A stretch of 64,000 bases of DNA, taken from the NCBI GenBank assembly GCA_030737835.1, contig CM060849.1, positions 2,356,001-2,420,000 of the forward strand. The letters run 5' to 3'. The DNA comes from Acorus gramineus (taxonomy: Eukaryota; Streptophyta; Magnoliopsida; Acorales; Acoraceae). Made by a program: the position numbers and the translations under genes. The notes below the pieces were generated by a model. That model worked only from the letters and a program-made list of their open reading frames with translations, made no database searches and was not told where the DNA came from. This document shows positions 1-64,000 of this stretch, piece after piece; positions within the stretch are counted from its first letter, which is position 1; each line of letters opens with the position of its first letter.

Positions 1-588
1 AAACAATATGGGTACATTGATCATACATGTATAGTCCTTGTCTTTAAACAAAATAAAATGCAGCTTGACCACGCTCAACTTATACTATTTTTTAATAAGT
101 ACTTTTAACTGTCATTTTGTCATCCAAAAAGAGCTCAAGCATCCAACTCTTTCAAATATTTTTTGCCAAAATAGTTCCAACATTGAAGTCTTCAAGTCTA
201 GATGGGATCTTGTTAGTGTTTGATCTCACCAGTTTTCATCCCAATAAGGGATTAACAAAAAAATTCACTTGTTAAACATGTTAAGTGACGCATATCAGTT
301 ATGATTATTTCTGTTAATAGGTTTGGGTCAGACTGGTTTAGGGTAGACCCAGACCCGACCTGAGACAGGGTCCATCGTAGTGAGGTCCAAGCTCGGACCT
401 AATGGATCCTGGGTAAATATAACCCGGGTCTGTACTCGGGAACATGGTTGGGGAGCTCGACAGCTCGTACGAGGTGAAATGTATTTTCTGATACATTAGT
501 TAATCTATAAAGCATCATTATCAGATAAAATGTATTTTCACATAAATGTGAACATTAAGTTGGGGCTATTAATTAAATGAAGTTTAAG
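1..588. other. AT-rich intergenic DNA
   Basis: No coding region is supported. At 320-450 there is a patch rich in GGGTC/GACCC words, similar in style to the arms of the element at 62010-63241, so it may be a worn relative. The last eight bases are the left target duplication of the MITE that follows. Confidence 0.6.
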
Positions 589-953
589 CAATGTTGTAAA
601 AAGCGCTAGACGCTAGTTGAACGGTTGAAAAGAGACTAGAGATTAATTGGCTAGACGGGGATTAATTGAAGATTAATCAATTACTTTTTATAATAATAAA
701 TATAATACATATACATGATATATATGTAATAATTTTAGATATAGAATAACATCAAAATAAAATTAATAATATAAGCATAATAGGGATAGCATAAAAAACT
801 AATTAATAGATATATAATATATAAGGTGACTTAATAACTTCTTAGTCAACTGGGATTAATTGAAAAAGCGGCTAGACGTTAAGCGTTGCTGGTTAGGACC
901 ACCTAGGCCTAGGCGGATTAATCAAGGCCTATGCGGGGATTTTTAGAACACTG
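589..953. mobile_element. Non-autonomous hAT-type MITE with 8-bp target duplication
   Basis: The 365-bp element begins CAATGTTGTAAAAA and ends TTTTTAGAACACTG, whose reverse complement is CAGTGTTCTAAAAA; 12 of 14 terminal bases agree. It is flanked by perfect 8-bp direct repeats, AGTTTAAG, at 581-588 and 954-961. An 8-bp duplication with CAGTG-like ends is the hAT hallmark. Subterminal stretches repeat GCTAGACG and CTAGGC words. The centre is AT-rich and has no coding capacity. Confidence 0.85.
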
Positions 954-1132
954 AGTTTAAGTATACGTGATTGCTTTTGTTTGGATCAAGCGAGCTGTGG
1001 TGGGTTCTTTTAATTTCTTGAACATATTTTAGAGGTTGTGATTATGGTTTGATTGGATTTATTAAGATTTCTTTGTGTTTGTTTGTGTGGTATATGAATG
1101 TAATTGTATTGAAACGTATGTGATGTTCGTTA

Positions 1133-1430
1133 GGGAACTCTTTATGAGGTGAGGAGGTCGAGGACCTCGAGCTGGAGGAGCTCCTCATCATGGACAGGGC
1201 AGTGTTGATGGTGATGCCGTGGGCGCACTCTTCGGGGATGGCGTCAATCTCTTCCTACTTCTTGGGCGTGCTGCCGCTGAGGGCCATGGTGAGGGTGGTT
1301 TTGCGTGCTGTGGTTCATGTGTACACGAACTTGCCACGGGAGGCATGGACAGAAGTTGTTTGGTGGTGGTGGTGGAGGGTCTGGGGAGGAGAGGGTGAGC
1401 CAGGGAGAGGAGTTGCCGAGGAAGCGCCAA
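1133..1430 (-). pseudogene. TUFA: Pseudogene fragment of nuclear-encoded chloroplast elongation factor EF-Tu
   Basis: Read on the minus strand, the segment gives a Ser/Thr/Pro-rich stretch like a transit peptide ending HASRGKF, then KTTLTMAL, then SGSTPKK, then EEIDAIPEECAHGITINTA, and last EELLQLEVLDLLTS. These follow the plant tufA order: end of transit peptide, GTPase P-loop [35 protein letters not shown], and the later DDEELLQLVELEVRELLSSYEFP. The P-loop region is shortened, there is an in-frame stop, frames shift, and about 90 codons between the switch I region and the ELLQL helix are missing. No exon structure or poly(A) tail is visible. The gene product would deliver aminoacyl-tRNA to plastid ribosomes; this copy cannot. 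Confidence 0.75.
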
Positions 1431-3954
1431 GAGGTCTTGTTTGTTTTGGTGTGCAAGTGTGTTTGTTGGGCTGTTAATTCTGGGTATAATGTTGGGCTGG
1501 TTAGCTGGTAGGTGGGGAATGGGTAGTCTAATGGGTTTTGCGTCAGTTGGGGCTGGGAAGTGGAATATGTTTAGTTAGCTTAGGTAATAATTGCCAGGTA
1601 TCAAGTCCATAAGATCAAGTATAGATGGATCCATACCTGATCTATTTCAATGATCGAGTCCATAGGATGGGATCTCTATCATGTCTCGGATCCTTTCCTT
1701 TCGATTGTATATTTTTTTATCATTTATCAGATTGAGTTCAGATCAGGTCCACATCTAAAACCAAACCATTGACAGGCCTAGCTAGAATAACATTAATCCC
1801 AAATGTGAATAATGACAATAATGATAGACTTTTTATTTTCTAAATTTAGGATAAATTATTCTCAAAACCTTAACTCATTAGCAAACTAGCCCATCAAGAT
1901 TAATGGAAAAATGATGAAATGATGATGGACACCCTTTAAATTGAATAAGATGAGGCTATATAGTATTATGACATGATTTTGATCAAAAGCAAAATAAGCT
2001 ATCAGAATATTTCACTGCAAGCAAAAGAAAATAAGTGTTGGAAGCTAGAAGATCATAACCAAACATTTAGCTACACATACGAGATACAAAACTTGGTGAT
2101 CCTTAAATCAGCTAAAAAAGAGTATTCATAGGCCTCTAGGGTTGTTAGAAACCCTGAGATCTCTTCAGACAAGGAGACTAGAAGGTTTGACTGCCGACCG
2201 CTCCAGTCAATCATCCACGCTTCCTCCAGATGATTTGTCGCCATCACTCCTGATTTAAACATTTTTTTTCCAACATAGAAATGAAAAATGCTTTGATGTT
2301 ACTCTTAAATGTTATCAATCAAAAGAAAAGATTTTCTCGTTGGGAAGAGCATCATCACGAATTGGGTCATACATTTATGCCATCACTAAGGACTCTGTCA
2401 AATTGGATTTCATCATGCCTCATACCCTATTAGGACCTGAAATAGCTAGGGAGGAGCTGTCGAATTAATAATGATACAGAAACTCACATTCCACGAATTG
2501 GAATTGGCTAATATCTAGTAAACAGAGTAAATAGTTGTCACAAAAAAGTATTGGTTCAATCAAACAAGGGTTTAAAATTTGAGACATATTTTTGGAAAAG
2601 AAGTGGGACTTGACCATGAGAATCTATCAGAAATCAGAGTTAGACCCGAACAAAACAAGAGAAAGCAAAGGTATAAAAGAAAAGGATGTTACAAGGGCAA
2701 ATATCATCTAAATCATCTAAGTTCATTATTTGCTATTAGAAATCAAAGGATATGCCCTCACAAGAGAAATCCCTTCCTAAAAATCTTCCATGATTTGAAA
2801 TTTTTAATCAAAGATGTGATAAAAAGAAATAAATCTTCTATGTTTCTCTCTTATCTCAATCGCATATATTTTAAACCAAAAATAAATCTCAACCATTAAA
2901 ATTTAATCAGGATGTGATAGAGAGAAACAGATCTTCTATGATGTTGGTTTAAAATACATTCAATTGAGAGGAGAAAATCATGGAAGATTTTAGAAAAAGG
3001 GCTTCTAATTTGGTAGAGAAATATAAAGAAAGTTTATTTAATGGTTGAAATGTTTTTTTTTTCTTTTGTAAAAACATTTCAAGGGTGGAGATTCAGTGAA
3101 TTTTTTTATTTCCAATACATAAAGGGAGTGCCATATATATATGGCGCCTCCGGTTAGAAAAACAGCATTAACCAGGTCCAGTACTAGTTTTTACTAATAT
3201 TCAGTCTCTGGGGCTAGTTTTGCTAAAATTCAATTTCAGGGGACTAGTTTAGTAAATTGCCATAGTAAAATGAATTCAGACAACATGAAGCATAATATTC
3301 AACCAACAGCTCACTACGGTCCCAGACGCAAACATACACAATGATTTAATTGATCTTGTCATTAAGTACTAATAAAGACATGTTTGCTTCCATAAACATG
3401 CTTTTGTAGGAGTTTAGAGTATTCTCTGACAGCATCAAAACAATTCCAGATTTTTTAAATCCATTCAAATTTGACCTGACACTCACATGCCAAATGGAAA
3501 TTCTTTTGCCTGAGAATTCAAATTTGACATGTCATGAATTGCTTAATTGTGAAAAAAAAAAAATTTACTTCAAACACAGAAAATAATCGCAGCCACAGGA
3601 TAGTGAAACACCCAAGATGTAACTTGAGTATATTATTTCATGACTGAAAAAAAAAAATGTACAACCCAGTAGTTAAATGACAAATCCTTTCAGAAGGAGA
3701 CCCGACATTTCATTCCTATACCAAATTCTTTTGGGTTACTGAGAATTGAAATATGTTATGTTGTGGAATCACTAAATTGTGAACAAACTTATGACCTACC
3801 AGAGAATTTGGACACCTGTCACTTTGATATATAAAACACACAATAATGGGCTCATGATGATCTCATTCTAAAAAACCATCAAGTATTACAGGATTTTAAT
3901 TAGAAAAATCTGAGACATAAGTTTTGTAAAGATTTCGGGAGTTCTCAACCTCCG
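1431..3954. other. Intergenic DNA without recognised genes
   Basis: AT-rich with scattered short ORFs, none with a recognisable domain. It includes the inverted repeat listed at 2767-3004. Around 3170-3260 there are two repeats of a GGGGCTAGTTT or GGGACTAGTTT phrase, a style common in small plant MITE remnants, but no ends could be set. Confidence 0.5.
2767..3004. repeat. Imperfect inverted repeat, MITE-like
   Basis: The left arm at 2767-2796 and the right arm at 2974-3004 both contain ATCTTCCATGATTT (reverse complement on the right) inside about 30 bp of imperfect complementarity. Between them ATCTTCTATG is repeated directly at about 2837 and 2931. No target duplication was found, so an inverted duplication of host DNA is an alternative to a MITE. 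Confidence 0.4.
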
Positions 3955-4260
3955 CATGATATGAGCCATGCTCTCATGGGAAAATGGTTTTGGAATGGCT
4001 CGTGGTGCCTTCTTCCCTTTGAAGCCGTATCACTCAAGAGAATACTACAAAGGGTATCCTAGATTGATGCTTGAACCACATTCACAGACTCGGCTCTTGG
4101 TTGTTTGGTGACACATCCTTTAGTTGGTGGAGGCAATGAAAGAAGACATTCTTTTTAAACACGGGAATGGGGTTGCAACACGGTTTTGAAAGGACAGTTG
4201 GCATGGGATTGCCTCGGAGACCCTTTTCCAGAACCTCCTATTACCTAGACATCAATAACC
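3955..4260 (+). pseudogene. Scrap of a plant L1-type LINE, C-terminal reverse transcriptase region
   Basis: Plus-strand translation gives SHALMGKWFWN near 3962-3998 and FKHGNGVATRF, stop, KDSWHGIA near 4155-4215. These match the post-RT segment of plant LINE ORF2, whose usual order is ALLGKWLWR followed by VGNGxxxRFWxDxW. The stop in the second motif stands where Trp is expected (TGG to TGA). The rest of ORF2 is absent or unreadable. Confidence 0.5.
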
Positions 4261-4680
4261 TAGATAACTCAATTGGCAGGCATAGGCCGAGTCATCAATT
4301 ACCTAGATAATACAAATGTCTCTAAAATTAGCAAGGTTTCTCATTTTTAAGTTGTAATTTGACCTAATTGTAGTTCAAAACAAGCATTGTAAAATAACTG
4401 AAGCAAACGGAATATGAACATTCTTAGAGTAATCAAAGTATAAAATTCCACGCAACTTTTCAGGAGTAGATTGTACAACCAATAATTTTTTCAGAGGAAA
4501 GAATAGGAGCAATCATATTAATAAATGTTGCTCTTGAAACAAGAAAACAATGAGGGATTGCGACCAGGTATTCTAGTTCCAAGAGCAATTTTTCAGAGCT
4601 TGAGAATTACATGCAACATAAAACAATCTTCATTAAAGAAAAAACAAACATATGCTAACAAGAGAACATGGTAGACTTAC
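4261..4680. other. Intergenic or intronic DNA downstream of the C2H2 gene
   Basis: AT-rich. A phrase ATCAATNACCTAGATAA occurs twice near 4250-4310. If the C2H2 gene continues past its second exon, its third exon would lie here or further left; no exon could be set with confidence. Confidence 0.4.
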
Positions 4681-5715
4681 AATTCGTGAATTCAAGGTCG
4701 CTTTCGTTTGTAAATCATCTCCTTTTCTATCGCAAGCCACGAGAGGCTTCTTTTCTCCATCACCATCACCATCACCATCTTCACCTAATTCATTCTGCAT
4801 TTTGATCACAAAGGGTAAATTAATGCACCAATATATAATATAAAAGCCTAAAAAAGGGTGGAGAAAAAAAAAAAAAAAACATTTCTTTCATTCTTGGGGA
4901 CATGAAACCACCTTCGATCCTCCATCCGACAGGTGCCCAGCTTCAGAGGCCAAACTTGAGAGCCTTTCAATGTCCCACTCAAGGACCTGACAGACTGCCT
5001 TGGCAAAGTCACGGTGGGCCCCCTTTGTCTTGGTCCGCCGGATGGTGTTGGCATGCTGCACAAGCGCCACCAGAGTCACGAATCGTCTCCACAGCTTTAC
5101 CTTCATCCCTCCGCACACCAAGCAAGTGAATTCCCCTTTCTCCCAATTCTTCACATAATACTCCTTTAAATCCGGATTTCCCTCCAACAAGCCCAGGAAG
5201 AACTCAAACCTCTTTGATTTTCCTTCAATATCCTCATCGTCGTCCATTGAATCACCCTCCTCATCATCATCATTTTCTCCACCGTCCAAATCCATGAAGA
5301 ACTCCTGGCACGCTTTTACACCGGCATGTTGGGACTGGACAGCCACGAAGCTGGCCTGTTCTGCAGCGGTGGCCGTCTTGGTCTCTGCCACTCCACGTGG
5401 ACGCGGAAGAGCGGCGGCGGAGGGCCATCCGACGGCCGAATCATGGTCAGAGATGGGAGGGAGCGAGCAAGGCCATGGTACTATGGACGCCGAAGAGGCT
5501 AACGGGTCGCCAGAGTGCGGCGGCGATTCAACCCTGGTAGTGTTGATATTGGAACGGATTCTTCTTTTCTTTTTGATCTTCTTGAAGGAGGTGGAGGGAG
5601 AGGGGCTGAAATGGTTGGGGTTTCGGGGTCCCTGATGCCAGAGGGAGTGGAGATAAAGAACTTCGTCGATCCAAAGATTCTTCATCGCCGTTGAGATGTG
5701 TCGGCCATCATCCAT
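4681..5715 (-). CDS. Plant single C2H2-like zinc-finger protein of unknown function, at least two exons
   Basis: The minus-strand start codon at 5715-5713 opens an ORF of 275 codons to 4888. Its N-terminus, with IDEVLYLHSLWHQGP, resembles a family of small uncharacterised plant proteins. Residues 55-65 are a lysine/arginine cluster (KKIKKKRR) that could be a nuclear signal. Residues about 140-165 are very acidic. The C-terminal part has FTCLVCGG and then HANTIRRTKTKGAH, a CxxC plus His/His layout like one C2H2 finger. AAG|GTGGTT at 4912 is a possible donor. It is followed by a T-rich stretch and by TGCAG at 4795, opening an in-frame acidic exon (4794-4681, with an Asp-Gly run) closed by GTAAGT. 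The protein may therefore end at 4888 or continue. Nuclear nucleic-acid binding is an inference. Confidence 0.65.
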
Positions 5716-5835
5716 CGGGTTGTTTTTCTGGTCGGTTTTGAAACGGAGCGTCGTACAGATAAAGATATTTTTTTATTTTTAATACTTGTGAATCAACCCC
5801 CTGATAAATATTCTCATAATCACATAAGATAAGAA
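5716..5835 (-). promoter_or_regulatory. Remaining upstream region of the C2H2 gene, cut off by the MULE end
   Basis: Only about 120 bp separate the start codon at 5715 from the MULE terminus at 5836. No clear TATA box stands out in it. The original upstream DNA should lie beyond the other MULE end, from 28238. Confidence 0.5.
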
Positions 5836-6657
5836 GGGAGAATTAATTAGAGGTCCTTCCAGTCTTTTTTTTATTATTTTTAAGTCTTTAAACCTTTTGA
5901 AAATATTTCTAGGTCCCTAACATCACATGGGATTATGTTTAAGTCCAAACTAACAGCTGCCGTCCCATTCCTCCGTTAGCATACCCGAAATACCCCTGAA
6001 ACAAACATATTTGCCCTGCCTTTCTTCTTCCCCAATCCACCGAGCCAACATTCAAAACCCTAAACAACCCTCTCATGGCTAACCATTCAAAACCCTAAAA
6101 TCAAGTCTTCGACACCCTAAATCGCACCTAGAGCTCGACAATGACAGCGTTTGAATCATCCACTCTTCTTCTTCTCCACAGAAAAGTTTAAATAGTATAC
6201 AAAGCACAAGAAATGTCCCCCTCACGACGGCAGTGAAGGAACCACGACGGCGGTGAAGGAACCACGAGTTACAAATAGGTATGGAGAATCATGTGGACAA
6301 TGTACTACATATGTGAAAGATGGAAGATCGGTGCGCCAAAAGTCAATTTGAAGTATGACATTCCCGTTCAAGCTAATATGCGAATCACAAGATGTGTGGG
6401 TCCAACTTTATCAAGATTAATGTTTTCATAAATTCTAAACAAAGCTCTGCTGGAGATGCAGGACAAAGGTAAATTGTTTTACTATTTGCTGTCATGATCC
6501 AATGATTTATTTATACACTAATAGCGTACCCATATGGTTTAACATTGTACCCATATTGATTAACAATGTACTACATAATCATTTTGACTACTGCATGACA
6601 ATGTTTCATATGCTTTATTGTATGACTTCTAATGCTACAATTGCAATGAATTGTAGG
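5836..6657. repeat. MULE left terminal region and transposase upstream region
   Basis: It starts with the terminal inverted repeat. A poly-pyrimidine and AACCCTAAA-rich stretch at 6010-6130 looks like a leader or promoter. From 6480 the sequence carries AACAATGTAC-type words that recur throughout the MULE non-coding DNA. The open frame extends upstream of 6658, but without family-like residues. Confidence 0.6.
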
Positions 6658-8508
6658 ATGTCCAACAGTGTCCACCTGAACCTAGGCACAATAGTACCAA
6701 CAATACCAACATCTTTTAGCATGGTTTCTCAAGGGGAAGCCATTTGTGAGAGTTCAAGCGGTGGGATGCTGCCAAGCTATTGGGAGAATATCATTCATTC
6801 GGTCAATCAACAATTTGAAAATGTTGAAGAATTTTGCATGCAATTGACCAATCATTCTATAGCGCATTCATTTGATTTTGAATACGTGAAGAACCATAAG
6901 GTACGGGTAACTACCAAGTGCAAATACCCTTCTTGTGGATGGCGAGTTCATTGCTCCAGAGTCGAGTTAGGCCCTTACTTTCAAATCAAATTGTTGAACA
7001 ATGTTCATTCATGTGGTGGTGGAGTATCAACAAATGGTCATCCAAGAGCATCGCAAAGATGGGTGGGTGAGATTACTAGGACTAAGCTTATTGACACCCC
7101 ATTGTATTGACCCAGAGATATAGTAAAGGACATGTTTAGGGATTATGGAATCCAATTACCATATCACAAGGCTTGCCACGGGAAAGAGGTGGCTTGCAAG
7201 GAATTACATGGAGATGAATCCCTCTCATTCGATAATCTTCGGTGGTATGCTGATGCGGTGATGGCTACAAATCCTGGAAGTTATGTGGAGCTTGAATGCA
7301 CTCCTGATGACCATAAATTTAAATGATTCTTTGTATGCTTTGGTGCTTCACTCATTGGTTTTGAAACAAGTTGTAGGCCTTTGTTGTTCCTAGATGGAAC
7401 ATTTCTGAAATCAAAATATCAAGGTATTTTGCTAGCTAGCATTGCTAAGAATGGTGATGAAGGTTTCTTTCCATTAGAATTTTCAATCGTGGATCAAGAG
7501 ACCGAAGACAATTGGACGTGGACATTGACATGCCTCAAAAAAATCATATTTGCATATCAAACGATCACTTTCATTTCTGATAGGGGTAAGGAATTGATGT
7601 CAGCTATCACTGGAGTCTTCCCTATATCAGATCATTCCTATTGTCTACGCTACTTGAAGATGAACTTTAGAGAACTTATCGCTGGTAAGTTTAGTATAAC
7701 CATTAGAAAGAAATTACTCCAACTTTTAGATGTTGCAGCTTATGGACTCAGGATAGTAGACTACACAAGGGTCCTAGCACACATGCGTGGATACTCTGAA
7801 CAAGCCGCGAAGTGGGTTGAGGACTCTGATCCAAATCATTGGGCTAATGCATTGTTTTCAGGAGAAAGATATGGGGAGATGTACTCCAACTGTGCCGAGT
7901 CATTCAATTCATGAATACTTGAAGCCTGCAACCTTCCAATAGTCCAAATGGTTGATCATATACGCGTTCAAATGATGGATATGATGTATCGGAGATGCAA
8001 TGAATCGAGCAATTGGGAGACTTTTTTGTGTCCATCTATCATGAAAAAATTACAAAAGATCCAAGCCGATAGCCACGAGTTGCAGGTACGGTGTTCTTAT
8101 GAAGTACATTTTGAGGTTCATGGGAGGCGAAATGAAGCAGTATACCTTATTGAGTGCACCTGTACATGTAGAAAATGGCAGGTATATGAGTTGCCATATG
8201 TTCATGCATGTGCCGCAATGTGGAAGATAAATGGCTCTATACATGAATATTGTTCACACTATTTTTGAACAAATTTGTACCGTCAAGCTTATGCCGCAGC
8301 AATCCTACCTGTAGTAGGTGATCGGAGGACAGAGGGGGAAGAAGGCGACATAATCATCAAACCAGAATTAACCAAGATAAGGCTAGAGAGAAAGAAGAAA
8401 AATCGGATCAAGTCACAAGCAGATCCAGACTCAGTTTCATTGTATCGTTGTTCAAGATGCAAGGGCCTTGGACATAATAGGAAGACTTGCAGAAATTCAA
8501 TTGCTTGA
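6658..8508 (+). pseudogene. mudrA: mudrA-like MULE transposase, one frame broken by four TGA stops
   Basis: The frame from ATG 6658 to the stop at 8506 is collinear with plant MULE transposases. It has the N-terminal DNA-binding region (FDFEYVKN, CKYPSCGWRVHCSRV, HPRASQRWVGEI); the catalytic core with Asp in LFLDGTF (7393) and Asp in FISDRGKEL (7579), and a Glu in CAESFNS near 7900; a SWIM finger with CTCRKWQ (8155-8175) and VHAC (8200-8211); and a CX2CX4HX4C knuckle at 8452-8493. Four in-frame TGA codons (7108, 7324, 7912, 8266) interrupt it with no frame change. The SWIM finger has Tyr where PCVHA normally has Cys. No introns are needed. The start is the first ATG followed by family-like sequence, so it could lie earlier. 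Confidence 0.85.
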
Positions 8509-8961
8509 ATTATTATTATCCTGCTTTATTTGTATGAAGTATTAAGTCAGATTATCCTACTTTATTTGTATGAACATATGTTTTATTCTGATTTAGTGAC
8601 ATTATCTTGTGTGTTTTGAATTATTCTATACTTAAACTATTATGAATGTGCAATGAGTACTATCTAACGGTGTACCCCGATGAACTAACAGTGTACTACC
8701 AGTAATCAACCGTGTACCTAATTGGACTAAAAGTGTGCTGAATGTACTAGATATCCATGAACTATAAATCATTCACAAATTCATTCAACTAACATCAACT
8801 ATTAACACAACTATATCATAGACAACTTCATTCATAACCCAACTATATCAATCATAACACTTTTGTTCATTGAAAACACTCTTCCTATCCATTCAAAACA
8901 AAACACTATACCACTGTTCTTGTTCATTCAAAATACATCCAAAACAAACATTCATGTACAT
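8509..8961. other. Spacer between the two tail-to-tail MULE genes
   Basis: AT-rich, no ORF of note. It contains GTGTACC/GTGTACT words at 8669-8740, part of the dispersed GTAC-motif set. It is probably shared 3' UTR for the convergent transposase and protease genes. Confidence 0.55.
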
Positions 8962-9176
8962 TCATAGCACTCTTCCTTTCCATCGTCTAAGGATCTTCAC
9001 AACATATTCACCTCTGAACCTTGGGATGTCACTCTGTTCAAAATTCCATAGCATCCACTTGATAAGATACTCACCAAATTTTATGACGAATATGCCGCAG
9101 TCCACCCTAAAATGAAACACAATTATATTATATCATACTTTTAGCGTATTGTTGAAGGAGGAATAGAAGTACAATT

Positions 9177-11974
9177 TGTTATATATGTGTCACTTTTAAC
9201 CTTCTGGTAACCATTGGGATATTTTGGCAGTTGTTCAGTTTTTTTCATTTTTCGATCGGAACCGCTAAAATTTTGGGCTTTAGCTATCACCCTGAGTTTG
9301 AGGGCTCCGAATGGAAATCTAACTGCATATTATGTGTCCTGGTGCCATTCTAAGCCACTCACAAAAATTTCATCGAATTCCGGTAACGTTTCAGAATTTC
9401 GCAGTTCCGAAGCGTATCCGGGTTTTGACCGAGCGAGAAGTCACTGGGAGACTTGACTTGGTCAAATGTGGGCCCATGACTTGGTCAACCCCCTTTGTTT
9501 TCTAGTGTGGATGGGTTGACCCTAGTCAAAGTGCACTTAAACCTAATTAATCCTAGCCTAAACCTAGTTTAACCTAATCTAAGTGTGGGTGTGAGAATGT
9601 GTGGTGGGTGTGTGAGTATAAAGAAATCCCACGACAACATCCCTCCTATTCATCATCTTCTCCAAATTTTCTCTCTCTCTCTCTCCCTCTCTTTAAAGCT
9701 CCCATATGATCTAGTAGGAGGTCTTGAAATCGAAAACCCTAAGAAGAGAAAGGATAGGTAAGGACCCGATCTACCTTCCAGTGGTCTCGGATTCAAATTC
9801 CCACATGTGTGACCCCTTCTCATGCCCTCTTTTCTCCCCTGTTTTCAGCCTTTCCTTGGCTGAGAGGAGATCTTGGTGGTGGTGGCCTTGGAGGTGGTGT
9901 TTCGGTGCGCTAAGAGAACCCGTTCTTCCTCCCCTTCCTTTCCTCTCCTAGGGTAAGCTTTCTTTCTTTCCTTTCCTTATTTAGATGCATGTTAAGAGGT
10001 GTTTTTGGGTATGTATGGCTTTCATGGTGGTTTGGGTGGCTGTTGCTGGCGGTTGGTGGCTGTTGGTGGCCGTCGGGGAGGTGGTAGGGTTGTCACAGGT
10101 AGGCTGGCAGCGCAGGCAAGCGAGCTGGCAGGCAGAGCAGGCATGCGCGCAGGCGTGCGCGCGGGTGGAGCATGAGTGTGCAGGTGCGGCGCGCTGGGCG
10201 CCGTGCCGGGGCGTGCGCGCGGGGCGCTGCGCAAAGGCGCAGTGCGTGTTGTGTGCGCGCGGTGAGGTGAGCGGGTGGTGTGCTCGGGGTGCTACGCTGG
10301 GGCGCAGGGCGTGCGGGTGTGCGCGCGAGTTGCGGCTCTGGGGCGCAATGAGCGCGCGGTGCACCCGGGGGGCTCGGCAGTGCGTCTGGGCGCGCGGGCT
10401 GGGGCGCGGCTGTGCGCCTGGGGTGGGTGGCCGTGCGTATGGCTGCCCGGGGGTTCGGGAGTGAGTCGGGGTGCTCGGACTCACTTGCGTACAGGATGTA
10501 TGTACGCTTGTCCGAGTGTTGGGTATTTTAGTGTATTTTTGTATATATTTGTGTATTTTGCTCACCGAGTTGATTACCCTGTCTTGCAGATCTTGACGGA
10601 CGGTCGCGCGACGACCCGGTTATTGGTGAGTGGGACAACCCAACCCAATGGGGAGGCGCTATATGCACTTGGGCGTATACCGTCCTCCCCTGGGGCACCA
10701 TAGTTTAATATTAACTTGTTTAATATGTAATCTATGCAAGCATGATTAATATGTAGTATGCATGCTACCCTAGACCTTGTATGTTAGGGACTTGCACTCT
10801 TAGGATATGTGTAAGAGCCATGCATCCTGTCACCATGTTCTCATGCTAGGAAGCCTCGACCTATGCATGCGTCCTATTAGTTTAAATTATTAAATTAAAT
10901 GTGAACTTGTGATATTTTAGCGTGCCTGAGGGAATATTAAGGGGCCTTGCGAGGTCAACATTGAGACCCGGGCTAGGGTACTCCGTGTTCCTTGTTTGGT
11001 TGTCGGGATATCCTATGTCGGGACCTCATGGTGCCTCCCAAGGTTTCTTTTCCAGATCATATTATAATACATGTCTCCCCGCATCTTAGTTATGCACCCT
11101 GGAGGAATTCTGAAGAATTTATGACATTTATAAGTTGAGATCGGTGTCGGCGGATCCGAGTGGATCGTATGCGTATGGATAGGCTGTTTCTGTTCCCTTC
11201 GTTGGATCCGTGTAGAGACTGCCCCAACGTTAGAAAGGCCGTCCCGTCAAAGGGCTCCCATCAGTAGGCACCTCCTGATTTGGATTCGGACTGTGCTGAA
11301 GTGTGGGACTAGGCCAAGCGGCTACGGAGTGGAGGAGAGACTATCGGTGGACCAAGGGTGATTAACAGCCTAGTCAGTCCCAATATCCTATGTCACCTAT
11401 TGAGGGGTGAGGGTGAGGGTGAGGGTGTGGTGGGTCGGCGATGTTGTGACCCACTGGATTGTGCATTTCCTGCCACTTAGAGGCTTTGATTTAATTGTGG
11501 TTAATATAAATCGTGATGCATGAGTTGTGCTATTCACTGAGCGTGTGGCTCACCCCTCGCATAATTTTTCTCCAGTTATCACTGAGTCGGACCGGAAGGA
11601 GGAGCTCCCCGAGGGATTTCATCAGTAGCGGAGCAGCGCCACGTCCCGCGAGTATTAGAGGCCATCAGCATCCCTTTTTAACTGTATGTAACATATTTCC
11701 GTGCTTGGGCACATGTTTGTATTATACTTGGACGTATTTGTGTATATTGGCTCTCACAGGACAGTTGATTATGTATCGAGTCTGTAGTATGTTTTTGAAT
11801 TACAGACTCAGTCTTTTAGCTTCCGCTATCTGTGTATATATCATGTCAGCCTTGCTTTCGTCTGTGTTGTCATTTTAGTTGTTGTTTAGAGTATGTTATT
11901 GATCTCCTGTATAGACTGCTGATATCATGTATACACCTGTCGCGTCCCAGGGACGGCCGCCCTGGGGTGTGACA
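9177..11974 (+). repeat. 5' LTR of the Gypsy element
   Basis: 2,798 bp. It starts TGTTATATATGTGTCAC and ends GGGGTGTGACA. Landmarks in order: a TATA-like element at 9617, a pyrimidine-rich leader, a CpG-rich block (about 9953-10589) with intron-like borders, a GGGTGA repeat at about 11403-11430, a hairpin at 11778-11809, and the GGACGGCCGCCC near-palindrome before the end. Confidence 0.93.
9617..9623 (+). promoter_or_regulatory. TATA-like element of the Gypsy 5' LTR
   Basis: TATAAAG followed about 30-60 bases later by a CT-rich leader. The same motif is at 20582-20588 in the 3' LTR. Confidence 0.55.
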
Positions 11975-11979
11975 AAAGT

Positions 11980-11992
11980 TGGTATCAGAGCC
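11980..11992 (+). other. Primer binding site, initiator tRNA-Met type
   Basis: TGGTATCAGAGCC lies five bases after the 5' LTR. It is complementary to the 3' end of plant initiator tRNA-Met, the usual primer for this group. Confidence 0.9.
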
Positions 11993-12082
11993 TAGTCCTG
12001 TCAGAGCAAATTGTAGAGATGAGTCCTAGGATTTCTATATGAGTATTCTGATCCTAGTGTCTGGTTTTCTTAGGTTGCTGAT

Positions 12083-13072
12083 ATGCCTCCTCGCAGAGGA
12101 CGGCGCGGACGTGGTCCCTCTCGACCTTTGGAGGTTTCCGGACCTACCAGAGGCGAGGATGCTACTGGAGAGTCCTCGGCCGTGAGGCCAGGATCGGCGC
12201 AGGAGCCTCCTGCCTGGGAGCGCGCGTTCACGCGGATAGCGGATTTGGTGGAGACCCAGACCAGGGCATTGGAGGCCCAGACGAGGGTGTTGGCTGAGCA
12301 GGCTAGAGAGATTCAGGAGCTGAGGGCGGCCCGTGATGCAGTTCCACAGGTCCCCTTGGTGGCAGATCCGCCTGTGGTACCCGATGTACCCCCAGTCCCT
12401 GTGGTGATTCCGGCGGTGAGAGTTCAGGATCGCCAGGAGAGGGAGGTGGAGCTGGAGGCTGCAGCGCGAGTGTAGCAGAGCAGCCTCGCTGCCTTTCTGA
12501 AGCTCCACCCTCCCGAGTTCCATGGCCAGACGGCGGATCCCCTTGCCCCAGAGCGCTGGTTGATGGAGGTGGATACGATCTTCTCGACCATGCATTGCAC
12601 CGACCGCCAGCGAGTCTCCCTGGCCACCTTTATGCTGAAGGGTAGCGCTGCTGACTGGTGGGCTACCCGATCAGTGGACATCCCCGAGGGAGTGGAGCAG
12701 CTTCTATGGGCGGGATTCCGGAGGTATTTCTTGGAGGAGTACTTCCCGTTCTCGACGCGCCAGATCGTGATGCAGGAGTTTGAGCAGCTGACGCAGGGCT
12801 CCATGTCTGTCGCTGACTACTCCACGCGCTTCATGAGGCTTTCCAGATTTGCCCCAGCCTTGGTGATGGATGAGGAGATGAGGTGCCGTCGTTTTGAGCT
12901 TGGTCTCAGCAGCGCCATTCGGGTGCATGTCACCTCCCAGGCTTTCACGAGGTACTCTGACTTGGTGTCTCGGGCGAAGACAGTCGAGCGAGACCTCAGG
13001 ATCCTCGTGAGGGTTTCGACCCCTTCGGCAGACCAGAGACCACCCAGGAGCTAGGACCAGGGACAGCGCAAG
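12083..13072 (+). pseudogene. Gypsy gag region, first part
   Basis: It begins MPPRRGRRGRG, basic and Gly/Arg-rich, followed by a helical stretch with ETQTRALEAQTRVLAEQAREIQELRAA, then the retrotransposon gag core (PPEFHGQTADPLAPERWL, FMLKGSAADWW, FRRYFLEEYFP, SVADYSTRFMRLSRFAP). This would form the capsid of the particle. The frame is broken here and an inserted LTR follows. Confidence 0.85.
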
Positions 13073-13077
13073 AAGAA

Positions 13078-16000
13078 TGTTATATTTGTGTCACTTTTAA
13101 CCTGCTGGTAACCGTTGGAGCGTCCTGGCAGTTTTTAAAATTTTTAGGGTTTTCGATCGGAACCGCTAATTTTTGGACTGTTAGCTATCGTCTGAGCTAG
13201 AGGACTCCGATTGGAAATCTGACTGCATATTTGGTGTCCTGGCGCCATTTTAGACCTCCCACGAAAATTTCATCGAATTCTGGCATCGTTTGCAAAAATT
13301 TCGCAGTTCCGGGGCGTATTCGGGTTTTTAAGTCGCGTTCTACTTAAAAGGAATTTAAAATCGAGTAGCACTATTCATCATCTTCCCGACTTCATCCCTC
13401 TCTCTCCCCTTCTCCGTTTTTCTTCCGTTTGAGCCCCTTAGACCCTTCAAAATCGAAAACCCAAAGCACGGGAAGTGTAGATCGGGTCCCGATCTACGCT
13501 CCGGTGTCTTCAAATCCGATTTCCGACGATCCTAGCCTCCCCGACCTCCTCTCTCTCTCCTCTGTTTCGAGCCAAATTGAGGGCCGTGATAGATCGGGGC
13601 GTGGGAGAGCCTTTGAGGAAGGTTTCGGCGCGCGAAGAGCTACCGAACGTCTCCCCCTCCCCTCGGTAAGCCTCCTTTCCCTCTTTCTCTTGCATAGATG
13701 AATGCTAGGGAGGTGGGTTTGGTGTTTGGGGGTGGTCGGCGGCAGTGGGGGTCGTCGGAGGGTGGTCGGAGGTGGTTGGAGGTGGTCGGTGGTCAAGGGA
13801 GGGGTGGTGGTGGCGCTCGGGCAGTGGCAGGTCGTCCGGGCCAAACAGCAGCAGCAGCAGCAGCCCAGGCGGCGCGCAGGTCGGGTGCGCGCGGGCAGGC
13901 GCGCGTGCGTGCGCGGGTGTGCGTATGCGCGGTGTGCGCGCGAGTGCGCGCGGGCCTGGTGCAGGGTGCTGGTCGTGCTGGGCGAGCGGGACGGGCTGGC
14001 AGTGCAGGCGTGCTCGGGCTGGGGGCCTCAGGCAGCACCGGCAGCGTGCGCAGGGGGCTGGCTGGGCGTGCGCGCGAGCATGCGCGCGGGCGGGCGCCGG
14101 GGGGGAGCTGGTCGTGCGGATGCCGTGTGCGTGGAGGCTGGAGGTCGAGCAGGCGGTGGGCACGGGTGCGTGCGAGGTGCGGCAAGGTGTGTGAGGTGCG
14201 CGCGGGGTGCGGCAAGGTGTGCGAGGTGCGTGCGAGGTGCGCGCGAGGTGCGGCAAGGTGTGCGAGGTGCGTGCGAGGTGCGCGCGAGGTGCGGCAAGAT
14301 GGCGGAGGTGCGTGCGAGGTGCGCGCGAGGTGCGGCAAGGTGGCGGAGGTGCGCGCGGGGTGCGCGCGGGGCGAGGCACTGCGCGCAGGGGCGTGCGGGG
14401 TGCCCCGGGAAGCTCGGCGGTGTGTCTCGGCGGCGGGCAGGGGCCCGGCGGTGCGCGGGGTGCCCGGGCCGAGGCGCGGCGGCGCGTCCGGGCGGTCGGG
14501 TGGCCGTGCGGGTGGTTGTCGGAGTGCTCGGGCTAGCGTGCGTGCGGGTCGTATGCACGTTTGCCCGAGTGTTGGGAGTTTAATTGTGGGTTTATGTATT
14601 TTGTAGTATTTGTGGATTTATACTTACCAAATAATACCCTGTCTTGCAGATCTCGACGGGCGGTCGCGCGACGACCCAGATACTGGTGAGTGGGACAATC
14701 CAACCCAGTAGAGAGGTGTTATACGCACTTGGGCGTATACCGACCTCTCCTGGGGCACCGTGGATTATATTAACCTGTAATAATATGTATTGCATGTGAG
14801 CATGATGAAAATGTAGAATGCATGCTACCCTAGGCTTTTCTGTTAGGGACTTGCACCCATAGGATATGCGTATGAGCCATGCAGCATGTCCCCTGGTTTT
14901 CATGCTAGGAAACCCCGGCCTATGCATGCGTCCTACTAGTTTAATTATTAAATTAAATGCTGGTATCTGTTAGATCGCATGCCTTAGGATAATATTATAG
15001 GGAGGAGCCTTGCGAGGTCAACGCTGAGACCCGTGTTAGGGTACTCCGTGTTCCTTGTTTGGTTGTCGGGATGTCCTGTATCGGGACCTCGGGCTGCCCT
15101 CCCAAGGTTCTAGTCCCAATAATATTATATGTAATGATTGTATGATTGGTATAATTATTAGTATAGTTGGTAGATATTATAGGGGAGGGGCCTTGCAAGG
15201 ACAGCGGTGAGACCCGGGTTAGGGTACTTCGTGTTCCTTGTTTGGTTGTCGGGGTATCCTATAACGGGAACTCACGCCGCCCTTCCGAGTTTCTTTCCCC
15301 CAATGATATTCCAGCCTTACTGATTTTTGTACATGTTCCCGCATCTTGATGATGCACCTGGTTGAATTCAGAGGAATTCATGACATTTGAGTTGTAATGA
15401 TATGTAGTTGGCGGATCCGAGTGGATCATATGCGTATGGATAGGCTGTTCTGTTCCCTGCGTTGGATTCGGTAGAGGCTACCCCCAGCGTTAGACAGGGC
15501 CTTCCTGACAGAGGGCTCCCATTAGTAGGCACCTCCTGATTTGGTTTCGGACTGTGCTGAATGTGGGAGTAGACCAGGCGGCCTACGGAGTGGAGGGAGA
15601 GACTATCGGTGGACCAAGGGTGACCAACAGCCTAGTCAGTCCCAAAATCCTATGTCACCCGTGGTAGGGTGAGGGTGAGGGTGTAGTGGGTTGGCGATGA
15701 GCGACCTACTGGATTTGTGAATAGATGATTATCAGTCCCAATAGCCTATGTCGCCCATGAATGGGTGAGGGTGAGGGTATGGTGGTTCGGCGAAGTACGA
15801 ACCACTGGTTTATGTTGTTATGTATTGATGGCTGGATAAATAATGGAATATTGGTAAATATTGTCTGTGATGCGTGGGTTGTGCTGTTCACTGAGCGTGT
15901 GGCTCACCCCTCGCACATGTTTTTCCCCAGTGGTCACTGAGCCTGAGCTAGAGCCGGAGCAGCAGTTGGAGCTTTCCGAGGGATTCCTTCAGTAGCGGAG

Positions 16001-16339
16001 CAGCGCTACGTCCGCGAGTACCAGAGGCTGTCAGCATCCCTTTCCTTGGCTGTATGTATTTTATTTCCGTGCTTGGCACGTGTTGGTATATGTTCAGTTG
16101 TATTTGTGTATATTGGCTCTCACAGGACAGATGATTGAGTATCGAGTCTGTAGAATGTTTATTCACAGATTCAGTCTTTTGCTTCCGCATTTGGTGTATA
16201 TATCATGTCAGTCCCTTTTGTTGCATGTGTGTCATTCTAGTTGTCTGTGTATGATATATATTATTGACCTCCTGTGTAGGCTTCTGATTTGATATATACA
16301 TTTGCCGCGTCCCTGGGTTGGCCGCCCTGGGGCGTGACA
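13078..16339 (+). mobile_element. Solo LTR inserted in the gag region of the Gypsy element
   Basis: 3,262 bp, TGTTATATTTGTGTCAC to GGGGCGTGACA, flanked by the 5-bp duplication AAGAA at 13073-13077 and 16340-16344. Same orientation and same superfamily as its host, but a clearly different subfamily: the CpG-rich block is longer and built partly of 41-bp tandem repeats, and the GGGTGA repeat module is doubled (15665, 15765). No internal region remains, so LTR-LTR recombination is inferred. Confidence 0.92.
14165..14400. repeat. 41-bp tandem repeat in the CpG-rich block of the solo LTR
   Basis: The word GGCAAG recurs at about 14181, 14211, 14252, 14293 and 14334, giving one 30-bp and three 41-bp steps. 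The units are made of GTGCGNGCGAGG variants. The array produces long overlapping ORFs in several frames that are not genes. Confidence 0.8.
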
Positions 16340-17223
16340 AAGAAGAGGCCCCGCTTTGATTAGTTAGCGGCTGCCTCTCCTCCAATAGATGTGGTGCCAG
16401 CGCGAGGTCTAGCACCCATCGCGGCGGTGCCAGTTCAGGCCAGGCGACCGGAGACGCGGCGCTGTTACCACTGTCAGCGCATCGGGCATATCTTGTATAA
16501 TTGCCCTGATGCTGGCCGACCCCGCGTGCTGCCTCCGCAGCAGCAGCAGCCTCAGCGTCAGCAGCAGCAGCCACAGGGTGGCCGAGCTGACCAGAGGAGG
16601 CAGCCAGCGCAGCCGGCGAGGCGTGCCCCTGCTCCTCAGCCGCAGTTTGTTCAGGGCCGAGTGGCAGCGCTTTCGGCAGAGGAGGCTCAGGCATCAGGCA
16701 GCGTGGTCCGAGGTATTGTTCAGATCTCCCAGCTCCCTGCTTATGTGTTATTCGATTTCGGAGCCACGCACCCGTTCGTGTCTCCCGCTTTTGCGAGACG
16801 GATGGGCGTGGCATCCGCCCCTTTAGATGCTATCCTAGAGATATCATTGCCCGTAGGAGACCGTATTCTCCTCCGTTCTGTGTACCGAGGGTGTACGGTG
16901 GTGGTTGCGGAGCATGAGTTTCCGGTGGAGTTGGTGGAGCTCGCTATGACGGACTTTGATGCCATCCTGGGAATGGATTGGCTTGCAGCTAGTCACACCA
17001 GCATCGACTGTTTTGCCAAGTCGGTGTCTTTCCACCTTCCGGGTCGGAGGTCCTTCCAGTTCGTGGGCGATCGTGACGTAGCCCCTTTGGGGTTCGTGTC
17101 GTCCATCCAGGCGTGGAGACTCCTTCAGGGAGGATGCGAGGGCTTTCTGGCGTACATTGCTCAGGAGGATGCACCGCTGCAGGCAGATATCAGTCAGACT
17201 CCGGTCGTGGCAGAGTATCCCTA
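16340..17223 (+). pseudogene. Gypsy gag end and protease region
   Basis: After the inserted LTR, gag resumes with a Gln/Pro-rich stretch and a CCHC knuckle (CYHCQRIGHILYNC, about 16463-16504). The aspartic protease region follows: YVLFDFGATHPFVS near 16741 and the flap/core motif DAILGMDWL near 16959. The protease would process the polyprotein. Broken. Confidence 0.85.
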
Positions 17224-20092
17224 GGTTTTCCCCAATGATCTTCCGGGATTACCGCTGGATCGCGCGATCGAGTTTGAGATAAATCTGATTCCGGGGACCG
17301 AGCCAATTTTGAGAGCTCCGTACCGGATGGCCCCTGCAGAGCTGAGGGTGCTCAAGGAGCAGTTGGAGGAGTTGCTGGAGAAGGGCTTCGCACGTCCGAG
17401 TGTTTCTCCGTGGGGAGCCCCTGTTCTGTTCGTCCGGAAGGACGGTTCGCTGCGGCTTTGTATCGATTCCAGGCAGCTGAACAAGCGGACCGTAAAGAAT
17501 AAGTATCCCTTGCGGCGGATTGATGATCTGTTTGATCAGCTCCAGGGAGCGCGAGTCTTTTTTAAGATCGATCTCCGCTCGGGCTACTATCAGCTGAAGA
17601 TCCGGGAGTCAGACATTCCGAAGACGGCCTTTCGTACCCGGTATGGGCACTACGAGTTCAGAGTACTGCCGTTCGGGTTGACGAATGCGCCGGCGGCCTT
17701 CATGGATCTGATGAACCGGGTGTTTCGGCCCTTCCTCGACTCCTTTGTGGTAGTATTCATCGATGACATATTGGTGTACTCGAGGAGTCTTGAGGAGCAC
17801 GCTCACCATCTTCGCACTGTCTTGGAGACTTTGGCCAGACATCAGTTGTTCGCCAAGTTCAACAAGTGCGAGTTCTGGTTGGAGCGTATGGCCTTTCTGG
17901 GCCATGTGATTTCCGGCGAGGGCATATCTGTGGACCCGGAGAAGACGCTCGCCGTGTCGAATTGGCGTCGACCGTCGAACCCCACAGAGATTCGGAGCTT
18001 CCTGGGCTTGGCGGGTTATTACAGGAGGTTTGTCGAGGGTTTCTCGAAGATAGCTGTACCTCTTACCCGCCTCACTCGGAAGGATGTCCGGTTCGAGTGG
18101 TCCCCTGCTTGCGAGGAGAGCTTCCTAGAGCTGAAGCGAAGGCTCACCTCAGCGCCAGTTCTTACCCTTCCGTCTGGGAGTGGTGAGTTCGCAGTTTACA
18201 CTGATGCATCGCAGTTGGGTGTGGGTTGCGTCCTGATGCAGCACGGTAAGGTTGTGGCTTACGCGTCGCTTCAGTTGAAGCCCCATGAGCAGAATTACCC
18301 CACCCACGACCTTGAGTTGGCAGCGATCATCTTTGCGCTGAAGATGTGGAGGCATTACCTCTATGGCGAGGAGTTCGAGCTCTTTATTGATCATAAGAGC
18401 TTGACATATTTGCAGTCCCAGCCAGAGCTCAACATGCGTCAGAGACGTTGGGTCGAGTTCCTGAAGAACTATGATTGTGACATCGCTTACCATCCGGGTA
18501 AGGCGAATGTTGTGGCGGATGCTCTCAGCAGGCAGCCCTTGGGCATGGCCGCCCACATGGCTGTACGTCGTTGGAGGCTTCTGGAGGAGGCCGCTTGCTG
18601 GATCAGTGTTCGAGAGACTCTTGCGGGTGGCTTTTTGGCCAGGCTAGTGGTGCAGCCAGTTCTTCTCGACGAGATCCGCACGGCTCAGGGTCAAGATCCG
18701 CATTTTATAGCCCTCTCTGAGGGCATCGCCCGGGGCGAGCGTCCGGACTACCAGATTCGCGAGGACGGGATCCTGCGGTTCAGAGGCCGAGTATGCATTC
18801 CTGATGACGCAGAGCTGAAGCAGAAGATTCTGGACGAGGCCCATCGTTCGAGGTACACAGTGCATCCTGGTGGCACGAAGATGTACAGGGGCCTTCGTCG
18901 TGGCTACTGGTGGCGCGGGATGAAGACGGATATTGCCCGTTTCGTTGCCCGATGCTTAGTATGCCAGCAGGTGAAGTCAGAGCATCAGCGCCCTGCGGGG
19001 AAGCTGCAATCCATTGAGATCCCTCAGTGGAAGTGGGAGCAGATCACCATGGACTTCGTCTCGGGTTTGCCGAGGTCACGTTCAGGTCGCGATGCCATCT
19101 GGGTGATCGTCGACCGGCTGACGAAGTCCGCCCATTTCCTCCCCATCCGACTGACCGATTCTCTGGACACCCTGGCGCAGTTGTTTGTCTCCGAGATTGT
19201 TCGTCTCCATGGCACTCCCGTCAGCATCATTTCCGATCGAGACGCGCGTTTTACTTCGAGGTTCTGGCGTAGCCTCCAACACGCCCTTGGTACGAACCTC
19301 CACTTCAGTACAGTGTTTCATCCGTAGACGGACGGCCAGTCAGAGAAGACGATTCAGACCCTGGAGGACATGCTGTGAGCCTGTGTTCTCGATTTTGGGG
19401 GCAGTTGGGAGAGGCACCTTCCGTTGGTGGAGTTTGCCTACAACAACAGCTACCACTCGAGTATCCGGATGGCTCCTTACGAGGCGCTCTATGGCCGCAG
19501 CTGCAGGTCCCCCTTGTGTTGGGACGAGGTCAGAGAGCGCCAGTTGGAGGGACCAGAGGTCATTCACCAGACCTCAGAGATGATGAAGACGATTCGCGAG
19601 CGTATCCGAGTCGCTCAGAGTCGTCAGAAGAGCTACGCCGACCGTCGTCGCCGTGAGCTCGCCTTCAAGGTTGGTGATCATGTCTTCTTGAAGGTGTCCC
19701 CGATGAAGGGCATCTTCCGTTTCGGTGTGCGGGGCAAGCTGAGTCCGCATTTCATTGGGCCGTTCCTCATCCTCGAGCGAGTTGGGGAGGTGGCCTATCG
19801 CATAGCTCTGCCCCCACAGTTGGCTCAGGCCCATGACGTCTTCCATGTCTCGCAGCTGAGGCGCTACGTCCACGATCCTGCTCACGTCATCCCGTTCGAG
19901 CCGCTCGTCTTCGAGCTGGACTTGTCATTCGTGGAGCAGCCGATTGAGATCATGGACCGCCGCGAGAAGAGGCTACGCACCAAGACCATCCTGTTAGTCA
20001 AGGTGCGATGGCAGCACCGTTCTGGTGTCGAGGCTACTTGGGAGCTCGAGGACGCCATGCGTGACGCGTATCCGCATCTTTTCCCTTCTTAG
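17224..20092 (+). pseudogene. Gypsy pol region: reverse transcriptase, RNase H, integrase, chromodomain-like tail
   Basis: RT motifs: [20 protein letters not shown] (about 17457), [25 protein letters not shown] and the active-site FIDDILVYS near 17757. RNase [15 protein letters not shown] near 18195 and DHKSLTYL. Integrase: zinc region [10 protein letters not shown] with CLVCQQVK (about 18860-18970), core with MDFVSGLP, then a GPY-like segment HFIGPFLILERVGEVAYRIALP (about 19750). The tail near 19930-20090, with LVKVRWQHRSGVEATWELE, is chromodomain-like. Broken in a few places. Confidence 0.9.
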
Positions 20093-20127
20093 ATGTTCTT
20101 GTATTTATTTTGAGGACAAAATTTCCT

Positions 20128-20140
20128 AAGGGGGGGAAAA
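20128..20140 (+). other. Polypurine tract of the Gypsy element
   Basis: AAGGGGGGGAAAA lies directly before the 3' LTR start and is the expected plus-strand primer. Confidence 0.85.
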
Positions 20141-22990
20141 TGTTATATATGTGTCACTTTTAGCCTTCTGGTAACCATTGGGACATTTTGGCAGTTTTTC
20201 AGTTTTTTTCATTTTTCGATCGGAACCGCTAAAATTTTGGAATTTTAGCTATCACCCTGAGTTTGAGGGCTCCGATTGGAAATCAAACTGCATATTATGT
20301 GTCCTGGTGCCATTCCAAGCCACTCACGAAAATTTCATCGAATTCCGGTAACGTTTCAAAATTTTGCAGTTCTAAAGCGTATCCGGGTTTTGACCGAGCG
20401 AGAAGTCATTGGGAGACTTGACTTGGTCAAATGTGGACCCATGACTTGGTCAACCCCCTTTGTTTTCTAGTGTGGATGGGTTGACCCAAGTCAAAGTGCA
20501 CTTAAACCTAATTAATCCTAGCCTAAACCTAGTTTAACCTAACCTAAGTGTGGGTGTGAGTGTGTGTGGTGTGGGTGTGAGTATAAAGAAATCCCACGAC
20601 AACATCCCTCCTATTCATCATCTTCTCCAAAATTTCTCTCTCTCTCCCTCTCTTTAAAACCCCCATATGATCTAGTAGGAGGCCTTGAAATCGAAAATCC
20701 TAAGAAGAGAAAGGATAGGTAAGGACCCGATCTACCTTCCGGTGGTCTCCGATTCGAATTCCCACATGTGTGACCCCCTTCTCATGCCCTCTTCTCTTCC
20801 CTGTTTTCAGCCTTGCTTTGGCTGAGTGGAGGCTTGGTGGTGGTGGCCTTGGAGGTGGTGTTTCAGTGCGTGAAGAGCACCCGTTCTTCCTCCCCTTCTC
20901 TTCCTCTCCTAGGGTAAGCTTTATTTCCTTCCTTTTCTTGTTTAGATGAATGTTAGGAAGGGTTTTTGGGTGTGTATGGCTTTCATGGTGGTTTGGGTGG
21001 CTGTTGGTGGCGGTTGGTGGCTGTTGGTGGCCATTGGTGGCCTTCAGGGTGGTGGTAGGGTTGTCTCGGGTAGGCTGGTAGCGCAGGCAGGCGGGGTGGG
21101 CAGAGCAGGCTGGCAGGGTACGCGCGCGTGCGTGCGGGCATGCGCGCGGGCGTGCGCGCGGGTGGAGCAGGAGTGTGCGTGTGCTGCGCCGTGGGCGCCG
21201 TGCGGGGGCGTGCGCGCGGGGCCGCGTGCGGGTGCTGCGCGCAGGGGGCCGTGCGGGGGCGTGCGCGCGAAGCGCTGCCCAGAGGCGCAGTGCGTGCTGT
21301 GCGCGCGCGGTGAGGCGAGCGGGTGGTGCGCGTAGGTGCGCGCGGGGTGCTGCGCTGGGGCGCAGGGCGTGCGGGTGTGCGCGCGAGTTGCTGCGCTGGG
21401 GCGCAGTGAGCGCGCGGTGCACCCGAGGGGCTCGGCAGTGCGTCTGGGCGCGCGGGGTGGGGCGCGGCTGTACGCTTGGGGCGGGTGGCCATGCATACGG
21501 CTGCCCGGGGGTTTGGGAGTGAGTCGGGGTGCTCGGACTCGCGTGCGTACAGGCCGTATGTACGCTTGTCCGAGTGTTGGGTATTTTAGTGTATTTTTGG
21601 TTATATTTGTGTATTTTACTCACCGAGTTGATTTCCCTGTCTTGCAGATCTTGACGGACGGTCGCGCGACGACCTGGTTATTGGTGAGTGGGACAACCCA
21701 ACCCAATGGGGAGGCGCTATATGAACTTGGGCGTATACCGTCCTCCCCTGAGGCACCATAGTTTAATATTAACTTGTTTAATATATAATCTATGCAAGCA
21801 TGATTAATATGTAGTATGCATGCTACCCTAGACCGTGTATGTTAGGGACTTGCACCCTTAGGATATGTGTAAGAGCCATGCATCCTGTCACCATGTTCTC
21901 ATGCTAGGAAGCCTCGACCTATGCATGTGTCCTACTAGTTTAAATTATTAAATTAAATGTGAACTTATGGTATTTTAGCATGCCTTAGGGAATATTAAGG
22001 GGCCTTGCGAGGTCAACATTGAGACCCGGGCTAGGGTACTCCGTGTTCCTTGTTTGGTTGTCGGGATGTCCTATATCGGGACCTCATGGTGCCTCCCAAG
22101 GTTTCTTTTCCCGATAATATTATAATATATGTTTCCCCGCATCTTAGTTATGCACCCTGGAGGAATTCTGAAGAATTCATGACATTTATAAGTTGAGATC
22201 GGTGTCGGCGGATCCGAGTGGATCGTATGCGTATGGATAGGCTGTTTCTGTTCCCTTCGTTTAATCCGTATAGAGACTGCCCCAGCGTTAGAAAGGCCGT
22301 CCCGTAAAAGTGCTCCCATCAGTAGGTACCTCCTGATTTGGATTCGGACTGTGCTGAAGTGTGGGAGTAGGCCAAGCGGCTACGGAGTGGAGGAGAGACT
22401 ATCGGTGGACCAAGGGTGATTAACAGCCTAGTCAGTCCCAATATCCTATGTCACCTATTGAGGGGTGAGGGTGAGGGTGTGGTGGGTCGGCGATGTTGCG
22501 ACCCACTGGATTTGTGTATTTCCTGCCACTTAGAGGCTTTGATTTAATTGTGGTTAATTAAAATTGTGATGCATGTGTTGTGCTATTCACTGAGCGTGTG
22601 GCTCACCCCTCGCATAATTTTTCTCCAGTTATCACTGAGTCGAACTTAAAGGAGGAGCTCCCCGAGGGATTTCATCAGTAGCGGAGCAGCGCCACGTCCC
22701 GCGAGCATCCCTTTTTGACTGTATGTAACATATTTCCGTGCTTGGGCACATGTTTGTATTATACTTGGACGTATTTGTGTATATTGGCTCTCACAGGACA
22801 GTTGATTATGTATCGAGTCTGTAGTATGTTTTTGAATTACAGACTCAGTGTATATATCATGTCAGTCTTGCTTTCGTCTGTGTTGTCATTTTAGTTGTTG
22901 TTTAGAGTATATTATTGATCTCCTGTATAGACTGCTGATATCCTGTATACACTTGCCGCGTCTCGGGGACGGCCGCCCTGTGGCGTGACA
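20141..22990 (+). repeat. 3' LTR of the Gypsy element
   Basis: 2,850 bp, TGTTATATATGTGTCAC to GTGGCGTGACA, collinear with the 5' LTR in all modules. It is followed by the target duplication CAATT. Confidence 0.93.
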
Positions 22991-23095
22991 CAATTACCCA
23001 TTCGTTTGATTGGGGCATTCTTCATCCTTGATGGTTGGCCAGTTCTCAGCTTCTATGGAATGATACCTTCTCATATACAATTTCATCCACATGAC

Positions 23096-23280
23096 CTGCA
23101 TAGTTAACATTAGTAAAGTACCCAAAATACCCAACAATGTACCCATATTGTTTCATCCACATGACCTACATAGTTAACATTTGTAAAGTACCCAAAATAC
23201 CTAATAATGTACCCATATTGCCTAACAATGTACCCTTATAGCCTAACAAAGTACTATTTGTTAACAATACAGTCAATCAT
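23096..23280. repeat. Tandem duplication in a MULE intron, made of GTACCC words
   Basis: About 75 bp (ATAGTTAACAT, GTAAAGTACCCAAAATACC, AATGTACCCATATTG) is repeated back to back in the intron between two protease exons, followed by further AACAATGTACCC words. A third copy of the core phrase is at 26188-26245. Confidence 0.75.
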
Positions 23281-26200
23281 GACATTGTGTGTCCCAAAGA
23301 AGAGTTAAGAGAAAACTGTAATGCATAAGATATGAACTTACCAAATTATTTGTACTTTCCATAAAACCAGGGATGTTCTTTATGAAGTTATACTCTACGA
23401 ACTGATGTTGCTTCAAATCAACCTTCAAAAGATGCCAATGATGGAACTCCTTAACATTTGAGTGGACTGGCATTAAGATCATGTCAAGATCCATCAAGAC
23501 ATCCTTGGCGCATCCTTTGCAAAAAGAAGCAAAATCGAACATATATTGCTCGGCTGAAACTCCAACGACGTAGCAAGGGTTTGTGTTGTTCAGGTTTTTC
23601 TGTATTAAGAAAAATAACCACAATCAGAAGATGGACAATGATATCATTCATGTTATCATGAAGGTGTCAGCAATGATAAAGTTCACTTGAGCCCAGGAGT
23701 AGATGTGTATAACCATTTGGTTTCAACATGCTCCTCTTTTAATATTGCAAACCAAATGTCTAATTCCTATTACAAACACAATCAATGTCATAATTCTTGT
23801 TCATATTTTACATGACCGTATCATCACATGAGTAATAGCAATTACTCACATCATCTTGTAGCTCATCCAAAGAGCACTTCACGCAAGCAAACCCTAGTAA
23901 TAAAAGTTCGTCCAGCCTGAACAACGGAGTCACTTGAAAAAAACAACATACAATTGGTAGAATAGGTGCATATTCACATTGTATAAAGATATAACACCTA
24001 ACTAAAGTATACCTTGTTATCGGAAGTGAAAGGAACTCCTCGATGAGTCCCTTATCTTCATCTGAGAGTAAAAACTTTCCTTAGTAGTTCCTTCTCTTCT
24101 CCAGGTACTGCATAATCAACGAACTGAGATATGTAATCTACAAATAAGAATTAACCGTGTACTATAATATCATAAAAGTGTATTGTGAATGCGTAATAGT
24201 GTACTAGATATGAACTAACAGTATAACCATAAAAATGAACAATGAAGTCATACAAGCATGTTTACCTGCACATTCTTGCCTCCCTTTGCTACCAGCTTCT
24301 TGTGCTTTTTAGGTGATGAACAAATAAAAAGAACTTCTTCCGGTGATTGTGATGAAATTGTGATCACTGTTTCCTCCATCTTCTTATCTAATTTCCTAGC
24401 CAACGGACATGTCATGTATGGGGAATGGAAGAGGTGAGATATAGTCCTCGATCTTCTCTTCACAAGATCAACGTAGGATGCAAGCTTCAGACCATCTTCA
24501 ATCACTCCTTCAGTGGGATCTTGACTAAACGGCACGATGGACCCGGACATGTCCATTTCCTGGAAGGATGGGGACATCTCCATTGCATGGGAGCATGACT
24601 GGGCATGCTCCTCAAGGATTTTCTGCTCCTCTTCATCCCCGATCTCAAGATCACCATAAAGATCATACGTTGTATTCTCATCGTCATCATCATCATGAAC
24701 ATTTTCCTCCTTTGTTGTTTCCATTTTGTCCTAATTCACTGCTTCCTCGACCAACAGGCGGGCATTCTCAGCGTGAAGGACTCCCACTTCAGCTCTCAAG
24801 GCATCCAAAAAAGGCATTCTCAGCCTTTAAAGCATCAACCTCTTTCTCTAGCCTCTTGCATCTTTTCATCAATCTCATCTGTTGATATTGTCTAATGAGT
24901 GGGAGCTTCCTTTTCTTCGAACCAATGGACACATGATGTTTCAAACTCTTCTTGGGTTTAACGGGGGCAGGTTCTTCCTCATCTTTCTCATCACCCTTCC
25001 AGTAATTCAATGGAATGTTCTTTTGCTTGATTTCTTTCTTGGGACCTCCGAAAAGGAGCCACCTTTCACCATCATCAGGAGTGAGGCTTCTGACAACCTA
25101 AAATAAATAACATTTATCCAATTAACTGTACTATGAGCTTTAACAATGTACTATATAGATTTAACACAATTGAGTTTGCAAACTTAAAGAAAATGACAAA
25201 TACCTCATCTGCCCTCACATTACAGGGGTTGACATTCTTCTCACCCCTTCTCTTCATCTTCAGAACCCACTTGAACAACCGTGGGGACACATGATGTCCC
25301 ACGGGTTTCCACTGATCTCCTTTAACATGCTCGTAAAACCAGGCCTATACAAAAATTTATCCATTAGTATACAAAGCAATATAATAAACAACTATATATA
25401 ATAATGAAGATAAAGATAAACTTACACATAAAACGGCCGTGCATCCAAACAAGTACCCAATTGAAATTTTCAGGTATTTACCCTCATTGCGGCTCTTAAC
25501 GCTTGGCCACACCTTCCTCAGTGATTCCATCAACTGGTCTTTGATGGAAACAGCCCATGCATACCTCTATGTTCCCTCAAAATCATCCAAATATTATAGG
25601 AGGGGCAGTGGATAATTGTAGTGGCCGACTGAAAGTAAGAAACTAGCAAACATGAATGCAATCCACTATCGAACAAAATCTTTCACGTCCTCTTCCTCAT
25701 CTGACTTCACCAAGTCCACCATCTTCACCTTCAAGGTTTCCCTTGTCACGTAGGTATCATTGTTGAAATACTTCTTCTTCAGTCTGGAATCCATTGACTT
25801 TGATTTTGTGATTGCCCTCTCCCCAAAGGCAGGCAAGCCTATGATGAGGGCAACATCCTCAGCTGTAAACGATAACCGTCTTCCACCAATCTTAAAAATA
25901 TCTTCATCAAGACTATAGTTACTAACAAGTGTGTCAAGTAACTCTGATTTGAATCCTATCTTGGGGATGTCCACCAAGATGTAGAATGGTGTCTTCTTCA
26001 AAAGATTGCGATGACATTCCCTCACGTCTATCTCATCCATCGTCTTCCTATAATAAATAGGAAAACAATGGTGCTGAACTAACAAAGATTTGGGAATGAA
26101 AGGCAACTGGATTGTTCCTGTAAACATGGAATGATAGGACAAACATAAGTTACTGACGTGAATAATAACATATGAAATGAACATTAGTTAACATTAGTAA

Positions 26201-26629
26201 AGTACCCAAAATACCTAACAATGTACCCATATTGCCTAATAATGTACCCTTATAGCCTAACAATGTACTATTTGTTAGCGATACAGTCGAGGTGTATAAT
26301 AACATGTGACAAACATAAGGTATTGAGTACTAACAATGTGCTCATCAATTATAAAAATGTACTTCTAAAATCTACCAGTGCACCCATACCATATAACAAT
26401 GTACTAAGAATTAAATATCTCTTAAATGCCATACAACTATTTAGATTTATATCATGCTATTCCTTCAACAAGGTGTACCCATCATAAAGATTAATAGTGC
26501 ACCTACATTATACTAAAATGCATATAGCACATAACAACATACATTTCAATCAACCAATAAGTAGGACACATAGAATTGTTTACCTCGACTTTGTACCAGA
26601 CAAATATTGGACTTCTTGACTGATTCTTT

Positions 26630-27190
26630 TGTAACTTTTTTCTTTGGAGGGGGTTTGGTTGATTCCTTGGGAGCTTTGGGGGATGGCTTAGACAGGGCTT
26701 TTGTAGATGGCTTCTGAGTAGGGGATTTGGTGAAAGGCTTTGCAAGAAGTTTTTTGGATGGCTTTGAAGCGGGGGATTTGGTGGAAGACTTGGAAGGAGT
26801 TATTTTGGAAGGCTTTGATGCGAGGGATTTGGTGGAAGGCTTGGAAGGAGCTTGTGATCTAGTAGAAGTCATCAAAAGAAACTTTTATGGATGGCTTTTT
26901 AGCAGAGCATTTGGTGGAAAGATTGGCAGGACCTTTTGTCAATGGCTTTTTGGCAGAGAGCATTTGGTGGAAGGCTTGGTAGGACCTTTTGTCGATGGCT
27001 TTTCAATAGGGGATTCGGTAGATGGCTTTTCAGTTGGGGTTTCAAAGGATGGCTTTTCAGTAGGGGTTTTAGATGATGGCTCTTTAGTAGGGGGTTTGGT
27101 GGATGGCTCTTCACTAGGGGGTTCGGTGGATGGCCTGGGAGGAGCTTCTGTGGATGGGTTTGAAGGAGCTTCTGTGGGTGGGTTTTTAGT
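26630..27190 (-). repeat. 27-nt coding repeats of the Pro/Ser/Thr-rich region
   Basis: On the minus strand, units such as PSSKTPTEK, PSFETPTEK and PSTESPIEK give a 9-residue period (27 nt). The repeat decays toward 26640 into PSTKSPASKPSK forms. Such low-complexity, lysine-bearing linkers are common between the N-terminus and the mobile-domain part of these proteins. The frame changes at least once within the array. Confidence 0.75.
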
Positions 27191-27250
27191 AGGGGATTCA
27201 GTATTGAACCTTGGACTTCTTCTTGGTGTCAAACCCTCTGTTCGAACCAT

Positions 27251-28237
27251 TTTTAAAATCCTATACAGTGTGAAAAAACATAAATAATATAAATTAGAAG
27301 GTAACAAACATGTAAACACATAAAATGCAAATGGCAAACCAAAATAACATGTAAATCTTTGGAATTGGCATTAAATTGATAAAGTAAATTTACTTCGACA
27401 CATGCTATCATTAGTTTAACAATGTACTCAAAAGATTTACTAGTGTAATATTACGTTTAAAAATGTACTGTGAAGACATTACAGCGTACTAATGACCCAA
27501 CCACTTGTGCATAGCATAAGCAGCAAATCCACTCAAGGCTTGTGCATAGCAACAATATGTCTTCTTCAGAAAAGAATTGTAGATAGTATAATTTTATATC
27601 ATGCATTTGCATAGCATAACCAGAAAATCAACCCAAGACATGTGCATCAGATATATTTGTTGTTTATCAAAGTATAAATTAGGTCATATACAAATAAGAT
27701 AACAGTGTACTCGTTTATATGTACAAAGTACCCATATTTGAAACCCATATCAGTAGATCCTTTAGAATATGAACAACCTTTATTTCAATTAGGTGATGAA
27801 AGGTTGAGTTTGACGTACTGTATGCAGGAAATATCGACTGAGCCTAGGTAATGACCTCGTGGCCGCGGAGAATCACCGAGGGCTTCTCGATTCATTGGTG
27901 TCGTCGTCGATGCACGGTTCCGTTGATGGAGGGAGACCGATCGGATGATTTCGTGGGGAGTTTTTGAGGGTTTCGTGAGGTTTAGTTAGGGTTTCAGGAA
28001 AAAAACCAGGGGTTTCGAGGAGAGGGAGGGGTTTTGGGGGAAAATTTCAGGGAGAGAGAGGGAGATTAAGTTGGAGGGGTAGGGATGACATTTCATAAGG
28101 GGGCTGAAACGACAGTGGATGGAATGGACCTACAAATAATAGATTTTGGGTTTTAGGATCTAAAAAAAAACTAAAAAGACTCTAGGGACCTAAAAATAAT
28201 GAGGGAGAGGCTAGGAGGACCTCTAACTAATTTTCCC
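27251..28237. other. MULE right terminal region and upstream region of the protease gene
   Basis: It contains GTGTACT words (27410-27500, 27700-27745), then a stretch of GAGGG and GGTTTCG-rich leader-like DNA (27840-28080), and the right terminal inverted repeat to 28237. Its layout mirrors the left end. Promoter elements for the leftward gene should lie here; none was pinned down. Confidence 0.6.
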
Positions 28238-28584
28238 ATAAGTATGACATTAAATATGACAGAAGTGAGACATTCTCACCATATTTAATTGAGCGCTGAT
28301 ACAGGCAACCCGTTTTGCAGCTTCATATGCTATGATAACGTAGTATATATTATGTTATCATAGTGCATGGATCCTATCATAGTATATGACCCAATTTTTT
28401 TTTTCATTTTTTCACTATAAAAAAAAATACATTAATGTATCTCAGTATATACTTCATTTCATATAACAGCATACACTTCAAAAGGTGAGTGTATAATTTT
28501 TTTTTTTAAAAAAAATGGGATGGACTACAATTAGGGCTGCAATGGGGGCTGTGTGTATCTAATGTATTTCAGTATGTATTAGTA
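28238..28584. other. Host DNA right of the MULE
   Basis: AT-rich. It includes an imperfect palindrome around 28328-28385 (CTATGATAACGTAG and GTTATCATAG). It probably contains the displaced upstream DNA of the C2H2 gene that lies across the MULE. Confidence 0.45.
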
Positions 28585-28884
28585 ATCGTATGTATTAGTA
28601 ATCGTGCGTGTTGCACATGTGGTTGTATTTGGACTAGACTTGGACTTTCACAAGACAGTGATTGTGTATTTGGATCTGCAATAATATTTTTGATTTACAG
28701 ACTTATTTGTAATTTATGCTTCTGCATTTTTTATTGGCTATCGCTAACATGTCGCCTTGTTACCTTATTCGATCCTTGTTGGTTATTGTTGTATTTTATT
28801 TGAAGTCATTATTGACTCTCGTGCATGACTTCTGATATTGTATGATCGGTATGGTCCCAAGAACGACCGCTCCGGGGCGTAACA
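28585..28884 (+). mobile_element. 3' end fragment of an LTR of the GGGGCGTGACA superfamily
   Basis: About 300 bp matching the last part of the other LTRs (compare 59985-60259): the TGTTGCAC stretch, the hairpin CTGCAATAATATTTTTGATTTACAGA, and the end TCCGGGGCGTAACA. More diverged than the others, so probably older. Confidence 0.75.
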
Positions 28885-28988
28885 CATAGATGAGAGATCT
28901 ACTCATTACCAAACACAATAAAGACACCTCACGATATGATTTGTAAAACCCCTCGATGAAGCTGTCGACAAGTATGTAAGGGAAATGT

Positions 28989-29737
28989 TACCCGATTGGT
29001 TTGTGTCATTCTGGGATGGATTTCGATTCCATGTGAGATTACCAAAAAAATGTATAAAATCCAATGTTTGGTTAGTGGTGATCTTGATGGTAATTGTGGA
29101 CCCCACTGGAATTAGAATCAAGGCATATAGGAAAATAGGGTGGAATCAAATTCCCACCTTTTTGTGGTAATCAAATTCCACTAGGAATCTTAAATTAAAA
29201 TATTATTCTACCATTTACAAATTAATTAATTACTATCTACATCTTTTCCAAAATAAATAGCCTAATTTATTTTTTTAACCCACCGTTTATATGTTCGTTT
29301 TGATTTTATATCTAAGAAACTCTGTTATAATTGGTATATGTGAAAAGGAAATCTTGACTGTCTATTAGAGATTGATTTATGTTTTTGAATTCAGTTTTTA
29401 TATTTGTAGATGGGTTTAGATATTATTATAATTGGTACAATTTTTTTTATTTATTTGCATTCGTTAAATAATTATAAAAAATTACTCTTTTTTTATAATT
29501 GTGATATGAGTAAAGAAATTTTTTTTGCAAGTATATGTATAATGGTAAGGGTGTTTTAGAAATTTAATCCAAATTCCTTATCATTTTTCATGTGTGAAGT
29601 AAATACTGGAAAATGATTCTTTGGAGAAATCCACCAGCGAACAAAACAATCTGATGGAATCTGAATTCATGGTAAAGTGATTCCTAATAAAGTAATCCCA
29701 TATATAAAAAAACGACATGAACCAAACGGGGCCTAGG
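28989..29737. repeat. Possible Tourist/PIF-Harbinger-like MITE
   Basis: The right end, ACCAAACGGGGCC, is a typical Tourist-like terminus. The left side has a similar but worn CCCGATTGGTTTGTGTCATT. A TTA stands before the left end and TAG after the right. The centre is AT-rich and non-coding. The TIR match is poor, so this is tentative. Confidence 0.3.
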
Positions 29738-31519
29738 ATTTGGGTAGGGTATAAACGTGATTGTATATCTGGGTTAAATTCAGCTAACCCATAGGTTAAC
29801 TTGACTGACATAATTATGTTTCTACATTTTTTGTTAAGTTTCTGCACGGTTATTTGGATTTTAAGAAAATTGTGAGGGGTTATATGGATTTTTTCTTAAT
29901 AAAAAATATTTATAAAATAAAATAATCATCAAATACATAATTACACAAAATAATGATGATGAAATCTTAATTTCAATTTTTGGTGGATATGAATGGAAAA
30001 TATTTGCCTCTTCTTTTAAGCCCTAACAAATCGAGTTGTGAACCTTTGGTTAACCGGTTAGCACATTCTGTCTCTAAAAAAATGTCAAAGGATCAAATCC
30101 CACTATGTCAAATGTGTACAAAGAACACCAGTTTTCAAATAAAATAAAATAAACTATGTCTTCTTCTTTGCATTGGGTATTCAACTAATTGTGAACAAAC
30201 AACCTTGGTAAATTTGCTAGTGTTGGATAGTGTGTTTCACTAGTTACATAATTGAAAGGCTACACTAATCTCGTTTATTGTGCGTATCAGGCTTAGTTCT
30301 TCAAGCTTTATCACTCAATGTTATGTTAGCAGCAGCATTAGCATATCCGAAGCATTTCTTTTTTATGGAGTGAAGGTCAACAAAGGCAATCAATGCATCT
30401 GGTGAATTGGTGATGGTGATTGGTGACTGAGCTGTAACAGTACAGAGGATTGGAACTATGATCTACTCCGATCATGTGTATGGATCTATTAGCCAAATTG
30501 GCTTTCTACCTCTACCTCCCATTGCCTCACTCTTTGATATCTTGATTTTTTGAGCTTCGCTACTAATGGAATGGAAACCCTTTGGGAACTCCATAAACAA
30601 TTTGGGGGTCAGGTGATCTTGTTGTATCGACTCTCTCATGTAATTGAAGCAAGAACATAGAACTCAGCCCTGCTCCATTCCATTTTCCCACCATACTAGG
30701 CATAAAGGATATTGCAATCTCCTCCACCACAACTTAACTTGGATGGCCTTGTTTGTGGGTGGGAGAACTTGATAGCAGGTCACCTGTCATTCTGTCAACA
30801 TAGGAGATCTATGAATATCCTAGATCCTTTCCAATAAAGTGTTTAGATACATTAGTACGGAAGTAACCTTATCCTTTTCTGGCAAAGGAAAAATGCATAC
30901 ATTGTATAATAAGTATTGAAATTTTTTAGACATAGAGCTTTGGGTTCACTTGAATTTACACGTTTGATCTCTTTGGAAGAGGGTAAGCAGAACTAAATTG
31001 GCACACTTAATAGTTGACTAACTATGTAGTTGAACTCTGCACTGATCAACTTTGGGGACTCATAATCCCCACGACTCTCATGTGACAGCTTATAATAGGC
31101 TAGCAGCAACAGCCTAGATGTATGGGTGTGTATCCATGCAACATGTATACTGAAATATTAGTTATTTACCATGCGGACTTACTTCATCATGATACGTGTT
31201 CAACATGACGTAATTAGAATGCACTTTGCACGTAAGATTCATCTATAAAAGAGGTTCTAGACTCCAAATCTAAGAATGAAATCTCATTTTCTTTAAAGAG
31301 AGAATTTTTGTTTTTATTTCTAAAAAGAGATGGAGATCTTGAGTGCATTTTGAAAGGCACAAGACTGGTGTAGAGAATTTCACCTCTAACAATTCTTCGG
31401 GGATTCTTCGACAATCTTTGTTAGAACCAATGGATACTACACGTGTTTCCTGCAAATTGGACTAGACCCAATTAAATCTACAAAATGTTGCTCATTTTTG
31501 CTGATACTTCTTTATGATA
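29738..31519. other. AT-rich host DNA without recognised genes
   Basis: No supported coding region on either strand. Contains the possible SINE at 30040-30155. Confidence 0.5.
30040..30155 (+). mobile_element. Possible tRNA-derived SINE
   Basis: An A-box-like TGGTTAACCGG (30047-30057) and a B-box-like GGATCAAATCC (30090-30100, one mismatch from GGTTCAAATCC) are 33 bases apart, as in tRNA-type Pol III promoters. An AAATAAAATAAAATAAA tail follows at 30137. No cloverleaf forms in full and no target duplication was confirmed. Confidence 0.45.
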
Positions 31520-31535
31520 AATTTTGAATTCCACT
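31520..31535. repeat. Left copy of the LINE target-site duplication
   Basis: AATTTTGAATTCCACT is identical to 61695-61710, on the far side of 30 kb of inserted DNA. Confidence 0.85.
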
Positions 31536-32345
31536 CTTTTTTTTGGGAATAAAGGTAGAAATTTGCTACCCGATTTCATTCTGATTTCGAATTACAAACT
31601 CTGAAAGTGGGGGAGAATAGAGAAACAACATAAAACAGGAGAGCAAGAGTCCTCCAAAAGGCCTTGGTTAGAAGAGTTATTTAACAAAAAGCTACCCATC
31701 CCGTGGTTATGCTCCTAACACCATTCTCCCATTCCTGAAATGTACCTCCTCCGCCTTCACTATCTGGCATCCCCAGTCCCGCATACACCCTTGAAACATT
31801 TCCCACATGTTCTCCTGGTATGGCCTCACGCCTCAAAATATCATGTCATTTCTAGTTCTTCGGATGGACCATGCGCTCGCCGGTACTACTATTTACGCTA
31901 TTAGAGTTTCCGCTGTATTATCCGCCACCCGTTGTAATGCCTTCCTTGCATTGCATAGTTTGTCCACTTTTTGGAAGGAAGTTGCCAGCCCGGTGTGTGT
32001 TCCTCACACTGCCCAAAACTGCTGCACTACCACACAACCACAAAACAGGTGTTGCGACATCTCCGATTCTGCCGCACACAGCGTGCATGTAGTTGAGTCA
32101 TTTGGTGCCCACCTCTCGCGATACGCCTTTGTGAGGAGACGTTCTTGGTATAGTAACAACATAAACAACTTGATTTTCGTCGGGATCTTTGATCACCATA
32201 TTTGTTTATGCTTGCTACTAATTTGTGGCCTCTCCTCCGATGATGTAGTCCACCATATGTAGGCGCTTTTCACCGAAAACTCCCTGGAACCCCTCGGTCT
32301 CCATCTGAACTGGTCCTCTCTTGTTGCCTGATTGCCCTGCATCCC
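31536..32345 (-). mobile_element. 3' part of a 5'-truncated L1-type LINE, split by R1
   Basis: Minus strand. Protein remnants are DQFRWRPRGSREFSVKSAYIWW, then KIPTKIKLF, then YQERLLTKAYRERWAPNDSTTCTLCAAESEMSQHLFCGC, the zf-RVT domain (Cys/Cys/His/Cys) that closes plant LINE ORF2. Next come PASAWSIRRTRNDMIF and a non-coding 3' end with a short A run next to the target duplication at 31536. Several stops and frame changes are present. The 5' part is at 61602-61694. Confidence 0.85.
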
Positions 32346-32576
32346 TGTAGATATCCCAATTTTAACCGTCCGAAGAAATGAAAATACTTCAAGTAATACT
32401 TAGAAATGACCACATTTGAAAAATTAATAAAGAAAACATCTCTTTAAAAGGACCAACTCTGGTCACAAACACTTAGGAAAAATAAAGAACCAGAGATGGG
32501 GCAGCTAGTTGAAAGTAGCCGCCCCATAATGGGCGGCTAGTTTCTATTAGCCGCCCCTTAAACCACCTCCGCTGCT
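32346..32576 (+). repeat. R1 5' LTR, first part
   Basis: Collinear with 60326-60555. It contains two GGCGGCTAG/CTAGCCGCC-type hairpins (about 32499-32565). It is interrupted at the CTGCT duplication (32572-32576) by solo LTR M1. Confidence 0.9.
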
Positions 32577-34680
32577 TGTCACGCCCCAGGGCGGCCGTCC
32601 CCGAGACGTGGCAATAATAAAATATCAGCTATCAATACCTGAGGTCAATAAAGACTCCAACAACAACACACAAGGTGGCAAAGCAAGGATAATGATAACT
32701 GACTGAAAAGCGGAAGCATAATATATAAACAATGTCTGTAAACCAAAAACATTATTACAGACTCGAATACACAATCACTGTCCTGTGAGAGCCAAGTCTA
32801 GACCAATGAAAATACAACCTGTGCCACATGCACGATTTACAATACATAAAATGACTGTAGGACTGTTGACAGCCTCGCACTCGCCACCCGCCGGAAGAAC
32901 GCTCCACGCCCATAAGACCACGCCTCAGGAAATCTCCAGCTCTACGCCCAACACTACCCCTGAAAAGAAACAGTATGCGAGGGGTGAGCTACAAGCTCAG
33001 TGAGTGGCTGGAAACCAATCACCATACAACAGTTCAATACTAAAGCAATTTCCTTTCAAGGAAAACATGGGTAGAAACCCAATGGATAACAAGGTCACGC
33101 GGTGGCGCGACCAACCTCACCCTCACCCTCACTCCCGGAGGGAGGCTCTTGGGACTTTTGGGGAGTGACCATACTGTTGGTCGAGGAGACCCGGGATTAC
33201 TAGTCTACGCAACACTACTAGATCATCTACATCGAGATAACTGCCCAACGATGTCTTTGAACATCGATACGAGACCGGACCCAACAACTATGGGAACGGA
33301 CGAACAACGAATGGGTCACGAGGTGACGTGTCTTCACCTCATCCTCACCCTCACTCCCGGAGGGAGACTCTTGGGACTTTTGGAAGAGACCTAGACTGCT
33401 CTACACCCTTGGTCCACCGGTAGCCCTTTCCCCGGGTAGTCACTACCTGGTATACTCCCACGATCAGTACGCTTCCGAACGCCTCGGTGGTACCTACGGA
33501 TGGGAGCCCTCTGTCAGGACAGCTTTTCCAATGCCGGAAAGTTCCTACATCGGATCCAACGAAGGGGAGAACGATTCCACACTCGCAATATCATTCGTTA
33601 GCCCTCTCCCGGGTAGCCTCTACCTGGTACACTCCCACGATCAGTACGCCCCCGAACGCATCGGTGGTACCTACGGATGGGAGCCCTCTGTCAGGACAGC
33701 TACAACTCGGGCCTCTTCAACACGGACGACATTGGGAGTAAACATTCCATGTTCGCAAAGTGAACCCATGGAAAGCAACTACTCTCGATAATCACATATC
33801 GAAGAGAGCGAACACTATTGTACTCCCACACGGTTGCGTCGCTCGGACACAAGGGGTTGCCTCTGCTCTCACGCAGAAATAATCCCAAGGCACATAACCC
33901 AACAGGCGGTTCATATACACGCCTAGCACGGGTAGGCCTAGCCTAATGCCCCACTACCGGCTTAACAAAACCGATAAGGTAATGAATTCTACAGAATTCC
34001 AAACGAGTGCATCGCTCGGATGCACGGGGCGATTACATCGCTAGTGCTCTAACTAATAAGGTACAACCCGACAGCGGGTCATACCCACGCCTATTTCAGA
34101 TAGGCCTAATTAGTTTTAACATGCGCATATATTTTATAGGAGAATTTAATCTTAGTTATGTGCATGAACCATATGCACGATAACATATCAATTAATCATA
34201 GGGATACTCCCTAATCATAGATTTACATCATAATAAATCATACAGCATGCATACATGGTCATTAGTCACATAAGCACACAAGGCCTAACTTAAGCATGCG
34301 TTGGATATCACCAACTTAAAAGAAAGGGTCAAGCGCGATCTCGCGCACTAACAGGTGCATGCCAATATTCTAAACGAACCTGAGTCGAGTAGGAAATCGC
34401 ATCTACTTACTCAGTTCGTTCAGAGGGAGAGGGCGAGAGAGATCATCATCTCATAAAGCTGGTCATAGTTTTGCCCCATTAGCATGGGCGCAACAACTAC
34501 ACCACGCCCTCGAGTCTTATCGCAAGGGAATATTAGGCAGGTGCCCGTTATTAACCTAGACTTAATCATGCTGGATATTTCAATTAATATGGTGGGAGTA
34601 GTATTACAATACTACCTAAGGCATGTCATATTCTATACATCCATACACATTACCAAAAATACATGCCCATACTAGAGGGG
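32577..34680 (-). mobile_element. Solo LTR M1, right-hand part of the LTR (minus orientation)
   Basis: Starts TGTCACGCCCCAGGGCGGCC, the reversed 3' end. It includes reversed GGGTGA repeats (about 33115, 33340) and several copies of a CTACGGATGGGAGCCCTCTG module (33490-33700). Further parts are 37732-37891 and 48075-49383; the CTGCT duplication at 32572-32576 and 49384-49388 proves one insertion. Total LTR about 3.6 kb. Confidence 0.88.
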
Positions 34681-37600
34681 TGTTATATATGTGTCACTTT
34701 TTGGCCTGCTGGTAACCATTGGAGCATTTTGGCAGTTTTTGAGTTTTTTTCGTTTTTCGATCGGAACCGCAAAATTTTGGACTGTTAGCTATCGTCCTGT
34801 GTTTGAGGACTCCGATTGAAAATCTAACTGCATATTATGTGTCCTGGTGCCATTTTAAGCCACTCACAAAAATTTCATCGAATTCCGGTACGTTTCAGAA
34901 TTTCATAGTTCTAGGGCGTATCCGGGTTTTGACCGATCGAGAAGTCATTGGGAGAGTTGACTCGGTCAAAGTGGGCCCATGACTTGGTCAACCCTTTTTT
35001 TTTTGTGTGGATGGGTTGACCTAAGTCAAATCCCACTTAAACCTAATTAATCAAGCCTTAACCCTAGTTAACCCTAATTAAGTTGAGTTGACTTATTTAA
35101 GTGAGTAGCAAAAGTTGCCCTACACTATTCATCATCTTCTCAAAATAGATTTCTCTCTCCCCCTCTCTCTTTTTCTTAGATTTGAGCCACCTAGGGTGCT
35201 TGAACCTTAAAACTCAAAGCATAGAAAGGTTAGATCCGGTCCCGATCTATCTACCGGTAGTTTCGGATTCGAGTTCCGACAAGTTTGGCCCCCTCTAACC
35301 CCCTCTATTCTCCCCTGTTTTCAGCCCCATTTGAGGTAGGAAGAGGTCTTGGTGGTGGAGATCCGTTGGGAGGCGTTTCGGTGCACGAAGATCCTCCGGA
35401 TCCCTTCCTTTCCTCTCCTTCATTTGGGTAAGCTTTCTTTCCCTCTTTTTCATGTTTAGATGCATGTTAGGAGGGTGTGGTTGAGTGTGGAGGGCGGCTG
35501 GTGGCTGTCGGTGGTGGTTGGGGGCGGCCGGAGGCCATTGGTGGCCGGTGGGTGGTGGTGGAGGTGCTCGGGCAGGGTGGGTAGCTGTTCCGGGCAGGTT
35601 GGCAGCACAGGCAGCAGCACGCGCAGCAGGCGGAGAAGCTGGCAGGGCGCGCGCTTGCGTGCGCGCGGGCGTGCGCTCGGGTGGAGCTGGAGGGCGTGCT
35701 GGGCGTGGGTGTGCTGGGCACTGGTCGTGGGCGATGGGGCGCTGCGTGCAGGGCACCGTGCGGGGGCGTGCGCGCAGAGCGCTGCGCAGAGGCGCAGGCG
35801 CGCTGTGCGTGCGCGGCGAGTCGGTGGAGTGCTGGGCAAGCCGGTGGTGCGCGCGGGGTGCGCGCGGAGCGAGGCGAGGGCAACGGAGGTGCGCGCGGGG
35901 CGAGGCGCTGGGCGCGCGGGGCGTGCGGTGTGCGTGCGGGCCAGCGTGGGGCGTGTGGTGTGCGCGCGTGGTGCACCCGGGGAGCTCGGCGGCGTGTCCT
36001 GGCGTGCGGGCAGGGGCTCGGCAGGGGCTCGGCAGGGCGCCTGGGTGCGCGGGCTGAGGCGCGACGGTGCATCTGGGGGCGGGTGGTCGTGCGGGTGGTT
36101 GCCGGGGGTGCGGGAGTGAGTCGGGGTGCTCGGGCTAACGTGCGTACGGGCCGTATGTACGTTTGCCCGAGTGTTGGGTATTTATTTGTGTATTTTTGAG
36201 TATTTTGTGGTGTTTGTGTATTTTACTCACCGTGTTGATTACCCTGTCTTGCAGATCTTGACGGACGGTCGCGCGACGACCCGGTTATCAGTGAGTGGGA
36301 CAACCCAACCCAGTTGGGAGGCGCTACATGCACTTGGGCGTGTACCGTCCTCCCCTGGGGCACATAGTTAATATTAACTTGATATATGTAATCCATGCAA
36401 GCATGATTAGTGTGTAGAATGCATGCCACCCTAGACTTGTATGTTAGGGACTTGCACCCTTAGGATATGTATAAGAGCCGTGCATTCTGTCACCTTGTTA
36501 TCATGCTAGGAAAGCCTCGACCTATGCATGCGTCCTATTAGTTTGATTTATTAAATTAAATGCAAACTTAAGATATTTTTAGCATGCCTTGGGGAATATT
36601 AAGGGGGCCTTGCGAGGTCAACATTGAGACCCGGGCTAGGGTACTCCGTGTTCCTTGTTTGGTTGGCGGGATGTCCTATATCGGGACCTCAGGTTGCCCT
36701 CCCAAGGTTTCTTTTCCTCATTATTATCTTATGTTTTCCCCGCATCTTGGTTATGCGCGCTGGTGGAATTCTGAAGAATTCAAGACATTAGAGTTGTAGA
36801 GATGTGTTGTCTGCGGATCCAAGTGGATCATATGCGATGGATAGGCTGTTCTGTTCCCTTCGTTGGATCCGTGTAGAGACTACCTCAGCGTTAGAAAGGT
36901 CATCCCGTGCAGGGGCTCCCATCAGTAGGCACCTCCTGATTTGGTAGACGGACTGTGCTGAATGTGGGAGTGGCCAAACGGCCTACGGAGTGGGGAGAGA
37001 CTATCGGTGGACCAAGGGTGACCAACAGCCTAGTCAGTCCCAAGAGCCTATGTCACCTATTGAGGGGTGAGGGTGAGGGTGTGGCGACCCACTGGATTGT
37101 GTGAGGATGATTATCAGCCTACTAAGTCCCAACATCCTTTGTCACCTATTGAGGGGTGAGGGTGAGGGTGAGGGTATGGTGGTTCGGCGATGTAACGAAC
37201 CCCTGGATTTGTGTTGTTTATGCCATTTTGAGGCTAGTGACTTGATTAAATGTGGTTAATATAAACTGTGATGCATGGGTTGTGCTATTCACTGAGCGTG
37301 TGGCTCACCCCTCGCATAATTATTTTCTCCAGTGATTACCGAGGCGGACTTGAAGGAGGAGCTTCCCGAGCGACTACACCAGTAGCGGAGTAGCACCACG
37401 TCCCTCGAGTTTTGAGGCCATCAGCATCCTTCTCTTTGTTGTATGTATATATTTCTGTGCTTGGGCACCCAGTTTGGATTATATGGATGTATGTGTATAT
37501 ATATTGGCTCTCACAGGACATATGATTATGTATCGAGTCTGTAAAGTGTTGTTGATTTACAGATTCAGTCTTTTGCTTCCGCTTTTCTGTGTATACATCA

Positions 37601-37731
37601 TGTCAGCCTTTTTGTTGTCTGTGTTGTCTTTTTAGCTGTTGTTTATGGTATATTATTGATCCCCTGTATTGACTGCTGATATCATGTATACCCTTGCCGC
37701 GTCCCGGGGACGGCCGCCCTGGGGCGTGACA
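34681..37731 (+). mobile_element. Solo LTR P1 inserted in M1 (plus orientation)
   Basis: 3,051 bp, TGTTATATATGTGTCAC to GGGGCGTGACA, with all modules: CpG-rich block (about 35430-36254), two GGGTGA repeats (37068, 37157), and the hairpin near 37540. The flanks (AGGGG and GGGCG) are not a clean target duplication. Confidence 0.88.
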
Positions 37732-37891
37732 GGGCGCATGCAACACAATCATTCATACATGAATACAATACATGTATATAAGCCTAGCATGCAAGATATC
37801 TACATATTATAACTTAAGCATGGCCATACTACTTATCTACACAAGTAGTATAGCTAGGGGGCCCCATCGATGCGCGACGCGCGACTACGCG
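37732..37891 (-). mobile_element. Solo LTR M1, middle part
   Basis: 160 bp continuing M1 after P1, ending with GACTACGCG at the M2 insertion point. ACGCG (37887-37891) is the M2 target duplication. Confidence 0.8.
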
Positions 37892-40822
37892 TGTCACGCC
37901 CCAGGGCGGCCGTCCCAAGACGTGGCAATAATAAATATCAGCTATCAATACTTGAGGTCAATAAGGACACCAACAACAATACACAAGGCAGCAAAGCAAG
38001 GTAAAGATAACTGACTGAAAAGCGGAAGCATAATATATAACAATGTCTGTAAATCAAAAACATTATTACAGACCCGAATACACAATCAATGTCCTGTGGA
38101 AGCCAAGTCTAGACCAAAGAAAATACAACCTGTGCCACATGCACGATTTACAAAGCATAAAAGACTCTAGGAATGCTGACAGCCTCGCACTCGCCACCCG
38201 CCGGAAGAACGCTCCACTCCCATAAGACCACGCCACAGGAAAGCTCCAGCTCCACGCCCAACACTGCCCCTGAAAAGAAACAGTATGCGAGGGGTGAGCT
38301 ACAAGCTCAGTGAGTGGCTGGAAACCAATCACCATCTACAGATCAATACATAAATCAGTTCCCTTTTTCAAGGAAAAACATGGGTAGAAACCCAATGATC
38401 ACTGGGTCACGCGGTGGCGCGACCAACCTCACCCCCACCCTCACTCCCGAAAGGAGTCTCTTGGGACTTATGGGGAGAGACCATACCGTCGGTCGAAGAG
38501 ACCCGGATTTACTGGTCTAGGGACCATGCCGTCGGTCAAAGAGACCCGGACTTACTGGTCTACTCAACACTACTGGATCATCTACATCTAGATAATTGCC
38601 CATCGATGTCCTTCAACATCCATCACAAGACCGGACCCAACATCTATGGGAACGGTCGAACAACGAATGGGTCACGATGGACGCGTCTTCGCCTCATCCA
38701 CACCCTCACTCCTGGAAGGAGACATCTTGGGACTTTGGGAGAGACTTAGACTGCTCTACACCCCTGGTCCACCGGTAGCCTCTCCCTGGCCTGTAAAGTC
38801 GGGGAGTTCCTACATCGGATCCAACGAAGGGGAGAGCGATTCCACGCTCACGACATCATTCGTTAACCCTCTTTCGGGTAGCCTCTACCTGGCCACACAC
38901 TCAGTGAATGGCACCAACTATGCATCACAAATCATATGAACCTCAAATCAATCATAGCCTCTAAGTGGCAATGACTACACAATCCAATGGGTCGCTATAT
39001 CGCCGACCCACCACACCCTCACCCTCACAGGGTAACATGGGCTTTTGGGACTGACTAGGCTGTTAATCACCCTTGGTCCACCGATAGTCTCTCCTCCACT
39101 CCGTAGGCCGCCTGGTCTACTCCCACAATTCAGCACAGTCCGAACCCAAATCAGGAGGTGCCTACTGATGGGAGCCCTCTGTCAGGAAGGCCTGTCTAAC
39201 GCTGGGGCAGTCTCTATACGGATCCAACGAAGGGAACAGAAACAGCCTACCCACACGGATACGATCCACTTGGATCCGCGGTATTCCTTAACTGAAAAAA
39301 AAGAAACCTTGGGAGGGCACCATGAGGTCCCGATATAGGATATCCCGACAACCAAACAAGGAACACGGAGTACCCTAGCCCGGGTCTCAACGCTGACTTC
39401 GCAAGGCCCCTTAATCTAGAGAAGGGAGACTCTACTAATGTCATGAATTCTTCAGAATTCCTCCAGGGCGCATAACTAAGATGCGGGGAAGCATATATTA
39501 TAACAACAAGGTTATAATATTCCCTAAGGCATGCTAATAGCAATATAATCATCCAATCCCATCTTGATTTAACAAATTAAACTAAATGGGAACATGCATA
39601 GGTTCAGGCTTTCAAAACAAGGGGCAAGGTGCCTAAACATGCATAGGCCGCTATTCATGTTATAAGGGTGCGTATCCCTAGCATACAAAGTCTAAGGTGG
39701 CATGCATAGCATCATATTGATCATATAAGGGTGCATGCATAGCTTCTACATATAATAGCTAGGGGACCCCATCGATGCGCGACGCGCGTCTACGCGGGTC
39801 GAGCGCATCCCTAGAGAGAGGGGGGGGGGGATTGGAATCAAACCACTCACCTTACGACCCGGGACCTCGCGCATCCCATCCGACGAGATCTGCAAGGTAG
39901 GGGCATCCAACTGGTGAGAAACAACACAATTTATACATAGAAATGATTAGAAATACCCAAAACTCGGATAAGCATGCATACGGGCTCGCACGCATGCGAG
40001 CACGCGCGTACGCACGCGAGTCTGAGTTCCCCGACACCTACCCGAACCCCCGGGCAGCCACACGCATGGCACCCCGCACGCGCACACACGAATGCGCACG
40101 CACGCACATACCCCGGCACCATCGGCGCACTACCGCGCGCCTGCCTGCACCCCCAGACGCGCTGCCGCACGCACGCGCACGCTCGCGCGCACTGCGCCCC
40201 CCGCACAGCTCCCCGCGCACGCCCCAGCACGTGCACGCATGCGCACGCACGCACGCGCGCGCACTGGTCCCCACCTCCGCGCCTAGGCGCCCTGCCCCGC
40301 GCCCAGGCGCCCTGCCCACGCGCGTGCACGCACTCCCACGCGCACCCCCGCTCGCGCCTGCACCCGCGCGTGACTGCGCGCCCGACTGCGCCCGCCTGCG
40401 CGCGCACGCGCGCAGACCGCGCCCAGCGCGCGCCCAAGCCATCCTAACCCCTTTTTCACCCATCCCAACCCCTCACACACACCCTAACCCAACTACCTAG
40501 CATGCATGACCTCCCAACCAACCCCTTAAGCCAAGAAAACCAAGAAAGAAGGGGAGGAGCTCACCTTGGAAGGGGAACGAAAGGGGGAGGTTCGGGGGCC
40601 CTTCGCGCACCGAAACGCCGCCACCGGGACCACCACCACCACCACCACCTCTCCTCGGCCTCCTCAGCCCTCCATGGCAGCAAAACAGGGGGGGGGGGGG
40701 AACATGCAAAGGGAGCTTGAGAGAGAGGGGAAACAACAACATCAACAACACTCCCACACAATCCACTTGCACTTGCACCTCCACCTTCACCCTCTCTTTG
40801 GGGACTTTTAGCAAACACCAAG
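37892..40822 (-). mobile_element. Solo LTR M2, main part (minus orientation), inserted in M1
   Basis: Starts TGTCACGCCCCAGGGCGG. Two different LTR module sets are joined near 38890, so the LTR looks mosaic. The CpG-rich block is at about 39960-40440, followed by the reversed leader with a (CCA)n stretch at 40630. It continues at 47506-48074. Target duplication ACGCG at 37887-37891 and 48075-48079. Confidence 0.87.
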
Positions 40823-41691
40823 TGTCACGCCCCAGGGTGGCCGTCCCCGGGACGCGGCAAGTGTATATAAAATATCAGAATCTACACAGGAGGTCAATAA
40901 TATATCATACACAAACAACCAGAATGACACACAGACAACAAAGGGGCTGACATGATATATACACCAAATGCGGAAGCAAAAGACTGAATCTGTAAATAAA
41001 CATTCTACAGACTCGATACTCAATCATCTGTCCTGTGAGAGCCAATATACACCAATACGACTGAACACATACAGACGCGTGCCAAGCACGATAACACAAT
41101 ACAAACAGTCAAGAAGGGATGCTGATAACCTCTGGCACTCGCGGAACGTAGCGCTGCTCCGCTACTGAAGGAATCCCTCGGAAAGCTCCAACTGCTGCTC
41201 CGGCTCCAGCTCAGGCTCAGTGACCACTGGGGAAAAACATATGCGAGGGGTGAGCCACACGCTCAGTGAACAGCACAACCCATGCATCACAGACAATATT
41301 TACCGCAATTCCATTATTTATCCATCCTCTAAGTGACATAACGACATAATCCAGCGGTTCGTACCTCGCCGAACCACCACACCCTCACCCTCACCCATCA
41401 ATGGGTGACATAGGCTATTGGGACTCATAATCATCCATTCACAAATCCAGTAGGTCGCTCATCGCCAACCCACTACACCCTTACCCTCACCCTACCACGG
41501 GTGACATAGGATTTTGGGACTGACTAGGCTGTTGGTCACCCTTGGTCCACCGATAGTCTCTCCTCCACTCCGTAGGCCGCTGGGCTATCACCCCCACAAC
41601 TTCAGCACAGTCCGTCACAAATATCGGGAGGCGCCTAGTGATGGGAGCCCTTAGAAGGGACGGCCTTTCTAACGCTAGGGTAGCCTCTACC
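40823..41691 (-). mobile_element. Solo LTR M3, first part (minus orientation), inserted in M2
   Basis: TGTCACGCCCCAGGG start. Target duplication CCAAG at 40818-40822 and 47506-47510. Interrupted by M4; continues at 44892-47505. Confidence 0.88.
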
Positions 41692-44600
41692 TATCACGCC
41701 CCAGGGCGGCCGTCCCCGGGACGCGGCAAGTGTATATAAAATATCAGAATCTACACAGGAGGTCAATAATATATCATACGCAAACAACTAGAATGACACA
41801 CATGCAACAAAAGGGCTGACATGATATATACACCAAATGCGGAAGCAAAAGACTGAATCTGTGAATAAACATTCTATAGACTCGATACTCAATCATCTGT
41901 CCTGTGAGAGCCAATATACACAAATACAACTGAACATATACAAACACGTGCCAAGCACGGAAATCAAATACATACAGTCAAGAAGGGATGCTGATAACCT
42001 CTGGCACTCGCGGAACGTGGCGCTGCTCCGCTACTGAAGGAATCCCTCGGAAAGCTCCAACTCCTGCTCCGGCTCTAGCTCAGGCTCAGTGACCACTGGG
42101 GAAAAACATATGTGAGGGGTGAGCCACACGCTCAGTGAACAGCACAACCCATGCATCATAGACAATATTTACCACAAATCCATTATTTATCCAGCCTCTA
42201 AGACATAACAACATAATCCAGTGGTTCGTACTTCGCCGAACCACCACACCCTCACCCTCACCCATCCATGGGTGACATAGGCTATTGGGACTGATAATCA
42301 TCCATTCACAAATCCAGTAGGTCGCTCATCGCCAACCCACTACACCCTCACCCTCACCCTCGCCCTACCACGGGTGACATAGGATCTTGGGACTGACTAG
42401 GCTGTTGGTCACCCTTGGTCCACCGATAGTCTCTCCTCCACTCCATAGGCCGCTTGGTTTTCACCCACAACTTCGGCCCAGTCCGTAACCAAATCAGGAG
42501 GCGCTACTGATGGGAACCCTTGGAAGGGACGACCTTTCTAACGCTGGGGTAGTCTCTACCGGATCCAACGAGGGGGATAGAACAGCCTATCCATACGCAT
42601 ATGATCCACTCGGATCCGCCGACAACACATCTCTACAACTCAAATGTCATGAACTCTTCAGAGTTCCTCCAAGGCGCATAACCACGATGCGGGGAAATAA
42701 GTACAATAAAAGCAAGGTTGTAATATCATTGGGGGAAAGAACTCGGGAGGGCGGCGTGAGTTCCCGTTATAGGATACCCCGACAACCAAACAAGGAACAC
42801 GGAGTACCCTAACCCGGGTCTCACCGCTGTCCTCGCAAGGCCCCTCCCCTATAATATTCACTAACATGCTAATAATCATTCCAATCATGCAACATTACTT
42901 ATAATATTATTGGGACTAGAAACCTTGGGAGGGCAGCATGAGGTCCCGATACAGGACATCCCGACAATCAAACAAGGAACACGGAGTACCCTAACACGGG
43001 TCTCAATGTTGACCTCGCAAGGCTCCTCCCTATAATATTATCTAAGGCATGCGATTTAACATACACTAGCATTTAATTTAATAAATAAACTAGTAGGACG
43101 CATGCATAGGCCGAGGTTTCCTATCATGAAAACAGGGGGGCATGGTGCATGGCTCTTACACCTATCCTAAGGGTGCAAGTCCCTAACATAAAAGCCTAGG
43201 GTAGCATGCATTCTGTATTTAAAATCATGCTCACATGCAATACATATTACTACAGGTTAATATAATCCACGGTGCCCCAGGAGAGGTCGGTATACGCCAA
43301 AATGCGTATGTCCCCTCTCTACTGGGTTGGATTGTCCCACTCACCAGAACTCGGGTCGACGCGCGACCGTCCGTCGAGATCTGCAAGACAGGGTATTACT
43401 TGGTAAGTATAAATCCACAATTATTATTAAATACACAAATAAATACCCCAAAACCCCAAATCAAACACCCAACACCCCCGGCAACCACCCGCACGGCCAC
43501 CCGACCGCCCGGGTGCAACGCCGCGCTTCAGCCCGCGCACCCCGCACGCACCCCGCGCGCACCTCCGCCACCTCGCCGCGCCTCGCGCGCACCTCTGCCG
43601 CCTCGCCGCGCCTCGCGCGCACCACCGCCGCCTCGCGCGCACCATGGCCGCCTCACCGCGCCCCGCGCACACCACACTGCCTCGCCGTGCCATCTCGCGC
43701 GCACTGCCCTCGGCCACCACCTCGCGCATGCACCACCACTGCCTCAACCAGCACCTCGCGCACGCACCACCCCTGCCCGCACGCCTAGCACCCGCGCGAC
43801 CAGCTCCTCCCGCCCAGACCAGCGCGACCAGCACCTCGCGCGTAGCTCGCCATCAGCTCCTCGCGCACAGCTCCCCGCGCTTGCACGCCTAACTGGCCTC
43901 CAGCTCTTCCCCGAGCGCATGCCCGCGCGCACGCTCGCGCCCGCCCCCAGCACGCACTCCGCGCGCATCGACCACTCACCCATCTCCCCGCACCAGCCGC
44001 TCGACCAGACCCGCGCACAGCTGCCCGACCAGCTCCTCGCACCAGACCCGCGCATACCCGCGCGCACGCCGCGAGTACGCACGCTCGCACACGCACGCGC
44101 GCATGCCCGCGCGCGCCCAGCCTGCGCGCTGCCTGGGCCGCTGCCGCTGCTGCCTGCTGCCCGGAACAGAGCCTGCCAGCCCGAGCTCCTCCACCACCAC
44201 CCAAAGGCCTCCGACGGCCTCCGACCGCCGCCTACCACCACCCAACCCCAAATCCATCCCCCTAGCATACATCTATGCAAGGAAAGAGAAGAAAAAGACC
44301 TTACCAAGGGGAGGAAGCGAAGTCCGGTTGCTCTCCGCGCACCGAAACCTTTCTCAAAGGCTCTCCTACGCCCCGATCTATCACGGCCCTCGAAACGGCC
44401 CGAAACAGAGGAGAGAGAGGGGAGGTCGGAGAGGCTAGGATCGCCGGAATCGGGATTTGAAACCACCGGGGTGTAGATCGGGACCCGATCTACACTTCCT
44501 AGGTTTTGGGTTTTAAGCTTTGAGGGCTCTAGGGGGCTCAAAAGTGAGAAAAATGGAGAAGAGGAGAGAGGGGAAGGGTTGGTAGGGATGATGAATAGTA

Positions 44601-44891
44601 ACTCGAAAATTAGATCCCACATATATATAGTGTGCGACTTAAAAACCCAGATACGCCCCGGAACTGTGAAATTTTGAAAACGTTGCCGGAATTCGATGAA
44701 ATTTTCGTGAGAGGCCTAAAATGGCACCAGGACACCAAATATGCAGTTAGATTTCCAATCGGAGTCCTCTAACTCAGGACGATAGCTAACAGTCCAAAAA
44801 TTAGCGGTTCCGATCGAAAACCGAAAAATTAGAAAAACTGCCAGAACGCTCTAATGGTTACCAACAGGTTAAAAGTGACACATATATAACA
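41692..44891 (-). mobile_element. LTR M4 inside M3 (minus orientation)
   Basis: About 3,200 bp. It reads TATCACGCCCCAGGG at one end and GACACATATATAACA at the other. All modules are present, including a CpG-rich block at 43490-44170. The first 300 bases closely match the start of M3, so the two are near relatives. The flanks (CTACC and CCAAC) do not match, and a few bases of M3 seem lost at the junction. Confidence 0.85.
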
Positions 44892-47505
44892 CCAACGAAG
44901 GGAACAGAACAGCCTATCCATCGCATATGATCCACTCGGATCCGCCGACAACACATCTCTACAACTCTAATGTCATGAACTCTTCAGAGTTCCTCCAGGG
45001 CGCATAACCAAGATGCGGGGAACACGTACAATAAAAGCAAGGTTGTAATATCATTGGGGAAAAGAACTCAGGAGGGCGGTGTGAGTTCCCGATATAGGAT
45101 ACCCCGACAACCAAACAAGGAACATGTAACCCGGGTCTCACCACTGTCCTCGCAAGGCCCCTCCCCTATAATATTCACTAAATATTCTAATAATCATACC
45201 AGTTATATAACATTACTTACAATATTAATGGGACTAGAAACCTTGGGAGGGCAGCATGAGGTCCCGATACAGGACATCCCGACAACCAAACAAGGAACAC
45301 GGAGTACCCTAACACGGGTCTCAATGTTGACCTCGCAAGGCTCCTCCCTATAATATTATCTAAGGCATGCGATTTAACATACACTAGCATTTAATTTAAT
45401 AAATAAACTAGTAGGACGCATGCATAGGCCGAGGTTTCTTAACATGAAAACAGGGGGCATGGTGCATGGCTCTTACACCTATCCTATGGGTGCAAGTCCC
45501 TAACATACAAAGACTAGGGTAGCATGCATTCTACATTTAAATCATGCAAGCATGGATTACATATTACTGCTGGTTAATATACATCCATGGTGCCCCAGGA
45601 GAGGTCGGTATACGCCCAAATGCGTATGACCCCTCTCGACTGGGTTGGATTGTCCCACTCACCAGAAACCGGGTCGTCGCGCGACCGCCCGTCAGGATCT
45701 GCAAGACAGACATTTATATGGTGAGTTAAAATCCACAACTACTACCAAAGACATCAAAATTCACAAAACCCACTAACAAACAACCAACACTCGGGCAAAC
45801 GTGCATACGACCCGCACGCACGCTAGCCCGAGCACCCCGGCAACCACCCGCACGGCCGGCAGCCCCCCCACGCACGGTCACCCGACCGCCCAGGTGCACC
45901 GCCGCGCCTCAGCCAACGCACCCCGCGCACCGCCGAGCCCCCGCCCGCCGCCTGGACGCGCCGCCGAACCTCCCAGGTGCACCGCGCGCCCCCTGCGCCC
46001 CAGCGCAGCCGCCCGCGCACACCCCGCACGCCTCGCGCTGGCCCGCGAGCACCCCGCACGCCCCGCGCGCAGCGCCTCGCCCCGCGCGCACCCCGCGCGC
46101 ACCTCCAGCCCCCTATCCGCGCGCACTCCGCGCGCACCTACCAGCCTCTACCCGCGCGCACCACGCGCGCACCACCCGCTCGCACCCACTGCACCGCGCG
46201 CACGCCTGCGCCACAGCCCAGCGCCCGGTATCCGCGGCCCAGCACCCGACGCTCAACGCCCAGCACCCGGGACCCTCACCCAGCGCCCACGCGCACGCCC
46301 GCGCAGCACGCACCCAGCGCGCCTGCCAGCCTGCGGGCGCTGCTGCCCTCACTGTCTGCCTGCGCGCGTCGCCGAGTGGCCCGAGCACTGCTCGCCCTGC
46401 ACGCCCAGCCATTGCCCGCCTGATGCCCGAGCACCCCCTGCCAGCCGCCCGAGCATGGCCTGCCTAGCCGGCCTGCCCGCAGCCATCCTACCCGCATGCC
46501 TCCCCCTGCACCCCCCGAGCGCACGCCCGCGCGCACGCGCTCGCGCGCCCGGTAAACTGGTGCGCCTGCTCCCAACCTACCCGGCTAGCCCCTTCCCAGC
46601 GCGCCTAGCACGCCTACGCATAGCACCACCCGAGCGCACGCCGCGCGCACGCCTGCGCGCACGCACCCGCGCGCCCGGCCACCTAGTGCGCCAACCTGCT
46701 GCGCCTGCTGCCTACTCTCCCGGAACAGCCTCCCAGCCTACCCGGACAGCCCAACACCTAGACCGAGCCATCCAGCCTCCGCCACCCGCCACCCCCCGGC
46801 CTCCGACCACCTCCACAGCCCTCCGACGGCCTCCCACCGACGCCGACCGCCTCCCAACCCCTAATCACACCTCCTAACATACATCTAAGCATAAGAAAGA
46901 GAGAAAAGAGGCTTACCAAGGGGAGGAAGGGGAGTCCGGACGCTCTCCGCGCGCCGAAACCTTTCCCCAAGGGCTTCCAACGCCCGGATCTCACTCGGCC
47001 TTCGAAACAGCCCAAAACAGAGGAGAAGAGAGGGGGGACGGAGGGGCTAATCTCGCCGGAATCGGGATTTGAAAGCACCGGGGTGTAGATCGGGACCCGA
47101 TCTACACTTCCTATGCTTTAGGTTTTTAGGTTTGAGGGGTCTAGGGGGCTCAAAAGTGAGAAAAGGAGAGAGGGGAGAGAGAGAAATCACTTGGTAGGGA
47201 TGATGAATAGTGATTTTGAAATTAGATCACACCTATATATAGCGAGCGACTTAAAATACCCGGATACGCCCCGAAACTGTGAAATTTCAGAAACGTTACC
47301 GGAATTCGACGAAATTTTCGTGAGAGGCCTAAAATGGCACCAGGACACCAAATATGCAGTTAGATTTTCAATCGGAGTCCTCTAGCTCAGGACGATAGCT
47401 AACAGTAAAAAATTAGCGGTTCCGATCGAAAACCGAAAAAAAATTGAAAAACTGCCAGAACGCTCCAACGGTTACCAGCAGGTTAAAAGTGACACATATA
47501 TAACA
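44892..47505 (-). mobile_element. Solo LTR M3, second part
   Basis: It resumes with CCAACGAAGGGAACAG and runs to GACACATATATAACA at 47505. It contains a large CpG-rich block (45830-46760) whose overlapping ORFs of up to 358 codons are not genes. Confidence 0.87.
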
Positions 47506-48074
47506 CCAAGGGGGGGGTTTGAAAGAGAGAAGAGAGGGCAAGAAATGCAATCGACGTGGGATTTGGGAGGTGAGAGAGAGAGAGGAGATATTTATCACAA
47601 ATATCTTAAGAGGGAAAGACTAAGTTGCCCTTGACTAGAAATTCTACGCAAGCTTTACTGGAACAGCCATAACTTCCCCGATACAGCTCCGAATTGCTTG
47701 ATTCCAAGACTGATGGAAATCTAAGAAGATTATCTACAACTTTCACGTTTATGACAAGATCAAATAATCTGTCCAGCTATTCCGAAATTAGAGCTAAAAA
47801 TCGAGCAGGGCTGCTGCCAGAATTTCTATCCCCGGGGTATACTTGGAAAAATACCCATAACTTTTACTACAAGAATCCAGTTGATCTAATTCCACTTCTG
47901 TGCGAAAGCTAACTCAAAACTGGACATCTCATAATAAAATCATATTTAAACCTCTTCATATTGGATTTTAAAAAAATCAAATCCAAATACCAAATCAGGA
48001 ATACATAACTTATAAGAAAAAAATTATGTAGCCAAATTTTAAATCAGAGCGCTCCAAATGACACAGGCACAACA
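47506..48074 (-). mobile_element. Solo LTR M2, 5' end with a third type of upstream module
   Basis: On the minus strand the LTR begins TGTTGTGCCTGTGTCATTTG and then has about 400 bp unlike the starts of any other LTR here, before joining the shared leader near 47580. Confidence 0.85.
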
Positions 48075-49383
48075 ACGCGTGTCGAGCGCATCCCGAGAGG
48101 GGGGGATTGGATCGAACCACTCACCATTACCCGAGACCCCGCGCATCCCATCTGACGAGATCTGCAAGGTAAGGGAATCAAATTTGGTGAGTAACATCAC
48201 AATTTAACACTTAGAAATCACTAGAATTACTAAAGACTTAGACATGCACGCATACGGCCTCGCACGCATGCGAGCACGCGCGTACGCACGCATGCCCGAG
48301 TGCCCCAGCACCTACCCGAGCCCCTGGGCAGCCCCACGCATGCCCCAGCAAGCGCGCGCGCGCACTGGCACCCAGCCACGCGCCCAGACCCGCCCAGGCA
48401 CACTGCCCCGCGCGCGCGCACGCTCGCGCGCTCCCGTGCGCACGCGCGCGGACAGACCCCTACGCGCGCCCAGCACTCCCCAACCCTCTTTTAACCCCTT
48501 TTAACCCCTCCCCCACACTTCTCACTCACCCTAAACCAATTACCTAGCATGCATGACTTCCCTACAACCCCCTAAGCCATGAAAACCAAGAAAAGAAGGG
48601 GAAGAGCTCACCTTGGGAGGGGGAATGAAAGGGGGAGATTCGGGGGCCCTCGATGCACCCGCGACCACCTCAACCACCACCACCACTACCACCACCTCCA
48701 TAGCCCTCCTCAGCCTCCTTTGGCTGCAAAACAGGGGGGGAAAGGACATGAAAAGGGAGCTAGAGAGAGGAGGATCAACAACAACAACAACACCCACACA
48801 AACCTTCTTGTGCTTCCTTCTTCACCTTCTCCTTCACTTCTCTTTGAGGCCTTAACACAAACACATGGGGGGATTGAAAGAGAGGAAGAGAGACCCAAAA
48901 GAATTCCACGTGGGGAGTGGGAGGGGGAGAGAGAGACTTTTCTCACATGGGGGGGGGGGTGAGTGGAATGGAAAAATGAGGGGGGTGAACCTAACCTAAA
49001 CTCACCCTCTAACACTTCAAATAGTCAAATGGTTGCTTCATCACTAAGCAAAGGGGGGTAAGGTTACCCAAGGTCACCACATTCACCAAAATATCTCACA
49101 CTATTCGACTAATCAAACCAGGAACTCTCGAAAACCCGGATACGATTCGGAACTGCATATTTTTCCAAACATTACCGGAATTCGATAAAAAATTTATGGG
49201 TAGTACTAAACGGTACCAGGACCCATAATATGCAGTCAAATTTCCAATCAGAGTACTCTAACTCCCGCAGGTGGCTAAAAGCCAAAAATTTAGCGGCTTC
49301 GATCGAAAAATTAAAAAACCCCTGAATGACCCAGAAGGGACCAAGGCTTAACCGAAATGGCTCCAAATGACACAGGCATAACA
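48075..49383 (-). mobile_element. Solo LTR M1, 5' end
   Basis: It resumes at ACGCGTGTCGAGCGC after M2, with a short CpG-rich block (48260-48470), the reversed leader and purine-rich strings. On the minus strand the LTR starts TGTTATGCCTGTGTCATTTG at 49383. Flanked by CTGCT. Confidence 0.87.
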
Positions 49384-50350
49384 CTGCTTCCCTTGGATGG
49401 GACATAAAGCAGCATTTAATGCTGATGATTGCGACGGTTTGTTCTTTTTAGCCGCCCCTTCTTTGATGGTTCAACCCTAGTAACCACCTCAAGCCACTGC
49501 TTGTCAGGGATTGGACGTTTGGCATGTCATCATTGGGGCGGCAACTTGAAAGTAGCCGCCCCTCACCTGGACAATGTCAGAAAAACAAAGATCTAATGGG
49601 AGGTCAAATCAACCACCCTATTATCCAATTTGATCTATTGTCCAATGGACATTCCCCTGTCCCATTTTTACTATAAATAGGGGTGTCCAAACACTTCTTC
49701 AACATCATCCATTCATAATCCACAATAACCAATTCATCAATCACCCACTCAATCAAACCCCCTTCACCCACTACTTTAAAAACCCTTGAGAGAGAAAGAG
49801 AGAGAGAAACCCATTCCCTACACAAATTCCACTCTCCCAGAAACCTCTCCAAAATTGTGGTTAAACTTAGTTTAACTTCAGCCAACACCCAAACCAAACC
49901 TCACCCAGGCTCTGCCCAAATAGAACCAAACACTAGGTGGCTAACCCTAACTAGCCGTCCCCCTCTAGGTGGATAAATACAACTAGCCGAACCCCACCCT
50001 GTCTTTTAACCTCCCTTTGTCAAGTTCCCAAAGCAGAAAATGATTCCTTGTTTTTCACCTCTGTGTGTGGAAAGCAGGTATCTCAGAGCAGAGAATCCAC
50101 AACACCCCCCCGCCCCCCACGAAGGAGATCGATCACAACCACCCATTGATCCCCCTAAGGAGCTGTCGGGCCCCTCAGCAAGGAACCACACCCCTTCCCC
50201 CCTTTCCGAGAGAGGATCCAGCCGAGCCCGCATGGTGCATTCGGATCCGAATCCCTGGAAAACCCCCCACAATTGCAAGAAGACCATCTTTTTCGAAGGC
50301 CTCCCAACAACTGAAAGCGGACGCCCAACAACCGAAAAACGATACCGACA
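49384..50350 (+). repeat. R1 5' LTR, second part
   Basis: The first five bases repeat the CTGCT duplication. Then it is collinear with 60556-61596 to the end ATACCGACA. The TATA box is at 49671. Confidence 0.9.
49671..49680 (+). promoter_or_regulatory. TATA box of the R1 5' LTR
   Basis: CTATAAATAG, a canonical plant TATA box, followed at about 30 bases by CATCATCC-type initiator sequence. The same box is at 60870-60879. Confidence 0.7.
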
Positions 50351-51240
50351 ACCTAGAGATCATGGTGGGACATCCCATGTGAAAAACAACAAAAGTTCAA
50401 ATTTTTATCTTCTATTTGTTTTAAATGTAGTAGCGACCCGTTTACTGTCTGATGAACGGTTAGGTAAATGTGGGGCGTTACAGATGATATCAGAGCCACG
50501 TCCTATCAGAGCCTAGGTTAGGGTTTAAGTCTAGAAAAAAAAAAGCGGTGTTATTATTTATGACGTTTATTGTTTCATTTTGAATTTTTTTTTTATGACA
50601 ACAACGGACCGTAATAGTGTCTCTATTCTGGTCATTCAACATATATTTTTTTTTTTTGGGTTTCCACACATTTATTCACTTCATATGATTTGTGAAACTC
50701 TTGGTAAAGAAGTTTACAATCTCGATGTCTACACTTCACATAACCATTGTCGTTGGTGAACAAGTTGTCACCAGGTTTGCTTTCCCTCTTGCTTGGTTCA
50801 GATCAATGGGCATTAGATGCTTACTGATCTCTTCATTCTCAATATCCTTGGTTTTGATGTTATCTTTGGCATGGATTGGTTGTTAGCGTTCCATGTAAGT
50901 GTCGATTATTTTTCAAAAGTTGTGTCCTTTCGTATTCACGACTGACAACCGTTCCGCCTTGGGGGTTTTGTTGGATCATATCCAATCGGATTCGTCTCTT
51001 CTCCTCATACTCAAAAATCATTAGACAAAAGATGTGAGGGATATCTAGCCATCATTGTGGATACTATTATCGACTTGAAGGCCTAAGTCAGTGTAACTCC
51101 TATTGTATCTTAATTTCTTGAGGTATTTCCAGACGAATTATCCTGTCTTCTCCTAATCGTGACATCATGTTTTCTATCAATCTTATTCTTGATTTCCTGT
51201 AAGCCTACGCTTGGTTAGCTTGTGAAGTTTAGGGCTTAAG
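50351..51240 (+). pseudogene. R1 internal DNA with a fragment of another Gypsy element (LTR tail, primer site, protease region)
   Basis: At about 50395-50480 an LTR-like tail ends GTGGGGCGTTACA, followed by TGATATCAGAGCC (50484), an initiator tRNA-Met primer site. Near 50860-51170 the translation GMDWLLAFHVSVDYFSKVVSF followed by CEGYLAIIVDT is collinear with the protease region of the Gypsy element at 16340-17223. Strongly broken and old. Confidence 0.65.
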
Positions 51241-51738
51241 TTTGATCATCCTAAGAAGATTATATTGGTCTATATATAAAAAAAAAAATTATTTGATTAG
51301 TTTGGTTACCCTAGAGCCGAAATCTACTAATTTCGTATTAAAGGGGAAGCGACCCATATTTTTTTTTATATATATACGTTTTATTTTCCTTGCCATAAAT
51401 TTAGCTGCTATTCATATTTATTTATTTAAAAGAAATACTTCAAATCAGATTTATATAAATTGTAATTATATTTTATGTTTTCAAAGTCAAATTTAAGTAA
51501 ATCATATCATTGTATTCAAATCTCAATAATTCAAAAATAAAGATTTTCTTAATTAAACTCTCTACATATTTATTACGTTAATTTTATTAAAATGTAACTC
51601 TATATATATTTTACATGGCTTACAAATTTATTATGCTATATATTATATGGAATGAGCTTTAAATTCTTTTAATACATTATTTATACTTGTTTATCATGAA
51701 GGCTTTATTTTTATATATACAATATGTAATATGCTAAA
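51241..51738. other. AT-rich internal DNA of R1
   Basis: Very AT-rich with runs of T and TATATA, no coding signal. It ends with CTAAA before LTR P2. Confidence 0.5.
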
Positions 51739-54117
51739 TGTTATATATGTGTCACTTTTAGCCTTCTCGTCACCTTTGGGACATTTCTGGCAGTTTTTCA
51801 ACTTTTCCTTCTTTCGATCGGAACTGCAAAAAATTTTAGACTTTTAGCTATCATCATGAGCTTGAGAACTCCGATTGAAAATCTAACTGCACATTATGTC
51901 TCCTGGTACCATTTCAAACCACCGATTGAAAATTCCGGTAACATTTCAGAATTTGGCAGTTTCGAATCGTATCCGGGTTTTGACCGAGTGGGAATGTCAA
52001 AGGGGGACTTGACCAAGTCAAAGAAGACTTTGACCAAGTCAAGTTTGACCATTGACTTGGTCAAATGGTTTTGTTTTTTTGTGTGGTTGGGTTGACTCAA
52101 AGTCAAGCACAAAAATTGTTCCAAGTGTGTGAGTGTGTGTGTGTGTGCCCTAAAGTGGGTGTCCCCTTCCCTTCCCTTCTCTTCTCTTCTCTTCATCTCT
52201 CTCTCTCACACACAAATCTACCATCTCCTCTTCCTTATTTTCCCCCGTTGGAGCTAGTAGGAGAAGAAGAAAAGAAAAGCCCTAGAAGGGAAAAAGAGAG
52301 GTAAGGTTGTGATCTACCTCTCCATGGTCTTTGTTTGGTTTTCCCCTTTCTTTACCTCCCTCTCATGGTTCCCCTCCCCCCCTGTTTCAGCCATTGTTAG
52401 GGCTGAGGGTGGTGGTGGTCTTGGTGGTGGCGATTTGGTGCGCGAAGGGCACCCGAGTTCCCTCCCTTTTTCTTCCTCTCCTTGGGTAAGTCCTTCTCCT
52501 CCCTATGCTTGTTTAGATGCTTGTTTAGGGTGTGTGATTGGGTATGCATGGTATGCATGGGTGTTAGGGGGGTGTGGGAGGGCTGAGGAGGGGGTGGAAG
52601 GGCTCGGGAGCGCGCGCGGAGTCATCCGCGCCCGTGCGCGGGCATCTGCGCGCGCAGACAGGCGCTGGCGCGCGCCCGCGCGTACGCGCACAAGCGCGGG
52701 CGTGCGCGCGGGGTGCTGTGCGGGCGCGCAGTGCGCGCGGGTACGCGCTGGCTGGGCGTGCAGTGCGCCAGGGGTTTCGGTGTATTTCTAGTAAATTTCT
52801 TATGTATTTGTGTAGTTTACTCACCATATTGAATGCCCATGTCTTGCAGATCTTGACGGACGGTCACGCAACGACCCGGGTTTTGGTGAGTGGGACAATC
52901 CAACCTAGTAGGGAGGCGTTCGATGCACGTAGGCGTGCATTGCCCTCCCCTGGGGCACCATAATTGTGTATTAACTGTGATAAATGTAAAACTATGCAAT
53001 GCATGATTAATATGATGTAACCATGCCACATTAGACTTTGTATGCTAGGGATATGCACCCTTATATCATGTATAGAGGCCTATGCATGCCTAGACACCAT
53101 GTCCCTTGATTGGAAAGCCCCGAACTATGTATGTTCTCATCTAGTTTAATCTAATTAAATCAAAATGAGAGCATATTGTTATAAGCATGCCTTAGAGAAT
53201 ATTATAACCTTGTTGTTATAATATATGTTTCCCCGCATCTTAGTTATGCGCCCTGGAGGAATTCTTGAGAATTCATGACATTATTAGTGTTACAAATCGT
53301 TGTCGACGGATCCAAGAGGATCGTATCCGTGTGAGTAGGTTGTCTTCTCCTTTTGGTTGGATCCGATGTAGGGACTCCCCGGCATTGGAAAGCTGACCTG
53401 ACAGAGGGCTCCCATCTGTAGGTACCTCCGATGCGTCGGACAGTGCTGATCGTGGGAGTATACCAGGTAGAGGCTACGGAGTGTGGGAGAGGCTACCGGA
53501 TGGACGAGGGGTGGAGAGCGGTCTAGTATACCCCAAGAGGCCCATGTCACCCCCCCGTAAAGGGTGAGGGTGAGGGGGGGGGGTGGGTTGGCGATGAAAC
53601 GACCCACTAGAATGTGTAGTTGCTCCCGTTTTAGGGACTATAAATTATTTAAGGTTAATATGAATTGTGATGCATAGATTGTGCCATTCACTTCACCCCT
53701 CGCATATTCTTTTCCTCCAGTTATATCTGAGTCGGATCTGAAGGAAAAGCTCCCCGAGGCACCACAGCAGTAGCGGAGCAGCGTCACGTTTTGGGTTCTG
53801 CGAGTGAGAGGCCATCAGCATCCCCTTCTTGATTGTATGTATTGTTATCCGTGCTTGGGCACACACTTGTATTTGAATGTCATTGTGTATATTGGCTCTC
53901 ACAGGACAGTTGATTATGTATTCGGGTCTGTAATATGTCTTTGAATTACAGACTCAGTCGTTTAAGCTTCCGCTATTTGTATATATTATGTCAGCTACAT
54001 TATTGTCTGTGTTGTCATTTTCGATGTTGTTTAGAGTATTTTATTGATCTCCTGTATAGACTGCTGATATTATATATATTTGCCACGTATCGAGGACGGC
54101 CGCCCTGGGGCGTGACA
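51739..54117 (+). mobile_element. LTR P2 (plus orientation)
   Basis: 2,379 bp, TGTTATATATGTGTCAC to GGGGCGTGACA, with leader, a short CpG-rich block (52600-52770), GGGTGA repeats near 53565 and the hairpin near 53925. Left flank CTAAA and right flank CGTCG do not match. Confidence 0.87.
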
Positions 54118-56018
54118 CGTCGCGCATCGATGGGGCCCCCTAGCTATAATATGTAGATACCATGTCAATGCATGTTTGCTATGATATAACCATGTCTTGT
54201 TAGACATTGTATGCTAGGGATATACATCCATCTATCATGTATAGAGGCCCATACATGCCTAGACACCATGTCCCATGCTTAAAAGGCGTTGATCTATGCA
54301 TGTTTCCCATTTAGTTTAATTTAATTAAATCAAAATGAGATTACATTGGTATAAGCATGCCTTAGAGAATATTATAACTTTGTTGTTATAATATATGTTT
54401 CCCCGCATCTTAGTTATGCGCCCTGGAGGAATTCTCGAGAATTCATGACATTAGTAGTGTTAGAAAGCGTTGTCGACGGATCCAAGAGGATCGTATCCGT
54501 GTGAGTAGGCTGTTTTCTCTCCCCTTCGTTGGAGCCGAGTAGGGACTCCCCGGCGTTGGAAAGCTGTACTGACAGAGGGCTCCCATCAGTAGGTACCTCC
54601 GAATGCGTTCGGAGGGTGCTGATCGTGGGAGTATACCAGGTAGAGGCTACGCGAGGGAGAGGCTACCGGTGGACCAAGGGTGGAGAGCAGCCTAGTCTGT
54701 CCCAAAAGGCCCATGTCACCCATAAAGGGTGAGGGTGAGGGTGGGGTGGGTCGGCGATGTTACGACCCACTAGCTTGTACAGTTACTCCCGTTTAGGGAC
54801 TTTAATTATTTTAAGGTTAATATGAGTTGTGTTGCATAGATTGTGGTTATGCCTGTGTTTTGATATCTCGATAAGTGATTATCAAGAGTAGTTTTTTTTC
54901 ATTGGGTTCGTGTTGCGAACATGAGATCGTTCTCCCCTTCGTTGGATCCGATGTAGGGATTTCTCAGGATTACAGCTGTCCTGACAGAGGGCTCTCATCT
55001 GTAGGTACTACCGATGCATTCGGGAACGTACTGACCATGGGAGTATACCAGGTAGAGGCTACCCGGGGAAAGGGCTACCGGTGGACCAGGGGTGTAGAGC
55101 GGTGAGTTGAAGAGGCCGGGTTGTAGCTGTCGTGACAGAGGGTTCCCATCCGTAAGTACAACCGATGCATTCGGAAGCCTACTGATCGTGGGAGTATACC
55201 AGATAGAGGCTACCCGGGAGAGGGTTAACGAATGATATTGGTGAGGGTGAGGATGAGGCGAAGACACATCGCCGCGTGACCCATTCGTTGTTCGACCGTT
55301 CCCATAGTTGTTGGGTCCGGTCTCGTAATCGATGTTCAAGGACATCGTTGGGCAGTTATCTAGATGTAGATGATCCAGTAGTGTTGTGTAGACCAGTAAT
55401 TCCGGGTCTCTTCGACCGACGGTATGGTCTCTCCCCAAAAGTCCCAAGAGTCTCCCTCCGGGAGTGAGGGTGAGGGTGAGGTTGGTCACACTGCCGCGTG
55501 ACCCTGTTATCCATGGGTTTCCACCCATGTTTTCCTTGTGAGGAAATTGTTTGAGTATTGAACTGTTGTATGGTGATTGGTTTCCAGCCACTCACTGAGC
55601 TTGTAGCTCACCCCTCGCATACTGTTTCTTTTCAGGGGCAGTGTTGGGCGTGGAGCTGGAGCTTTCCTGTGGCGTGGTCTTATGGGCGTGGAGCGTTCTT
55701 CCAGCGGGTTGCGAGTGCGAGGCTGTCAGCAGTCCTAGAGTCATTGTATATATTGTAATTCGTGCATGTGGCACAGGTTGTATTTTTCTTTGGTCTAGAC
55801 TTGGCTCTCATAGGACAGTGATTGTGTATTCGAGTCTGTAATAATGTTTTTGATTTACAGACATTGTTTATATATTATGCTTCCGCTTTTCAGTCAGTTA
55901 TCATTATCTTGCTTTGCCACCTTGTGTATTGTTGTTGGAGTCTTTATTGACCTCAGGTATTGATAGCTGATATTTTATTATTGCCACGTCTCGGGGACGG
56001 CCGCCCTGGGGCGTGACA
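54118..56018 (+). mobile_element. LTR P3, 3' part only
   Basis: It begins in mid-LTR at CGTCGCGCATCGATGGGG, the same internal site where M2 entered M1, and runs to GGGGCGTGACA. It contains three partly repeated modules with CTGACAGAGGG and two GGGTGA repeats (54730, 55463). The 5' half is missing. Confidence 0.85.
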
Positions 56019-56256
56019 TTTCCCCCTCTCCCTCTGGTCAGCCAAGTAGAAGAGAAGCAAAGATGGAGGTGGTGGTAGTGGTGGTGGCGATCGAGGTGGT
56101 CAAGGCGCTTGCGAGCCCCTACATCTCCCCCTTCCCTTCCCCCTCTATTTTTGGTAAGTTTTTCCTCTTCTTTAAATTGTTTTTATGCATGTTTGGGTGT
56201 TTGGGAAGGCATGCATGCTTGGTAGTTGAGTTTGGGTGTGTGAGGAGGGTTGGGGA
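56019..56256 (+). mobile_element. LTR P4, leader fragment
   Basis: It matches the leader of M1/M2-type LTRs (GGTGGTGG stretch, the GGTAAG border, then GGTTGGGGA). The extreme 5' end is absent. P4 continues after M5 at 57562. Confidence 0.75.
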
Positions 56257-57561
56257 TGTCACGCCCCAGGGCGGCGTCCCCGGGACGCGGCAAGGGTATA
56301 CATGATATCAGCAGTCAATACAGGAGATCAATAGCATACCATAAACAACAGCTAAAAAGACAACACAGACAACAAAGAGGCTGACATGATGTATACACAG
56401 ATAGCGGAAGCTAAAAAGACTGAATCTGTAAATCAACAACACATTACAGACTCGATGCATAATCATATGTCCTGTGAGAGCCAATATATACACAAACATC
56501 CAAATACAATCCGAACTAGGTGCCCAAGCACAGAAATATATACATACAATCAAAAGGATGCTGATGGCCTCTAAAACTCGAGGGACGTGGCGCTACTGCG
56601 CAACTGGTGCAGTCTCTCGGGGAGCTCCTCCTTCAAGTCCGCCTCGGTAATCACTGGAGAAAAATATTATGCGAGGGGTGAGCCACATGCTCAGTAAATA
56701 GCACAACCCATGCATCACAATTTATATTAACCAGTAAAAACCTCAAAGTGGCATTAACAACACAAATCCAGTGGTTCGTTACATCGCCAAACCACCAAAC
56801 CCTCACCCTCACCCCTCAATAGGTGACAAAGGATATTGGGACTTAATAGGCTGATAATCATCCTTACACAATCCTGTGGGTCGCCACATCGCCGGCCCAC
56901 CAAACCCTCACCCTCACCCCTCAATAGGTGACATAGGATATTGGGACTTACTAGGTTGTTGGTCACCCTTGGTCCACCGATAGTCTCTCCTCCACTCCGT
57001 AGGTCGTTTGGCCACCCCCACATTCAGCACAGTCCGTCCCAAATCAGGAGATGCCTACTGATAGGAGCCCCTGCACGGGACAGCCTTTCTAACGCCGGGG
57101 CAGTCTCTACACGGATCCAACGAAGGGAACAGAACAGCCTATCCATTTGCATATGATCCACTCGGATCCGCCGACAACACATCTCAACAATTCTAATGTC
57201 TTGCATTCTTCAGAATTCCTCCAAGGCGCATAACCAAGATGCGGGGAACATATAAAATAATAATGGGGAAAATAAACCTTGGGAGGGCAACCTGAGGTCC
57301 CGATATAGGACATCCCGCCAACCAAACAAGGAACACGGAGTACCCTAGCTAAAATAATGTGCAGTTAGATTTTCGTGAGTGGTTTGAAATGGCACCAGGA
57401 CACATAATGTGCAGTTAGATTTTCAATCGAAGTTCTCAAGCTCATGATGATAGCCAAAAGTCTAAAATTTTAGCGGTTTCGATTGAAAAAAGAAAAAGTT
57501 GAAAAACTGCCAGAAATGTCTCAAAGGTGTCCAGAAGGCTAAAAGTGGCACATATATAACA
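56257..57561 (-). mobile_element. LTR M5 (minus orientation), internally shortened, inserted in P4
   Basis: TGTCACGCCCCAGGG to GGCACATATATAACA. The whole CpG-rich centre is missing: the join near 57350 links the downstream module directly to the LTR start. No clean target duplication. Confidence 0.85.
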
Positions 57562-60259
57562 ATATGCGCGGGCGCACGGGTCCGCGCAGGTGCGGACGGG
57601 TGCTGGCAGGGCCCGCGGTGTGCGCGGGGCAGCGCGTCTGGGCGTGCGCCTGGGCTCGCGGCAGGGCACCAGTGGACGCAAGCGCATGCGTGCACGTGCG
57701 GGGGCCACGCGTGTGGCTGCCCGAGGGCTCAAGTAGGTGCTGGGGCACTCAGGAATGCGTGCATGCATGCGTGCGAGCCCGTATGCGTGCATATCTAAGT
57801 ATTTGGCATTTCTAGTTAAATTCTTAATGTTTTAATGTGATTTTACTCACCAAATTAGATACCTATGTCTTGCAGATCTTGGCGAACGATCATGCAACGA
57901 CCCGGGTTGCAGTGAGTGGTTCGATCCAACCCTTCAAGAAGCGTTGGATGCACGTAGTGGTGCGTCGTGCATCCGCTGGGCACCTTGATTGTACAACTTA
58001 TTTAGATAAGTACTATGGTCATGTCTAAACCATAATATGCTAGATATTTGCATGCTAGGTCAGTATAACTCGTATATTGCGTAGAACCCCCTATTATACT
58101 ATATACTTGCTTCTGTATTGTATTCAGGTATGAATGATCATGTTTGCATGTATCTTGTGTGTTTATAGGGGTGTATAGAATATGGCATGACTTAGGTAGT
58201 CCCTTCTAGTAATACTACCCTATTATTAGTAATATCCAGCATGATTAAACCTGGGTTAATAAACCGGCACATGCCTAATGTTCCCTTGCGATAAGACTTG
58301 AGGGTGTGGTGTAGTTGTTGCGCCCATGCTAATGGGGCAAAGCTATGACCAACTTCTAGAGATGATGAGCTCTCTCTCGCCCTCTCTCTTTGTGCGGACT
58401 GAGTAAGTAGATATGGTTCCTACTTGACTCAGGTTCGTTGGGAATATTGGCATGCCCCTGTTAGTGCGCGAGATCGCGCTTGACCCTTCCCTTTTAAGTT
58501 GGTGATATCCAACGCATGTTAGGGTATACCTTGTATGCTTGTATGCATATTATTTAGGCCATGCCTGGTTATGTATGTTGCATATATATTGTTTATGCTT
58601 TTTATCCATGTTAGGGAGTATCCCTATAATTAATTGTTATGTTATCGTGCATGTAGTTCATGTACATAACTATGATATAATTCTCCTGTAATATATATGC
58701 GCATGTTAAAACTGATTAGGCCTATCTGAAATAGGCGTGGGTATGACCCGCTGTCGGGTTGTACCTTATTAGTTAGAGCGCTAGCGATGTAATCGCCCCC
58801 CCCCCCCCCTGCATTCGAGCGATGCACTCGTTTGGAATTCAGGAGAATTCATTATCATATCGGTTTTGTTAAGCCGATGGTTATGGCATTAAGCTAGGCC
58901 TACCCATGTTAGGCGAGTGTATGAACCGCCTGTTGGGTTATGCCTTAGGGCTTATCTATGTGCGAGAGCAGAGGTGACTCCTTGCGTCTAAGCGACACAT
59001 CTCTATAGGAGTTCAGGCGTATTTTGATAGCATCGGCATGGGTTTACCGAGGATAGTTGTTTTTCCATAGGGTTTGCATTGCGAATGCGAAGTCTTCCTC
59101 CCAATATCGTCATGGACCGAAGCCCAGCATCGAAGCTGTCCTGTGTAGTGCCACCACTTGTAAGTGCTACCGATGCGTACTGTTGTACCCATCTGGTGAA
59201 TGTACCAATCGTGGAAGGCCGACAGGTAGAGGCTACGCAGAAGAGGGCTACCGGATGATATTGCAAGCGTGGAATCATTCTCCCCTTCATCAGATCCACG
59301 TTGAAGCTGCCGAACGTTGAAGCTATCCTGACAGAGGGCTCCCACTTGTAGGTACTACCGATGCGTTCGACAGATGTATTGATCATGGGAGTATACCAGG
59401 TAGAGACTACTCGGGATAGGGCTACTGGATGACGAAGGGTGTAGAGCGAAAAGATTCTCCCAATAGTCCCGTGTCACCCTTAGGGGTGAGGGTGAGGGTG
59501 AGTTGAAGTCACTTCGTCACGTGACTCTTATACCCATCGAGTATACTCTGGGTATGTTCCTCCCAACGCTTGAGGTATCGAAGTATATCTCTACCTCATA
59601 GCGGACGGACTCGTTGTAACTGTTATCCAGTAACACCAAGTGTTATGGTTAACAATTGTTCTTCCCTGAGTGTCCCAAAAGCGTCCCTCCGGGGAGTGGG
59701 GGCGAGGGCGAGGTTTGGTCGCGCCGTCGCGTGACCTTGTTATTCTTTGGGTTTCTACCCATGTTTTTCCTTGAAAGGAAATTGCCTTAGTATTGAATTG
59801 TTGTGATGGTGTTTGGTTTCCAGCCACTCACTGAGCTTGTAGCTCACCCCTCGCGTACTGTTTCTTTTACAGGGGCAGTGTTGGGTGTCGAGCTGGAGCT
59901 TCCCTGTGGCGGGGTTCGAGTGCGTGTAGTGTCCTGTCCGACGGTTGTTGAGTGCGAGGATGTCAGCAGTCCTAGTGTCATTCATGTATTTGAAATCGTG
60001 AGTGTTGCACTGGTTGTACTTTATTTGGATTAGACTTAGCTCTCACAGAACAGTGATTGTGTATTCAAGTCTGTAATAATGTTTTTTGGTTACATACTTA
60101 TTGATATTTTTATGCTTCCGCGTTTTAGTTGAACTATCAGTTATCATTGTTTTGCCAGCTTTGTGTGTTATGATTGGAGTCATTGTTGACCTCTTGTACT
60201 TGATAGCTGATACTTTATATATTGCCACGTCTCGGGGAGGGCCGCCCTGGGGCGTGACA
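57562..60259 (+). mobile_element. LTR P4, remainder
   Basis: CpG-rich block (57564-57780), CTTGCAG border near 57873, GGGTGA repeats near 59485, hairpin near 60070, end GGGGCGTGACA. It is closest in layout to M1. There is a C run at 58797-58809. Confidence 0.85.
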
Positions 60260-60325
60260 CTCTTTCTTTATCATCGATCGAAGTCTTTCTGTTTCACACA
60301 AAGACTCCATCCAATGAGGGATAAT
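60260..60325 (+). other. Last internal bases of R1 with a weak polypurine tract
   Basis: The stretch ends GAGGGATAAT directly before the R1 3' LTR; this is the only candidate polypurine tract. Confidence 0.5.
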
Positions 60326-61596
60326 TGTAGATACCTCAATTTTGACCGTCCAAAGAAAAAAAAATACTTCAAGTGATATTTAGAAATGACCACATTTGAA
60401 AAATTAATAAGAAAACATCTCTTTTAAAGGACAAACTCTGGTCACAAACACTTAGAAAAAATAAAGAACCACAGATGGGGCGGCTAGTTGCAAGTAGCTG
60501 CCCCATACTGGGTGGCTAGTTTCTACTAGCCGCCCCTTAAACCGCCCCCACCGCTTCCCTTGGATGGAACATAAAGCAGCATTTAATGCTGATGATTGCG
60601 ACGGTTTGTTCCTTTTAGCCGCCCCTTCTCTGACGTTTCAACCCTAATAACCACCTCAAGCCACCGCTTGTCAGAGATTGGACATTTGGTAGGTCATCAT
60701 TGGGGCGGCAACTTGAGAGTAGCCGCCCCTCACTAGGTGGCTAGTTATAACTAGCTGCCCCTCACCTGGACAATGTCAGAACAACAAAGATCTAATGGGA
60801 GGTCAAATCAACCACCCTATTATCCAATTTGATCTATTGTCCAGTGGACACTCCCTTGTCCGATTTTTACTATAAATAGGGGGTCCAAACACTTTTTCAA
60901 CATCATCCATTGATAATCCATGATAACCAATTCATCAATCACCCACTCAATCAAACCCCCTACACCCACTACTTTAAAACCCTTGAGAGAGAAAGAGAGA
61001 GAGAAACCCATTCTCTACACAAATTCCACCTCCTAGAAACCTCTCCAAAACCCTGGTTAAACTTAGTTTAACTTCAGCCAACACCCAAACCAAACCCTAC
61101 CCAGGCTCTGCCCAAATAGAGCCAGACACCAGGCGGCTAACCCTAACTAATCATCCCCCTCTAGGCGGTTAAATACAACTAGCCGACCCCCACTCTGTCT
61201 TTTAACCTCCCTTTGTCAAATTCCCAAAGCAGAAAAGGATTCCCTGTTTTTCACCTCTGTGTGCGATAGGCCTGTATCTCAGAGGAAGAATCCACAACCC
61301 CCCCCCCCCCCCCCCCAACGAAGGCGATCAATTGCAACACCCAACTTTTCCTACTTTTTTTGAGAAAGCAAGTGGCGATCACTACCACCCCTGAATCCCT
61401 CTAAGGAGCTGTCGAGCCCCTCAGCAAGGAACCACACCCCTTCCCCCCTTTCCAAGAGACGATCCAACCGGGCCCACAGGGTGCAATCGGATCCGAATCC
61501 CCGGAAAACCCCCCACACATGCAAAAAGACCATCTTTTTCGGAGGCCTCCCAACAACTGGAAGCAGACGCCCAACAACCGAAAAACAATACCGACA
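60326..61596 (+). repeat. R1 3' LTR
   Basis: 1,271 bp, TGTAGATACC to ATACCGACA, followed by target duplication ATCCC. It has one extra GGTGGCTAGTTATAACTAGCTGCC hairpin unit compared with the 5' LTR. A long C run lies at 61299-61316. Confidence 0.9.
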
Positions 61597-61601
61597 ATCC
61601 C

Positions 61602-61694
61602 CAGCCTCTCCAACAAAGTGGTGTATTGTCGAGATTCCTCCGTGCTAAGGTGTGCTCTCATAGCAATGTGCCATGAATCAGAGTCCGCAAGGTA
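61602..61694 (-). mobile_element. 5' part of the split LINE
   Basis: Minus-strand translation YLADSDSWHIAMRAHLSTEESRQYTTLLERLGIV fits the stretch that precedes FSVKSAY in plant LINE ORF2, and so joins in order to 32345-31536. It ends at the 16-bp duplication AATTTTGAATTCCACT (61695-61710), which marks the 5' truncation point. LINE length without R1 is about 0.9 kb. Confidence 0.8.
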
Positions 61695-61710
61695 GAATTT
61701 TGAATTCCAC

Positions 61711-62009
61711 TTTGAATCATGTCTGGATGCAAGCACCCGTTAATACTTTAACAAACGCATCATGCATACACGGATATGCTCGGTCCACACACACACAACA
61801 TATCTACCTATATATTAATGGGAAGTGTTTTCAATTGTATGTAACACAATTTTACATATTTACTCTTAATAAATTTGTTAAAGTATATTATTATTCAAAA
61901 CTAATATTTAGTCTACTAATCTTATCTTAGTATTTTAAATAGATAATAGATTTTTTAAGATATATTGAATGAATGGTATGATCATGCAACATCATCATAT
62001 TTATTTTTT
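61711..62009. other. AT-rich host DNA
   Basis: No gene seen. It was contiguous with 31519 before the LINE inserted. Confidence 0.6.
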
Positions 62010-63241
62010 GGGTTTTTTTATTTTTATGTCCTCACAAACTATATGATTTAGTGATCGATCCCTCACTTCTTCATATTACAGTTTAAATCTCCATATTTAA
62101 AGGACATGTTCCATTTTAGTCCCTATGATTAGGCCTGTCTACGGGTCGTACCCGAACCAGGTCAGGGTGGACCTGAACCCAACCAGTGGCAAGACTCGGC
62201 GGGTCCGGGTCCAACCTAGGACTTGGTGGGTCCTTGAAAATGTGGACCAGGACCCAGACCCAGACCGGGACCCAGGTCCGACCCGACCCGATATGGTTAA
62301 TAAAAAAAAAGGGAGAGCTCATGAATTTGTTTGCCTTATCATTCTATTAGAAAAATTTTGAATAAAGCATTAGTTATTATTGAGCTCTCTAAACTGGTGT
62401 CCTGACACTATGTTTGAACATATTTTTGTACAATTCAAAATAAGTGAATGAATTACTAAACAACATTCAAAACAATAAACACTAACATATAACATTCAAA
62501 GTAAACAGAAATCTAAACAATATAACAATTAACTAAAAGGGAGAGCTGATGGTTATTTGTGTCACAAAGTAAACATTCAAAAACAATAACATATAACATA
62601 TAACATTCAAAAAAATAAACACTACATATTAACCTAAACAACATTCAAAATAATAAACACTAACATATTACCCTAAACAATAAACATAAATCATGGAACA
62701 AACCAATTAATTATATAAATTCAAAAGCTAATAAGCTAATAAGGCTTGTCAATGGGTGGGCTTGGTTAATTATAGGTTATGATTTATAAGCTTGGTTATG
62801 AACTTATGGATACAAAAATGAGTTAAAACTTATACTTGTACCTTGATAAATAAGAAACAAAATTATAGGTCAACTAATACTAACAGTCTTGTTATATATG
62901 AGCATATATTAATAAAACAGTCGGGTCTCGGGTCCAACGGGTCGGGGCGGGGTGGACCCGGACCCGACTCATTTGTATATTCGGGTCCAACGGGTCGGGT
63001 CTAAATCGGATCGGCTCCAAATCGGATCGGGTATATTACACATGAAATCGGGTCCGGGTCGGGTCGGGTCCAGACCTAGGATAGACTAAAAAGACAATCA
63101 AACAATTTAGTGATAGGTCCCTTCCAGGGACTAATAAGAAACATACCTTTTAAATCTAGAGACTTAAACGATAATATGAAGAAGTGAGGGATCGATCACT
63201 AAATCATATAGTTTACAGGGATGAAAAAATAAAAAAAACCC
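62010..63241. mobile_element. Non-autonomous MULE-type element with long terminal inverted repeats
   Basis: Terminal inverted repeats of about 110 bp (62010-62120 and 63128-63241) begin GGGTTTTTTT and share CTATATGATTTAGTGATCGA and the next 17 bases exactly. The flanking 9-mers TTATTTTTT and ATATTTTTT agree at 8 of 9, as for a Mutator duplication. Inside are arms packed with GGGTC/GACCC words (62140-62290 and 62925-63072); TAGGCCTGTC at 62130 and CAGACCTA at 63071 could be the ends of a nested hAT-type MITE. The centre repeats AACATTCAAA and ATAAACACTAACAT and has no coding region. Confidence 0.8.
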
Positions 63242-64000
63242 ATATTTTTTTGTTATTAATATATTTGGATTGAGATAATCATATAATATATGTGATAAAT
63301 AGCTAATTTCTTGTCAATTATGAGTTTTAATATTTAATCTCACTTTTTACCGTGGAATAGTCATTTTTAGGAAAAACTTATTTCATAATCGAAAGTATAA
63401 AGCTCTTTCTAACAAGATATTGATCACCCAAATTGGACTTATACTTTAAAAAGTTATGGATTTTTAAAAAATTTTAGGAATAATTTAATTCTTTATTATT
63501 TTTATTTTTTTTGTATATGTATATATACATTTGATGATAATTTCATTCATATCCACCAAATCTTATTTTTTTTTGTAAATATACCCCCGAAAATTCACAT
63601 TTTAGCAAACTATCCCTCTATTTATAATAATACTATTTCGAAAGGGATTTAATTGTATATGAACTTTATTTTTTAATCCATTCAAGCAATATTGTTTTAT
63701 TTTAGAGTTTCAAATGAGATATTTTTATAATATAGGGTTAATTGAGGAGTATATATATATATATACAAAAACTTCATTTTCAGTTGTACCATATATCTTC
63801 TACGTGTAATTTCATAATAAATTATACTAATAATTTATTTTATCATTATTTAAATTTTCATTATAACATTTATGTATATATAACATAATATATTATATCA
63901 CATATAAATGAATTGAAAAATGTTGGGAGTATTGATCGTGGACATAATTTTTTACTTACACACGCATGATATGCGTGGGGAAAAACTAATATATTATTGT
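63242..64000. other. AT-rich host DNA
   Basis: No gene seen. A (TA)n run lies at about 63751-63764. Confidence 0.6.

What the first reader, a model, noticed from the sequence alone, without database searches (positions are those of the whole stretch)
31520..61710. A 0.9-kb LINE holding about 29 kb of later insertions, six levels deep, each level dated by its ends
A perfect 16-bp duplication (31520-31535 and 61695-61710) marks one LINE insertion. R1 (duplication ATCCC) split the LINE; M1 (CTGCT) split the R1 5' LTR; M2 (ACGCG) split M1; M3 (CCAAG) split M2; M4 lies in M3. Five target duplications can still be read, giving a clear order of events and unusual proof that two LINE pieces 30 kb apart belong together.
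Basis: seen in the sequence. Interest (0 to 1): 0.75.

Follow-up and report, generated by a model that had tools for sequence, protein, structure and literature searches.

The report
Six-deep nest of plant jumping genes
A short LINE fragment in a plant genome was split by a retrotransposon that was itself invaded again and again by members of another family; the order of events can be read, but such nests are ordinary in plant genomes.

Summary
In four of four related LINE copies compared, the two pieces are adjacent (two of the four are probably one duplicated place). R1 (ATCCC), M1 (CTGCT), M2 (ACGCG) and M3 (CCAAG) have exact 5-bp duplications, and unsplit relatives support each split. M4 lies in M3 but has no duplication, and 4-5 target bases are missing.

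Corrections: M1-M4 are solo LTRs (3.2-3.6 kb) of a Ty3/gypsy family resembling rice RIRE3/RIRE8/Retrosat2, lying on the minus strand. The proposed LTR-divergence test therefore exists only for R1 (K2P 0.087, about 3.3 My). Nearest-relative bounds do not fall with depth.

An allelic empty site could not be tested: the adjoining flanks found only themselves, and no related genome is held. A well-resolved example of a known kind; interest is low.

The parts
31520..31535 (.). left copy of the 16-bp LINE target duplication AATTTTGAATTCCACT
   Evidence: sequence
61696..61711 (.). right copy of the 16-bp LINE target duplication
   Evidence: sequence
31536..32345 (-). LINE, 3' piece with A tail and zf-RVT (the last 5 bases are the R1 duplication ATCCC)
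61602..61695 (-). LINE, 5' (truncated) piece
32346..61596 (+). R1 LTR element with its insertions; duplication ATCCC at 32341-32345 and 61597-61601. 5' LTR 32346-32576 plus 49384-50350; 3' LTR 60326-61596
32577..49383 (-). M1 solo LTR with its insertions, in the R1 5' LTR; duplication CTGCT at 32572-32576 and 49384-49388
34681..37731 (+).
37892..48074 (-). M2 solo LTR with its insertions, in M1; duplication ACGCG at 37887-37891 and 48075-48079
40823..47505 (-). M3 solo LTR with M4 inside, in M2; duplication CCAAG at 40818-40822 and 47506-47510
41692..44891 (-). M4 solo LTR in M3; no duplication, 4-5 target bases missing
50382..51738 (+). K: fragment of another dispersed repeat in the R1 interior, cut at both ends (left edge approximate)
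51739..54117 (+). E3: M-family LTR with both ends, flanks do not match
54118..56018 (+). E2: M-family LTR, 3' part only, interrupted by E3
56019..60259 (+). E1: M-family LTR, 3' part only, interrupted by N; 5' part not found
56257..57561 (-). N: M-family LTR with a large internal deletion, inside E1; flanks do not match

Best explanation
A stack of ordinary transposon insertions in a plant genome. A 5'-truncated LINE inserted by target-primed reverse transcription and made the 16-bp duplication. LTR retrotransposon R1 integrated into the LINE. A member of a long-LTR Ty3/gypsy family integrated into the R1 5' LTR (M1); others integrated into M1 (M2, X), M2 (M3) and M3 (M4). M1-M4 and X are now solo LTRs, which most likely formed when the two LTRs of each recombined and the interior was lost. 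Shown: the order, the five exact duplications, unsplit relatives, and the lack of an interior or second LTR for M1-M4. Inferred: the enzymatic routes, the recombination step and the dates.
For: The two LINE pieces abut in 4 of 4 relatives with the expected spacing (first seen); zf-RVT in the window copy and RVT_1 upstream in relatives. Exact 5-bp duplications for R1, M1, M2, M3 against 21 of 20,000 random draws. Unsplit copies: R1 3' LTR for M1; 2 of 3 M1 relatives for M2, 3 of 3 for X, 2 of 3 M2 relatives for M3, 3 of 3 M3 relatives for M4. The same LTR family flanks a complete element in the window at 9177-22990.
Against: M4 has no duplication and its target lacks 4-5 bases; X's is decayed. 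L050 (M2 site) and L054 (M3 site) gave no right-hand match, and the M3 site differs by 5 and 1 bases in L055 and L056 beside a G run. Nearest-relative distances are larger for the inner M3 and M4 (K2P 0.062, 0.040) than for the outer M1 and M2 (0.029, 0.018). The R1 interior is rearranged and lacks duplications. No allelic empty site was seen.
Confidence: 0.94

Rival explanations
1. M4 did not enter M3 by integrase-mediated insertion but by recombination or break repair between related LTRs, so five insertions, not six, are dated by their ends.
For: No 5-bp duplication (3 of 5), terminal TA instead of TG; 4-5 target bases present in 3 of 3 M3 relatives are missing.
Against: M4 is complete to both LTR ends and M3 resumes at the matching place; a deletion of about 9 bp beside the right end would remove one copy of CTACC and explain the data (inference).
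Confidence: 0.35
2. The two LINE pieces are unrelated fragments that happen to flank the nest.
For: Relatives of the LINE 3' end are common: 40 matches among 40 scored of 322 candidates, nearly all of them in the first 65 bases of the LINE.
Against: Perfect 16-bp outer and 5-bp inner duplications and expected spacing in 4 of 4 relatives.
Confidence: 0.01
3. The nest is an assembly artefact in repeated DNA.
For: Repeat-rich region; the R1 interior nest has lost its duplications.
Against: Matching duplications up to 30 kb apart at several depths would not survive misjoining.
Confidence: 0.02

Closest known systems
Nested LTR retrotransposons of plants (surveys PMC6911290, PMC5379124; the maize work of SanMiguel et al. 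1996 seen only as a reference entry)
   Same: Elements inserted into earlier ones with 5-bp duplications; solo LTRs inside solo LTRs are listed as a standard type, with up to five layers counted in Arabidopsis and in 2 Mb of maize (passages).
   Different: One level more if the outer LINE is counted; M1 and the later M insertions lie in LTRs, which the survey found hit least often (section 7).
RIRE3 / RIRE8 / Retrosat2 long-LTR Ty3/gypsy elements of rice (PMC3485330)
   Same: LTRs of about 3 kb; LTR 3' end GGGCGTGACA (passages; own termini).
   Different: The LTR 5' end here is TGTTATATAT (or TGTTATGCCT, TGTTGTGCCT), not the TGTCACACCC printed for RIRE8 and Retrosat2; no reference sequence was compared.
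Spip and Squiq, non-autonomous partners of RIRE3 and RIRE8 (named in PMC1940013 passages)
   Same: 12 of 14 direct LTR pairs found lie 6.0-6.5 kb apart, leaving roughly 3 kb of interior.
   Different: The interiors were not read, so partnership is inference.
Plant LINE (non-LTR retrotransposon)
   Same: A tail, 5' truncation, 16-bp duplication, zf-RVT; relatives carry RVT_1 upstream.
   Different: Only about 904 bp remain; nothing unusual.

Membership tests
LINE (non-LTR retrotransposon) | 3' A tail and target duplication longer than 5 bp | tested here: met
LINE (non-LTR retrotransposon) | reverse transcriptase region | tested here: met
   window: zf-RVT only (48.6 bits, cut-off 27.5); RVT_1 in relative L017 (58.4 bits) and, below cut-off, in L014 (21.9 of 29.6)
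LTR retrotransposon (R1) | two direct LTRs, TG..CA, 5-bp duplication | tested here: met
LTR retrotransposon (R1) | own interior with gag-pol | tested here: not met
   about 30 bp and 66 bp of its own interior remain; no Pfam family at E 0.001 in the one interior frame scanned, 50535-50756; R1 is filed as an LTR element by its LTRs and duplication only
Solo LTR (M1, M2, M3) | single LTR with both ends and a 5-bp duplication, no interior | tested here: met
Solo LTR (M4) | 5-bp duplication | tested here: not met
   3 of 5 bases; filed as an LTR by sequence, mode of entry open
Ty3/gypsy, chromodomain type | RT before integrase, chromodomain | tested here: inconclusive
   in the window's related element: protease, RT, RNase H and Integrase_H2C2 above cut-off in gypsy order; rve (23.5 of 32.6 bits) and Chromo (18.3 of 25.1) below cut-off
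RIRE8 / Retrosat2 | 10-bp LTR ends TGTCACACCC...GGGCGTGACA | tested here: not met
   3' end met, 5' end not (against passage); not filed as RIRE8 or Retrosat2
RIRE3 | sequence identity to the RIRE3 reference | not testable with these tools
   no plant repeat library is held

The most novel reading that the evidence does not exclude
The M family integrates preferentially into LTRs of its own kind, so that a nest grows inward by repeated self-targeting: M2 and X into M1, M3 into M2, M4 into M3, and apparently E2, N and E3 into M-family LTRs in the R1 interior, against the published trend that LTRs are seldom hit. Survivorship explains this at least as well: recombination to a solo LTR removes every insertion that landed in the interior.
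Probability: 0.1. Interest if true: 0.4.

Novelty: new member of a known kind. Interest (0 to 1): 0.2.

Why it matters
A clean example of relative dating: one element with both LTRs (R1) brackets the ages of the LINE outside it and of the solo LTRs within it. It also shows that distance to the nearest relative need not fall with depth. It changes nothing general: PMC7251063 (abstract and passages) already reports that about a quarter of nested elements have higher LTR divergence than their hosts.

Tried and rejected
Allelic or paralogous empty site for the whole nest: 31300-31536 and 61696-61795 matched only themselves among the scored candidates, and the tool says that G000 has no relatives here. 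Untested.

Dating M1-M4 by LTR pairs: not possible, they are solo. Nearest-relative distances were used instead. In one search, 9 of the 12 M comparisons were aligned on the wrong strand and are discarded; one search repeats all 12 in both orientations and keeps the better. Only three relatives per M were compared; each search scored 40 of 5,411 to 8,813 candidates, and some rows with 98% identity over part of the query were not compared, so the M bounds are loose.

Species: a rubisco large-subunit search gave 5 matches.

Rfam on 30500-62500: 0 at gathering threshold. The promoter/terminator scan uses bacterial consensus sites and is not relevant. Two papers listed for 'seven layers' and 'six levels' used the words for other things (passages). 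PMC2672092 (passages) describes a tool for ordering nests and PMC11899658 (passages) tandem LTR elements in rice; neither changes the reading. I do not claim that such a nest is absent from print; searches made.

Full report
WHAT IS THERE. The window is G000:C3:2356001-2420000 of an unnamed plant genome of 398.6 Mb in 137 contigs. Beside the left copy, on the minus strand, lies the A-tailed 3' part of a LINE (31536-32345) with a zf-RVT match at E 1.3e-12; beside the right copy lies its 5' remainder (61602-61695).

THE LINE PIECES BELONG TOGETHER. Searched separately, the right piece matched 4 places including itself and 32100-32345 matched 27 including itself. At C9:7489319-7489661 the two pieces abut. 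In 4 of 4 relatives compared (L016, L014, L015, L017) the spacing is as expected: no gap in three, 10 bases where 10 are expected in the fourth. L014 and L015 are 98% identical over 3.2 kb and are probably one duplicated place. In L016 an open frame of 257 codons spans the junction and carries zf-RVT. Relatives share about 500 bp more on the 5' side, so the window copy is 5'-truncated.

R1. LTRs 32346-32576 plus 49384-50350, and 60326-61596, with ATCCC at both outer ends. Over 1,182 aligned sites K2P is 0.087 (one compared piece ran a base past the 5' LTR end), or about 3.3 My at 1.3e-8 per site per year (rate recalled). Little of the R1 interior is its own: of 7 other R1-type loci held in plus orientation, 3 match 23-26 bases of the 30 after the 5' LTR, and 2 match the 66 bases before the 3' LTR at about 92.5% (three minus-strand loci were not tested there). 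Between lie K (50382-51738, part of another dispersed family) and a second nest of M-family LTR sequence with three 3' ends (54117, 56018, 60259), one 5' start (51739), and N in the other orientation. Flanks of N and E3 match 0 and 1 of 5; no 5' start for E1 or E2 was found by the motif scan. Sequence has been lost there.

M1 TO M4 ARE SOLO LTRS. On the plus strand each begins TGTCACGCCCC (M4: TATCACGCCCC) and ends ...AACA. The complete element at 9177-22990 shows the true direction: direct repeats 9177-11974 and 20141-22990 (K2P 0.055), flanked by CAATT, enclose plus-strand protease, RT, RNase H and integrase-zinc regions, with integrase core and chromodomain matches below cut-off. So the LTR starts TGTTATATAT, ends GGGGCGTGACA, and M1-M4 lie on the minus strand. 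Without later insertions M1, M2, M3 and M4 measure about 3.57, 3.50, 3.48 and 3.20 kb (from the coordinates). Two-LTR places exist elsewhere: among 40 scored places in each there are 3, 5, 4 and 2 direct pairs 4-15 kb apart, 12 of these 14 spaced 6.0-6.5 kb. That leaves about 3 kb of interior, as in non-autonomous derivatives (inference).

EACH SPLIT AGAINST AN UNSPLIT COPY. M1 in R1: the R1 3' LTR is continuous where the 5' LTR is split, CTGCT facing CCGCT. M2 in M1: 2 of 3 M1 relatives read through with expected spacing; L050 gave no right-hand match. X in M1: 3 of 3 read through, overlapping by three bases in a G run. M3 in M2: 2 of 3 read through, with 5 and 1 extra bases beside a G run; L054 gave no right-hand match. 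M4 in M3: 3 of 3 read through, with 4-5 bases that the window lacks (all). Five-base flanks match 5 of 5 for R1, M1, M2 and M3, against 21 of 20,000 random draws; M4 and X match 3 of 5.

DATES. Only R1 has an LTR pair. For the solo LTRs the distance to the nearest of three relatives bounds the insertion age from above: M1 K2P 0.029, M2 0.018, M3 0.062, M4 0.040, about 1.1, 0.7, 2.4 and 1.55 My. By nesting M3 and M4 must be younger than M2, so their larger values reflect missing close relatives, the limited scoring of candidates, or conversion of M2. The bounds neither support nor break the order. If they hold, four insertions and their reduction to solo LTRs fell within about 1.1 My (inference).

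HOW IT WORKS. LINE retrotransposition with a long target duplication, integrase-made 5-bp duplications, and LTR-LTR recombination to solo LTRs are established routes (general knowledge; for rice solo LTRs, PMC1940013 passages). Nothing here needs a new mechanism. That the visible M insertions lie in LTRs, the region hit least often in a survey of 12 plant genomes (PMC6911290, section 7), is expected if interiors were lost afterwards.

COMPARISON. Published counts reach five LTR-element layers in Arabidopsis and in 2 Mb of maize and list solo-in-solo nests as a standard type (PMC5379124 passages). Here there is a LINE plus five LTR-element levels. The M family resembles RIRE3/RIRE8/Retrosat2 in LTR length and 3' end, but its 5' end is not the one printed for RIRE8 and Retrosat2 (PMC3485330 passages), so the family name is left open.

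Noticed in passing
9177-22990: Complete Ty3/gypsy element with TSD CAATT and LTR divergence K2P 0.055; it carries a solo LTR of its own kind at 13078-16339 with TSD AAGAA.
   Followed up: partly
6439-7911: Pieces of a Mutator-type transposase: DBD_Tnp_Mut and MULE Pfam matches.
   Followed up: no
50382-51738: Fragment K of another dispersed LTR-type repeat, with a primer-binding-like GATGATATCAGAGCC after GGGGCGTTACA near 50483, cut at both ends.
   Followed up: partly
L014 and L015 (C67, about 440 kb apart): Two LINE places 98% identical over 3.2 kb, probably a segmental duplication or an assembly duplicate.
   Followed up: no
61796-62030: A dispersed repeat, probably a MITE, starts about 85 bp right of the nest (40 scored places of 489 candidates).
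   Followed up: no
L026 (C8:10510737-10512058): An R1 relative with R1 interior sequence on both sides of one LTR, as in tandem LTR-element arrays.
   Followed up: no
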